Source: Ampullaceana balthica (taxonomy: Eukaryota; Mollusca; Gastropoda; Lymnaeidae). Taken from it: 64,000 nt of DNA. The position numbers and the translations under genes were made by a program. The stretch is taken from the NCBI GenBank assembly GCA_944989445.1, contig CALYLW010000212.1, positions 708,001 through 772,000 of the forward strand. Direction: 5' to 3'. Each line of letters starts with the position of its first letter. The first letter of the stretch is position 1. Shown here piece by piece: positions 1 to 64,000 of the stretch. The notes beneath the pieces are model-generated. The model searched no databases, was not told where the DNA came from, and worked only from the letters and a program-made list of their open reading frames with translations.

Positions 1-960
1 GCTTCTATCTCTCCGGAAAGCAAAAAGAGGAGGTTTTTTGAAGACCTGCTGAGTTAGAGGGTCAGCCATAAGGATTGGTCGGTTTTTGAGAATCACCTGG
101 CGGGCTTTAAAATTATGAGGATGAAAAGTTAAAATAAATTTGGATCGATCACATTGATCAGAAACAGATGATGTAAACGTGTCCTGTCTGGTCATGCCTT
201 TATTTCGATTGACAGCGGATATTAAAACTGTTTCCGGGTATGACCTCCTTCGAAAAAAGTCCAGCATTTCATTACTTTTCTCCAAAAAGTCTGCCTCATC
301 ACTGCAGAGTCTTTTAAGTCTCAATAGTTGTGAAAATGGGATAGAGCTCTTACAAGATTCAGGATGGGACGATGTGTACATAAGGAAACTATGGCTGTCT
401 GTAGACTTGTAAAAAATTGATGTGGATATTTTCTTTTCTTTTAATTTAATTTGTACATCCAAAAAATTAACAGCACTCCTATGGATTGTTGAAGTAAATT
501 TGATTGAAGCATGGAAGTTACCGACGAAGTAAATAAAACTTTGCAATTGTTGCATGTCCATTTTTGTAATTCCAATACAATCGTCAATGTATCTCCTGTA
601 GTACTCTGGAGAGATACCTTTGTAATTTTCACTCCATAGGTGTTCCAAATGGCCCATAAATATACATGCATAACTTGGTCCCATTTTCGTTCCCATAGAA
701 ACTTCACTAATTTGATAAAAAAAAACTGTCCGTTGAACTCAAACGAGTTTAAATTTAGGACCAGCTCAGTTAATCTTAGTATGGCACTTGCGGGGATCTT
801 GAGATTCGCCTTCTTTTTGAGAAATAATGAGATTGCAGAGAGGCCATCAGCATGAGGAATAGACGTGTACAATGAAGAAACGTCCATTGTAAATAGTGAA
901 TGATCTTCATTGGGAGTATGATTTCTTTCTGTCTTTTAATCCGTAGTATTAAATAAAACA
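1..960 (-). mobile_element. Penelope-like element reverse transcriptase, 5'-truncated and frameshifted
   Basis: On the minus strand an open frame runs from about 720 to the left window edge and contains MGTKMGPSYACIFMGHLE followed by the catalytic box YIDD (about 580-591). Upstream, from about 887, a second frame reads MDVSSLYTSIPHADG, the typical first RT block of Penelope-like elements. The two frames meet at a run of nine A on the plus strand (717-725), so one indel separates them. Homology fades near 930-960, so the copy seems 5'-truncated; the 3' part, where a GIY-YIG endonuclease would lie, is outside the window. Penelope assignment is by motif recognition and fairly sure; activity is unlikely. 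Confidence 0.85.
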
Positions 961-1205
961 ATATTGTTATGCTTTATTTTGTTTTTCTATCTGTTTACTT
1001 TAAATTTTGTTTGGTGTTAAGTAAACTATCAAATTATCCTTTGTTTCATAAAGTTATCCGTTTATTTTAATCTCTTTAGTAAATACAATAAAAAATTAAT
1101 AAGTAAATAAAAAGAAATATAAAAAAAAGCTTTTTTTTTAAAATTAATTGTTAATTTTAAACTAAGGTTATAATTGTCTTTATTTTAATATGTAATATTA
1201 ACTAT

Positions 1206-1463
1206 GGGGCCGTCCATAAAATACGTCATACTATTTTTTAACCATTTTTAACCCCCCTCCCCCTGTCACAAAACTCGGACACCCCCCCCCCTTAAAGTAC
1301 GTCAAACTTTTGAACACAAATGTTGTTTTTTATTAACAAAATAATTAAAATTTAATACAAAACGCCGTGACGCCACATATGGCCGGATCCCCCTCCCCCT
1401 CGGTCACCATTCCTTACACCACCTCCCCTCCGCTCGAGCGTGACGTACTTTATGGACGGCCCC
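1206..1463. mobile_element. Harbinger-like MITE, copy 1
   Basis: A 258-bp non-coding element whose ends are inverted repeats: GGGGCCGTCCATAAAATACG at the left and the reverse complement of GGGGCCGTCCATAAAGTACG at the right. It is flanked by TAT on both sides (1203-1205 and 1464-1466), a 3-bp target duplication of the TWA type expected for PIF/Harbinger elements. A second copy lies at 14210-14490 with flanking TAA, which supports the boundaries. The interior has C-rich runs and no ORF. Superfamily is inferred from the duplication only. Confidence 0.8.
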
Positions 1464-1511
1464 TATCCCGCATTGTTATATATTTTAAAGTAATTGTGTT
1501 TGACTTTAATA

Positions 1512-2150
1512 TGTGACATTTGAGATGGCGTCAATTGTCCTGAGTCACTAAGACTCTTATAGGTCCCCCTGGGGAATTCCCCGGCGACTTTCTCCCCTCC
1601 ACCAAGAAGAGCTAGCCGACGGGATACCCCCGAGACGTTCCCCTATAAGAGGGGGCCGTCTAGGCAGATGGCAGCCGCACAAGTCGATCTAGTCTGCCTC
1701 TCATGGAGTTACCTCCCACTACAGAAGGTTGTGGATTTTTCCTACTTAGACCCGCCATAGTTGCGGCGCCACCACGGCACAGGTTACGGGTCTATCTAAC
1801 CTAGGATTGTCGCAAGATAGACTTAAATAAACAGTATTATCAATTCGCAGGTTGTTTATTATTACGAACATACATTCCATTGATGAAACATCTTGTATCT
1901 TGTCCTTTGTGAACTGTTCTCCTAAATACGATAAATAATGTATTTAAAGTATATATAAATAATTTATATATTTAGCCAATATATATTTAAATGTGTACCA
2001 GTAGTCACCCATCACCATTACTTTTTAAAAATTACCGAGGTCTGCAGGTGTAGAAGCAGCATAGAGTGGGTTGTCAATATGTGCAGCAAATGCAAACTCA
2101 ATTTAAGTATGGTTTATATTAGTATTTAGAGAGTAGTCGTATATCTACAA
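1512..2150 (+). mobile_element. possible solo LTR or other GC-richer insert
   Basis: From about 1512 (TGTGACATTTGAG) the sequence turns GC-rich for about 330 bases, then an AATAAA lies near 1826. A five-base match TAATA borders 1507-1511 and 2151-2155, which would fit an LTR-type target duplication, but a five-base match in such AT-rich DNA is weak, and the proposed right end reads ACAA rather than CA. No ORF or known family is recognised. The left GC-rich part is clearly foreign in composition; the exact limits are uncertain. Confidence 0.3.
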
Positions 2151-2189
2151 TAATATAAATGCTATTTAGTGATGGATTCGGGATGGTTC

Positions 2190-2731
2190 TTTAAAATTAA
2201 AGGTGTTGAGGAAGGTAATAAATTGGTTTAGGTCGAGTGGGAAAAGATTAGGGGGGTTTGAATTTGGAGGTGTATGGGTTGGTAAGGATTGTGGTGAGTG
2301 GAGGGGGGGGTTATGTTTATTTTGATATTGGGGAGAGATTTGGGTGGGAGGTTGGGTAGTATAGTGGGAGTTAAGAGGGTGAAGTGGGGGGGTTTTAAGG
2401 TGTGAAGGTTGATGGGGGTTTTTGGGTTTTTTGGAGGTGGAGGTGGAGGGAGGTGAGAGTTTGGTGGGGTGTGTGTGTTTTGGTTGTTTGTTGTGTTGAG
2501 GTATGATGTGAGAGTAGTTGTGTGTGTGTGTTGTGTGTGGATATTTTTTTTTTGTGGGGATGGTGTGGTTTGGTTAGATATAGTGTTTGGAGGGAGGTTT
2601 GTGAGGGATGATAATAATATATAAAATATAATAATTTAGATGTGGGTGTGATTTGTATATAATGAGGATATTGTGGGAATGTGGAAGTTTTTTTTTTGTT
2701 TTATGGTTTTGGGTTTTAATTGTTTAATGTA
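2190..2731. other. cytosine-free, G/T-rich tract
   Basis: Read by eye, there is no C on the plus strand from 2235 to 2731 (about 497 bases) and only one from 2190 (position 2234). G is very high, with many runs of three to eight G and GT repeats, while flanking DNA has normal AT-rich composition with C. The tract stops shortly before the polypyrimidine tract and acceptor of the gene A exon at 2753. It has no ORF. It is either a sequence-quality artefact or a strand-asymmetric tract with strong quadruplex and R-loop potential. Confidence 0.9.
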
Positions 2732-2752
2732 CTATTTTCCTTGCTATCCCAG

Positions 2753-2947
2753 AGAAAGAGACAAATGATTTGCTGTACAGTATACAATTGTACGATGGCC
2801 ACGGTGACTTAACCTACGAAGGCAGCTCCAATGATATCATTCAGTCAGAAATTTTTATTCCACAAAAACTGAATAACCCAGTCAAGCAAGTGAGGTTAAA
2901 GGTCACCGCTGGTTCCATGGATCTCTGCCACATTCAAGTTTTCGGAG
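2753..2947 (+). CDS. Gene A exon: C-terminal half of a fucolectin-like domain
   Basis: 195 nt, phase 1 in and out, between ..CTATCCCAG and GTACGT. The peptide includes LLYSIQLYDGHGD and ends DLCHIQVFGG, the closing beta strand of the F-type lectin / F5-8C fold (compare LCEVEVYGG in gene F and LCYVEVFGG at 37721-37924, to which it is clearly paralogous). Confidence 0.8.
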
Positions 2948-5648
2948 GTACGTTCAAGAAATTTCTGCATTGGATTCCGATCTCTGCATATCAAAATGTG
3001 TCAGTTTGTTGATGTGCTGCAATGTAGGATGGTGGAGAAAGTAATTCGTTTTTATTGTATATAGATCTAATCTATAGCTTTTGTCAATTTAACAATGTGT
3101 TCTAAATAGAATATCTGCGAATAGTTATTATGATTCTTTTCTTTCGTTATTCTTCTATTTGTTAGAAGAAATTGATTTTTAAGACAGCTTGAGACCAACA
3201 CCATGATTAAAACATTAGAATTAAGAGTCTAAAGGGATGATAGGTTTAAATTTAGATTAAAATTAAAAAACATTACCCATTAAACAAAATTAAAGTATGT
3301 ATTGTTCTTGTTATGTTTTATTATTTTTGCAATGTGAATAGCAAACGACTCTGACGGCAAAGCTCTGTCGGGGCTTAAAGACAACACGAAACAGTTAAAT
3401 TGTATGGCGCGCTGGATTAACTGAAATCAAGTTTGAAGACAGTTCGCCTTCGTTTTGAAACAATCTAATTATTTTTAATTACTTTTTATCAATTAGAGGT
3501 GTTGATATTTTATGATTTTTGCAGCATTTACGTAAATGTGTATAACCAAGAGGCCTTAGTGTTGTTTAATTGTAGACGGAGTCACAACAACAAACAATTA
3601 TAATAATACAAAAATAAGCATACCTGATGTATACTATCTAGAATGCCGACCTCCATACTACGGTCCTGAATGTGAGGAAACATGTATGCTAACTTGTTTC
3701 AATGACAAATGCAACTTTGATGGTTCCTGTCATGAATGTATAGGTGACAATAAAGGAGTCCTTTGCATGGATGGTAATGTTTATTGTAGATTTTATTTGG
3801 TATTTATTCTTTGAATCTTTAAATATTTCTTCTATTGAAAGGAAAAAAGAAGCGACTGCTAAATTGGCAGTGTCAAATCTAAAATTTGCATCAATAAGTT
3901 TAAGGATATGTGACACTTTTTTCTTTAAGAAGATTAAAAAAAGCTAATATTCTTTTTCATTTTTATTATAAAGTTACTGTGTAGGGTTTTTATGACTGTT
4001 TTGTTCTCGCTGTTCACCCTTAATCAAACCAATGAGATAGTCAATGTCTTTTTTTTTCTTCCAAAGTTACTGTTGCCTCAACCACCAGTGTTAACGTCAG
4101 TAATGTGCGATTTGGGAAAAATGTTGAAAAACAAGAGCAAGGAGACTCAGGAGTAATCACACTATTCTTGATTTTTGTGCTCACACTACTAGGGTTGGCT
4201 GTTGTTGCAGTGTGGTGGAGAAGACGATGCTCTTATCAGGAAGAAGAAGGGTAAATTATAAATATGTATGCCTTTTTACATATAGAATACGCTTCATGCG
4301 GCGTTCTGGCACTACCAAAAGGACAGCGCGTGACGGGGACAAGTGGCGTGAAAAAGTGAATAGTCAGTGATAGTTCCACAATGGGCTCCAACGACCCAAA
4401 ACATGGGTAAAAGGATGAGAAGATGAACACATTTATTTGTATCAGATAGTTTTGAGTCAAATTAAGGGCTATGTAGTAAATATCTAAACGATATTTACAC
4501 CTATCTCATTTTAAGATACTTGCGTTTCAAACTGTGCGCTGTGCCGTAGACATTATATCATGATGATTTCCTGTACTTAATCTGGAAATTCATCCGACTC
4601 TAATCCATACCTTTATCCGTATTTATTGATTATATTGCCTTTTTTGAGGGGTTATGCAATGATTTTGAAACGCTTGATTTGGATTCTTGCGTAAATTGTA
4701 CAAGAAAACGTAGAGTTTTAAAGATGTTAATGACTGTTGACTGTTTCCAATTTTTGTCGTTTATCACATCGTAACTTTGAAATCGTGAAGATTATGTGTC
4801 ATTGAAAACGAAAAAAAATGATGGCTTGTAAGTCGGCGATCTTATATAATATTCGCGGTACAGTAAGCGTAGTTTTTGTTCAATCCAAAGTAGATATTGG
4901 TGTAAAATTTGTGTGGGGCAGTATATAAAAAAGTATATACTAGAATTGTGAGCTTTGTTACTCTGATTTAAAAGCTTTGGGGATATTTAGGTTGATAATA
5001 AAGAAGTATAAAATTACTTTAATTTGAAAATTTTCCATTAACACTTTCGCATTATCATTTGTTTTTACAGAAGTTTATCACTAATATCAGGGGGGAAAAC
5101 GCTAGATTTAATATAAAATATCCCATCTTTTATTATTAAATATTTATAAGCTATTAACATTGTTTGCATTACATATACAGATCGATAACAGATAACGCTG
5201 ACCTAGAGGAAGGCGCTAACAAGTAAGTAGAATAAAATTTGTAACGATGCCCACAAGATAATGTTAATCTAAAATAATGATACAGTACTTACGATTGCCA
5301 CAAAAAAAGTCACATTACAAAATTCATACTATTTTGTGAGGTTATGAATCATAACAAATTTACCAATACAAAATGTTAAATTAAAATTTAATGTAATTTT
5401 TTGTTGTTTTTTTTTGTGTGTGTTGTTTTTGTTTTTTTTTGTTTTAGTTTGCTACATCATGTAAAAAAAAACCTGTAATTTAAATAACGTTTCTCTTCAA
5501 TTTTCCTCTACCGGGAAAATACAGTTTCGAGACTGATACAGAAAGTATTTCGGCACCAAATGATGATGATGCAGATGAGGTCTCGTCCATATACTCATTA
5601 ACACTTTCAGACGCATCAAAGTCATTGAGTTTGAACTCAGAATCATGA
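2753..5648 (+). CDS. Gene A: fucolectin-like/EGF transmembrane receptor, 5' part not seen
   Basis: Five plus-strand exons with matching phases (2753-2947, 3576 or 3642-3773, 4067-4250, 5181-5222, 5525-5648) encode the 3' half of a type-I membrane protein: the C-terminal half of a lectin-like domain ending LCHIQVFGG, one six-plus-cysteine EGF-like module, a linker with a transmembrane helix and a WWRRR stop-transfer, and an acidic cytoplasmic tail ending at TGA 5646-5648. No lesion is seen. The exon order and sequences parallel 37721-40866 in gene C/D. Upstream exons (signal peptide, first lectin half) are either left of the window or lost to the elements and odd tract at 1-2731. A surface recognition role is inferred from the modules; the ligand is unknown. 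Confidence 0.75.
3576..3773 (+). CDS. Gene A exon: EGF-like module with optional 22-residue linker
   Basis: The EGF core reads ECRPPYYGPECEETC and so on with eight cysteines, and ends at a GTAATG donor after 3773. Two acceptors fit phase 1: TTGTAG before 3576 and TATCTAG before 3642. The longer form adds 22 codons, without stops, rich in Thr and Asn (one NNT glycosylation motif). The first acceptor has the better pyrimidine tract; the second gives exactly the 132-nt size of the paralogous exon at 39010-39141. Confidence 0.8.
4067..4250 (+). CDS. Gene A exon: juxtamembrane linker and transmembrane helix
   Basis: 184 nt, phase 1 in, phase 2 out (GTAAAT donor). A Ser/Thr/Val linker with an NVS sequon leads into the hydrophobic stretch ITLFLIFVLTLLGLAVVAV, then WWRRRCSYQEEE. 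The basic cluster after the helix fixes a type-I topology. The paralogous exon is 39642-39813. Confidence 0.85.
5181..5222 (+). CDS. Gene A exon: cytoplasmic tail, first part
   Basis: A 42-nt exon (phase 2 in and out) between ATATACAG and GTAAGT, encoding about 14 residues, SITDNADLEEGAN. Small, but the phases join 4250 and 5525 without a stop. Confidence 0.65.
5525..5648 (+). CDS. Gene A terminal exon: acidic, Ser-rich tail
   Basis: Follows AAATACAG; encodes FETDTESISAPNDDDADEV and a Ser/Leu-rich end with SSIYSLTL, then TGA. The single tyrosine sits in YSLT, which does not match ITIM (needs hydrophobic at +3) or YxxPhi, so no signalling motif is claimed. Confidence 0.8.
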
Positions 5649-5716
5649 CCATCAAATCATATTTTCAAAAAAAATTCTGTTTGTTTTAATAACATGAGCC
5701 CCTTCAAAAGTAATGC

Positions 5717-5722
5717 AATAAA
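5717..5722 (+). promoter_or_regulatory. Gene A polyadenylation signal
   Basis: AATAAA, about 70 nt after the gene A stop codon. Confidence 0.65.
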
Positions 5723-6173
5723 ATGTCTCAATCCAGCAGTTTAAAAATAACGTGACTTCCTCTGCAAGTAATAAAAATGCATGTACTAACATAACATACT
5801 TCTCTCCTCTTGTTATGTAGATTTATAAATATAGAAAAGTATTAACGATTATCAAAGAGTATATTGAATTATTTTTAATACGTAACTTATTTAATTATTA
5901 AATTTGTTTTGAAAACAAGCATACTAGATTTATCAAGACATTAGAAGTAATTTCTACAGTTTTAAAAACAAAATAATATCATATTACAATTTATGGTTTC
6001 TAATTTAAATTATAAAAAAAATTATTCAAATCTGTCTACTTTTTGTGTTAAGATTACCAAAAAATATTTTTTGATTTTGTACTTTCAATCGTGTAACATT
6101 TTTTTTATTAATGCCAATAAATATTTATTTTCAAACATATATTTGTCTTTTTTTTTATTTTTTTTTACTATGT
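5723..6173. other. AT-rich spacer, nothing recognised
   Basis: Between the gene A poly(A) signal and the LINE insertion. AT-rich, with T runs just before the LINE target site; no gene or repeat that I can name. Confidence 0.6.
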
Positions 6174-6185
6174 ACTTTGTAACCC

Positions 6186-9100
6186 CTCGTGGGAGATGCT
6201 GATCTTCTATCGAGCGCCTCCCCAGCCGGCGGATAGGGGAAAGCCCACCAGATATGGAGGGTACCGGGGAAATAAAATACCCGGGGTGGACCAAAATCAG
6301 CCCTACTGCCTTGTAGGAAGTGGAGGGATCCACAAAGGCTAGGGACCTAACCCGAACAAAGGCAGCTACCCATTGAGCTGTGAGGGGCAACCCCCCAAGT
6401 GGTTGTGCGCAAGGCCAACAACCCTGCCATGTAAAAAATCATAGTTACAAAAACACCGAAAAGAGTAACAAAAGACATTTCAGTCCTGGGAGAGGATGGA
6501 TTCCTTGAGGAGGAAAATATGACGCCTAATAGTGAAAGCCAAAACCTGGAAGCTATTAGGCCGACAACCATCATTTCTACCAGGACTACCACCGTCATTG
6601 GAGCTTGGAATGTCCGCACCATGTACGAGGCTGGTAAAGCTGCACAAATAGCCGCTGAGATGAGGAACTATAAGCTCACCATTCTCGGAATTAGTGAAGC
6701 AAGATGGACGGGATGGGGACAGAAGAGATTAATCTCAGGAGAGATGGTGTTATTTTCGGGTCACGAAGAAGACGATGCCCCACATACCCTGGGTGTTGCT
6801 ATGATGCTATCAAGGGCAGCGCAAGGAGCACTCATTGGATGGGAGGCCCATGGACCTAGAATTCTTTTTGCAACCTTTCGAACAAAGAAACGTAGCATCA
6901 ACCTAGATGTTATACAATGCTACGCACCAACTAATGAAAGTGATGAAGGAGACAAAGAAGAATTCTACAATAGAGTAATGACCATAGTCCAGGGTCGCCC
7001 ACGGAGGAACATCGTCGTCCTCATGGGAGACTTTAATGCCAAGATCGGCAATAGCAACACAGGGTACGAAGAGGTTATGGGACAGCAAGGGATAGGCGAG
7101 ATGAACGACAATGGTGAGAGGTTTGCTGACCTATGTGCCGCAGCAGACCTGGTCATAGGGGGGAGTATTTTCCAGCACAAGAGGATTCACAAAGCTACAT
7201 GGGTCTCACCGGACATGAGAACGATGAACCAAATAGACCATGTATGTATTTCTAAAAAATTCAGGCGATCTCTCCAAGACGTACGTGTTAAGAGGGGAGC
7301 TGATGTTGCCTCAGATCACCATCTTCTTGTGGCCAGGATGAAATTAAAACTAAAGAGACATTATACCGAGCAAACAGCATACAGGACTCGGTATAATACC
7401 TCCCTCCTGAAGGACCAAGCCAAAAAGGAAGAATTCAAAATCTCACTATTCAATAAGTTCCAAGTCCTACAAGAAATACTGGAAGATGAAACCACCGAAG
7501 GGAAATGGCAAAGCATGAAAGAAACAGTACAGTCAACATGCCAAGAAGTGCTAGGAAACAGGAAACACGCACACAAAGAATGGATGACAGCAGGTACGCT
7601 GAGTAAAATAGAAGAAAGGAAAAGAAAGAAAGCAGAAGTGAATAACAGCCGCACCCGAGCACAGAAAAACAAGGCCCAGAAGGAGTATGCAGATGCAAAT
7701 AAGGAAGTTAAGAAAAGCATCAAGAGGGACAAGAAGGAATTTGTTGATAAACTTGCTAAAGAAGCAGAGGATGCAGCTCACCAGGGGAACATGAGAGAAC
7801 TGTTTGATACCATTAAGACGCTGTCAGGGAAATTTAGCAAGGTAGAGAGACCAGTAAAGGACAAAATGGGAAACACCATACCAAGTGAGGAGCAACAGAG
7901 AGGGAGATGGAAGGAGCACTTTGAAGAGCTCCTAAACAGGCCTGAACCAAGGAATCCACCAGATATTCAACCAGCCGATAATGACCTACTAATTGACTGT
8001 AATAGTCCCACCAAAGAAGAGATTAGCAGGGCCATTAAACAACTCAGAAATGGAAAGGCTGCGGGACCCGATGGCATCCCAGCAGAGGCACTGAAGGCGG
8101 ACTTGGAAACCAGTGTGGAAATGCTGCACCCTCTGTTTATGAAGATATGGGAAGAGGAGCAAGTTCCTTCCGATTGGAAAGAGGGATACCTTATCAAGAT
8201 CCCAAAGAAGGGAGACTTAAGCTCCTGCTCGAACTACAGGGGGATCACCCTGCTGTCCATCCCAGGAAAGGTTTTCAACCGTGTACTACTTAACAGGATG
8301 AAAAACGCTGTAGACCCTCTGTTGCAGGGACGAACAAGCTGGCTTTCGCACCAACAGATCCTGCACGGACCAGATAGCGACACTGCGCATCATTCTAGAG
8401 CAGTCACTAGAGTGGAACTCACCGCTCTATGTCAACTTTGTTGACTATGAAAAAGCCTTCGACAGTGTTGACAGGCAAACCTTGTGGAGTTTGCTAAGGC
8501 ATTACGGGGTGCCACAGAAGATTACGGATATAATCAGAAACATGTACGAAGGGATAAACTGCCGAGTTATCCATGGCCAGCAGGTGACAGATGCGTTCCA
8601 GGTGAAGACTGGTGTGAGACAAGGTTGCTTGCTGTCACCATTTCTCTTCCTGTTAGCCATCGACTGGGTGATGAAAACATCTACACAGCAGAAAAGGAAT
8701 GGCATCCAATGGACCTTGTGGGATCAACTGGATGATCTTGACTTTGCTGATGATCTTGCCCTTCTTGCACATACCCAACAACAGATGCAGGAGAAAACAA
8801 ACATTGTCGCAGCCACTTCTGCTAGCATGGGTCTCAACATTCACAAAGGGAAGAGTAAAATCCTCAAGGTTAATGCCACCAGTACATCACCCATTATGCT
8901 TGAAGGAGAAGCCCTTGAGGAGGTGGACAGTTTTGTTTACCTTGGCAGCGTGGTAGATAAGCAAGGTGGTACAGATGCGGACGTCAAAATAAGGATCGGA
9001 AAAGCAAGAGCAGCCTTCCAGCAACTCAAGAATGTTTGGGTCTCTAACAACTTAGGCAGCAAGTTAAAAGTAAGGATTTTTAACGCTATGGTAAAACCTG

Positions 9101-9573
9101 TGCTGCTATATGGAGCCGAGACATGGAGAACAACGGCCGTAAACTTGACCAGAATCCAGTCCTTCATCAACAACTGTTTAAGAAGGATTCTCAGAATTCA
9201 CTGGCCAGACAAAATCAGCAACCAGGAACTGTAGCAGCGGACAAAACAGAAGCCCATTGAGGAAGAGATTCTCCAGAAGCGGTGGAGGTGGATTGGTCAT
9301 ACACTAAGGAAACATGCTCCTAACACAACAAAGCAAGCCCTGAAATGGAACCCACAGGGTAAGCGGAAAAGAGGCCGTCCAAGAAACACTTGGCGCCGAG
9401 AATTGGAGGCAGACATCAAGAGAATTGGCCATGAATGGAAGATCCTGGAGAAGCTGGCCCAGGATAGAGATGCCTGGAGGTCTCTCGTAGGTGGCCTATG
9501 CCCTTGGAGGAATCGCAGACGCCGACGATGATCGGTAGATGCCCCTCATGGACGAGAAGGCTCAACAACAACA
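6186..9573 (+). mobile_element. Nearly complete APE-type non-LTR retrotransposon (LINE)
   Basis: About 3.4 kb, flanked by the same 12 bases ACTTTGTAACCC at 6174-6185 and 9574-9585 (one base may be shared with the tail), a clear target-site duplication. It holds a short 5' leader, a single long ORF with endonuclease and reverse transcriptase, a short 3' UTR and a terminal (AAC)n tail. Base composition is visibly richer in GC than its surroundings. The endonuclease resembles the RTE/BovB-related (CFDP2-like) group; I do not assign the clade firmly. The intact duplication and few lesions suggest a fairly recent insertion. Confidence 0.92.
6519..9531 (+). pseudogene. LINE ORF: endonuclease-reverse transcriptase, one frameshift and one stop
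   Basis: The frame opens at ATG 6519. The N-terminal domain is an APE-like endonuclease: GAWNVRTMYEAG, CYAPTNESDEGD, LMGDFNAKIG and the C-terminal SDHHLL. A basic, Lys-rich linker follows, then the RT: AAGPDGIPAEAL, NYRGITLLSIPGK, VNFVDYEKAFD, GVRQGCLLSPFLF and the catalytic FADD. The frame breaks at about 8328-8331, where one extra G (CAGGGACGAA) shifts the RT into the next frame. A TAG at 9232-9234 stands where a Trp codon would fit; the same frame then stays open to TGA 9529-9531 and ends in an Arg-rich segment. Otherwise the coding potential is well kept. Confidence 0.9.
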
Positions 9574-9585
9574 ACTTTGTAACCC

Positions 9586-11349
9586 AAACAAGATATAAAA
9601 GTGAGTAGATCCTACAGTTGCGTTTGGAAATTTATTGGAAAATTGTTTTAACCTTGTAATGACATTCTTATTTAAAGAAATAATGTATTAATGTATTACA
9701 CAATTGAAATCAAATTCACATTGCCCTCTTATTGCTGGTGAATATCTTTACTGGCTATTATTTTAAAATAATTTAAACAATTTATTTTAATTACGTAAGT
9801 TAATAATTATGACAAAAAATTGTAAACAATTGCATTTCAAAAATGCATAAAAAATTATATATATATAATCTTTCAGAAATAAAAGTAAGATACATCGTTT
9901 TTCTTTTTCTTCCAATGGAATTGCGTCTTTCTTTTAATATAATGTATCATAAACATGCACATGGAGTTTCATTAACAGAAATTTTTTTACTGCATGTGTA
10001 GAAATGTGTACATTCCATTGATTACCAGTTTACCGGTTTCTTTTAGCATGTTGTAGACTTCAACACTTTGCCAACTCCTTAACCCTTAGTTTAAAAGAAT
10101 CATTCGTTGCATCCTGTTACCGTGACTTTTCTTGATCTACTGTTACTTAAATCTTCCACAGTAACGGATTTAACTGTGATCTCTGAATTATTTGGAACAG
10201 AGCGGTAAAGTTTAAAAAAAATATCTACAAAGGTATGAAGTTTTTAAATAAAACACAAAATATACAAACACATTATAGCAGTACCATTATATACGATATA
10301 TAAAACTGAAGTTTTTAAATGTATTATTATATTTATTTTTTGTGTGTGACTGTGGGTTGTACCATCCAAGATCTATATGAATTTTGGACGCTTCTAATTT
10401 TATTGCTAGGTGACCAAGTGATCAAGTGAAATTATCTGCTTTCCTGAGATAAGCAGCCTTTACTTTAAAATAAAATATTTTCTTGACTGAATAAATAATA
10501 ACATTGCTAAGAGCGATATAAAAAATATCCTGACTTGATTAACGCTATTTTGCCAGAAGTGACGAAGAGATGGATTCATATAAAAGTATAAATCCACGTT
10601 AAGGCCATCGACCTAGGTATCGATTGTCCAAACTACTGCTTAGCGTGACGTGAACCTGAGTTGTATTCAGGTGAAAGAAGAGACTGGCGCCACTTATTAC
10701 TCTAACTAAACATCAGTTAAAATGAAAATTTAGAGAACACTTAAAATCATTGTCTACCCCCGTCCCCGCAAAAAAATAAAATAAATGTTTCTTCTCATTT
10801 CTCTCGCCCACCAAGGCTCCCCCACACCCCCCCCACTTCCAGACACAATGAAATACATGTAATGTAATTAACATCGAAAGTAAACAAACAATAATAATAA
10901 CACAAATTGATCCACAAGACAATCAGAGCTAGTATACAAATAACGGGCTCATCTCCTTGACCACCCAGAGCCAGGGTAAACAAGGTTACTTCTCAACGAT
11001 ATTAAAATAAGGTTAACTGAATATAGACGGGCTAACCAGATTGCGACTTAGTTGGTTATGTGATAAAGCGTTGAGATTAATTTGAAACATATTTATGATA
11101 ATTACATCTCTGCCACCACTGTTTAAAATTGATCTTAATCGTAATTTGCAAGGTCAGTTTTCAGTCTACGAAAAGAGTAAAACCAAGGGTTTCGATTCAT
11201 GGTACTTACTTTAAGTTTTTTGGATCTGGAAAGAGACTAGGCTGTCAATGATTTATGTTAAAATTTTCTGTCGTTTTCCAATCTAAAAAAAATACTATTA
11301 TTGAGACACAACGCATTTAAAATGTAAAGCGTTACCAGAAATTTTTAAG
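9586..11349. other. AT-rich intergenic DNA, nothing recognised
   Basis: No exon with family similarity, no clear repeat family. A short C-rich patch near 10755-10840 gives spurious antisense frames. Confidence 0.55.
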
Positions 11350-11889
11350 TATATTAAAAAATGCTACCTCACTTTGGTGAGACCTGTACTAGAATATGAA
11401 TCTTCTGTATGGGACCCATCCACCAAAGAAAACATTGATAAACTAGAACAAATTCAAAAAAGAGCTGCCAGATTCATTACTGGAGAATATTCAAAACTGA
11501 CAAGAATAACACCATTAGTTAAATCATTAAACCTTAAACACTAGAGGATAGAAGAACCAAGAGCAAAGTAGTAATCATACATAAAGCAATTAATTCTAAT
11601 TTAGAAATACAACACAAAGATAACTTAATACAACCCTCAGATAGACATAAGGATAAAAACACCTTTCTTATTCCGTATGCAAGAACAAACACATACAAGT
11701 TTTGCTTCTTCCCGTCCGGAATTCGGGCGTGGTATGGGTTGCCTGAAGAATCCAGGAAAACCAACACTTTATTTTATCAACATTTAAATCTCTAATAAAA
11801 ATGAAGGACTAAACACAAACCATAGATAAGCGTAGGACGCAATAATCTTCTGTATAGAAGGAGCGTCTGTAAACAGATAAGATAAGATA
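11350..11889 (+). mobile_element. LINE 3'-end relic (C-terminal RT region)
   Basis: One frame reads YLTLVRPVLEYESSVWDP then RAARFITGEYSKLTRITPL and stops near 11543. The next frame continues with EDRRTKSKVVIIHKAI and FFPSGIRAWYGLPEE. This is the conserved C-terminal end of jockey/CR1/Nimb-type reverse transcriptases. A GATAA-repeat tail ends at about 11889. 5'-truncated and frameshifted; a different family from the LINE at 6186. Confidence 0.85.
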
Positions 11890-12929
11890 TTAAACAGTTT
11901 TCATGAAGCGGGAAGCAATAGAAGCGATCAATTAAATGAAGCTGTTTAGCTCAATATAATTTCTTTTTCTATTCACTTCAAAATCTAAAACTGTTTGCGT
12001 GCGTAGCTGATAACTTTTTTCACATGTTTTGATAACACAAAAGATAAAATACAACAACAAAAAATTATTAAAATTAAACTGTTTTTATAAAAAAAATATT
12101 AGGGAGTTATGCATTTGAGAGATTCATTTAGACTATATGAACATAGGTATACTGCAAATTATTAAAAATAGACAATACCCATTTAACTTTTAGTTGTAGT
12201 TTTTTAAATTAATTTTGTTTACTTCATGATAAATTATGCAATGAACCGAATGTACTATGTGCTAAATATCTATTGAATTAATCTAAGATATAAACACGAT
12301 TTCCCTGTACTTACATATGAAAACACTAGTAACTTACGATGCAATAGTTTAACTACACATAGAGATTTGGAAAGGCACGGATTAGTTTAAGCTAATTAAT
12401 ACACAGTTTAAATAACTATTAATATTTGTTATGGATTAATATGTAATAAGGTATTGTAATTTATATAAAAGCGGTTAGCAAAATATCTAAATTTACAACT
12501 AAAAATAAAAAAACAAAATGAAGACCACAATTATTTGATCATTTCGACTGCAGGTTTTGTTTACTTCATTATGAAGGTCTATAAATATAAATAGATCGAT
12601 CTTGATGGACCGGCTTAATTGACTTTCCTGATTTCCTATTGTGTTTGGCTTTTATAATTCCCCGTCATGACTGTGTATCATAACGATTCCAAAATGGCCA
12701 AACGCTAATTTCCCATTGTGATGGCACCTCACATTTTCTAAAAAATACACAATCTTGTTTATCGACTTTTTTATTTACTTGTTTTTTTTTGTGGCTATCA
12801 TTTTTCCTCACCATTTTTGCCATCATCAGATTTTCTGATTATGATAACCATTCGTATTTTATACGCCGACATTCTTTCAGAAAGGGTAATTGTATTGTTG
12901 TATGTTTAGTCTCACTAAGCATCGTTTAA
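11890..12929. other. AT-rich intergenic DNA upstream of gene B
   Basis: No coding or repeat similarity noticed. Any promoter of gene B would lie here, but no distinct TATA or initiator can be argued. Confidence 0.5.
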
Positions 12930-13024
12930 ATGGGATCATATCGCCTAACACCTGGAATAAACATTGATAATGTTTGCAAACTTATAATTGGTCTAATTAT
13001 ACTGCTTACAACTCCTGCTTGGAG
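12930..13024 (+). pseudogene. Gene B signal-peptide-like exon
   Basis: ATG at 12930 opens MGSYRLTPGINIDNVCKL and a hydrophobic core LIIGLIILLTTPAW, followed by a consensus donor GAG|GTACGT. Length 95 nt gives phase 2, whereas the signal exons of C (97 nt) and F (58 nt) end in phase 1, so an indel may have occurred or this exon belongs to something else. Confidence 0.5.
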
Positions 13025-14202
13025 GTACGTTAAATTAAAATTATTCTTTCTTTAAATTCTTTTCAACAGAATTCCTGGACTTGATGGGTTTTTTTATTTA
13101 TTTTGTAGGGAAGTATTTTCTACTGTTATTTTTATAGATTTTGTAAGAAAACACATGCAGGTGACAGCTTTGTGACCTTATTGAGTTGATCTTATTTATT
13201 TATTAAGTATACAAATTATTTGCTTTATTTATTTGATTTTGAAATATAATTAATACAATTTTAGATGAAACGAACAATTGAGCTATCGTTTATAGACCTA
13301 GTCTGCCATGTTTGAGTCGCTGTTCTAGTATATCAGGTTGAAACATGAGTTGTAAGGATATTCCGAGTTCTCATTTAAGGATCACAATACATTATGTTGG
13401 GGAATTGTATCCCAAAACTCAGTCAGCACGGCTTGTAGTAAGCTCAATAGCATATTATATTCGCTTAACCGCAGTGATGTTGGTCAATTTCTAACAACAC
13501 TTATACTATACCAAAGAAAGACTGCAAGTCTATTTCTTCTTGTTGTTGTTCCTACAATAAGTTAATGAAACATTGTTTTGGTCGGTCCCGCCCTTTCATT
13601 GCCTCGACCATTACAGACCCTTAAATATCAATACACTGTGAACTTATAATTGAGTCGTTAGATTCTTGTTAGGTTATCTAGGATGCCATTAAACAACTAG
13701 TACTTGATAAAGCTACTGCAAATGTGTGTGTCCAAAAGACGCTTATTTTATGATTTCATGGACATTTACAGTCCTCACACGCAGGGCCGGTCTTAGCAGT
13801 TGCGGGGCCCGATGCGCTTAGAATGCTAAACAGAATGCGCGGGGTCCTGTCTTGGTAGAGGTAAGGAATTAAAAAGGATAATAGGAGAAAATTAAGACAA
13901 GCCTGACCTATAAAAGTGCGGGGCTCACTATGGCCGCATAGGTTGCAGTGACCTTAGAAAAGCCGTGCTAAAATTACAGATAATAAAACAAAACATGCAA
14001 TTATTTTTTTGTTGCTTTACTTGTAGTCTATGTAAATTCTAGTTTTGTATAAACATAAATGTGTCTATTTTCAATATATTTTAAATATGTATAAAAATCA
14101 CACAATTATTTCATGACATATTTACATATAGGTAGAGAGAAAGAGACAGACCAAGAGAGAAAGAACGAATAATAGATGATACACATAACCTCCCTTCTGC
14201 AG
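13025..14202. other. Gene B intron with a GGGCCGG-type dispersed repeat
   Basis: Mostly AT-rich. A GC-rich patch at about 13783-13960 (GCAGGGCCGGTCTTAGCAG, then GGGGCCCGATGCGCTTAG) looks like a dispersed repeat; its family is not identified. Confidence 0.4.
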
Positions 14203-14630
14203 CTTGTAAGGGGCCGTCCATACAGTACGTCACGCTCCAGAGGGGGGAGGGGGTGTGAGAGAGTGTGACACTTTGTGACAGGGGGAGAGGGGGGTGTCCG
14301 GCCATGTGTGACGTCACGCTGTTTTATATTAAATTTTGATTATTTTGTTAATAAAAAAACAAAAAATTTTTTTCGAAAGTGTGACGTACTTTAGGGGGGG
14401 GGGTCCGAGATGTGTGACAGTTTGTGACAGGGGAGAGGGGGGAGAGTTAAAATGGTCAAAAATAGCGTGACGTACTTTATGGACGGCCCCTAAGCCTGGT
14501 TTCTTTGGTGGGAACTGCTCCTACCCGTGTATCAACGAACACTGTCTTAACAACTCCTGTAACAAAGACAAAGGAACTTGTGACCTCGGATGTGAGATTG
14601 GATAAGAGAATTTCCCTAAATGTGTTTCTG
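14203..14630 (+). pseudogene. Gene B EGF exon split by a MITE
   Basis: After the acceptor TTCTGCAG the exon starts CTTGTAA, is cut by the MITE at 14210-14490, and resumes after the duplicated TAA with GCCTGGTTTC, ending at GTGAGC. Removing the element and one TAA leaves 144 nt, a multiple of three, coding an EGF module (CKPGFFGGNCSYPC, NSCNKDKGTCDLGCE). A TAA stop at about 14602 interrupts the last loop. Closest relatives here are 31776-31916 and 46805-46927. Confidence 0.85.
14210..14490. mobile_element. Harbinger-like MITE, copy 2, inside an exon
   Basis: 281 bp, ends GGGGCCGTCCATACAGTACG and the reverse complement of GGGGCCGTCCATAAAGTACG, flanked by TAA at 14207-14209 and 14491-14493. Same family as 1206-1463 with a different TWA target, so the two are independent insertions. 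Confidence 0.9.
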
Positions 14631-15382
14631 GTGAGCAAAAATGAAGGGCGGTAATTTTGTGGTAAAAAAAAATGATTGTTACTTACATTTATTTCCATTG
14701 CTAACACGTAGTAGTATGTATAAAAATTTTTAAAACAAAATATTAAAGAAAAAAGAAATATTCTCTTTGATAGGTCAAAGCCTTTTTTTAATGTCACATC
14801 ATTTTTGTCAATGTCGTAATTTTTTTAAACATATAATTAGCTTCGTTGCATTATGACATGGGTCGGGAAACCACTGTTCGCGAGCCAGATGTAGATCTTT
14901 TGATGGCTGCATCTGGATCTCAGAAAAATGTTTCAGCGCAAATTTTAGTAAGTTCATTCATACTCCCTTGATCTGCATAATAATTGCATATAAAAAAAAC
15001 ATCATAACAATGTTATCAAAAAGAATTCAGAGACATAATTATTGTGCATTTAGTGTTGAAATTATACAAAATGCAGCACACATTTACTTGAATTTTTACT
15101 TTTAAACATAATGTATGGCTCTCACAGAATTACTTTTCAAAATATGTGGTTTGTATGGCTCTCTCAGATGAAAAGTTTCCCTACCCCTCCATTTGGATGA
15201 AACTATTTTGAGATCCTTCGCGCATGTATGCGCTGAGGTGGCACGTTTCCATTTAATTTACAATAGTTGTTTTTTGTTGTTTACTAAATAGTGTTGTAGA
15301 ATTAAGCTATGAAAGTATGTCTGAGTCACACCGAAATAATGGTATGGTAACTCTAACTGTGACGTCATCTTTTATTTGACAG

Positions 15383-15515
15383 AATGCACACCTGGCAGCA
15401 AAGAACAAAGATTGTCGAGATTGTGAAGACTGTTACAAGGGGACGTGCGCATTTAAACATGATTTGTGTGTCCCAGGTTGCAAGGGATACATTGAGCCAA
15501 TGAGATGTGAACAAC
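15383..15515 (+). pseudogene. Gene B EGF exon with +1 frameshift
   Basis: Flanked by TTGACAG and GTAAGT. The entry frame gives ECTPGSKE and then a stop; the exit frame reads KDCRDCEDCYKGTCAFKH with DLCVPGCKGYIEP. One base too many near 15407 explains both. Length 133 nt against the multiple of three seen in sister exons. Confidence 0.75.
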
Positions 15516-15737
15516 GTAAGTTTGTTGACATTTTGAGGTAATAAACAGTCATTACATAAGAGACATTATTTATTATTATTATTATTTTTCATATCTTGAA
15601 GGTTTTTTTGGTGTGTTTTTGGAGAGTGTGTGTGTGTGTGTGGGGGGGGGGTGAAACCTGAAGGTTATGAAACAAAGTGGATAGTCGATGGTCCATCTTT
15701 GGTATTAATGGATTGACAGATATGGAAACATAATTTT

Positions 15738-16540
15738 TAGGGCTTTTAACGATTAATTTTAATTTAATCGTTAATTTTTGAAAAATTAACGATTAAATAA
15801 TCGTTAATTTCGATTACAGCGAAAAATTAAAATTTATGAGCTCATAAGTAACACTTATTAAACGTTATTGTTGAAAATCTAAATAACACTGGAATGCATC
15901 CTTTATATGTCATCTTTTAACCAACTATGCAAAAATACAAGTGTGTTGACATTATTTGATTCAAGTGATGAACGGGTCTAATTGACAATATAACCAGCCG
16001 AGCTGAACAATCATTCGCATGGAACTGAGGTAACTGGTATGCACAAAACGGTCTTGGCACGGAATGACATTATCGGATATGGGTGTTCATTAAGTTTCCA
16101 CTATTGTAGAGGGTTAATGGATTCAGGAACGTTCATCTCCATTTTGTAACTCAGTAATTCATCAGAAGAGGTGTCTACATTTTCTGTCTGTGAGTCATGC
16201 AGACTCCATTATTGCCATTAGCTTAACACGCTTCTCATTTAGTTATATAAGTAGGCGAAGTGTTAGAACCATGGTAGGCAGACGATTTCTCACAATGGAT
16301 ACAATCAACTTTATCAATATTTGAACATTCCCGTCAGTCATTTGTTCAAAACCAAAATGTTCGTGTGATCGTCAGGAAATTTGTCATTATTTATCGGCTA
16401 CTATTTTCTTTTTCTTTTTTTTTACTTTTGACTTTCAATAATTTGTAAGTGATGGGTCAATTAATCGTTAAAGATAATTTAATCTTTAAAATTTTTCAAC
16501 GATTAATTGAGCAATTAATCGTTAATTTCCGCAGCCCTAA
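15738..16540. mobile_element. hAT-like non-autonomous element
   Basis: The left end TAGGGCTTTTAACGATTAAT and the right end (inverted: TTAGGGCTGCGGAAATTAAC) form terminal inverted repeats, with further ATTAACGATTAA palindromes inside both ends. About 800 bp, no ORF. The AGGGCT terminus suggests hAT, but no clean 8-bp duplication was found. Confidence 0.55.
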
Positions 16541-17099
16541 CAAATTTAAATTATTGGAATTGTGCTTTATTTAAAAAAAAATATAACTTATTTGGTAAAA
16601 TATTAGCTTTTCTATAATTCTAGATTAAAATCAGTTCTTCACCCATGACGATATACATTATTATCATGATTTTCCCCTAAAATTGAAATAAAAGTAAAAA
16701 ATAATCACAATAAATGTTGTTAATATATTTAAGCTGATAGAAATGATAAAAACATGCTAATTATGCCAATACTAATACTTTAATACTAAACAATAGTTCT
16801 CATAATCAAATTTCATGATTACAAGGTAAGCCGATTAATGAATTTTAAAGGTTAAAAAATTTTGTTTGGTGTCCTTTAATGAAAAACAGTTATACTTTTT
16901 TTAAAATGAAATCTGTCATGAGCGTTGCTAGATGAAGTGGTAGTTGGATGAGTTTATTCATGTTACAACCGAAAGTTGGATCAAATCCCGTTCCTGTCCA
17001 AATTTTTCTAAATTTGATTTTATTATTATTAATTTTTTTTTAAAACCACAACGAGTGTGATGGTAATTGTAACTTTTGTTCTTCTTATTCTGAAAAGCG

Positions 17100-17770
17100 T
17101 TGATTAAATCTATTTAAATAAATTTAGATTTTAGAATTAATACAAACATAAGACATAAATAAGCCCAGATCTATTAATATCGTATTATATATGATATATG
17201 CGTATAAAATATAATTAAAAGTTTACTTAAAATATTATAGCGACTTAGTTTTTTCGAGGTGTTAACTGCTAAGACTAAGAGTAGAAAGACTAGTCGTAGA
17301 AAATGTTACGACTAGTCGTAACCATACGAAATAATTTTATTGCTACGATTAGTGCTAGTTCCGCCGAAAAAATAAATAAATAAATAATAAATAGTTATAA
17401 TTTTTTTAATTTTCAACCCCAATACGGTCGTCTATTGTTTCTTCTTTTTTTATTTATATTTTTAAAATTATTTTTGTTAATGTATAGTATTTCTATTAAC
17501 CATAATTAGGCTGTTGGCAAACCTGGTGATTATAATTTTTAGTCTGGCTTTTAAGTTATTCTGTAAAGCGGATACGTCGATTAAATATTTTAAAATAATT
17601 TGAGATTTTCGAATGAATACACATAATAATAAGCCCAGATCTAATAATATCAAAGTATACATACGTATAAAATATAAAGAAGAGTTTGTTAAGATATTAT
17701 AGTGACTTAGTTTTTTCGTAGCGTCTACTGCTAAGACTAGTCGTTGCACTAGCTAGGAAACTTCTGTTAC
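17100..17770. repeat. Direct duplication of about 190 bp
   Basis: The block containing AAGCCCAGATCTA, CGTATAAAATATAA and GACTTAGTTTTTTCG occurs at about 17130-17300 and again at about 17600-17740, about 460 bp apart. ACTAGTCGT and GACGxGTCGTA palindromic motifs are frequent after each copy. Function unknown. Confidence 0.6.
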
Positions 17771-17976
17771 GACGAGCAGAAGTTTATTGGCTAGCGTAAC
17801 GACGTGTCGTAGCAACATCCCGTCGAATCGTCTGCTGCTATGACAGTTTCCTGGATAGCGTTACGACAGGTCGTAGCCCTAGCAACACCCTTGTTAAAAA
17901 TAGTATTTAAACACAATGTGTATCTCTAATTACTTTAAAGTAATCATATATATTTTTTTTTATATTTCATTTTCAG

Positions 17977-18075
17977 AGTGTAATTCAATGTGTTTAAACA
18001 GGACATGTCATCAGTTTACACGGGAATGTTTACTGGGCTGTCGCAAAGGGTGTACGGGAAAATTATGTGACAAAC
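17977..18075 (+). pseudogene. Gene B EGF exon, intact
   Basis: 99 nt, phase 1 both ends, TTTTCAG / GTACGT. Codes a half-length EGF unit (CNSMCLNRTCHQFTRECLL then GCRKGCTGKLC), the size of 29026-29124 in gene C. Confidence 0.75.
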
Positions 18076-18439
18076 GTACGTGAAATTTGTGCGTTTTAAA
18101 GTTACTTGGGTCTTTTTGTAACAGTGAAATATGTGTTGTTGTTTTTTTTTAATCGTCAGAACGTAATACCAGAAGAAGAAAATAAATCATTACACTAAAT
18201 TGCATTTTGTAAATTCATTCAATTCATTTAATCTGCAACTTGTGACTGACCTCAAGATTGTTTAAATGTTGTTTTTTTTTAAAAAAAAATAGTATTTCCA
18301 ATTTAAAATTAGTTATCATTCTCATCGTAAAATTAACATTTCATATAAAGTGCAATTTATTTGTTTGAGTAGGGTTTTATGAATTATTTTTCATGTGCTT
18401 ATTTTCAGTTTCATCATTTCCATGTTATATTAATTCTAG

Positions 18440-18538
18440 AGTGTTCAAAGTGTGCAGGTAACGGTAGCTGCGATCAGAAATCTGCACATTGTTTAATAGG
18501 CTGTCAAGACGATTACTACGGGTTGACGTGCGTCATGA
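18440..18538 (+). pseudogene. Gene B last EGF exon, intact
   Basis: 99 nt, phase 1 both ends, TTCTAG / GTAAGT; codes CSKCAGNGSCDQKSAHC and GCQDDYYGLTC. No continuation exon is found downstream, so the gene lacks an anchor or stop codon. Confidence 0.75.
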
Positions 18539-21305
18539 GTAAGTTAAATTTATAATATATATGGTCAATCGGGAATTGTGGAAAAAAATGGGTTAAAGAT
18601 AACTATGGTTTTCATCGGACAGAAGAGTAGAATGTGCGACAAGTGGTTTTAAAGTAATGATGTTCTTGTATGTAATGACTATGTTGGGTCATTTAGTCCA
18701 GGGAGCACTGGGGATTTGAGATAAGTGCAGCTTAAATGTCAAGGTCACTCGTGGACATAAGCAAATATCCAGTAGAGACTGGTTACGTCGTTGGCCCAGG
18801 GAATGGCTAAAAAAACCATCGAAATGACAACTTATGTTGGAGCGATATTCATTGATAAATCGTTTCTGCGGGGATAGGAGTTAGATAAATTCCGTATAAA
18901 AGTATTTTTTTTTAAAATTATCAAATATTTAAATGTTGATAGGCGATTGGCTCGGTGAAGCCATTGACAAGCCATTAAGAAAAACAAAAGTATATACTTG
19001 TTTGCTAGATTATAAATAACAAAGGTAAAAGTTGCAATCATACATAAGGCATACAATTTCAATTTTTAAATAAACCTCAACTCCATATAACAAAGAAACT
19101 GATAGATAATTGTTTTGTTTTTAAGAGATTCAATACGTGAAATTCGAGGATATTATTATGCTAAGATAAATAGAAAATGTTGCAGTTCCACTCTGAAAGT
19201 TCGACTTAACAGGTGTGTGATGTTGAAAACATGGATTCTAATGTTTATATGCATTTAATTATTTTTTTTAATTTAAAAAAGTCGCTGGATCGAGAGATAC
19301 TATCCGAAGCATGATAAATTTAACTGAATGAAAGAGTGGAATGTTTCATTTTATTTTAATATCCTCGAGCATGTTGTCTGTAAAAAAAAAGTAAAAAGCA
19401 AATTATAATAATAAAATCGTTACATGTATTTGTCAATAAAAATATATGATTAAGTACTTCAGTTTGTCTTGTTTTAAATAAATTTTGATGGTCTGCTGTA
19501 TAAGAGAAATGTAGTGCCATCCTCATGGAAACGTTTCTAAATACATCTTTTTATTATTTTTTCCGTCTTAGTCTTTTAGTAACTTTTAATTTCTCCCACT
19601 ACAAATATTTTTCTTCTTCTCCATTTATTTCTCCCCACTCTCTCCCTTTTCACTTTCTTTCTCTCACACTGGTACTCCTTTGCAATAACCATTTTATTTC
19701 TATTCACATATTGGTGTTAAAATAAAAATTAAAAATAATATTAAAAAATACATTTTTTTCTCATCAGTCTTTTACTTTCTTTATTGTTCAATTTTATTTG
19801 CAATCATACATAATCATTTTCAAACCAATAATTTACAAAATTGTATAATCCACAATAAAGCATAAAAAATACATATGATATATGAAACTAAAGAGAATCG
19901 TTATGTCCAGGTAATATGGTGACGTCTAGATGGCATTGATGTAGTGGTAAAGATGACCATCAGTACGCATGCCACTCGACCACGAAACATGAGTAGAGTA
20001 GCAGCGCCATTATAAGAGCCAGCAAAAATAAATGTGAATTCAATAAAATTAAAATGTAAGATTTAATTAATTACATTTACGCCAAAATACATTATCCATT
20101 TAAATTTTCTTAATTATTATTATCTTTTTGGGAGGTAACAAATTTTGTATGTTTTGTTATAAAAATATTGTCTTTCGTCATAAAAAAAATTAGTTGTAAA
20201 CTAATATTGTGTGTAGGGATAAAGGTTGGAATCACTGATGATTATATAAAAATGTCTTTAGAAAACTTTGTTGTTTTAAAAAAGTAAAGTTATTATAGTT
20301 GTAGTTATATTTAACATAAAATTATTGAATAGTTCGTAAATCGATGAAATTATCTTTGATACGTTATTTTTTTTCCATAGTTTAGAGAAGATCAGATGGA
20401 AAAGTTTTCATAAGTCGATTTAAGCAGAAAATTGTAAATGTGTGATAATTATCACTGGTAAAGATAAAAGTAGCTGATCAGAGTGACCTGCAAATTGAAA
20501 CCGTTAAAGATTGCGTCATAAAGTAATAAGATGAGTTTATGTTTATATTTTCGCAAGTAATGTATATAACATTCAGAATATTTCCGTTTGATTTCAATAT
20601 TTTTGTTACCTTCTGAAACCAGGCACCATCAAATATATACATATACATCTTTGTTTTTCAAATTATTGTCAACAAAACACAAACTGAATTAGATGATTGT
20701 TATTTTGTATAGAGTGGGTTTACTATAATGTAAGACACATAAGCCCGTCTTTTAAAATAAATAACCCAAAATGTGTTTCATTTGATTCTACTTTTCTTCG
20801 CACTTCTTTGCACCGCACAATATGTATCATGTTTAATGGCAACTAGGAAGTTGTCGAAGCTTTGTAAACAATGTTGTTACTGATTATAGACTAAGGCATA
20901 GTCTAAGCGAAAAATCATCAGGTGTTGATCTTACTGAGTAGAAAAGCAACAACTGAGAAAGCAGCGGGGAAAAAAATCACTGAAGTTTTTTTACATTCTT
21001 ACATTTAATGTAAAATTCGTATAATAATGGCTTTCAGACACAAAACACACATTTTAAAAAAAAATGTTTCATATATCAGCATTGATGCCGTGATATCGAA
21101 TCCTTCATTTATCTTGTTCGACCAGTAATATAAACTTGAATATTGTACAAACAGACAACAAACCATCTACTCCGTTAATATCAGTTTGCATTTAAAAATA
21201 TAAAAATACATATATTCAGATTATCTCTTTTATTTTATTGCATTATAATTATGTCAAACTTTTTAGTCATCCACTTTAATGTGTCAAGGAAGTTAATTTC
21301 ATGAG
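18539..21305. other. Intergenic DNA between B and C
   Basis: AT-rich. Around 18930-19090 a faint LINE C-terminal trace (KVAIIHKAY, compare the relic at 11350) can be read; otherwise nothing recognisable. The C promoter must lie at the right end but shows no clear TATA box. Confidence 0.45.
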
Positions 21306-21402
21306 ATGAATTCAATTGTCTTTATCAACTGGAGACGCACAAAGCATCTGGTAGTCACTTCTATATTTCTCCTTTATCAAATTTGTGGAGTAACATGTGC
21401 CC
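21306..21402 (+). CDS. Gene C/D exon 1: signal peptide
   Basis: ATG 21306 (the ATG at 21301 is closed at once by TGA). 97 nt, phase 1 out at CC|GTAAGT. After a basic N-region (NWRRTKH) comes the hydrophobic core LVVTSIFLLYQICGVTCA, a good secretion signal. Confidence 0.85.
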
Positions 21403-24400
21403 GTAAGTTAGTTTTAAGCACTTTTAATGTGTCTTTGTTTTTAGTCATAAATCGTAAAGGTTTCCCTTGCCAGCATTGTCAAGAATCACAAAGTCTAAAT
21501 TGTACTTTGATATTTCTATTTAGAAAGTTTTACTTTTCATTGTCTGTTATGGTTTTTACGGAAATTAATTCGTGAGTTGAGCTTGATTCAAATTTACCTA
21601 TTTTATAACCTTTAAAAATGTTAAATTGTTTAGGTTGCCCTGAAGGTTTCACTGGACCAAACTGTAAGTACCTATGCCATTGTTTGAAGAAAGGTTGTCT
21701 GGACAGCGGTGAGTGTTTATACGGTAGAAACTGTGAGACGCCGTACTACGGACTAGCCTGTCAATATGGTAGGTTATATAACTTTCATGTATTTATTAGT
21801 GAGACGGTAATTAAGATATGGTGCTTTATGAAGGTACATGATTAGTCGCATCCAGGCAGAATAGCGACTTTCAAAACAGCGACCGTCATAATCGCGACTT
21901 CAAAATAGCGACTGTATCAAAACAGCGACTGTCAAAACAGCGATCATCATACTAGCGACTGCATCATAACAGAGACTGTATCAAAATAGCGACTTTTTCT
22001 TTTGCTTGTGTTAATGTTTGAAAAACTTACTTTGCCTAGCCTACAATGGAGTTTAAAAAATCAAGAAAAGGATGACATGATAAGCCGTTAATACAAAATT
22101 AAATACAATAAACTGGAGGTGTGTATAAATAAATGTTGGTGTTGTAAAGAGTGTATGCACATTTTCGGGACACATTTTAAAACAAAATTCTGTAAAAAAA
22201 ATTATAGCGGCTATTACTTCAGTCACATATATTTTGCAGAAGGCTCAATAGAGATTAGTAAACATAGATGCAGTCGATTAATTGAGGGGGATTGCGGTGG
22301 TAGGGGCAGATGTGGCTTGTGACTGCTTTTTAAGCTAAAGACAGTTGGACTACAGGATTTTGTGATCCCCGGATGTTTCAAACCTTTTCTTTTTTACCTC
22401 GTAAAATTGTTGTTATTGTTGTGTGTTTTTTTCTAGTAGCTTGCAGAATAAAGAACCTGAAGAAAATGCAATTATTGGTTGTAAATTCTAAGGATTAACT
22501 GGAAACGTTTAATAAAGCTAGAAGTGTGTGTATGTAGAGCTGAAGGTGGAGGGAGAGGGGGGGTTTACGTCATGCTTTCCAATCATTTTCTATATGTTGG
22601 TTGTTTTTTTATTTATTGTTGAGACAATTCATTGTTACATTTTTTGGATTCTATCTGTTTCAAAATAAACAATTTCACTTCATCATTTGATCGACTTGGA
22701 CCCACACCCAAATATTCAAGTCTAAAAGAGATACACACACTAATCAGCATTATAGTCAAACAACGTATAGAAAATCATTATCAGGGATTAACGTCTTCTT
22801 AAACGTTTTTACTTAATTTTACGACACAATAAAATTTAAAAAAAACGTTGTTCTGTTACTGGTAGCTAATTTTTTGATACCTGCATGAAGTGCATGATTG
22901 ATTTTTCTCTATCTTTGATTTCAGTTAACATAGCCTATAATGAAAATTCATTCTTGGTTGACTCTGACACCAGAACGTGTGCATTCGTGAGAATGAATTT
23001 GACCATGAATCTGTTGTACGAACGTCGCATAACAACATTTAGATTATGTGGTGGAAAATTGAGTAAGATTTTAATAGGGAGGTCCTGGATTAAAATTGTT
23101 GATTTTGACAGATTTATGAAGTGAAATCCGGCCGAAGCCAGGGCATGCTTTGTAAAAATGGATGGATACAGGATTGGCCTTATGCCGGATTTGCCGGAGC
23201 TCAAGCCTTTAGAAATACATGTATTTTAAGGGTCACCGGCCAGCCGAATATGGGTGGATTTATGAAGTGAAATTCTGTTGGAGCTGGAGCCGAATTTATA
23301 AAAATGGCTAGATTCTGGATTGGCAGGAGCCGAAGTCAAAATACGTTACACCTCTAGATTTTATAATTACAATAATTTGTTTACTTCGTAATTCGTTTAG
23401 CTTGTTACTGTTGACAACTTCAGTTACAATACAACTAAAGATACATACTATTAATGACTCTTGTTGTCTAGGGTAATATTCATTAATGGCTCTAGCCCCC
23501 AGTATCAAATACAAATACTAATCTATAACGAAGGATACGTTAACTACATATAATTAACAACTCGTAACGCCTCTTTCCACAACATAGAGAAAATATTTAT
23601 TTACATTAAATATATACATATAAAAATAAAATGGCATTGATTACAAACTATGAATATCTTGACAATAATATTCAGCTAAAAACATATAAAATAAAGGTAC
23701 GTTGTGTCCTCAACTTATTTTCTTATTTTCACACTAATCAACTGGTCCAGGTCCTTTCTCCTATTCGGACACCTGGCTCCGCCTCCAAAATGCCTATGCG
23801 AGACTGACCAACTGTCCGTCTTGCTCGACCGATAACTCTAGTGGGCGTTCCCAGACTTCAAAGTCGTGCCCCCCTCAGTTAGTCTTCAGCACTGGTTCTC
23901 ACTTCGTCATGGCTCAGGGTCATCTTACCCACTTTTGCCTGTAGAGCACATCTGGTGCTCACTTCAACACTAAGTTGCACTTGGCTATTCTAGCCCTATG
24001 TTACTTCCTTCACTGTAGGTAATACTACCCTACGTTACTTTCTTCACTGTAGGCAGGTAACAATACCCTACCGTACTTGCTGAAAATACAAATACACATA
24101 CATATATCGAATAACAATATATCAACCAATATAAAAAAGATAACAACATCTAACTCTAACATATATTTGATTATCTTTATATGTATAACAGTCTAACAAA
24201 CCTGAACACCTTCAGCAAGGCTCTGTTCCCCACAGTCTAGCACCTAGAACCTAATTCTCAGGGTGACCTGTGATATCTGGGAGAGAGAACGCCTCATGGT
24301 TTCTCCCAAGTATATAAAGGACCGCTCACCCACGCCATCATGGCATCTGCCCTACACCCCTATCAATTCTATTGGGTGAACCTTCACCCCATGGCTGGTG

Positions 24401-27400
24401 CATGTGACAACTTTCTACTGGTTGGTCAAACCCTACTTCCCATCCTCTTGTCACGTGATGGACTGTTTCCAGTATGTACCAATAACGGCCTCATTTGCAT
24501 AAAGTTTCTACTACTTCGCTTGACCCAAGGTCAACTGTAGCGTTGGTCGGGTCTAACCCCTAACCCCAACGGTTTTAAACTAAATGCGATTCTCAAACAT
24601 ATATTAAGGTACTCAACAGTTACCTTTAAAATTATCAGTAAAACCATCCTGTTTGATATTTAGTATTGTTTTAAACAATGGTATCTGCTGCAGTTAACTT
24701 CAACAAAGAACATATGCCTCTGTTTTCTTGTAAACTCAAAGCTACTGCATTGTGATCAAGCGAAATATGTTGACCATGCAAAAATAAAACAATAAGGATT
24801 TTGTATTTTGTTTTCTACAGGTGATGTTGTTAATATAGAATTCAACCTCCCTGAAGGACACTCGTGCGGGGTCGGGGTATTTCAAATAGGCAATTTTACT
24901 ATGGAGGGCTTCTGTAAAGATTCCTTTCAAACGTTAGAGGTGCAGCTTTTCTTGCCTATCGGCGGAGTGATTTTATGCGATGTGTACATCAGTGGAGGTA
25001 TTTACGACTGCTGAAATTTTTCTTTTTAATGGACCTTAGCTTATAATTTCCCGTGAGTTAAGCCAATGGTGTTTTCGATGCGAATGAGAACCCATTAATA
25101 CTTGTGATATGGTAACGAATGAGAACCCATTAATACTTGTGATATGGTAACGAATGAGAACCTATTAATACTTGTGATATGGTAACGAATGAGAACCCAT
25201 TAATACTTGTGATATGGTAACGAATGAGAACCTATTAATACTTGTGATATGGTAACGAATGAGAACCTATTAATACTTGTGATATGGTAACGAATGAGAA
25301 CCTATTAATACTTGTGATATGGTAACGAGACAAAACTTTGGTATGAAATCACAATAAGAAGAAATAACTCTATGAATGATGTTTGGTATTTAAAAAGTTG
25401 ACTTGTGGTATATTTTCTTCACTCTTAAATGCAAATGCACGGACAACAACAACAAACACACATTGTCAAGAATACTATGGTGAATTATTGTTTTAATCCG
25501 TTGTAGTTTTCAATGCCGTGCAGCCTTTAATGACAGATTATGTCACGTGGTGAATTATATGACAATTTAATACCATCAATGTACATAATTTCCGTTGTCT
25601 GTATGTATGTATGACTGTATGTATGTATGTATGTATGTATGGAATATTGCGTTTAAGTGGCGCTGCGATCGAGTTTGTATAACAATAATATGTGACGTCA
25701 TTGTTTTATGCTTATATTTAAATTTTTGGAAAGGGAACGATGTAAAAATAGGATTGGAGGATTTATAATTATTATGAAATATTTTGTGTACATTTCAGCA
25801 TGTCAAATATTTCGTATTTATCAAACTAGGATAAGTTACTTATGTTACTTATGTTATTTATTTCCGTTGTCTGTATGGATGTAAGTGATGTTAGGTGGCG
25901 CGGCGATCGATTTTGTTTTATATTGCTGTTTGAACAAAAAAAGATACCGTCAGTTTTGGCGGGTTATCTCTAGATTTAAGTTAATATTACAAGTAATTTC
26001 CATATACTGGTTGTCCTCCTTTAATTCATTGAAACAAATTTGATCATGTTCTATATGCTTATGGGATAAACATGAGTAACATATATTTTGTGTTAATAAA
26101 ATAAAATGTGGATGTACACACAAACAAAAATATTTATCGAATAAATTAATTTGCTAAGAAATGTTTTTAAAAAAACTACACAGAGAATAAAACTGACATA
26201 CTCAAATGATATTTCATTAAATACATATAAAAATAGATATTAACAATTTAACATTGAATAGTGATCCATAACAAAAAACCGCATATAAGATATTAAACCT
26301 TTAAAAAATATATTTACATCATAGTATGAAAAAAAATCGCGGGGAAAAATAATTCTACTTTGTGTAAGGAAAACTTCGTTTTAAGACTAATTCATTATAT
26401 TGCTGTGACTTTAAAAATTCTAGAAATGCTCCTTTGCATACGGCATATCAAATTTATAGTTTTAATGAGCTAAGAAATAACTCACAAAAAATTCAACTTT
26501 CATGTATTGTTCAAGGTCGGGAAATTTCTATGGGCATAAAGGACGTTGAAGTCAACTTTCAGCACACATCAAACACTACGTGGATTTACGACCTACGACT
26601 CTCAACATGTTTCATTGGAGCGGCAGTGGAACCCATAATAACAATCCAGTTTTCCAGCCCCCGTTACTTATTTTCTCTGCGCTTCAGGAATGAGAACTTG
26701 AGTAATTTCGGATATGTTATTTTTATTAAAATAAAATTAATTTAATTTTCGAAAATTTAATGTGATTTTTTACCCGTTTATTTTCAATGGTATGTTTTCA
26801 ATTGACAAAAATAATACTAAACATTTAAAGAATCAACAAAAGTACTAGAAAATACTGTTATTATGCCGCTGGATTTAAAATTGTATTTAAGTAGGGGTGT
26901 ACCAGATTCAATTTTTTTACATTATAGATTGAAATACGGCCGAAGCTTGAGCAAAATTCGTACAAATGGCCGGATTCAGGATTTACCAAACCCGAAGCGA
27001 AATCTGGTACACCCCTAATTTGAAGTACAGTGAAATAAAACAATTAACTGTGTCAATTCTTTTGTTTTCAAAAATTCATTATTTAAAAAATTAGGGTAGA
27101 TATTGTGTCACCCAAAGATAAGTTAAAATAGGAATTATAAATGTGTACTGACAAAAACATATGCGGCGACGTTGACACTTGTATATCATCTACACGTAAA
27201 GCATCGTATCAACGCATCATTTGACTAAAAAAATGGACATACTATTACAATGACTGCTAATTCTATCTCTTTGAAATTTTATTTTTTTTAAATTTCTTTA
27301 GCAAATGTAAAATGCATTCGGTTTGTTTTCTCTCTTTCAGATGAAATCTGGCCTAATTTTTTTCTAGCTTGCTACGAACAGTCGAAAAGGAAGAAGGTCT

Positions 27401-29265
27401 ATATGACGTCATTAGAGTTTTACAGAGTCAATGACTTTCTGGTGTTAAATTCGATAGGGCCAATATCCTTTGTTGAGATTAGCCTATCCGAAAATGGAAG
27501 AATGGTTTTTTTAACCATTTGTGAGCTAGAGGTTTTGGGAGGTAATTATACGTTGAAACATAGAGTTTCTAGAATTTAATATAACAAAGTTATATCTTTA
27601 AGTGTTTACTGATAATTGTTTTCCCATAGCGTTTTTTGTGTGAGTTTTATTTTGTTAATAGTTTTACAACGTTGTGAGCTCAAATTTCATCTCTTTAATA
27701 GTTTATATTTTAGCCCGTTTTGTAATTATATACCGATATTGGCTTAGTTGTATTTCTTTAAATTTTATTAATTTTATTATTATTTTAATACGATTACAGT
27801 TATTGTTTTTTATTACTTTTTTTGATGATTAGCTTGACTTCTATTAATACATGCACAAATGTGTATTTAATAGTCCTTAAGAATTATAAACTGCATATTT
27901 CATTTGACTGGTTTTTATCAAGTGTCTAGTATTTTATCCTGTTTACCCACCAAGTGAAACTCTTGTTATCCACTCCTATTTGTATATATTTAATGTATTT
28001 CAAGTAATTAATATAATAGTAACTATCTTTATTGCTTTCACGCGTTATAACTTACCAATACTTTCTAAACAATTGATTATTTTTCTTTTAAACAGAATGC
28101 GATAACGGCTACTATGGTTTAGAATGCAAAGAAAAGTGTTCCAACTATTGTTACAATGACACTTGTCACGGAGGTTACGGATATTGTTACGGCTGTGTTC
28201 ATTCGCGTTATGGGAGATTTTGTGAAAAGGGTGAGTTAGATGTATCTTATTTTGGGCCTTTTCTAGTTTAAAATAAATTGAAGTAACATTTTTAAAAAAT
28301 AATGTTAATATTGCCGGCAGAATTTTAAATTCAAAAGAAAATGATTAAATAGTGAACCACTTAAGATTATACGCAATGTGAACAATACCTTGATCGATAT
28401 ACTGCACTTCTAGACTCAGACAAACAATGACATGATTTTAATGGAATATGATATTTTTAAAAAAAATTCCTAAACTTAAAAAGAAATAATACTTGTTAAA
28501 CTTATCTTTTCTAATTGTAACTAAGAAATATTAATTTCAAAAAAAAATTAATAAACTTGTTTTAATGCTATCTTTATTTACAAAAAAGTACTTGAAAGAC
28601 AATTAATTTTGGAATTTGATGTGGCTGTTATGAATGAACTCTTGTTGATTTTTATTTAAAAAAAATAAAAATAAAAAAAAATAAAAAATTATTATTTATT
28701 TTTTATAGGATGAACGTAGTAAAAAAATGTCAGGTGAACTAGGTATTTTTAGGATACTAGCTTAGATTTGAGTAAGAAAATTGTATGACGTTTATGAATC
28801 AATTAGGTTATAATGCAACAGTTATCTTAAAAAAACACAAAAAAAACACAAAAAACACTATTTTTAAATGTGTTTTACCGATACGTATTTGTTCCTAAAC
28901 ATTAAATTGAGCCGTTGTACCAAAACTTATGTAAAAGAGAGTTCTAGCATTTCCTTATAAGAATCAACTGTTGGCTTGTTTGAACTTACGATGATTTATT
29001 TTACTATTTAAAAAACCAATAACAGAATGCTCTGAAAACTGTCTATTGGGGAACTGCACACAAAATGTGGGTTCGTGTGTTGGCGGTTGCAAGGCAGGTT
29101 TTTATGACTATGATTGTTCGATAGGTAAATTATCTTGAGATGTTCTATTTAATCTTATTTGAGTAATGCCTAAACCGTCTCTCTAGCCCCCTCCCCCACA
29201 ACTAACTACTATTACTAAAAAGCAAATAAATAATAATAATTGATCTTTGTGTGACAAAATTGTAC

Positions 29266-29337
<72 letters not shown>

Positions 29338-32300
29338 CAAGCAATGTGTGAAATCAGGCATTCTATAGAATGCCTAGGCAATGTATAGAATGCCTGATGG
29401 CTTCAGGCAAAGTATGAAATTTGTAAAACGTTTGCATACTTTGCCTATGCATTCTATAGAATGCCACATTTCGTTTAGGCAAAGTTTAAATAGAGCCCAA
29501 CAAAAGACTTTATTAATAATTATGTATTTTAAAGTGACAGTAACCCAAAATAAAGCACATGATGTACGGTCTCTATTATTTTTCGAGGTCTTCCTCTGAT
29601 TCCACATCTTATAAAGCATCGTCAGGTAGGGACGACGTTGTGGGGGCTACTTTAGTTCTTCAGGCAAATAGCTTTGTATGGTGATCTTTTAATCCCATAA
29701 TGAAAAGCTCTGTTCTTCTTGAGTTGGACGAACCGTAACCCTTCACTCCAGTGGCCAGTGATTTCATATTGCATCCCAGCACACAGCATTTGTTCAATGT
29801 CCTGGTTAGCTCTTTCGACGCTCCCCTAGCTTTGTGAGTGGCGCGGCTTACCATGAATGATCTTCACGGTGTGCTAGTACTCCTTTAGGCTGCTTACCAC
29901 ATTGTTTGCTAACTCCCTGCTGTTATCGGACTGTAGAATCATTGGAGCATCAAGCAACGTAAATATGTCTATGAACTGTTAAGCTACCTCTTGTGCCCTC
30001 TTTGTCTTCAGGGCCTTGAGAGCCACGAACTTGGTGGTATGATCTTGATACACCATTATAAAATTGTATTCCCCATCAGGATGGGATTGAAAATCGATGA
30101 GATCGACCTGACAACAAAAGTTGAATTCAGAAAAAGCCATCAGCTTGACCACAATCCGTTTTTTGACGCCTTTTTGTTTTGTTCTTGCAAGGTGCACTAC
30201 GGTTAATACACATTTTAATATCATGACTGTTAGCGTTCTTGTATTTGGGCAAAACATAATTCAACATTCCGTCCCGTCCTCCATAACCAATTGCCAAATG
30301 GGCTTTATGAAGTACGTCAAATATCTCGGAGTCTGCGACGTAAAACAGCATGACACTCAGGCCTTCTTTAACGGGGTAGATCAACTTACTCTTATTTTCC
30401 ACCATCATAACATTATAGTGGTTCATCAGCCAGTGGTCCTGTGGTTCTTGCTTAATGGTGGTCTTAGCAATTTTCACATCGTCCACCAATCTTAGTAACA
30501 GTTTCGGTTTTTAAAAAACGCTCTTTTTAGCAGCATTGGCTCTTACTTAGATAACTCATCGTAGAACCATCGTTGCATGTCAACACGACGAGATTCCTGT
30601 CCCAGCACTGCATTCTCTCCCGACATGGTCACACGGCAATCCTATGAGAAACGTTATGGGAGAACGTCTGTGGAATCTCAGCCGGGTGATATAAACTGAC
30701 CTCGTGAGAAGAATTTTTGCAATATTGTCTTTGATTTGGTAGTGGAACCTTGTACCGGCTAAACACGGTTTTACAATAACTTTCAACACTCACAGGCTTC
30801 CATCGCTATCATCAAACAACGACCAAAGCGCCACCGCCAATATCAGTGGCTGGAAAAAGGGCGGGTATAGCCCAAATACCATATACATACTTTGCCGGAT
30901 GACAACTCGGCATTCTATAGAATGCCTAGGCAATGTATGAAATAGCAATCTTTTAATACTTTGCCTGAAACCATCAGGCATTCTATACATTGTCTAGGTA
31001 TTCTATAGAATGCCTGAATTTCACACTTTGCCTGTAACTGTAACATATATATATATATATCATAGGTACGATAGTTATGTTTACAACACTTGTATAATGA
31101 GGCTAGAAATTAGTATAACCTTTCTCTCACACCACCATGTGTGACATTTTAATTTTTTTTTAAAGCAAAAAGTTCATTATTAAGAAAATGATGTAGAATT
31201 ATTTCATTCAAAGTTTATGAAATTACTTCATGATTCGTGCTAAATTGTGAAAAAAAAATTAAAATTAACTATTAAAAAAATAATTGTATAGAAAAGATAA
31301 AATGTATAGAAAAAAATGTCTTCAAAATGTATAATTACAGTTGAAAATCTTATGTCAGTAAATCTTTGGTGGTTAATCTAAAACACTTGTCCATAAAAAT
31401 GATTGCTCAACAAATTTAAATTTCACATATAATTAGCAAAAATTTTCGTTTGCTGGAACTACACAAAATGTTAAGAAAAAAATATATATCATAATGAGCA
31501 CTAGAAATTCAGATACAGTCTAAGAATTTTCTCGTCTTACTTAGTTTTTAATTAATAAAATTGATGACATTTTTACGCTTCCATCATTGTTGTAAGGCAC
31601 ATAAGACCTGGCTAGAAAGTTCAAATCCGAATCAGTGTAATGCTGAAACGTGTGATTGATAACAAAATACATAATTTAAACCCTGGAACGTTATAATATT
31701 TTAGAAATGTACCGGTGCGAAATTTACCTTAATTTTGATTTATTAATTTTGAGATTTAAATTAAAATATTTGCAGCTTGTGAAGCGGGAACATGGGGACC
31801 CGACTGTTTATTTGATTGCCTTAGCGAAAACTGTGATGACGCTTCTTGTAACAAGGACACTGGTCTGTGTGACAGAGGCTGTGCTGGCTTTTCGGACTTC
31901 CCTAACTGTACCACTGGTAAGTTTCAAAGGTAAACATATTTTAATATCCCAAGGTTTTACATTTTTATTTTTAGAGATAACGAAAACCGAAATTTTTAAA
32001 AGTTAAAATTAAAACCACATTTAAGAGGGAATATGCATTGAATTTCAATTTTAAAAAAAAGTATAGTAGTTTTTTCAGTTAGCAGTTTTTTTTAAAGTTT
32101 AACAGTTAAGTCGTTTTGGGTCTACTTCATTATTAGATTCTTTTATACATTTTCAACAAATGTTTTCCTTCATTTATAATTTATAGTAATAATATTATTA
32201 TGATGTGTATCGTTATCCTTTTATCTGAGGTATTAAGAAAAAAAAGAATATACTACTACCTGTTAGTTTTTGGTAAATGAATTCTATGGTAAATAAAAAG

Positions 32301-33356
32301 TAATAACCATTTGACAACTTTGTATTTCAAATTGTTTTTCAGCTATCCGTAGAATAGGTAAGTAGCTTAATAATTTATAATTCAATAACTTTTAGTTTTT
32401 AGGCATTTACGAAGATTAACTACTTAAAAACAACTGCTCCGCTTGTTAAAGTAGAGAACACATTTTAACAGAGCTTTAAATGATTTAAAATATAATAAAA
32501 ACGAAATAGTGTGGAAAAAATACAACACCTTCTATAACTATAGTACACATGCATGGAAGACAGAAGCAAACTTTCATAAACGCACATTTTCTCACTAATA
32601 TTGCTATTGGGAGAAGCTTTCAGAAAAATAAATGGAGTGGAGCTTTCTTGAGGGGGTATAGAATCACCAACTGTGAACGCCCCATATACTTTTTTCACAC
32701 ATGAAATGTTATGTTTGAGATTAGGTGAAAAGACTGCCTGGCTACATAAATTCGAGGTAGTCTATTAACTAAAATTAATTAGCTTTCTGCTGTGTGGGCC
32801 AGTACTGCTTACTTTGTAAATTGACAAAAATGGTCAAGGATTTCGATTTATCTAAACGTAAAACCACAATAAAACTAAAGGTGTGCAATGATTTTTAATG
32901 TTAAGACATAATGACCACCAGGTGCTCTTAACTTCGATTTCACATAAGGCACCTAATGTCAAAGCAAAAAAATTTATAACACAACTATTAGATAACTTCA
33001 TTTTATTATTGTTTCCAGTTTTGGAAATAACAAAATACAATATATATCGTTTATATTTCATTATTAAAAACTCACGAAATGCAGATGATACATGTGATCA
33101 AGATTACGTTGGTAACAAATGCAAAAACCATTGTCATTGCAAGGACTACAACTGTGATACAAAAGGTGGTTGTCTTAATGGATCACACTGTGTACGGCCA
33201 TGGTTTCACGACAGCTGCCAATATCGTAGGTACAAATTTGTATTGTGGGTCGTTCCGTTGTTTATTTGCAGGAAGAAGCACAACACACATTTCAGTTTAA
33301 ATGGTCATTAAATGTCGAAAAATAATTGATTGATATGTATCAATATATATACCGTG

Positions 33357-33420
<64 letters not shown>

Positions 33421-36400
33421 TTAAAAAGAGACGTAGATATACATATATACGGATGGATTGATTGTATGAAGATGATTGGATGGATGAATGGGTGAATGGA
33501 AAGACGGATAGACTGACATAATGATTTACAGATGGATGGTCTAAAAGAAACACAGGCGAATGATGGACGGCTGGCTGTATAGGATGTTGGAAAGATGATG
33601 GGTTTGATTGATAGATTGATGATCGGATTGACAGATTGATTGAAATATGAAATTTTACTGTAATTTTTTTGAATCAGGTGGGCAGCTCTTGATTCACACC
33701 CTGCTGGTTTACATCTTACTAGGCTGACATAAAACAAAATCTTTGGTAAATAGCCTAACCTGTGGCGTATCATAGGGTTAAATTTTAGGGGAAAAAACTT
33801 TTATCTATGTACACGAGGCAGCTTGGCAGAATCGATAGTGATCAAACTATGCCTGGATGACATATTACGATGGCAGCTTTACAAAACTGTTCACCGTTAT
33901 CTTTAGACTTGAAATACTTTTCTTCAGGGTGTCGAAGATTGCTGTCTTCTTTTGAAATCATAGATGTCATTAAGCGCAATAAAATTACACGACGACAAAG
34001 AAGAAGCAGTCACGTGTGGTCGAAATCTATCTCTCGAAATGGCTATGGCCTCTATAACGTTTTATACTTCTGATATCTCGGAGTCAATCAACGTTAGACC
34101 TCTCGGCGTCTACACTAACTGTACACTATCAATATTTGACTCTCTATTTGTTTTTTTTGGTCGGGCACTCTTTATGTCATCTACGTGCCCTGTTGCAATT
34201 TTTCCTAAAATAAATAAGAAAAAAAACATAGATACCGTAAAATTCCCTGTATTATAATTGAGTGTGATTAACTGCAACATTTGTTTACGGCGATTGCTTC
34301 AAAACCCACTGTAAAAAAGACAAAATGAAAACCACTACTTTTTGCTTGTATTTCAAAGGAGAATGTCAGACTAAGTCAAATCGCTTCTTTTTGGGATATG
34401 CACCAGCTTTCTTTATCTGAGTGACAAAACCATAAAATCGTGTCTCTGAAAAACGGCTGTATAGATGGATCAACAACACATTAATTTAAGAAATGTGACT
34501 TAAAATTATGGATGTATAAGTGGGCTACGTTTCTCTACACAGTTTATGTTTTGATGGGTACAGATATAAGTCTTCTAAAGCTCACCCTTTTGAAGCAAAT
34601 GCGCACAATTTATAGAACAGATAAGTGGAGAAAAACTATTTAATTGAAAGAATTTCGAAAACTTAATGACCTTTTCACAAAACCTAAAGTGTGAAGACAA
34701 AAGCCCGATGAACATGACGGACAAATTTGACATTTTACACTAATGAAAAGAAACCAATATGTTCATGTTTAATTTATGAAAAGAAACCAATATATTCATG
34801 TTTAATTTAAATTTTAAATGAAAGATACATGGATGAATGTATGATCTTCTTGATTGATGTATTGAAGGATATAGGAATTTAAGGATGGACCATTTTCTCG
34901 ACTTATGTACCTAATAAATCATTTTTGTTCAATGACGATAATCTTAATTAGATACTTGAGATTCTCAAAAAACCATGACGAAATACAAATTATTCGTCCA
35001 TCATCATAGATGTGTCTGAACATATGACACCAAGATATATTTTATGAAAACTGCGAACCTTAGCAAAGACATTTTCAATACTTAAGATTAGTGTTTGTTT
35101 TCTCCTTGTCACAGACGACGCAGCCTACAATTCAACACCTGAACTCCAAAATTTGACAGATCACGATGACACCAGCTGTTTGAGACCAGACATCAGAATG
35201 GTGACGGTTAATTTTTACGAACCGCTAATATTTACCTGGGTACTCGTTATGTTCGAAAAAGAAGGTGTGTAGTGTGTTGAGGGGGTTTAGAAATGCTAAA
35301 ATATTAGTTTTTTATTCTTAAAATTTAAAGCTAATGTAAACTAAAAATAAAAAAAGTAAAAAAGTAAAGTATTTTCTTTAAATATTTTAAAATGAAGTCT
35401 ATAAAGCTTCAACATTTTTAAAGTTAATTCAAAAGTACTTTTTTAAATGCATCATGTTTTAGTTTTCTCTTTTCTAGGCGTTGTTTTGTTTCTCTTGTTA
35501 AATATAACGTTTATCAATTGCTAATATGTTTCTTATGTAGAACCCATACTTTTTTAAGCTATGAACATTTTTTTTCATTAATTGAGAGTTAATTGTTCTC
35601 GAAAGTGTAGATCTAGAGGACGCCATTACGATTTTTAAAAATTATTTTTAAGTACTTGAGCCCGTGGTATAATTGTGCCAAGTAAAAGGAAAATAAATTC
35701 TAAATTAATTAAATTCTGATGATTTTAATTTATCCTTTTTTATACTTAAAAAAAATATGAAAACAAAATATCCAAAACTAATCATATTGATCAAAACGTA
35801 CATTTTTTTTTAAGTATGGAATTTATTATTGTACATGCAAGTAATACGGAAAAACGTGACGTCTTCTTGTGAAAATCAAAGAACTCTCCAAAAACTACCA
35901 TACACGTTTGAGATCTACTGTCAGAATGTTGCCGTCGTAGAAAGCGTGTCTTTAACATGGGAGGGGGATTCATCTATTTGTTCATTGTACATCAGTGGCG
36001 GTAAGTGTTCTGAAACGAATACATATTTGTGACCTACTGGTATGGTATACACCAAAAAAAAATTACAAAATAACTGAAGAAATCAAACAATGTATTTTTT
36101 CGATGAAGTACTTACATGGTTCCTGATTCGTCATTTTGTTTAGTAGTTATAAAATAAAACATGTTTTTTAAAATAAAATATTGAAAGTAAGATAATGTCT
36201 AGCTTTGACAATAGTTTAAAGTAAGTTCAATTAAATTTTAAAAAATATTTCTAGAAGAACTAACACCGTACATATGGTTAAATTACAGTTACTAATATTT
36301 TAAAATGTATTTCAGATGTTTATATATATTATTTATATGAAGGGAAAAAATATAATTTGTAAAATGAACAAATTCCTTTTAAAAAGTTGTCAGACTAATT

Positions 36401-39400
36401 TAAAATGTTAAATATTTATAATGGCATAAACATGTTTTACGGCTGCTGGTTCAATTTAAGCTATGATACTTCTTTAAATCATTTGTATTACTTAAAGATT
36501 ACTGTTGTTCATAAAAGCACAGGCGATATACAAATATGTAAAGATGACTTATAACTCATAACATTTTAAAGTCAACATAAATTGACCAACCCAGACCCAT
36601 TCAACAAACAACTCACATTAATAGACACATATTAAGCAGCGTTTCTTTAACGCCCGGCTCTAACTTAGTCATAATTTGCATTTTCAAGCATAACCTTGTG
36701 TATAAAAGTAGTTGATTGATATTTATGTAATGTGCTCATCTGATGATGTTTTTTTTCTGAATAGTAAGAATGCAAACTTAGTTTTAAATCTATTTTAATT
36801 CTACTGATTGTAGCTTTAGAAAAATTAATAATTTCATATCATTTTATGAAATGAAGTTGTATTGCAGGACGAAGTTTTGCTCCAATCATCAGGGTTGAAT
36901 TACCTCAGCACATACAAATTGATGCTAAATTCAAACAACTTTTGACTTCTTTGACCGATGAGAAAAGGCGGAGACAAAAATGTTTAAATGTGAATAGCGT
37001 GGGTTTCAGAAGCGTTTTTATTACTCTAGAAGAACCCAGGCTTATTACAAAAATTGTATTACATACAAGTAAGTAACAAACTAAACACAGAAATCTGTTT
37101 AACCTTTTACAAAATAAATTTTGGCTACGACAAAATTGATATCACGTTATGTTATAATACCAATTTGTACATGTCAAATGAAAACCTATTTTGTAAACAG
37201 TGGAACATTTATAAGTTCAATGTTGATATTTAACAAAGGAGTCTTCAAATCAATATAAATGTTACGAGGCGGTTAAAACATTAACTAATATGCTTCTATA
37301 TATTTTTATAAACTAAAAATCTGGAATTTGTTAAAATTTTAGCATGTAAATGGAATTGAAATTGTAATAATGTGTTTTACTTAAAACTATATCTGATCCA
37401 TAACTTTCGTTTTCATATTTTTAATGCAGTTTTTAGAATCTAAAAAGCCGTTTAAACCATTTGGATTATGAAATAGAATTAAAAATGAAAACAATTTTTT
37501 GTTTAAGTCTTGAAAGTTTTAGTATAGATCTCATGTTATCTGTATGATATTATTTTAAAATTACGCTAACATTATACATTATAAATAACCTTTCTTTAAA
37601 AAATCTGTTTTAAAAACTGTTTTAAAATATATTTTTACACTTTTCTAACAACTCTTGCACCTCTACTGTTTTAACAAGATCAAATACAATTTATTCACGT
37701 CATTTCTTGCTGCTTAAAAGGTGTTTCAGAGAAGGACATGCATGATTACCTATTCACAATAAGGTTGTACGATTATCATAAAAATACTTTTTATGAAGCC
37801 AACTCCACGGAGCTAATTCACTCTAAAACATTAATTCCCAAACAATTGAATATTGCTATAAAAGAAATTCGTCTGGAAGTTATAAGACGATCAATTAATT
37901 TGTGTTATGTTGAAGTTTTTGGAGGTAAGTGTCGAAATACTTATTGAATACTAACTTTTAATTGTTTTTTTTAATGTTATTGTGAATGTTCGTCAAATGC
38001 TATTAAATTATGTGTTGTTTTGGTTTTTGACGACCAAAGCTAACGACTATTTTTTGTGTGTCCCATAACTTTTTTACGAGGTCGTAGGGGGTTCTAATGT
38101 TTCCATTAGTACATTCTCGGGCTTAGTAGACCTTGGCTGCGCCCATCCCTCTCCAGGTCAGCGGAGGACTTCCTTAGCGTTAGTCATTCATCAACCTTTT
38201 TTATAGTGAATTTAACGTGGGCTAGATCCCACGCCCCTCAGATACTATTTAGAAGGAAGAAAAACTCTTGACTTTTCTCTTTCCATTTAGAAGCAGCTGT
38301 TTAGTTATTGCTTTATTAGTGAAACTAAATTAAATAAAATTCCTTCAGAAAATTCTTTGCTGGAATTTATTTTGTCTACAATTTTATAGGAGTCTTGTGT
38401 TACAAACTGAAATGTATAGGAATTTCATCTTGGTGGTCGTCAAGTTATTTTGAAAATGATACTGTTTTTTTTTAAAGAGTGATTTTTATTTTCCTAAATT
38501 GGATTAGTATTTGGGATATAATTTAATTTAAAAAAAAAGAAATTAAATATGGATTATAAACCATTTCTTGCTGACGTGTGAGGAAATTCAGGAATAGAAA
38601 ACTGCTGTTTATTTTTGTGTCATATAAAGAGTTTGTGTGTTTTATTTACTAATATATATCAATCGAAATATGTGATTAACATACTATAAACGCGAGAACG
38701 CGAAACTTTAAACGTAATAGAATTTATCTATGCATTAAAGTCAAATGTTGTAAAATATAACAATATATTAAAATATTTTTTTTACATATCTAATATTTGC
38801 AAGTTATGCTTTATTCGTAAATCTGAAAATCGATTCTATAAAGTCTACTTTATTTTAGCCATATATATAAAATAATAAGTATCATAGAAACATATAGCAT
38901 ACTAACTGATAAGTTAAGTTTTTTGTTCATAAATTCTATTACCTTTTAGACATTTCTAAAAAAAGTAAACTGTAAAAAATTCCATTCAGAATGTTATCCC
39001 CCTTTTCAGAATGTTATCCCCCTTTCTTTGGGCTGGAATGCGATGAAACGTGCCGGTTTAGTTGCCGAAATGGAAAGTGCAACTTTGATGGCTCCTGCCA
39101 TGGGTGCCTCAGAGGGGGAAGTGGAGCCTATTGTCTGATCGGTACGAAATACAAATTCAGATATCTTGATAAAACACGAAACTTGGTAAATATATACACA
39201 TGATTACCTAGATACATTTTGGTGCCCCTAGTTGTAATGGCTGTAGTTAAATATGACGACTCCAAAACCTATGAATAGTTTTTTTTTAAATTATTATTAT
39301 TATTTTTTAATCTTAACTTGTTAAGAGATGCTATCAAACACGATTTAAATGAATATCAAAGATAACGCACACAAGTGGTTAGTCACCATTTATATATATA

Positions 39401-40866
39401 AATATATATTTCCCCATGACCACGTGGTCGTAGGAAGTTATGATGTTTCCATTAAAACTTTCTCAGGTCTTGTTAACCCTGGCGGCGCCCATCTCCTCTC
39501 CAAGTCCTCGTTTAATTTTTCAGCAATAGTCATTTATTAATATTTTTATTGTGGCTTAACTTGGGCTAGATCCCACGACCACAAGCTGTGTGTGGCGAGC
39601 GCACTATTGACTTCGCTATCCATTTAACTTTAACACAACAGATAACATTTCTAATGCTGTGAACGACAACATCGCCAGTTTCGGGAAAAGCATCGACAGC
39701 CTGTTAGATGACGACTCAGGTCTGAATGGATTTGCGTTATTTTTCTTCCTTGCCTTTGCGGTGATGCTTGTTGGTGCACTATTGTTGAGGCGGCGAGATA
39801 CATACAACGAAAGGTAAATAACATTTTCAACATTATTTTCTTTAAACAAATGCAGCTTATTTTTTTAATAACCTGTGACTAGTTTATCATTGCTCCGTAT
39901 TACAGTTTCATGTAAAATCGATGATGTAAAGTCTATAATCTAAATAACTATCACTTGCGACCTTAATATCATTTCACGTTACCTAGCTCAGAGCATCTTT
40001 CTAGTCACAAACTTTTCATGTAGGCCAACACTGAGCACACAGAAATAGTGACTAGCTATGATGATCGCCCACAATTCTAAATCCATAAGTAAAGCGTCAA
40101 TCTTTTTTCTCAGGCGAAAAATCCATAAACGTTATCCTAGTCCTATGTAACGCGTGCCAAAGTCGGCACGCAGAGCCTCATCAGGCGGCAAGCAACTATA
40201 ATATGACTCCCTTAATTAAGCCACCTCTATGGCACTTTGTGTTGACACTTTGCTTTTAAAAAATGTGGGTTTTGACTGAATGTTTGGCAATAGGCCCCAC
40301 AAAACGTTCGCAAACACCGTCCTAGTCCATTTAACACAAAATCCGAAATAAGTTAAAATGGATATCTTTACCATAAAATAAAATAAAACATACTTGTATT
40401 TACGCCTCTGAGATATTTTTGTCAGCTTCATACCAAAAGTTTACTTCTCGTTCGCTAACATCTTATTCCCCAATTGTATTTTTAAAACTTGTTTATATTT
40501 TTCATTAATGTCTTTATTACTTTGACTTAATGACGTCAACTGAGGATATGATCGGAACACATTGCAACAATTTATTTTTCATAAGTCAATAGCAAATTAC
40601 AAAATGTTTTCTGTCAAACTTTTAACTGATCCCAGGAGAATGGCCGTTGCTTTTGTAATGTCTTTGACAAATCTACCAATTAACATTTTTCAAATCTGTT
40701 TTCATAATATTGGTTCACATCATTCAATGAAAGCAGGCTTTCTATTTTAAGAAGTTCATACTAATGATGCATGGAACACTGCAATTTACTTGTTTTAATT
40801 TTATTCACAGACAATTACCAGAATGAGACGGAGATGTTTGAAAAGCCTGATGAAAATAACGAATGA
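21306..40866 (+). CDS. Gene C/D: long lectin/EGF transmembrane receptor (or two paralogues in tandem)
   Basis: Seventeen coding exons up to the transmembrane exon, about 860 codons. The order is signal peptide; EGF; lectin-like domain 1 (22925, 24821); lectin-like domain 2 (26424, 27341); EGF at 28096, 29026 and 31776; 15-nt microexon 32343; EGF 33085; lectin-like domain 3 (35115, 35842); lectin-like domain 4 (36868, 37721); EGF 39010; transmembrane exon 39642; tail 40811. The C half has no membrane exon and the D half no signal peptide, and all junctions across 31916-33085 are phase 1 and stop-free, so a single gene is the simplest model. Against intactness, exon 26424-26701 has a length that breaks frame, and the tail frame is uncertain. 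Two separate genes, one or both decayed, remain possible. Confidence 0.6.
21634..21768 (+). CDS. Gene C/D exon: first EGF-like module
   Basis: 135 nt, phase 1 both ends. RCPEGFTGPNCKYLCHC then KKGCLDSGECLYGRNC and YYGLACQYG: the membrane-distal EGF type shared with 33085-33225 and 52749-52886. Confidence 0.85.
21856..21992. repeat. Degenerate 15-bp minisatellite
   Basis: Tandem variants of AAAATAGCGACTGTATC / AAAACAGCGACTGTC, about eight to nine units, inside a gene C/D intron. No sequence constraint is apparent beyond the GCGACT core. Confidence 0.75.
22240..22510 (+). pseudogene. Possible relics of two EGF exons
   Basis: After TTTTGCAG at 22239 a short frame reads CSRLIEGDCGGRGRCGL and stops. 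After CTTGCAG near 22448 another reads NAIIGCKF, stop, GLTGN, which matches the end of an EGF unit. Neither has a full cysteine set. Both would sit between the first EGF and lectin domain 1. Confidence 0.3.
22925..23062 (+). CDS. Gene C/D exon: lectin-like domain 1, first half
   Basis: 138 nt, phase 1 both ends, TTTCAG / GTAAGA. Begins VNIAYNENSFLVDSDTRTC, matching AYNST..LTDHDDTSC at 35115 and the DNNDSTC exon at 55669, so it is the N-terminal half of the divergent first lectin-like domain. Confidence 0.7.
23090..23345. repeat. Internally duplicated repeat, hAT-MITE related
   Basis: The motif TTATGAAGTGAAATCCGGCC with AAAATGGATGGATACAGGAT recurs at about 23255-23330 as a diverged second copy; the end GTTACACCTCTAGATTT resembles the terminus of the MITE at 26892. 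Short antisense frames here are spurious. Confidence 0.5.
23450..24560. mobile_element. GC-richer insert, transposon-like but unclassified
   Basis: About 1.1 kb whose composition differs sharply from the surrounding intron. It contains a roughly 30-bp tandem motif (CCCTACGTTACTTTCTTCAC, about 23990-24080), a TATA-like GTATATAAAGG near 24309, and a 66-codon frame (24340-24540) without recognisable similarity. An LTR or other element is plausible; no ends were found. Confidence 0.35.
24821..24997 (+). CDS. Gene C/D exon: lectin-like domain 1, second half
   Basis: 177 nt, phase 1 both ends, TCTACAG / GTATTT. Ends LCDVYISGG, the closing strand also seen at 35842-36000 (CSLYISGG) and 57036-57227 (CSFHINGG). 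Confidence 0.75.
25082..25326 (+). repeat. Tandem array, seven copies of a 35-bp unit
   Basis: The unit starts GAATGAGAACCCATTAATAC and ends TGATATGGTAAC; copies begin at 25082, 25117, 25152, 25187, 25222, 25257 and 25292. They differ essentially only by C/T at one position (ACCCATT or ACCTATT). Units abut directly with no spacer, so this is a young minisatellite in an intron. Confidence 0.97.
25560..25930. repeat. Direct repeat around a GTAT microsatellite
   Basis: TTTCCGTTGTCTGTATG followed by GTGGCGCxGCGATCGA occurs at about 25589-25670 and again at about 25860-25915. The first copy has a (GTAT)n expansion at about 25593-25640. Likely a dispersed repeat duplicated in place. Confidence 0.6.
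26424..26701 (+). CDS. Gene C/D exon: lectin-like domain 2, first half, frame problem
   Basis: Flanked by ATTCTAG and A|GTAATT. The coding frame reads NAPLHTAYQIYSFNELRN, then CFIGAAVEPIITIQFSSP and YLFSLRFRNENL, matching NIALRQDATVSS..ILLYNRNAV at 58194. Length is 278 nt; sister exons are multiples of three (201, 219). With the upstream exon leaving in phase 1, the reading frame is off by one base, so one base seems lost next to the acceptor, or an unseen acceptor is used. Confidence 0.65.
26892..27017. mobile_element. Short hAT-like MITE, 126 bp
   Basis: Terminal inverted repeats TAGGGGTGTACCAGATT and AATCTGGTACACCCCTA. Flanks TATTTAAG (left) and ATTTGAAG (right) are a plausible decayed 8-bp duplication, as for hAT. 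The interior GGCCGAAGC/GGCCGGATTCAGGAT resembles the repeat at 23090-23345. Confidence 0.85.
27341..27541 (+). CDS. Gene C/D exon: lectin-like domain 2, second half
   Basis: 201 nt, phase 1 both ends, CTTTCAG / GTAATT. Reads NEIWPNFFLACYEQSKRKK and ends LTICELEVLGG, very close to the LTLCEVEVYGG ending of the F-type lectin domain in gene F. Confidence 0.8.
28096..28230 (+). CDS. Gene C/D exon: EGF-like module 2
   Basis: 135 nt, phase 1 both ends. ECDNGYYGLECKEKCSNYC, then CYGCVHSRYGRFCEKG; tyrosine-rich. Same class as the membrane-proximal EGF exons 3642-3773 and 39010-39141. Confidence 0.85.
29026..29124 (+). CDS. Gene C/D exon: EGF-like module 3, short
   Basis: 99 nt, phase 1 both ends. 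ECSENCLLGNCTQNVGSC and GGCKAGFYDYDCSIG, with one NCT sequon. Equivalent in size to the two intact gene B exons. Confidence 0.85.
   Translation, partial: NALKTVYWGTAHKMWVRVLAVARQVFMTMIVR
29268..29333. repeat. TA microsatellite
   Basis: Almost pure (TA)n directly left of the Ginger-like element; a shorter TA run follows the element at about 31044-31061, so the element appears to have landed in a TA repeat. Confidence 0.9.
29334..31044 (-). mobile_element. Ginger/KRBA2-like DNA transposon with integrase, decayed
   Basis: The ends are long inverted repeats (about 130 bp) built from palindromic modules such as AGGCATTCTATAGAATGCCT and CAGGCAAAGTATG, at about 29340-29480 and 30880-31040. On the minus strand lies an integrase: LHKAHLAIGYGGRDGML (zinc-binding part), CQVDLIDFQSHPDGEYNF with VYQDHTTKFVALKALKTKRA (core), then GSVERANQDIEQML and EGLRFVQLKKNRAFHYGIKR in another frame. 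Several frameshifts and an internal stop show it is dead. Integrases of this type occur in Ginger transposons and KRBA2-like proteins; inverted termini favour Ginger over a gypsy LTR element. It sits in the intron between EGF modules 3 and 4. Confidence 0.8.
31776..31916 (+). CDS. Gene C/D exon: EGF-like module 4
   Basis: 141 nt, phase 1 both ends, TTTGCAG / GTAAGT. ACEAGTWGPDCLFDC, then SCNKDTGLCDRGCAGF and DFPNCTTG. Direct paralogues are the broken exon 14203-14630 and the truncated one at 46805-46927. Confidence 0.85.
32343..32357 (+). CDS. Candidate 15-nt microexon joining the C and D halves
   Basis: CTATCCGTAGAATAG lies between a strong acceptor (TTGTTTTTCAG) and a perfect donor (GTAAGT). 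It is phase 1 at both ends and links 31916 to 33085 in frame as ..TTAIRRIDDTC... No other exon candidate was seen in 31917-33084. Chance occurrence of such a pair is possible, so transcript evidence decides. Confidence 0.5.
   Translation, partial: LSVE
33085..33225 (+). CDS. Gene C/D exon: EGF-like module 5 (first-EGF type)
   Basis: 141 nt, phase 1 both ends. DDTCDQDYVGNKCKNHCHC, CDTKGGCLNGSHC, PWFHDSCQYR. It is the type that opens C and F, so it would be the first module of a D gene if D were separate; but no signal-peptide exon is visible between 31917 and 33084. Confidence 0.8.
33355..33650. repeat. TA microsatellite followed by degenerate GGAT/GATT repeat
   Basis: (TA)n at about 33360-33420, then about 200 bases of imperfect GATGGATTGATTG-type repeats. 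The antisense frames across it are low-complexity artefacts. Confidence 0.85.
33964..34257 (+). pseudogene. Possible relic lectin-like exon
   Basis: After AAATCATAG a frame reads AIKLHDDKEEAVTCGRNLS, then ASITFYTSDISES and NCTLSIFDS, somewhat like the first-half lectin exon 35115-35264 (LTDHDDTSC). The phase-1 entry frame stops at 34071-34073 and no donor is evident. Similarity is weak. Confidence 0.25.
34740..34806. repeat. Two-copy 33-bp tandem duplication
   Basis: TGAAAAGAAACCAATATGTT.. and TGAAAAGAAACCAATATATT.. each run to TTCATGTTTAATTTA, directly adjacent, one mismatch. Confidence 0.8.
35115..35264 (+). CDS. Gene C/D exon: lectin-like domain 3, first half
   Basis: 150 nt, phase 1 both ends, TCACAG / GTGTGT. 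DDAAYNSTPELQNLTDHDD then TSCLRPD and FTWVLVMFEKEG. Parallel to 22925-23062 and 55669-55851. Confidence 0.8.
35842..36000 (+). CDS. Gene C/D exon: lectin-like domain 3, second half
   Basis: 159 nt, phase 1 both ends. VIRKNVTSSCENQRTL, FEIYCQNVAVVESVSL and the closing ICSLYISGG before GTAAGT. The acceptor (CATGCAAG) has a poor adjacent pyrimidine tract, though a T run lies 35 bases upstream. Confidence 0.7.
36868..37068 (+). CDS. Gene C/D exon: lectin-like domain 4, first half
   Basis: 201 nt, phase 1 both ends, ATTGCAG / GTAAGT. GRSFAPIIRVELPQHIQ through PRLITKIVLHTS corresponds to GRNIALRQDATVSS..ITRILLYNR at 58194, but the cysteine-histidine sugar-binding segment is not kept. Confidence 0.75.
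37721..37924 (+). CDS. Gene C/D exon: lectin-like domain 4, second half
   Basis: 204 nt, phase 1 both ends. FTIRLYDYHKNTFYEANST, IKEIRLEVIRRSINLCYVEV, FGG. The clearest pairwise paralogue of the gene A exon 2753-2947. Confidence 0.85.
38040..38290 (-). mobile_element. tRNA-derived-type SINE, copy 1
   Basis: On the minus strand: GTGGGATCTAGCCCACGTTA, ATGGGCGCAGCCAAGG, then ACTAATGGAAACATTAGAAC and CCTACGACCTCG. A diverged copy is at 39395-39636, which keeps the tRNA-like head. Non-coding, in the intron before the membrane-proximal EGF exon. Confidence 0.7.
38985..39024 (+). repeat. Exact 20-bp tandem duplication of a 3' splice site
   Basis: TTCAGAATGTTATCCCCCTT twice in a row (38985-39004, 39005-39024), duplicating the acceptor and the first 15 exon bases of the EGF exon. 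Confidence 0.97.
39010..39141 (+). CDS. Gene C/D exon: membrane-proximal EGF-like module
   Basis: 132 nt from the second of two duplicated acceptors, phase 1 both ends. ECYPPFFGLECDETCRFSC, then CNFDGSCHGCLRGGSGAYC. Nearly identical plan and equal length to the gene A exon 3642-3773. Starting at the first acceptor (38990) would add 20 nt and break frame. Confidence 0.85.
39395..39636 (-). mobile_element. tRNA-derived SINE, copy 2, next to the transmembrane exon
   Basis: Minus strand: TAGCGAAGTCAATAGTGCGC (A-box-like) and GTGGTCGTGGGATCTAGCCC (B-box-like), then ATGGGCGCCGCCAGGG. Its head ends only a few bases before the acceptor of exon 39642, so the SINE replaces most of the natural pyrimidine tract. 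Confidence 0.7.
39642..39813 (+). CDS. Gene C/D exon: linker and transmembrane helix
   Basis: 172 nt, phase 1 in, phase 2 out. DNISNAVNDNIASFGKSID, then GFALFFFLAFAVMLVGALLL followed by RRRDTYNER. Type-I topology as in gene A (4067-4250). Confidence 0.85.
40811..40866 (+). CDS. Gene C/D candidate last exon (frame uncertain)
   Basis: After TATTCACAG. Spliced directly to 39813 it gives RQLPE and stops at 40824-40826. The frame that looks like a real acidic tail, NYQNETEMFEKPDENNE then TGA 40864-40866, is off by one base. Either the tail is cut short, or a small exon equivalent to the 42-nt gene A exon is missing from my model. Confidence 0.45.
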
Positions 40867-41107
40867 AAAATTACTATTCTCTGGGTTATTAATCAAACTT
40901 AGAAGTGAATCAGAATAGTTGGATATTAAAATACATGTTTAATTAAATGTTGATTGCATCAGTGCTAGTCTTGAACACATTCATGAATTCAAGTGTTTGT
41001 TTTCTTCCCTATGGAGTATAAATATTTTCACACATTTCTCCTTTTAACTCAAACTCTATAATTAAAGAATATAAATATATGATAATAACGTCTATAGTTT
41101 GTATTTA

Positions 41108-41113
41108 AATAAA
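41108..41113 (+). promoter_or_regulatory. Candidate poly(A) signal for gene C/D
   Basis: AATAAA about 240 nt after the tail exon; one of few canonical matches here, but AT-rich DNA gives such hexamers easily. Confidence 0.35.
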
Positions 41114-43404
41114 TATGACTTTAAATATTTTTTTATAAACTTAACATATTTAAATTTATTCCTCTTGGCATCGTTGATCAGTCAAAAACGTCATTTGAAA
41201 ATCAACGATGGTAGCGTTGTTCCGGAGAAAAAGAGTTAAGAAATAATAGAACATAACAAAAATAATATATAAAAAATATAGTTAAAGTAAGTCATTTTTA
41301 TTATCTTTTTATTATTTGATAATATAAACTGTTGATGTCGTATAGAAAAATTGCATTATGTTTTGACAATTTTTAAAAAAATATAGATACAATGACAATA
41401 TTAATTGTATGCAATTATTGAAAGACGCACTATAACTAAAGTTTTGATTATTCATCTGAAAATCTCTTCTATTTTGCTTCAGCGTTAAATCGTTTATATT
41501 ACACGATCATTACCTAAAATTACACTTTTCGTTTATTGAGATCCCATTTTGGAAAACAAAATTAAAAATTAAAAAAAACAAAAACAACAAAGGCCATGAC
41601 AAAGTTCAAGAATAATAAGTGTGTGCATTTTCAGCGTGAAAACATACATGCCAGTGAAAAGAAATACTTTGGATGAGACGTCATATCAAATACAGGTCCC
41701 AAATTAAAACTAATCGCAAACGTCTCGGGAATCTTATTTTGCTATTAAGTAACAACATGAAAGGTTTGAGAAGCTTTTGAAACAGAATATGTGTGTGTGT
41801 GTTAGTGCGTTTGTGGGTGTGGTGTGTCGTTAAAAATTAAGATGTTTATAAATTTTCTTTAAAATTAATACTATTTTATATTTTGTCTTTCTATATGAAG
41901 TTTTAATTAGTTTAATTACAATAGAAAGCTTTAAGTCATTTGAATAATTTAGTCATTTTTGTTATAAAAAATAAAAGAAGGCTCTTAAAAATATTGCATT
42001 AAAAATGTAATAAGTACTTTATTTTGGTCACTCATTCTTTCTTCACGATTTGCTAATATTAAGTGCATTTTAAAATTAATTGTATTGTAATGTGTATTAT
42101 AACGCTTCTTTTTTATCTTTTAAGGCTAATGTTTGTATTATATCATTATACATTAATTATTTTAATATATTATAAAAATAATAATAATAATTTGATAATT
42201 TATATAGGGCATTACACGAACCAACAAAGGGGCTCACAGCGCATTACATGACAATAGTAACAAATATAAGTAACAATTAATTCAATGTAAAACGTTCATA
42301 TCCTAAATACAACATACAATACCTTTAAGGTGACTATAAGGAAGGCTTATAATTGAAAAAAAGGTTTTATTGTTGCTTTTTAAATAATTATCTATAAAAT
42401 ACAAAAAATATATATATTTTTTAAATGTCATAAAAAAATATTGTAAAAAGATTATGTATTTGTTTTTGTTAAGTTTGACTGTATACACATTGAGAAAGGT
42501 GGGGATGACTGAAATTGGTAATTACTGATACATTTTTAACCATGTTCATAAGTTAATAAGGCTTCATTTAGTTGACAAGGCAAAGCGTCTAAGTCAACTT
42601 TTGTGGTGATATCGTTTCCTTCAGCTCAATGTGCACAATTACATAAACAAAAAAAACAACAACAAAAAAATAAATAAATTAATTAAAAACAAATAGAACA
42701 AGAAAACATATTTATTTACAAATGATACTAAACACACTAACCACAGAGTAAAAATAATATTTTATTATAAAGTACTTAATTCAATGTCATTATTTTAATG
42801 AGAAATCTATTTTTTGTAGGGCTCTTGATCAATATTAAGATCTTTATACCTCCTGTAAATAATTTAGGTTTTGTGTTCACGTCACATCTTCAAATGCAAC
42901 ATATTGTATGGGCTGCTCAGCGGGCTGTTAGTGACTGCAGGTTTGGTAACAGGAGACAATAGACACACTCGGGGCCATTAATTCCGCCTCTACTGTCAGG
43001 AATACAAAGAGGTTACAGAAATAACGGGACTAATGAGTAGGTCAGAGAATTAGAGACAGGAATGACAGTTGACGTATACATGCTAAACAGTAAAATCACG
43101 GCATTATTTTAATTCAGTTAACAAATGCATTTTCGGTCTATTATTGTCTACTGAATTAGTTTTGAAATGAAACATTCAAATGTCTTAAAAATTTGACCAC
43201 CAACATTTTAAGGTAAAAAAATTGTTAAAATCATATTTTAATTTTATGAAAGTTTCTGTCAGTAAAATAATTATTTTTACACAACACTATTGTTGTTGCG
43301 CATCTAGTCATCTTTTTGAAAGTGCTTCTCCGTTCCAAAGAGATAAAATCACACGTGTTTTAAATATTGCCTGTCATGAAAGTATATTCTGCTATTAATA
43401 ATTG
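41114..43404. other. AT-rich intergenic DNA, nothing recognised
   Basis: No exon of the receptor family was found. A slightly GC-richer patch at about 42890-43080 has no identifiable feature. GTTGCGCATCTAGTCA near 43295 recurs near 51198, a short dispersed repeat. Confidence 0.5.
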
Positions 43405-43495
43405 TTGTTGTTCGTCCGTCGTGATCGACGATGACCTCTCTCATCATATTTGCTGGGCCGCCACATGTGTTCTCTGGTGGCTTATTAACCCTTAA
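43405..43495 (-). mobile_element. Probable LINE 3' tail relic
   Basis: Read on the minus strand it ends GATCACGACGGACGAACAAC and further CAA units, similar in style to the ATGATCGG..CTCAACAACAAC end of the LINE at 6186-9573. No coding part remains. Confidence 0.35.
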
Positions 43496-43739
43496 TAATT
43501 ATAAAGATTCTGTTTGGTAAACCTTCGTAGATGTGATGATATAGAAAAAAAATTATAGGAATGCATATTTTGGTATGAACATAAAACCTAGTAAAATAAT
43601 GTACGAGTTTTAGAACACTAGTATTCATATAAAAATAAATACATAAATGCAGGTAGATACATTTTTTCGACCAAACTACTTGAAATATTAATGCTATGCT
43701 AAACACTTTAAAAGCAAATAAAAACAACCCGTAAAAAAC

Positions 43740-44330
43740 AAGTTTTTGACTATAAATCCTTTATTAAATCTTTATATTAATTCGTGGTGTCTGCACCATT
43801 GATTGTTTGCTTGATTGCTTGTCGCAAAAAGTTTCGATCGATTTTTAACCCACTTGCTCGTAAGCTAGCGAGCTGAAATTTTGCAGGCAGTTTGGTGGCA
43901 ATGATAAAAACAATGTATCAAATTTTCAGACCAATCACATGAACCGTAATTGAATTATTGATTTTTTAGATTATTTTATTAATAAAACATGTCACCTTTT
44001 GTTTCACTTGAAATATATTTTAATTCTTCAGAAGGCGCCATACAATCACTGTTGGTTTCGGTAACACTTTGCGATTTTAATTAATACAAGCTGAAATAAA
44101 ATATTTATATTTTTAAATTTGAAAAAGTGTATTTTAAGAAAATATTTGTTGTTATTGGAAATTTTTTAAGAATTATAAAATTTATCGGAGTCTATCATTT
44201 TGTTCCAACATTAAATCAGAATAGTCAAAAAACTAAATACATTTACTAAAATAAAAATGTTCCATTAAGACGTCATAAATTGACAAATTATGCATGAAAA
44301 AACAAACCAGTAAAAACAAAGTTTTTGACT
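43740..44330. repeat. Dispersed repeat related to 60128-60600
   Basis: TTCGTGGTGTCTGC, GATCGATTTTTAACCCACTTG, GAGCTGAAATTTTGCAGGCA and GATTTTTTAGATTATTTTAT occur in the same order here (43783-43985) and at 60150-60352. CAAGTTTTTGACTATAAATCC occurs at both ends of this stretch (near 43740 and 44320). Confidence 0.7.
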
Positions 44331-44772
44331 ATAAATCCCTTATATATGAGTCATAACTAACAGTATTGATTGTTTTCAAACGCGATAAGCATTTACAGAC
44401 TGACACCGAGTGATGTCCCCTGTCTTTTAACGGGGGATGGGACGTGAGGGGGTGTCGGCACGACGGTCGACGTCGAAGCGTCAACTCAAACTCACGTGGA
44501 AAAAAACAATAACAAACAGTGAATTTGAATTACATACGTTATTTAAGGATAAACGAAAAATGCATTAATTTAATTACGTACGTTCGATCGATCTGAAACT
44601 TTGATACGATGCATTGTTAGGTGAGACGGGTCCATGTGCCAAATATCAGCTCGATCGGATCACGGGAATAGGGGTCATTTTTTACTTCTAATTTTCCGCC
44701 CGCCCAAGACAGATAGAGAGAGAGAGAGAGATGACAACAGACAGAGACGGCGGTGAAGTTAATATAAGGGAT
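44331..44772. mobile_element. MITE with AAATCCCTTATAT termini
   Basis: About 440 bp between TAAATCCCTTATAT (44331) and ATATAAGGGATTTA (to about 44775): terminal inverted repeats. The interior holds a GC-rich segment and a GA microsatellite (44712-44730), no ORF. The neighbouring repeats at 43740 and 60128 share the AAATCCYTTATATTAA end. Confidence 0.65.
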
Positions 44773-45222
44773 TTAAAAAGGGCGTGTTTCGACTAAAATA
44801 GTTACTTTTGTACTTGTTAATAAATAAAGGTTTACTTTATGTTTGCATAACACAATTCATCTGTTTATCTTGAATTTTTTTAAAAAATCCTTATCACAGT
44901 CCTATTCTATGCAATATATTAAAATAATAAGCGATTTCAAAAACATACATTTTTATTCTCGACAGTACAATAACCATGGAAATTGAAATGTATTTTAAAT
45001 TATGCCTTTATGAGTATTTCTAAGGGATAAATAACAATAAAACTACGTTTGTCTGTTTTATTTTATTTAAAATATAAAGGCGATGACTTCTATATAAACA
45101 TTTATTATTTTTAAATGATCGTTGATAATTGTTTCTCTATTTGCAAAAGATGTTTTCTAATAAATTAGTTATAAAACATGCTTTCCATTATAACCTGGCT
45201 GGATAATTTAACGGAATTATAC

Positions 45223-46045
45223 TACACTAGACGCCCCGCAGGGTAGCATACGCCGCAGACTTGCTCATGGAGAGTGCAAAGACATTTGAGAAAGAACGGA
45301 CACAAAACACAGCACGAAGAAATCAAAACATTGCGAGTGAACGTCGGTTGTGACTGCCAACTCATTGTTGGTTTCGAGACATTTGCAGGCGAAATTCGGT
45401 ACACCCCTAACTTCTATGAAGTCAGCTATGATACGATAATCGGTTTAAAATCGGAGTTACATAATCGATGATCGGTTTTCCAAAAAAAAAGCACGCAATT
45501 AACAACCCTAAATATGACTAACCCTCGCTAGGGTCGGCCAATCACAGTTTATGTTTAAGGGAAGCTAGTATTAAATGGGAGGTGGGTAACAATAACCTCA
45601 GTGTGCATGTCTTCATGTTTACTCTACATTTCTATTTACGTGGTGCTGCTTTTTGTGTCTGTACTCTCACCCCCCCCTCCCAAACCTTCTTTGCACTGTC
45701 TATGATGAGCAAGTCTGTGGCTTATGCTTTGCAATAAAGGGGTAAAAGAACGGGCACAAACATACATTTTTAAAAATAAAATAAAAAACAAATCATTCGC
45801 TGGGGCTTGAACCCAGGACCTTGCTCGCATGAGGCGGACGTGATAACCAGTACACTACGAATCTCACGTTTTCTGTGAAGGAACAATGCAAGTGAAATGC
45901 AAGGGCCGTTGTAGGTCCCCCCTACACTACCTTCGCTTTCCAACCGTTCTAGACGTCCCGTGGCGTAGTATACGCCGCAGACTTGCTTATAGATAGTGCA
46001 AGAAAAAAAAGTGAGGGGGGAGAACGGACACAAACAGTAGCACGA
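45223..46045. repeat. Cluster of SINE-like repeats, three partial copies
   Basis: The motif GTAGxATACGCCGCAGACTTG followed by GAACGGACACAAA occurs at about 45235-45310 and 45960-46045, with a shortened form at about 45700-45765 (GAGCAAGTCTGTGGCTTATG). The middle copy adjoins the tRNA-like sequence at 45793. TACACCCCTAA at about 45405 matches the terminus of the 26892 MITE. Confidence 0.65.
45793..45865 (-). tRNA. tRNA-Val-like sequence, probably pseudogene or SINE head
   Basis: 73 nt on the minus strand, cloverleaf-sized: acceptor AGATTCG with CGAATGA (five of seven pairs), TA, D arm GTGTACTGGTTATCAC, and a perfect T arm CTGGG TTCAAGC CCCAG. Internal A and B promoter boxes are good. The anticodon stem TCCGC/GAGCA has two mismatches and the loop CTCATGC gives anticodon CAT instead of a Val anticodon. 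Functional tRNA is doubtful; it lies among SINE-like repeats. Confidence 0.45.
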
Positions 46046-46804
46046 ACAAATGGTAACAACGCGAGTGACTCAAAACACCTACTAGTCACTATTGGTCGTT
46101 TAACCCTTATTCTTACAACATACTCGGACTTTGAAAGATTTTCTTACAAGATTGAAGCTGCCTTTCCCTCAATAACCATAAAAAATAACATTCAAACAAA
46201 AATGAAAATCGCCTTAAAGGAGCTTTTACATTAATTGGATGACTCTTTTCACATTGGACTTTTGACCGATCTCATATTAACAAAATGTGTCTATACCCAT
46301 TGAAATGTTTGTGCTTGATCACACTATTTAATTGTTGAATTGGACGCATTTTAATGTCTGAGATATTTTTCTGTAATAAAACATTTGCATACGTTGTCAT
46401 TTATTTTCCTTATAAGAGATTGGCAATGCATTAATACACCTTAGGATAAATGGCGAGAAAAATTGTCAGTAGATGATTTTTTTTGATAGGTTACAATTTA
46501 AATATACTACTCTAAGATTGGATCAATAAAATACGGTCCGACTGCGATGGGTGCTGGACAAATATAGTTTAAGAACTTGTGGGGGATACAGGTTAGGGGG
46601 GGGGGATTATTATAAAACTACGTAACAGATTCAAGAATGACAAATTTCTTCCCGATCAACATTTTTTACTGTCTTATAAAATTGTATAAACTGAAAATAA
46701 AGTGTATTATTGGAATGATCCTAGAATTAAAAAAGGGGTACGCTTTGATTTCATATGAACCTGATATCTTGAGAATTACGTTTTTTTTTGTTTTTTTTTG
46801 GGGG
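46046..46804. other. Spacer, nothing recognised
   Basis: AT-rich with a G run near 46600. No feature found. Confidence 0.5.
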
Positions 46805-46927
46805 GGGGACTTAACTGTTCAGAGGAATGTCTTAGTGCTAACTGTGCTAGGAATTCTTGTGACAAACACATGGGTCTGTGTGACAAAGGATGTGATGGCT
46901 TCTTGGATTTTCCATATTGCTCTATTC
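46805..46927 (+). pseudogene. Relic E: 5'-truncated EGF exon
   Basis: Reads ECLSANCARNSCDKHMGLC, DKGCDGFLDFPYCSI and ends at a GTAGCT donor, clearly a sister of 31776-31916. The first two-cysteine part is replaced by a T-run/G-run junction (about 46781-46809). An internal TTCAG|AGG acceptor would leave an odd, shortened module. Confidence 0.75.
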
Positions 46928-48278
46928 GTAGCTATTAACTTCACGTGAAAATATGTTAACTGGAGTGTTTTAATATTTGAAAATTGTTTATTATTCTCTC
47001 TATTTTTTTTTGTCACCGAATAACACAAATTAAAAAAATAGTTTTGTTTGTTTTTTTTATTGTTTTTTATGAGAGGTTTAACAATGTTTAAACTTGGGTA
47101 ATGCCAGCCTGCCACTGTTTAAACTCTGTCAAAACGGATAGCTTGTATTAGAAAGTCATTTACTTGCTGTTAATAAATAGAAGATTTGATAAAGTATTGC
47201 AAGTTTTGTGTGACCCCTGGCTCTTCATTGATTAGCGTTTGAAACAGCACCAGTTTCCAATAAGGCGAATTGTGCCAGATGTTACAATAAATGATTTTCT
47301 GATAGTCAAAATGATTTGACTCCATAGAGCTGTCCCAGGCGTCAATTGCTAACAGTCACAAGATTTCATGAGTGGTATTGATTTAATCTCGAATTCAAGC
47401 AACAATCGAAAAAATTACATTATGCTTTTATTCAAATTAAAGAAAAATAGATTTTGATGTTAGAGCTGTTTACTCAAGAATATAAAAATTTAACAGACGG
47501 GGCCAGGCTACTAAAGGCAATTATGTTTCTTTTTTCTCTTTTACTGTTTTTTTTTAAATAAAAACAATCGGAAGAGAGTAACAGATTAGTGTAAGGACAT
47601 TTTTTTTTAAAAATCCTATTTATTCACTATAAATATTGTTAAATAGAAATGTACCCGCGCTTTTGCAGTGGGAGTGTACTGCCCTATAATGTTGAATACG
47701 TAGTTGAAAATAAGCTAATAACTATATGTTAAGTATGTATATCTGTAAGCGAAGATTTAAGTTCGGCCTTCTTGTTATCATATAACTAAATGGTGTGCTT
47801 ACTCATGGAATGCAACTTTCAGTTGGTCAGAAATATACTTATGAACAATGTAATTCTCTAATTCTGAGACAAATTTACCCAATAATAAATGGAGCTTTGA
47901 AACGTAACAAGGGATTTGAAAAGGGCATTAATTTAATTCAAAATCCTGCAAACAAACATTTCTCATTGCTATAATATCAACACATCAAGAGATTACATTC
48001 GCAATGAAACTCAGGTAGCTTTCAATACGCTGATAGAACTTAAAGGAAGAAGGTAAACTGAATCAATAAAAAACGAAATTAAAATACATCAAACTTATTT
48101 TTAAATTTTTTCAGTTTTTTCTCTTTCACCAAAATGGTCCCATTTAGCGATGGATTCCCAAAATCTTATATGTTGCTGTTTTACCAAGACATTCAATTCT
48201 TTGTTGATTTCCGTTTTCAGAGAAGACATGTATAAGATATATTTTGTAAATTATATCATTAAGCCCACTTTTTCTCTT
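46928..48278. other. Spacer, nothing recognised
   Basis: AT-rich; no membrane exon to pair with the relic EGF exon or the tail exon at 49989 was found. Confidence 0.5.
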
Positions 48279-48794
48279 TCAAGGATCCCTTTTACCATGT
48301 TTTCTCTGTTTTCTTAAGCCAAGAAGACGTGCCACATGCTGAATAGGTCTTTCAGCTGATCTGGCAAGTCTGTGGCGGACCTGATCTTCCTGGAGACGTG
48401 ATTGCGTTTGCTTGGGTCTTTCTGTTGATCTGGCAACTCTGTGGCGGACCTGATCTTCCTGGAGACGTGATTGCCTTTGCTCAGGTCTTTCTGCTGATCT
48501 GGCAACTCTGTGGTGGACCTGATCTTCCTGGAGACGTGATTGCCTTTGCTCAGGTCTTTCTGCTGATCTGGCAACTCTGTGGTGGACCTGATCTTCCTGG
48601 AGACGTGATTGCCTTTGCTCAGGTATTTCTGCTGATCTGGCAACTCTGTGGCGGACCTGATCTGCCTGGAGTCTTGCTTTGTTTTCATCAGGAGCTTCCT
48701 CTGCACGTGTATGTTCTATGACTTTTGACTTGACTGTTTTCCTGCCCAGACTCCCCCTTTTTCTCATAGGCATGACTGTAGCAAAAGATGACAA
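48279..48794 (-). CDS. ORF with five to six STPR-type 23-residue repeats
   Basis: 171 codons, ATG to stop, without lesions. The core is a tandem repeat of 23 residues, variants of ARSAERPEQRQSRLQEDQ plus V(H/R)HRV, strongly basic and helical. This matches the STPR repeat (known from silkworm FMBP-1 and from the N-terminal parts of Helitron-encoded proteins), which binds DNA. At DNA level the 69-bp units (48350-48700) are nearly identical, so they expanded or were homogenised recently. It ends LRKQRKHGKRDP. Most likely a transposon-derived fragment (Helitron type); a domesticated small DNA-binding protein cannot be excluded. Confidence 0.55.
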   Translation of the reverse strand: MSSFATVMPMRKRGSLGRKTVKSKVIEHTRAEEAPDENKARLQADQVRHRVARSAEIPEQRQSRLQEDQVHHRVARSAERPEQRQSRLQEDQVHHRVARSAERPEQRQSRLQEDQVRHRVARSTERPKQTQSRLQEDQVRHRLARSAERPIQHVARLLGLRKQRKHGKRDP

Positions 48795-48961
48795 TGCTTT
48801 CCTGTGAATGAAGGAATGGAATGTAAATGTGATATTTATTGCAGTGTTTGCTAGCAGTAAAGTAAATATAACAAAGAAGTATTGCGTTTATTTCCCATTA
48901 GGAACTTTTGAGCCATATTTCTGGGACTTCATTGGAAACTTGAAGGCAGTATCATTTTCTA

Positions 48962-49195
48962 TTAAGGTATTATGTTAATATCACGCGATTCTTTTCTGTT
49001 TACGAATTTGTAAAGGACATCATTGTCTTCAGCTATTAATTCACTTTCATTAATTAGAACACACTGTAATCGATTGGCCGCAGTCTTGAAAAAAGCATCA
49101 ACCACAAATTGGTGAGTGAGCTTTCCGGCATTCAGAAACTGATTAAAATGCCCGTCATGAATAGCAAAGTGATACGAAAAGACTTGATATTGCAA
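48962..49195 (-). mobile_element. Helitron-like N-domain fragment
   Basis: A minus-strand frame with FLNAGKLTHQFVVDAFFKTA and NRLQCVLINESELIAED resembles the ..GGRLxQQYIVDxYxKIExxRL..NQxxLRAE.. segment of Helitron helicase-like proteins. It lies upstream (minus-strand sense) of the STPR ORF, the reverse of the usual STPR-then-helicase order, so the two may come from different copies. Confidence 0.45.
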
Positions 49196-49988
49196 GTATT
49201 GAAATTAAATATAAAATATTTCTCTCCTATATGCTTTACATCAGGCGACAAGTGACTCTAAAGAAGCGGTATTTAACAAACCAAAACATGTATGTTTGTG
49301 CGAATGATGATGAAGAAGTTGAGCGTGTGGTTGTATAAAACTATGTATATGTGTTATGTTTTTAAATCTAGCAATTTTTTTTTATAAATTTCATCGAGCG
49401 AACACGTTGCATATTTTTATGTTTAAATTCCACTTAAATCCCAATCTTCTGAGCAAGAAGAGAAACTTAAACATTAACTTTCGATTTTAAAATATATATA
49501 AGATAAAAGTTCGTTAATAGCATGCAAATAGCTTTAGTCTAAACGTTATATGCGTTGGAATATTGAGCAAAAGTACATTTGCAAGCATCTTACGAGAAAC
49601 TAGTTTAAAGAAACATTAAATGTCCGCTACTAAGTGTTTCAATTACATTAAAAAATTGTAAAGGTTTTTTAAGATAAAATAATCATTCATATCATTCTTT
49701 AAGGTATTATTTTTAATTCATTCTTACTAGCCGAGAAAACAAATGTATATTTTTCACACTTAAGTTAAATGTGTGTATACTGAACATGTTAAAACGCTTA
49801 TTTGAAAAATAATTTCAAATAATAGAATGATAATATATATAAAAAGGGAAAAAAATATGATAACTTGATAGTCATCTTGTATGTATGTTTTAAAACGTTT
49901 TTTTTTCCTTGGAGAGTGGGTAAAAAAACTACATTATTCTTTTAATTTCAAATGATACGATGCCCCCTCATTCCATACTCTATTTTAG
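49196..49988. other. Spacer, nothing recognised
   Basis: AT-rich, no family similarity. Confidence 0.5.
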
Positions 49989-50091
49989 ATCCACATACAA
50001 AGACACTATAAAAGAGGAACAGAGTCGAAAAAATGAAAAATCTGATTTGTTGGAAGATTCAAATAAGACCGTGAAAGAAGTTTTTACATAA
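49989..50091 (+). pseudogene. Relic E: orphan cytoplasmic-tail exon
   Basis: After CTATTTTAG, phase 2 entry gives STYKDTIKEEQSRKNEKSD, LLEDSNKTVKEVFT and TAA at 50089-50091. Phase and charged composition fit the tail exons that follow transmembrane exons in this family (phase 2 exit at 4250 and 39813). No transmembrane exon lies nearby, so it is either a remnant or a distant alternative tail of gene C/D. Confidence 0.45.
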
Positions 50092-51540
50092 CACAGTTCT
50101 TGTTCAATTCCATGATATTTGCCTGACAAATTATAGAAACATTGTAAATGCAGTCAAAAACAAGCTTACTTGGATCAACATTTGCTAAGAGACCACTTGT
50201 AAGCGAAGTTATTTTTTTCAAAGACAAGAAGATTGTGGAAGTTGGCTAGGAAGATAAAAGGTGAAACCATAAATTAGAAAGAGTAAGACAAAACAAAAAC
50301 ATTTTAAAAATATTTTTAAGCAAAACATATACAAATATTTAAAAATTACATAAGTTTAAGTGTTATGTTACAGTTGTACTAAATGTAAATGTTTCTAGCA
50401 ATAATTCCTGCGAAGCTTTTACATCACGCATTATTATCATAAAATTATGTGTTTCGTACGTAATGCCTGACTGTTGTTTTTTTTCTCATTTATTTTATTG
50501 TCTTTTAATTTCTTTATAATTAATTGGAGTTATATTGTGTACGTTTAAAGAATGAAGAATCCAATTTTTTGTTTTTTTATTTTTATAGTTTAGGTGATAT
50601 TTTCAATTTTAGTGTTTTTTCTGCATGGCTTGGAACGAATTTAGTATATACCATGTAAAACTTCGTTCGAGATACAAGAAATCGAAGATACGAAAGCTAC
50701 CCCTAAACGGATTAATGACGTATATCGTGGTACAACTGTACCTACTATTCGATGAGTTTTTATTATTAAGTGTTAATTAAATCAAACGCAAACAGAAAAG
50801 TTCAGATCCATTTTGCGTTGGTATCATTTCATAGAGAAGATAAATAGAAGCACATAAAAACGTTTTAAAAAATGACATAGTTCACATAGCGAGGAAGTAA
50901 AAGGGGTTACACAATTAATGGGACTAGAGTGATTAGCGATCACTATAGAAACGGGTAAGAGAGTTTACGTATCTTTGGTTAACCTTAAAATTATTGCAAG
51001 CATTTTTTGCAATAAATAAATATAAATTTAGTACCTTTTTTCTTCTTTTGAAGTAATTTTAAAACCTTAAAAGTTTTAATAGATTTAATTTGTGAATTTG
51101 AAGTTATTATCTTTTTATTATTCATTCTTTGAACTGATTTTGAATCTATAAAAAATAAGATACTTTTTTAAAGAAATCGCACAAATCTTTATTGGTGTTG
51201 CGCATCTAGTCAACTTAGTGCTGTACCGTGCAATTTAGATCAAATAATAAAATCGTGTACTTCCTCCTATAAATACTATTTAAAAAAAAACAATGTTTGT
51301 AACTAGTATAAGCTTAAGTAAAACTTCGATAATTTTATGATTGCAATTATATTAAAGGAATGCCATAACATCCAGTCAGAGTAAATATGCAATTAGATAA
51401 AGCAATAGCTTAAATTATGTTTAATTCTATCATATATAATGGAATTTGAGCAACAAAAACAAGATAAATTAAATTGTAAATAGAAAATTTAAAATATAAT
51501 TTTATGTTAATTAATTAACAAATATGCAGTAAAATAATGA
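50092..51540. other. Intergenic DNA upstream of gene F
   Basis: AT-rich; a short repeat GTTGCGCATCTAGTCA near 51198 (also near 43295). Nothing else recognised. Confidence 0.5.
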
Positions 51541-51666
51541 TTTAAAGTTACAAGTAATACATTTAAAGTTACAAGTAATAAATGTAAAGTTACAAGTAAT
51601 ACATTTAAAGTTACAAGTAATACATTTAAAGTTACAAGTAATACATTTAAAGTTACAAGTAATACA
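51541..51666 (+). repeat. Six tandem copies of a 21-bp unit upstream of gene F
   Basis: TTTAAAGTTACAAGTAATAC plus A, six exact-length copies with one or two changes in the third, ending about 200 bp before the gene F start codon. In or near the presumed promoter. Confidence 0.97.
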
Positions 51667-51873
51667 CCGCTATTAGACTGGTGTTTTCTCTTTCATTGCT
51701 GCTGGAGCATTTTCTGTTTCGAATTATGTAACCCATAAATCAACCCTAAATCTTTTTTTCCCTTATTTATTTTACAGTCCATGAATAGAATAGAATAAAT
51801 TAGAAACCGTATGAAGAATAATCTATGGGAAATATATATTTAATTCAAAGAAGTTGAAAGTGAAGGAAGAGCG

Positions 51874-51931
51874 ATGCTGTTTTTTGTCTACGCATCAGCT
51901 ATGACAGCGTGGCTTCTGTCAAATGTTAATG
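51874..51931 (+). CDS. Gene F exon 1: signal peptide
   Basis: MLFFVYASAMTAWLLSNVNG, 58 nt, phase 1 out at G|GTGAGT. Short but clearly hydrophobic, and in the same place and phase as the signal exon of C. Confidence 0.8.
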
Positions 51932-52636
51932 GTGAGTGGGCACATAATTTTATTTTAAGTTTAATATATATTATTGCTGTAGTTCAAATCAATGTTAAAG
52001 CCATCACGGTAAGCACAAAATGCTTAAAAATATTATTTTTAAAGTGAATATTTATTCATTTAAAAAGCCCTAAATAAAATGATATCGATAATTGACGTTT
52101 GTAGAAGTTTCAAAGATTTATAACCTTATGTATATCCGTAAGAATTGACCAATGCTACTAAGTTACAGAAATTTAAAAAATCGCTTCTTTAATTGCTTTT
52201 CATGGTATACTAGTTTCTGTATGATTATTAATGGTAAACGTTACAATGTTATTTAAGAATAATTGTAATAAAACTTTCATTTTTCGTCGGAATCCACAAA
52301 AATATATTTTCTAAAGCCAACTAGAATCGGATATTTTAAGAAATTTGACAAACAATAAAATACATATCTATAGCTAACCCCACTGTGTCTTTAAAATTAC
52401 AATGAAGGTAAAGAGAAAGCTGGAGGTAATACATCCGTTTTTTAAACTTGGTCATAATTTTCATAATTTTAATGAGGTCAGACAACAGAATGAGTTGCAT
52501 TCAAAATCGGCTTTTATATGAGTTTATAATGGAAAAAACATTGTAAAGGTTTTTTCAGGATGAGGTAAAGACATTTCTGTTTTTCGTCGTCTTCCAATAT
52601 ATCTTTGATTACAATACTAAAACGGTATAATATAGT

Positions 52637-52710
<74 letters not shown>

Positions 52711-55700
52711 TCGTGTTTCATGTTCTCTGATTATAACATTTTTAAAAGGCAAAAGATTGTGCGACATTGGATGGTTCGGAACAGAGTGTCAATTTAAATG
52801 CCGTTGTATTAAGAAATGTACAGCTAAAGGTCTGTGTCATGACAGTCTCTGCCAGAAGGGTTGGTTTGGCCACGCATGCCAGAACCGTAAGTACATTCAT
52901 GAGAGACATAAATAATTTTAAATTTAAACCGTTTCTTCTGGCCTTTGTGTAGAAACAAGGATTTGTAAATGACGTTTCTCATACTTTCTTTTTACTGGAT
53001 AATATTGTTTGAGTTATTTAATTTGTAAAATTAATGTAGGTATTTACCTTCTCAAATATCACCGTCTGCATAATTCACATATATATTCATATATGCGTTA
53101 TGTCTCAATATTGCTTCCATGATTAATCGGTGGTCGGACACTTCGACCCCGGAAGATTTGACCCCGGACGGATTGACCCTGCCAGTTCAACCACAGGACG
53201 ATTCGACCCCAGGACGTTTTGACCCCGGTCGGTTCGACCATAGACGGTTCGACCCGGACGATTCGACCCCGGGCGACTCGACCCCAGATAGTTCGACTAC
53301 AGGTCATTTCGACCCCAGTGCGTTTCGACCCCGGACGTTTCGACCCCTTCGTATCTACACCATTTAATGTTTTAATATATTTTTTTTAATATATATTTTA
53401 AAATGTATTAATTTTCAAATTAATTTTTGATTTAAAAATAATTTAGCTTAAAATCATTATCCATAAAAAATTAAATACAATTTGAAATTGTTATTGATAA
53501 CCAGTCAATATTCAACGTGAATTCATGATTGTGATCAATGCGCCATTCCTCTGAGGTAGAAAGTCCTTCTGAACCAATCCAACTCCGCCCCCACCACGTC
53601 CGATGTAATAGGACAAAACAAAGGCAATGTGGTCAGACAGTCCTTTATAAAGGGGCCTACATTCTCTGTGCCCCCACTTACTCTATTTACCCTCGGAGGA
53701 ACACGGCTTGCTGTGGTGGTCACTAAGTGTAGCCTTCGTAACACGGGATTATGAAACCCTCGGACGAAATGTAAACAACAATGACGTAACATTCAGTCCA
53801 GTATACGGGTCCAGCAGCTTGAATGTTGTTATCTGCTAGGCGCGGTATAAACTATTGAAATTTATAAACTTAAAATACTGACAACTTTGTACGTCTTATG
53901 AAAATCAGTAATTCCGTTTTGGAGGTATAAACGTTTTAAACAACACAAGAAACAGAAGTGAATGCAAAGGGCGCGTGTTTGTAATGGTTTCAGCGCCTGC
54001 GTTCAGCATGTCGACACTTTAAAAAAAAATTAGGAAATAATTTAAAGAAAAAATAAAGAAAAAAGCAACTTTCGTTTTTTTTTAATCACGGTGAAAACCT
54101 TTGAACGACTTAAATTTACTTAAATATATACATTTTTAATACTCAATAGTAAATTAGGTACTATTTAGTTTTGTGTTTAGTTTGGGATAGGAGTTTTTAA
54201 TTTTTAATTGATAATATACCAAAAAGTAATTGTTAAAATATTTTTTTTTAAAAACAAACAAATAATAAATAAAAACATTTCACAATGTAGAAACGAGAGG
54301 GTTGAAACGTCGGGGTCGAACTGTCCGGGGTCGAAACGTCCTGGGGTCGAAACGTCTTGTGGTCGAACCGACCGGGGTCGAAACGTCCTGGGGTCGAAAC
54401 GCCCTGTGGTCGAACTGGCAGGGTCGAACCATCCGGGGTCGAAACGTCCGGGGTCAAAGTGTCCGTAATTCGAGTAATCTGAGGCAGAGGCGTTACTAGG
54501 GGGTGTTGACCATAGCTAGGGGTGTCACCATATGTAAAATTATGTATGTTCCAGTTAGTTGGCACTGACCGAATAGGAAGAGATTTATGGGGTATTTAAA
54601 GAGGCGTAGATACCATGAGCTACCGCACCGAGTGACACCACCTCAAGTGACGCCTCTGATCTGAGGAACAAATATATATGGATGTTAATTTATTTTTATA
54701 AAACACTTCAATTTTCTTCAAATTAAATATACTTTAATTTTGAAAAGGTCACCATTAATGACTGTCCTATTACTGTCCCAAACTCTTGCATTTTGAATTT
54801 AAAAAAGATCAATTTAAAAGGTTATAGTTTTAATTTTGATAAATTATCTTTTAATAAAAGATTTATGAATATAGCAGAATTTTAATGAATTAGATCAATA
54901 ATTTGGTACGTCTTCCTGGTAAATGTCTTAATCATAATCGTCTAAAACCAACTTAAATTACTAAAAAAAATTATGAACGCTCAAGTCATCATAATTTGAC
55001 AAATGTATCATGAAATAAAGGCACGCTTAGAATAAAATATTTAAAAATATTAGTTCTATAAGTTAATTGTTCCTATAAAGTCCTTAGTCGAAACTTTTAT
55101 TTTGTATTAGTAAAGTGATACAGTTTAAATTTATGTCTTTTGGATCATACAATTCGGTTATGTATCTTGTGTTTTATTTAAGAGCTTTATCATAGAAGTT
55201 GTGTTAAATTATATTTGTTAACATATTTCAGCGATTTCTAAAAACCCATCTAATAATTATTGTAAGATGAAAAAACCCATTGAGATTGTAAAATGACTTT
55301 AATGAGCCTCTATGATTATGTATATGGGATTGATAGGTAGAAACATTAAATTTGACTATTTCAATCAAAATATAAAATCAAATTGTTCAATCAGTTAATA
55401 CTATACATGTTTTGGTGAGAATTGTTTCCATATTTGAGATAGATATTTAAAAAACAAATTACAAAAATACTTTTTTTAATAAACATTTTTTGGATAATTA
55501 ACATAATGAAACTACATTTACAAAATAAATCAACTCAGATTCCCGACTTATCGCCACGAATTGATTCTTCATATTCTTTTCCTACGAATCATTTATCCCA
55601 CGAGTATATTAGAAGTAAAATGCGTGAGTTCTCCTTCATTATATTTTCCACCTCTTCCATCCATTCAGAGGATTTGGCCGCAGACCCAGATGCCATAATC

Positions 55701-58700
55701 TCAACAGTACCAGAAAATATTGATTTAACTTGCATGACTGACAATAATGACAGCACTTGTTACTATGGAGAATCCCTCGAGACAATCACAGTCGAATGGA
55801 AAACAAAAAGATACGTCTTTACGTGGCTAAGAATCGCCTTGAATAAAGACAGTGAGTTAGATTAACACGTCAAAATTGTACGTAAATTAAGAAACTGTTT
55901 TCGACAGTTTTAGTTTTAAATGCAGCTGACATTAATAATGCTTAGTTAAGCGACTCAAAATATGGTATTGAAGAAAAAATGCAAACAATATAATTTATTA
56001 TCAACAGTGGTAAAAATCACATCACATCAAAAATATTCTAAAGTGCCCTAAAATTGTGAATTTGATTCACTTTATATGCAGCAATGTACCAAATGGTTTT
56101 TATTAATCTATTTGCTATACTAATCCTCTAATGGTATTTCTTCTATACAGAATGCCAACAACTGTAGAATCTTTTTCCTCCTACTGTAGTTTTAACTTTA
56201 TCGTTTTTTCTACTTCCATTTTCTTCTTCTATTCTGAATTTTGCGTAACTAATTGTGACTAAATTTAATCTTTTCATTTATGTTCTTTAGTGTTTCTCTC
56301 TTAATTAAAATATTTGCATGGATTAGTTTGTTAAACAAGAGTGAATTAGGAATGCGTTAGTTTAACTAATTGAGAGTCGGAATATTAAGGACTTTAAAAA
56401 TAAAGTCTCAGATGCTAATGTGAACCAAATAATTTATTTAATACGCCAAAACAAGAAACAAACTGTTATAAGGCAAAATTTATTTTTAGCCCATCGTTAT
56501 ATTTGAATGATATTTTTATTTTTTAAAAAATGTTCTGGCATTTAAATTATATTGTTTATTAATAAAGAATTAAATATTTGAATAACTTTGCCAATGAAGA
56601 TTCCTATGTAATTTTGAATAGAAAAATGTAATTGTCACGTGTAAATCGCGTGTTGGGTGACGGGGAGGTCACGTGAGTTAAAGCGCGGGAAGAAGGTTGG
56701 AGATTATTGGTTGGAAGTGTTAGAGAATTCTGGTGTGTGTAATGGCGGAACGTGTACCTGAGGACTATACGTTTTATAACCTCAAATTATATAAGTTATG
56801 TGCAGTGTAGATATTAAAGTTGTTTTATTGAAACCATTTCTTCAGAGGATTATTGTATTCAAGGTTATGTATTGAGAGAACGCCTACAAGATATATTCAT
56901 AAGTAAAACATAACAAAGAGGTTACAGTAATGCTTTAAAAATAAAATTTTAAAAAATAATATACAAAAACCTTTATAACGCGAAATGCATTTTATGTAAC
57001 ATTTCTTATATAATCATATTTTATATCAATAACAGCATCATCAGATACAATTACAATGACGATTGTGGCAGACAGATCAGAAAACTATCAAGAATGCACA
57101 AATCAAGAGATAGAAAAACTTTCCGATCGTGTAGTGATTATTCATTGTGATTTCGGAAAACTGATACGCAAGCTCCGTTTAGCGGGTGCAGGACTAATAA
57201 AACTCTGCTCTTTCCATATAAATGGAGGTATGTTGTGTTTTTTTAAAATCATGCAATACAATTAAATTCAACAATAGCACAAACATTTCAATGGTTGGCT
57301 GCAAAGCTTTTGGTTCCATAGAGATGCCTTTGTTGTTGTTTATAGGATTTTCTACATGTGTCTAACTAGTTCAAGGTTGGACAATATTAACTAACACTAT
57401 CCGCCCCGAATTCAGTAAGCGGCAAACCAAACCAAAGTGTGTGGCTTTCGTTGCGAGATGAGTTAATATTGTAACATCTTTGTGATGTTTTAATTATTAG
57501 TGTATCTTGTAGGCGTTCTCAATACAAAACCTTGGATGCAATAATCCTCTGAATAATTGGTTTCAATAAAACAACTTTAATATCCTTACTATGTACTAAA
57601 TATATATAATTTGAGGTTATACAACGTGGGGTCCTCAAGCTGACGTCCGCCATTACACACATAATTCTGACAACTCTGATAATACTCTCGAACCTTCTAC
57701 CTCATTTCTACCCGCACTTTTACTCATGTGACCTCTCCATCATCCAACTCGTGATTCACTCGTGACCAATATCCTCCCATCTCGTCTTAAAAGGAACAAA
57801 AAGTATATTAGACGGTTTGAAGAAATATCGACATGTCATGTTGTTTTTTTTTAAATCAATGGTGGTTTTGAAAAGAGGGGTGGAGTGAGATTTACATTTA
57901 TTTGGTCTTCGTAAAAGTCTTCTGGCTGACATGTTCACTTACTCAAATCTTACATTGATTTATTTAAGAATTTCAAATGTGTTAAATTTAGGGCTGGTCT
58001 CTTTTAAACCGTTTTATTCATTTTCTTGGCTACTTTATTATTACTTGATATCTTGACTTTACTTTATATGTTTGTCTAATTTAAGAATATTTTGTTAGCA
58101 TCATCACGCGATTTGGGGACTTTCGGACAAGAAAACGCCGATCTAATCAAAATTATAAATAAAGACAAAATTCTACCTATGTTCTCTCTTCAGGTCGAAA
58201 TATAGCGCTGAGACAAGATGCCACTGTGAGCTCCAGTCGTGGCAGCGACACCACTGCGGATCTTGCTGTTGATGGTAACACTAATCCTGATTTTGGTAAC
58301 AAATCTTGCACTCACAATGATGATTTTAATGATATAAATCCACAGTGGAATCTGACGTTTTCAAGCAGTTATATGATTACACGAATACTTCTGTATAACA
58401 GAAATGCAGTCAGTAAGTCACACTGTAATTACTTGCACATTATAATTAATCAGATGTTTCTGTTTAAACGTCATCAATTGTTGACTATCTTTAATTTATT
58501 AATGAATGGTATCAAAATCAAATCCCATTATGTTTTAATACCTTCTTCAATGAGCCAACGCACACCTTTGCTAATGTTTATGAAGTGTTTCAATGTTTAA
58601 TATAGTATTTTTACAATACATCAGAGATTTTCATCCAAAAGTATTTTTCTCTTTTAATAAAAATAAAAATAAAAAAGGAATATATTTTTCTGAGGTTAAA

Positions 58701-60810
58701 AATGGTATTAAAAAATTACATTTGTAACTTAAAATGTTTTCTCTAAATATTTTTTTTTAGGGGAACGGCTCGTTGGCTTTCATGTCCATGGCTACATTGA
58801 CAATGACAGCATTGTTTTCACGCACGTTGATAATCGTACGGAAGGGTTGATGGTATTTGATGTTCTGGATATTCGGCTCAGTCAAATTCCGATTAAAAAA
58901 CTGTCAGTCAAAACCAACGGAGGAAAGGCGTTAACATTGTGTGAGGTTGAAGTGTATGGAGGTAATTTTTTATCTTAGTCGATAAATATTTTAAGTTTGC
59001 GTTTGAATGGAACATTCCAGGAATAAAAACTCTTCATTGCGGGTCGAGTTTTAGAAACGTGTTTTTTTTCTTTTTTTAAAATTGTATGGTTATAATTTGT
59101 AAGAATTTTTGTTGAAGACGGTAGCATGAATAATTGGATACACTTTTTCAAAGTACGAATAGTTTGAATCAGTAGCAGTGGATTAACCGTACGCTTCTGA
59201 GAGAATGGAGCCTTTTTCGATTTGTTAGCTTAAACGTATTGTATATATGAATTTTAACTTGTGTTTCTCTAGGCTAAAATACAAAATACACAAACAAATT
59301 GTGCAATGAAAACAATAAATTTGAGCTTTATTTTTAGACTGAAACGACTGATTCTCTAGGCTATAACTTTTGGTTCATACTTATTTTTTTTTGCATTTTA
59401 TATTATTTTTATAACAGTTTGAAATCATGATTCCTATTTCAAGTTATTGCTATAAGCTGGCCGTTGCTTTATTATTATGGTATTTAAAGTTTTTGAGAAA
59501 AAAATGTAGATTCCATTTTGTTTCCCTTTTTGTCTTTGTTATGATTATTTTCCCAACAAAAGAAGACATGCATATATTTGTAAAGAGTCATTAATAACTG
59601 AAAAAAAAATATAGCCATTAGGAAATGCTGCAAAAACTTTAAAAAAAAAGATGTGTATTATAATAACCATTGTAAAGTAAGGTCGCCTTTTGACACAATT
59701 TGGCTAGCACAATGCAAAGTCTCTTTAACTTCTTCAACTGATATCAGGTACCTATTAAAATCTGTGTAGACTGAGGAACGCCTTTAATCCTCTAGAAAAA
59801 GGCCCTGCCTGCATGAAAACACGTTGTCACTTGTCTCAACAATTGAGCGCTCTGCAGCTGGACCACAATATTCCTTTAATATATTTATGCTAAATATATA
59901 TATATATATATATATATATTTTAAATCACCATCGTAATTCCATCAATACATATCGTAGGTCTACTGTATTACATTAACATTAATGTCACTATTTTTTAAA
60001 GTTTTCATAACGTTTTTTCTGTCTTTTATTATTTATTTATTATTTACCCTTTGATAAAAAACGAATACTGATTTAAGATTATTTTTTTTCAGATAAGATT
60101 TTATATTCTTGGTTTTGAAATTAGATGCTATTTTTAAATCCTTTATATTAACTCGTGGTGTCTGCGGCCGACCTTGCTTGCTTGCTTGTCGCCAAAACTT
60201 TTGATCGATTTTTAACCCACTTGCTTGCAAGATATCGAGCTGAAATTTTGCAGGCAGTTTCGTACCGATGATAAAAACAATGTATCAAAATTTCAGATCG
60301 ATCGCATGTACCGTAATTAAATTATTGATTTTTTAGATTATTTTATTTATTCCTATGTATCATGCTATTTTTTTAGATAGAGCGTCGCGGTGCGTATTAT
60401 ATTGAACAACCTTTCTGTCGCGCAATAAGGTGCGTATTTTACTGACAACACTTTTTATAAATCTATTCCTGATCGGTGCGCATTATATTAAACACGTTTT
60501 ACGACACAACTGCAATTTTGTATTTTTGGATGGTCTTGCGCTGCATGTTATAATGAACATTCTTTTAGTTACGTCTCATACGTAAAGGATTTATAGTCAA
60601 AAATTTGGTTTTTTACGGTTGTTTTTATTTACGTCATTCTCTTCTTTTTAATTCCTTAAAACAAAAACAACCGAATAGAATGTACTAGCAGCGCATGGGG
60701 TCTGGAGTGTAGATCATGTTCTCACTGCATAGATTCATCATGTAACAAATATAACGGAATTTGCCAAAATGGTTGTTCCTCGCCAAGCATTCCTCCTCCT
60801 TGTACTGAAG
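51874..60810 (+). CDS. Gene F: fucolectin-like/EGF receptor, 3' end beyond the window
   Basis: Seven exons, all phase 1 and a multiple of three (after the first): signal peptide 51874-51931; EGF 52749-52886; divergent lectin-like domain 1 (55669-55851, 57036-57227); F-type lectin-like domain 2 (58194-58412, 58761-58961); EGF 60679-60810; about 374 codons so far. No stop or frameshift, so it appears intact. Further EGF, transmembrane and tail exons are expected to the right; 60811-64000 holds only transposon debris. The order equals that of the first half of gene C/D. Introns carry a foldback element, two solo LTRs, a SINE relic and a MITE. Confidence 0.8.
52636..52700. repeat. TA/TG microsatellite
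   Basis: (TA)n then (GT)n, ending about 50 bp before the first EGF exon of gene F. Confidence 0.95.
52749..52886 (+). CDS. Gene F exon: first EGF-like module
   Basis: 138 nt, phase 1 both ends. GKRLCDIGWFGTECQFKC then CTAKGLCHDSLCQKGWFGHA. The acceptor TTTAAAAG is weak in pyrimidines, but frame, cysteines and the GTAAGT donor fit. Confidence 0.85.
53119..54480. mobile_element. Foldback element with minisatellite arms
   Basis: The left arm (about 53119-53350) is about 14 units of a 15-16-bp repeat, consensus TTCGACCCCGGACG. The right arm (about 54300-54480) is the same repeat in reverse (GGGGTCGAAACGTCC). The outer ends match as inverted GATTAxTCG..CGGACACTTyGACCCCGG. The middle (about 950 bp) includes a GC-richer part (53535-53990) with no recognised ORF. 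The layout is that of foldback (FB/Galileo-like) elements. The frames read through the arms are repeat artefacts. It lies in the intron between the first EGF and lectin domain 1. Confidence 0.8.
55669..55851 (+). CDS. Gene F exon: lectin-like domain 1, first half
   Basis: 183 nt, phase 1 both ends, CATTCAG / GTGAGT. DLAADPDAIISTVPENID, TCMTDNNDSTCYYG and YVFTWLRIALNKD. Matches 22925 and 35115 in the TCxxxxDxxTC and FTW segments. Confidence 0.8.
56633..56926 (+). mobile_element. Solo LTR, forward
   Basis: 294 bp from TGTCACGTGTAAATCGCG to AAAGAGGTTACA, flanked by GTAAT at 56628-56632 and 56927-56931: TG..CA ends and a 5-bp duplication. CACGTG boxes near the start. No internal region remains, so it is a solo LTR. 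Confidence 0.85.
57036..57227 (+). CDS. Gene F exon: lectin-like domain 1, second half
   Basis: 192 nt, phase 1 both ends, ATAACAG / GTATGT. TIVADRSENYQECTNQE, VVIIHCDFGKLIRKLRL and ending LCSFHINGG. A second acceptor nine bases inside (CATCATCAG) is also in frame, so isoforms with or without three residues are possible. Confidence 0.8.
57470..57767 (-). mobile_element. Solo LTR, reverse, same family
   Basis: The reverse complement of the 56633 element, diverged, from TGTAACATCTTTGTG (its 3' end) to CGAGTGAATCACGAGT.. (its 5' end, outermost base changed). Flanked by AATAT at 57465-57469 and 57768-57772, different from the GTAAT of the other copy, so two independent insertions. Confidence 0.85.
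58194..58412 (+). CDS. Gene F exon: F-type lectin-like domain 2, first half
   Basis: 219 nt, phase 1 both ends, TTCAG / GTAAGT. GRNIALRQDATVSSSRGSD, then LAVDGNTNPDFGNKSCTH and ILLYNRNAV. This is the most typical fucolectin sequence here (NVAxxGxATQSS..AIDGN..SCTH..NRGD). The His of the sugar site is present; the R-x-D position reads R-N-A, so the Asp-equivalent is missing. Confidence 0.9.
58761..58961 (+). CDS. Gene F exon: F-type lectin-like domain 2, second half
   Basis: 201 nt, phase 1 both ends. RERLVGFHVHGYIDNDS continues the conserved GERI/L segment and the exon ends KALTLCEVEVYGG, the standard closing strand of fucolectins. One NRT sequon. Confidence 0.9.
59740..59885 (-). mobile_element. 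SINE-like relic
   Basis: Minus strand: GTGGTCCAGCTGCAGAGCGC, TTGTTGAGACAAGTGACAAC, then GCAGGCAGGGCC and GTTCCTCAGTCTACACAG. The head looks like a decayed tRNA promoter region. Recognised by general form only. Confidence 0.35.
60128..60600. mobile_element. MITE, relative of 43740 and 44331
   Basis: Starts AAATCCTTTATATTAACTCG and ends ACGTAAAGGATTTATAG, short terminal inverted repeats. The left 200 bp match 43783-43985. No ORF. It lies shortly before the second EGF exon of gene F. Confidence 0.65.
60679..60810 (+). CDS. Gene F exon: second EGF-like module
   Basis: 132 nt, phase 1 both ends. ECTSSAWGLECRSCSHC, SCNKYNGICQNGC and PPPCTEG before GTTGGT. The last coding exon visible in the window. 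Confidence 0.8.
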
Positions 60811-61029
60811 GTTGGTGATGTATTTAACATAGTCTTTCTTTAAATGTTGTTTAATTCAGTCATCTTTTATGTATACTACTTTTCTTCAATGTGTGTCATT
60901 TCAATTTTCATGAATTTATAATTATTTTAGATATGAATGCTTTGTTAATAAGCTAATTTAAAATCTCATGAGGATTAAAAAAAAATTTATCCCTTTTTCC
61001 AACTATAATAATAATAATAATGTGATCAT

Positions 61030-62230
61030 GTGTAGCAGATGTTCCAAAACCCCCGGGCCGTGGACTGGTACCGGGCCACCAAAGGAACAAATGTTACCGG
61101 GCCACCAAAGGAACATTAACTTTTTTACATTTCATTTATAGTGGTGTATTTTTCCAGGATAAGTTCGTCTTTCCATACACAAGAGGCAAACGATTTTAAT
61201 TAGTTTTGACGGCTACCCATCCAAAGAACATCAATGACACATTAACTCAGATGGAACAACCACCTACAATAAATTTTGCGCTCTTTGTCGACTCTTTCTT
61301 GTCGGCACTCTTATCAGGGCGCTCATTTGTCGATCTTGCCCAATTTTTAAGACAATAGCCATGAACTTCTAGGAGAGGCTGTTGTTGAAAAAGATAGTGC
61401 ATGTTCCATTGTGTGCTAACACTGTAACTAGGCACATTGAGGAAATAGCCCAATACATTGAGACACAATTATTGTATATGAAATAATGCATCATTATGGT
61501 ACACTCTCCGGGTTGACGAATCTACATAAATCAGCAGCAAGACAATATTACTTGTTTTTTTGTGAGAAATATTTATCGTGACGCTGTACATGAGGATTTG
61601 TTATGTGCTCTATCTTTGCCAACAACCAACACGAGAGCTGAACTGTTCAATTTAAGTAAGTGATTTGTTATATATCAGGACAACTAAAATGGAGATTTTG
61701 TGTCGTCATATGCACAAACTGAGCTACTGAGACGTCTGTCCGATTTAACTGCTCGGATGAATGAGGCTGCACCTGAGAGTTAAACTGCACATTGGATCAT
61801 TCAAATTGAGATGTTGGAAAGCTGAAAAATGTCACTAGAATTTAACAATTTATTTATGGATGACGTTAAATTTTTTAACCACATCAAAGCAGAGGTTCTT
61901 AACTAAAACCTGTGAGAAGATGGAGGCAGAGCACAGATGCATTCTTTTGTACACAAAATAAATAATATGATTATCCGGGTAAAATCGCTAACCAGAGTAT
62001 TAGAAATACGAGAGCAATAGCAAATATTTCTTTCAGAAAGAAGTCACGGCTGGAAGCAAATTTCAGTGACAAGGTATAGATCGCAAAACTTGCATAGCCT
62101 TGTGACATATTCAGCCAGCTCATTGAATTCATTATGTCCCTTCAGGGGAAAATAACAACTGTTTCTAAGTGTGCTGACAAAGTAGCTGCATATAAAATCA
62201 AACTGGAGGACTGAGAATGGCATGTGAACA
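61030..62230 (+). mobile_element. Degraded hAT transposase (ZBED/FAM200-like)
   Basis: Scattered frames read SLEFNNLFMDDVKFFNHIK, KMEAEHRCILLYT, LTRVLEIREQ after a frameshift, then KITTVSKCADKVAAYKIKLE. These are the order and style of the C-terminal part of hAT transposases in ZBED8/FAM200-like proteins. Many stops. CCCGGGCCGTGGACTGGTAC near 61052 lies at the left edge. Confidence 0.6.
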
Positions 62231-62237
62231 GAGCCAT

Positions 62238-62823
62238 CCTATATAATAAAAGGCAATTTTCTGGGCGGTCAACGATAGCGATTAAGCCCTAAATCTCATG
62301 TCAATCTTATTTACATATTGAACGACTTTCTAAATGAGTTATTTTTGTGCCGTTATTTTTTCCAGATTGTTTATTTTGAGAGGTGGGCGTTGGGATTTGT
62401 AGTCAAAAAACGTTGTTTTTACGGGTTATTTATTATAACTCTTGACAGACCGCGGTGTGTGTGTGTGGGGGTGGGGGAGGTCGTTTCTCTGGGCAGACCG
62501 GCGGTGTTGGGTGGTAGTGTCTCTGGACAGACAGGGGTGGGTAACTCCCTCCAACAGCCGTCTTGACCGGCATACATGTGCATCACGTCAAAAATACTAT
62601 TCATTACAGTTAAAATAAATAACTCATAAAATCAGAGCTTTTGGTTATAAATCACAACGCGCATAAATAAAAATCAAGTCTTGGAAGAAATACTGCACCA
62701 AAAATAACTCGTTTTGAACGTCCGCGTAAACGTGTTCAATATGATTGGCTGTAGGATTCATGTCTGTTTGAGGGACAACGCGCTATCGATGACCGGACAG
62801 AACATTGCCTTTTATTATATAGG
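62238..62823. mobile_element. Non-autonomous element with about 46-bp inverted repeats
   Basis: The left end CCTATATAATAAAAGGCAAT and the right end ATTGCCTTTTATTATATAGG are exact inverses for 20 bases; similarity continues through CTGxxCGGTCAxCGATAGCG. 586 bp. The interior has a GT/G-rich patch (62456-62480) that creates spurious frames, and a CAAAAAACGTTGTTTTTACG motif like that near 60600. Confidence 0.8.
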
Positions 62824-62879
62824 ATTATAGGATTCCAGCTATTCTGTCTTGTCATTAATTAAGCATTTTATTGATGCTT

Positions 62880-63930
62880 TGCCTAGAACAGTCAATGTTT
62901 CATTACTGTATCTGGGAAGCCTTGCTGTGGACTACTGAATGCTTCCCATTTTAAGTTGACAAAACTATCTGATGGCCGAATGTTTACTTGTGCGCCTGTG
63001 TCCAGTGTGAACACTACTTGTCTCTGCTCAAGCATGAAAACTGCCTTCCATTTTTCTTTGTTCCGTATTGGGTGGGCACAGTTCCTAAGCAAATTGTTTT
63101 TTGACTATAGTCAACCTTATCTTTTGGTTGACAACTTTACAGGTTTTGATATGCATACAGTAGAATGATTCCCGTTTCCACAGTTGTGGTATAATTTTAC
63201 ATTAGCAGGACATTATCTAGGTTCAAGTAATTTGCCACAATATTTAAACTTGCCTGCTTTCACGTGTGTACTTGACCTTACAACTTGCTTCACATGTTGA
63301 ATTGTTGACATGTGGGCGCTTGATTTCTCACATGCAGTTGAATTCGCCATTGGCAAATGCTTTTCGTCATTTAAAGCTTTGAGTTGCCATTCCGATGTCT
63401 CAGCCGCTCTGCATACAATTTCTGCTTTGTTTAAATGCAGGTCTAATTCTCTCAGTAATCTAGCCCTGAGGTATTCATTATTTACTCCAGCCACAATTCT
63501 GTCCTTTATCACAGACTCTGTTAAATTTTCAAATTCACAAGACTTTGCTTTAAGTTTAAGGTCTGTTATAAAATTATCGAAACTTTCTCCCGCACATTGC
63601 TTTCTGGAGAAAACATGCGTCTCTCGACTGTAACATCCTTTCTTGGCAAACAACAACTCCCGAATTTTCTTAACAAAATCTTCACTGAATGGAAATCCGT
63701 GTCACAATCGTCAATTAAAATGTATTGTGCACTTCAACTGCTTCATGTCCTATTACGTGCAGCAGTGTCATGCTCTGCACTTCTTTGTTTTTGTGTCGAG
63801 TCTACTGGTTACCTCGTATAACTGGAAGGACTACTTAAATCTCTTCCAGTGGCCAACAATGTTTCCATTTAGCTCCAGTGGTTGTGGCGGTTGGAGGAGT
63901 CGGTCCATCTGACACCACGTAGAAGTAATT
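62880..63930 (-). mobile_element. Ty3/gypsy-type gag and protease fragment
   Basis: Minus strand, from the right: LELNGNIVGHWKRFK (gag start region), then SFDNFITDLKLKAKSCEF, LTESVIKDRIVAGVNNEYLR and LLRELDLHLNKAEIVCRAAE (capsid C-terminal part), a damaged zinc knuckle (KFKYCGK), and the aspartic protease VVFTLDTGAQVNIRPSD. The frame changes near 63660 and 63210, so it is defunct. No RT lies to its left in the window, so the copy is cut after the protease. Confidence 0.8.
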
Positions 63931-64000
63931 GCAAGTCAAGTAACAATTCTTCAACACCTTGTGGTCTGGATAACGACTGTCTTTAATGAATCCCTTCAAT

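What the first reader, a model, noticed from the sequence alone, without database searches (positions are those of the whole stretch)
2753..60810. Cluster of lectin/EGF transmembrane receptor paralogues in all states of decay
Seen: at least three substantial plus-strand genes (A, C/D, F), one dead gene (B) and relics (46.8 and 50.0 kb) share exon modules: first-type EGF, split fucolectin-like domains, membrane-proximal EGF, transmembrane exon, phase-2 tail exons. Known: snail loci of polymorphic single-pass membrane proteins (GRC/PTC regions) govern schistosome resistance, and F-type lectins bind glycans. Inference: this is a birth-and-death recognition-receptor locus, perhaps an undescribed F-lectin/EGF family.
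Basis: partly seen in the sequence, partly recalled or inferred. Interest (0 to 1): 0.8.

Follow-up and report, generated by a model that had tools for sequence, protein, structure and literature searches.

The report
Tandem snail-type lectin-EGF receptor genes
A snail-like genome carries a head-to-tail array of genes for cell-surface receptors built from fucose-lectin-type and EGF modules, whose outer part resembles receptors in a region tied to schistosome resistance in another snail; most of the copies seen look intact, and some may carry two sets of lectin domains on one protein.

Summary
The modules are real. The window carries same-strand, splice-consistent exons for EGF, F-type-lectin-fold, membrane-proximal EGF and transmembrane units. 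Gene F's second lectin domain matches a solved F-type lectin (FBP32, E=5.6e-19). F aligns with snail 'MEGF11/fucolectin' proteins and, at 33%, with the ectodomain of a Bulinus receptor tyrosine phosphatase, the kind reported in B. sudanica SudRes1 (PMC12297450). The gene map needs redrawing. 'B' is not dead. B (signal peptide, no TM found) and C/D (TM, no convincing signal peptide) read best as one 16-exon gene without stops. Gene A upstream and G downstream repeat parts of the order cassette I, EGFs, cassette II, but neither was read complete. The 'first-type EGFs' match post-lectin EGFs. Decay is limited to 14.5-15.5 and 46.8 kb; the 50.0 kb relic was not found. Five F-type L2 domains keep the H/R/R sugar residues and vary most in loops (dN/dS 0.87 against 0.49 in strands). 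No phosphatase domain was found in 184 kb. Transcription, polymorphism and ligand are untested; the immune role is inferred. New variant of a known kind.

The parts
2753..2947 (+). Gene A, cassette II lectin L2 C-half exon (gene starts upstream of the window)
   Evidence: cag/gtacgt splice sites; 42% aa identity to C_L2C
3642..3773 (+). Gene A membrane-proximal EGF exon
   Evidence: 53% aa identity to C_EGFmp
4067..4250 (+). Gene A transmembrane exon (phase 1 to 2)
   Evidence: hydrophobic segment plus WWRRRC; related to C_TM E=2e-5
5525..5648 (+). Gene A candidate cytoplasmic tail exon ending in a stop
   Evidence: phase-2 acceptor, acidic 40-aa tail; inferred, no homologue found
14486..14629 (+). 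Relic post-lectin EGF exon with an in-frame stop
15383..15515 (+). Relic EGF exon, frameshifted
   Evidence: 133 nt; cysteines continue in another frame
17977..18075 (+). Orphan 99-nt EGF exon, open
18440..18538 (+). Orphan 99-nt EGF exon, open
21306..21402 (+). Gene BC signal-peptide exon
   Evidence: MNSIVF...GVTCA, GTAAGT phase-1 donor, 231 bp before the first EGF; such an exon occurs in about 0.3-0.5% of simulated kilobases; 2 in the window's + strand, 0 in its - strand
21634..21768 (+). BC cassette I EGF2 exon
   Evidence: E=1e-9 to P0003 residues 18-68
22925..23062 (+). BC cassette I L1 N-half exon (very diverged)
   Evidence: order, splice sites and shared Cys and D..T..TC pattern in A3; not recovered by the L1 profile
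24821..24997 (+). BC cassette I L1 C-half exon (very diverged)
26516..26701 (+). BC cassette I L2 N-half exon
   Evidence: joined B_L2 hits the L2 profile E=3e-4
27341..27541 (+). BC cassette I L2 C-half exon
28096..28230 (+). BC EGF exon after cassette I; 61% identical to C212:692577 in gene A
29026..29124 (+). BC 99-nt EGF exon; 55% identical to C212:693090 in gene A
31776..31916 (+). BC single EGF1-type exon between cassettes (six in gene A, ten in G)
   Evidence: 51% to P0001 residues 416-461
33085..33225 (+). BC cassette II EGF2 exon
   Evidence: 59% to gene A, 55% to G
35115..35264 (+). BC cassette II L1 N-half exon
   Evidence: joined C_L1 hits the L1 profile E=8e-15
35842..36000 (+). 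BC cassette II L1 C-half exon
36868..37068 (+). BC cassette II L2 N-half exon (sugar triad absent)
37730..37924 (+). BC cassette II L2 C-half exon
   Evidence: joined C_L2 hits the L2 profile E=5e-6
39010..39141 (+). BC membrane-proximal EGF exon
39642..39813 (+). BC transmembrane exon (phase 1 to 2)
   Evidence: tail exon downstream unresolved
46823..46927 (+). Relic EGF1-type exon, first part lost
   Evidence: 58% to P0001 423-459, but the upstream part is a T/G tract
51874..51931 (+). Gene F signal-peptide exon
   Evidence: GTGAGT donor; 74% identical to the one at C212:835618
52749..52886 (+). Gene F EGF2 exon
   Evidence: E=7e-13 to P0004
55669..55851 (+). Gene F L1 N-half exon
57036..57227 (+). 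Gene F L1 C-half exon
58194..58412 (+). Gene F L2 N-half exon (AVDGN and H, R of the sugar site)
   Evidence: E=3e-14 to P0001; joined L2 to FBP32 E=5.6e-19
58761..58961 (+). Gene F L2 C-half exon (third basic residue)
60679..60810 (+). Gene F post-lectin EGF exon
   Evidence: E=3e-7 to P0006 292-335; GTT-type donor as in G and R2

Best explanation
This is part of a tandem array of type I single-pass receptors. In the full form proposed here, a signal peptide leads to cassette I (EGF, degenerate lectin L1, F-type lectin L2), then EGF modules (with 1, 6 or 10 EGF1-type copies in BC, A and G), then cassette II (EGF, diverged L1 and L2), a membrane-proximal EGF, a TM helix and a short tail without phosphatase. 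The window holds the 3' end of gene A, one whole two-cassette gene (B+C, 21.3 to about 40 kb), a cassette-I copy F (51.9-60.8 kb, perhaps the 5' end of a three-cassette gene with G) and relic EGF exons. Inferred working: L2 of F-type cassette I binds terminal fucose or a similar sugar through its H/R/R site, its loops tune specificity, the EGF run is a stalk, and cassette II is a diverged protein-binding part. With a short tail the receptor acts as an adhesion or uptake receptor, or as a non-signalling partner or decoy for phosphatase-tailed relatives with the same ectodomain; self/non-self recognition on haemocytes is the likeliest setting. Shown: exon content, order, homology, lectin kinship of F. 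Inferred: splicing into one transcript, ligand, cell type, function.
Against: No transcript joins B to C; they could be separate (secreted B; C with an unseen 5' exon). Weak signal-peptide-like candidates with poorer donors do precede cassette II of A and C, and one hydrophobic stretch without an acceptor lies between B and C. Gene A's cassette I and the 3' ends of G, R2 and R3 were not read (requests unanswered), so no second complete two-cassette gene was seen. B cassette I is a long branch that joins neither group in the tree, and B_L1 is not recovered by the L1 profile, so its equivalence to F-type cassette I rests on position. G cassette I has no signal peptide in the 2.5 kb scanned. L1-L2 profile comparison is weak (probability 3%), as is A2 against F_L2 (31%). 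The Asp of the published sugar motif is missing in F. Loop dN/dS is below 1 pooled, so relaxed constraint explains it as well as diversifying selection. No expression or immune data for this species.
Confidence: 0.58

Rival explanations
1. Separate single-cassette genes: B is a secreted lectin-EGF protein, C/D a membrane form with an undetected first exon, F a third gene.
For: Database relatives P0001-P0006 and P0017 carry one cassette; F-type cassette I copies mostly have their own signal-peptide exons; B cassette I joins no group in the tree.
Against: No TM exon with an acceptor found between B and C and no strong signal peptide before C; A and G repeat parts of the same order; cassette II exons of A, C and G form their own group. 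Some relatives are marked partial.
Confidence: 0.28
2. The receptors serve gamete recognition, adhesion or development rather than immunity; rapid change reflects sexual or relaxed selection.
For: The F-lectin review links mollusc F-lectin diversity partly to bindins in fertilisation (passages); MEGF proteins are often adhesion or engulfment receptors (recalled).
Against: A similar architecture lies in a region associated with schistosome resistance in B. sudanica, and RPTP and MEGF transcripts or proteins respond in snail haemocyte or infection data, though those are not shown to be this subfamily.
Confidence: 0.25
3. The array is largely non-functional: a decaying duplicate block whose open exons are recent copies.
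For: Three relic exons (14.5, 15.4, 46.8 kb), an RT element at 6.4-9.5 kb and a terminal-repeat element in a B-C intron; B and C are very diverged (end branches about 5); a number of genome-wide matches carry stops, some because the match runs into introns.
Against: 1 of 88 exon matches has an internal stop; whole-cassette dN/dS below 1 in 10 of 10 pairs at dS 0.26-0.40 (one short EGF2 pair alone gives 2.0 at dS 0.05); A and C differ more at third codon positions (0.63) than at first or second (0.36, 0.33).
Confidence: 0.08

Closest known systems
SudRes1 MEGF/GBD receptor-type tyrosine phosphatases of Biomphalaria sudanica (PMC12297450: abstract, passages, section 8 and part 1 of the discussion seen)
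   Same: Clustered paralogues, extracellular EGFs plus galactose-binding-like domain, single TM, extracellular diversity, loss of EGF domains in some copies.
   Different: Tandem intracellular PTP domains there; none found here in 184 kb. One GBD reported there; two lectin-type domains per cassette and, as read here, two cassettes. Antistasin neighbours were not sought.
Snail proteins deposited as MEGF11, fucolectin tachylectin-4 pentraxin-1 domain protein, unnamed or hypothetical (Biomphalaria glabrata, Bulinus truncatus, Lymnaea stagnalis; P0001-P0006)
   Same: EGF2, L1, L2, then post-lectin EGFs, in those long enough to show it; P0001, P0003 and P0006 start with a signal-peptide-like stretch; P0006 ends in a TM-like stretch and short tail.
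   Different: One cassette each; several are partial; 21-38% identity to window cassettes.
F-type lectins, e.g. striped bass FBP32 (PDB 3cqo); review PMC5712786, passages seen
   Same: L2 sequence and predicted fold, calcium motif AVDGN, H/R/R in F-type L2.
   Different: Membrane receptor with EGFs; motif Asp missing in F; B and cassette II of A and C lack the triad.
GRC/PTC1 and PTC2 clusters of B. glabrata (PMC7494358, passages seen)
   Same: Clustered single-pass membrane genes in a snail.

Membership tests
F-type lectin domain (L2 of gene F) | Sequence and fold kinship with solved F-type lectins | tested here: met
F-type lectin domain (L2 of gene F) | Fucose motif H-X24-R-X-D-X4-R/K | tested here: not met
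   0 of 6 full window domains by pattern with HX26 or with a gap of 15-40. F-type L2 keep H, R and a third basic residue in 5 of 5 (read by eye), but F lacks the Asp and the spacing differs
F-type lectin domain (L2 of gene F) | Calcium motif h2DGx | tested here: met
   AVDGN in F; 5 of 5 F-type cassettes
F-type lectin domain (L1, and B/C/A L2) | Profile or fold kinship | tested here: inconclusive
   B, C and A L2 hit the family L2 profile E=3e-4, 5e-6, 2e-3 (for 1000 sequences); L1 kinship to F5/8 rests on the first domain of P0018 and the model; no F5/8 or lectin Pfam match
MEGF/GBD RPTP (SudRes1 type) | Extracellular EGFs plus GBD and one TM | tested here: met
   Exon content of B+C and A, and F to P0017
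MEGF/GBD RPTP (SudRes1 type) | Intracellular PTP domains | tested here: not met
   No P0017 PTP match in the window or in 184 kb; Pfam over the three + frames of 4251-14200 and 39814-46800: no PTP. PTP elsewhere in this genome not tested (search did not complete)
GRC/PTC transmembrane clusters | Homology to GRC or PTC proteins | not testable with these tools
   No sequences to hand; paper passages only
GRC/PTC transmembrane clusters | High intraspecific polymorphism | not tested
   One assembly only

The most novel reading that the evidence does not exclude
A mollusc receptor family evolved by duplicating whole lectin-EGF cassettes inside one gene (two, perhaps three with F+G), joined by a variable run of EGFs (1, 6 or 10 EGF1-type copies in neighbouring genes). 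In F-type copies the outer cassette keeps a sugar site with fast-changing loops while the inner one has lost it. These short-tailed receptors would be non-signalling counterparts of phosphatase-tailed receptors with the same ectodomain: a paired-receptor system in a snail.
Probability: 0.35. Interest if true: 0.75.

Novelty: new variant of a known kind. Interest (0 to 1): 0.6.

Why it matters
A similar ectodomain is found in receptors of a region associated with schistosome resistance in a vector snail. A large, mostly open tandem family of short-tailed relatives with defined sugar-site states gives testable candidates for glycan recognition by snail cells, and shows how labels such as MEGF11 or fucolectin can hide the real gene structure. 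Pfam's PF00754 model found none of the copies on this contig (0 of its 61 genome-wide matches), so such families are easily missed.

Tried and rejected
Rejected: 'B is dead' (open exons, own signal peptide). Rejected: EGF1 as first exon of each gene (matches post-lectin EGFs; B has its signal peptide after the 14.5 kb EGF). Rejected: phosphatase tail in the window. Not confirmed: a relic at 50.0 kb. Unresolved: cytoplasmic tail of C (an exon at 40811 gives a very short tail in phase 2); 3' end of F; where B cassette I belongs. Led nowhere: first protein search with the C model (no hit at E<=0.01); Pfam on single exons (only one of ten, F_L2N, had an F5/8-type match); profile of all six lectin domains against the PDB gave FBP32 only (E=1e-6, F_L2 included); literature searches (listings seen), where the SudRes1 paper was the closest I recognised; PMC10875847 holds no mention of EGF, galactose or fucolectin by word search. 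The first cassette tree had no starred branch. The second model job and fold search 'viral' were not used.
Full report
What is in the sequence. tblastn with six snail proteins finds the same EGF and lectin exons; the hits printed (E<0.05) are all on the + strand. I set exon boundaries in phase 1, so the phase regularity is consistency; the independent facts are open frames, splice signals in the right place and homology.

Relatives. A search with F returned 16 proteins; the best six are from Bulinus truncatus, Biomphalaria glabrata and Lymnaea stagnalis. They show EGF2, L1, L2 and, where long enough, further EGFs; P0001, P0003 and P0006 begin with a signal-peptide-like stretch. A profile search gave three proteins at E<=1e-10: a 1141-aa Bulinus protein with tandem PTP domains whose ectodomain aligns with F over 361 columns at 33% (E=4e-65), a freshwater mussel protein and a clam protein. 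A search with the C model alone found nothing. No PTP match lies in the window, in the three + frames after the A and C TM exons or in 184 kb of this contig.

Redrawing the genes. B has a signal-peptide exon (21306-21402) 231 bp before its first EGF; such an exon with a strong donor occurs in about 0.3-0.5% of simulated kilobases, and the whole window has two on the + strand and none on the - strand. No TM exon with an acceptor was found between B and C; before C there are only signal-peptide-like candidates with poorer donors. Joined, B and C give 819 codons in 16 exons without stops. Flanking sequence supports this as a unit. Upstream, gene A shows an EGF 61% identical to B_EGFmp, a 99-nt EGF 55% identical to B_EGFx, six EGF1-type exons, then C-type EGF2, L1 and L2, ending in the window's A exons. 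Downstream, G has an F-type cassette I, a post-lectin EGF, ten EGF1-type exons, then C-type EGF2 and L1, where the fetched sequence ends. In a tree of 15 EGF2+L1 sequences, A, C and G cassettes II group together (98/96) and so do five F-type cassettes I (100/99); B cassette I is a long branch outside both. I read this as a duplicated unit holding both cassettes. A's cassette I and the 3' ends of G, R2 and R3 were not read: those requests did not complete, so the unit was not seen complete a second time.

F. F has a signal-peptide exon (51874-51931) 74% identical to one at C212:835618, with related ones at 960729 and on the minus strand at 955868. Its post-lectin EGF (60679-60810) has a GTT donor like those of G and R2. 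No TM exon was found up to 64 kb. G, 4.4 kb further on, has no signal peptide in the 2.5 kb scanned, so F+G could be one three-cassette gene, or F a cassette-I duplicate.

Decay and selection. Of 88 exon matches in three stretches (184 kb), one has an internal stop (14.5 kb); the 15.4 kb EGF is frameshifted and the 46.8 kb EGF has lost its first part; one more match, on the minus strand at 952018, is a partial EGF2. Protein matching favours open exons, so this is not an unbiased count. The 50.0 kb relic was not found. Five F-type cassettes I give dS 0.26-0.40 and dN/dS 0.40-0.76 over 10 pairs; by part, one short EGF2 pair gives 2.0 at dS 0.05 and L2 reaches 0.99. Split by the model's secondary structure, L2 loops give 0.87 (pairs 0.61-1.37), L2 strands/helices 0.49, L1 loops 0.47, L1 strands 0.45. 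Change is thus concentrated in L2 loops, by relaxed or diversifying selection. The H, R and third basic residue of the F-lectin site are kept in 5 of 5 F-type L2 and absent as a set in B and C (by eye).

Extent. The F protein matches 116 exon places, its own included; 37 on this contig, 21 on C538, and about 69 L2 N-half-like places on 29 contigs by hand count. Only 115 of 1213 candidates were scored, so these are lower bounds, and some are likely other F-lectin genes.

What is known. The closest published system is SudRes1 of B. sudanica: 10 of 23 genes encode multiple EGFs, three of them RPTPs with EGFs and a galactose-binding domain; 14 more such RPTPs are annotated, 13 of them clustered near SudRes1 (PMC12297450, section 8). 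PTC2 genes are described as lacking known domains and GRC homology (PMC7494358, passages). RPTP and MEGF products appear in B. glabrata haemocyte and infection data (PMC6281880 and PMC8791074, passages), not shown to be this subfamily.

Working model. Signal peptide, type I membrane topology and a lectin-fold outer part are supported by anatomy. Sugar binding by F-type L2 is plausible, not shown. Short tails without PTP suggest adhesion, uptake, partner signalling, or competition with phosphatase-tailed relatives. Immune recognition is the likeliest use by analogy; gamete or developmental roles remain open. On rechecking, the unplaced B cassette I made me lower the confidence slightly (0.60 to 0.58) and raise the separate-genes rival (0.25 to 0.28).

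Noticed in passing
6435-9531 (+): Non-LTR retroelement with endonuclease and reverse transcriptase matches (PF00078 E=1.6e-23), interrupted, between A and the 14.5 kb relic.
   Followed up: partly
29351-31020: Element with 69-nt terminal inverted repeats (93% complementary, 1532 nt apart) in the B-C intron; an integrase-like minus-strand ORF lies inside (name recalled, not searched).
   Followed up: partly
38985-39025: Exact 20-bp tandem duplication that doubles the 3' splice site of the C membrane-proximal EGF exon.
   Followed up: no
53135-53347 and 54299-54455: GC-rich minisatellites of related unit in opposite orientation, about 1 kb apart, in the large intron of F between EGF2 and L1.
   Followed up: no
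25081-25328: Seven 35-bp tandem repeats, 98% matching, in a B intron.
   Followed up: no
48279-48887 (-): Open frame of 202 aa with 69-nt tandem repeats rich in R, Q and E; mobile-element look (recalled).
   Followed up: no
63213-63701 (-): Open frame of 162 aa that looks like a retroelement gag (recalled, not searched).
   Followed up: no
L001-L008 (G000:C67, about 167-292 kb): A separate tandem array: 55 of the genome's 61 PF00754 matches lie on C67, 52 of them without an internal stop (hand count).
   Followed up: no
G000:C1154:35432 and G000:C1116:277022: Two L2-like matches with identical statistics, perhaps allelic duplicate contigs in the assembly.
   Followed up: no
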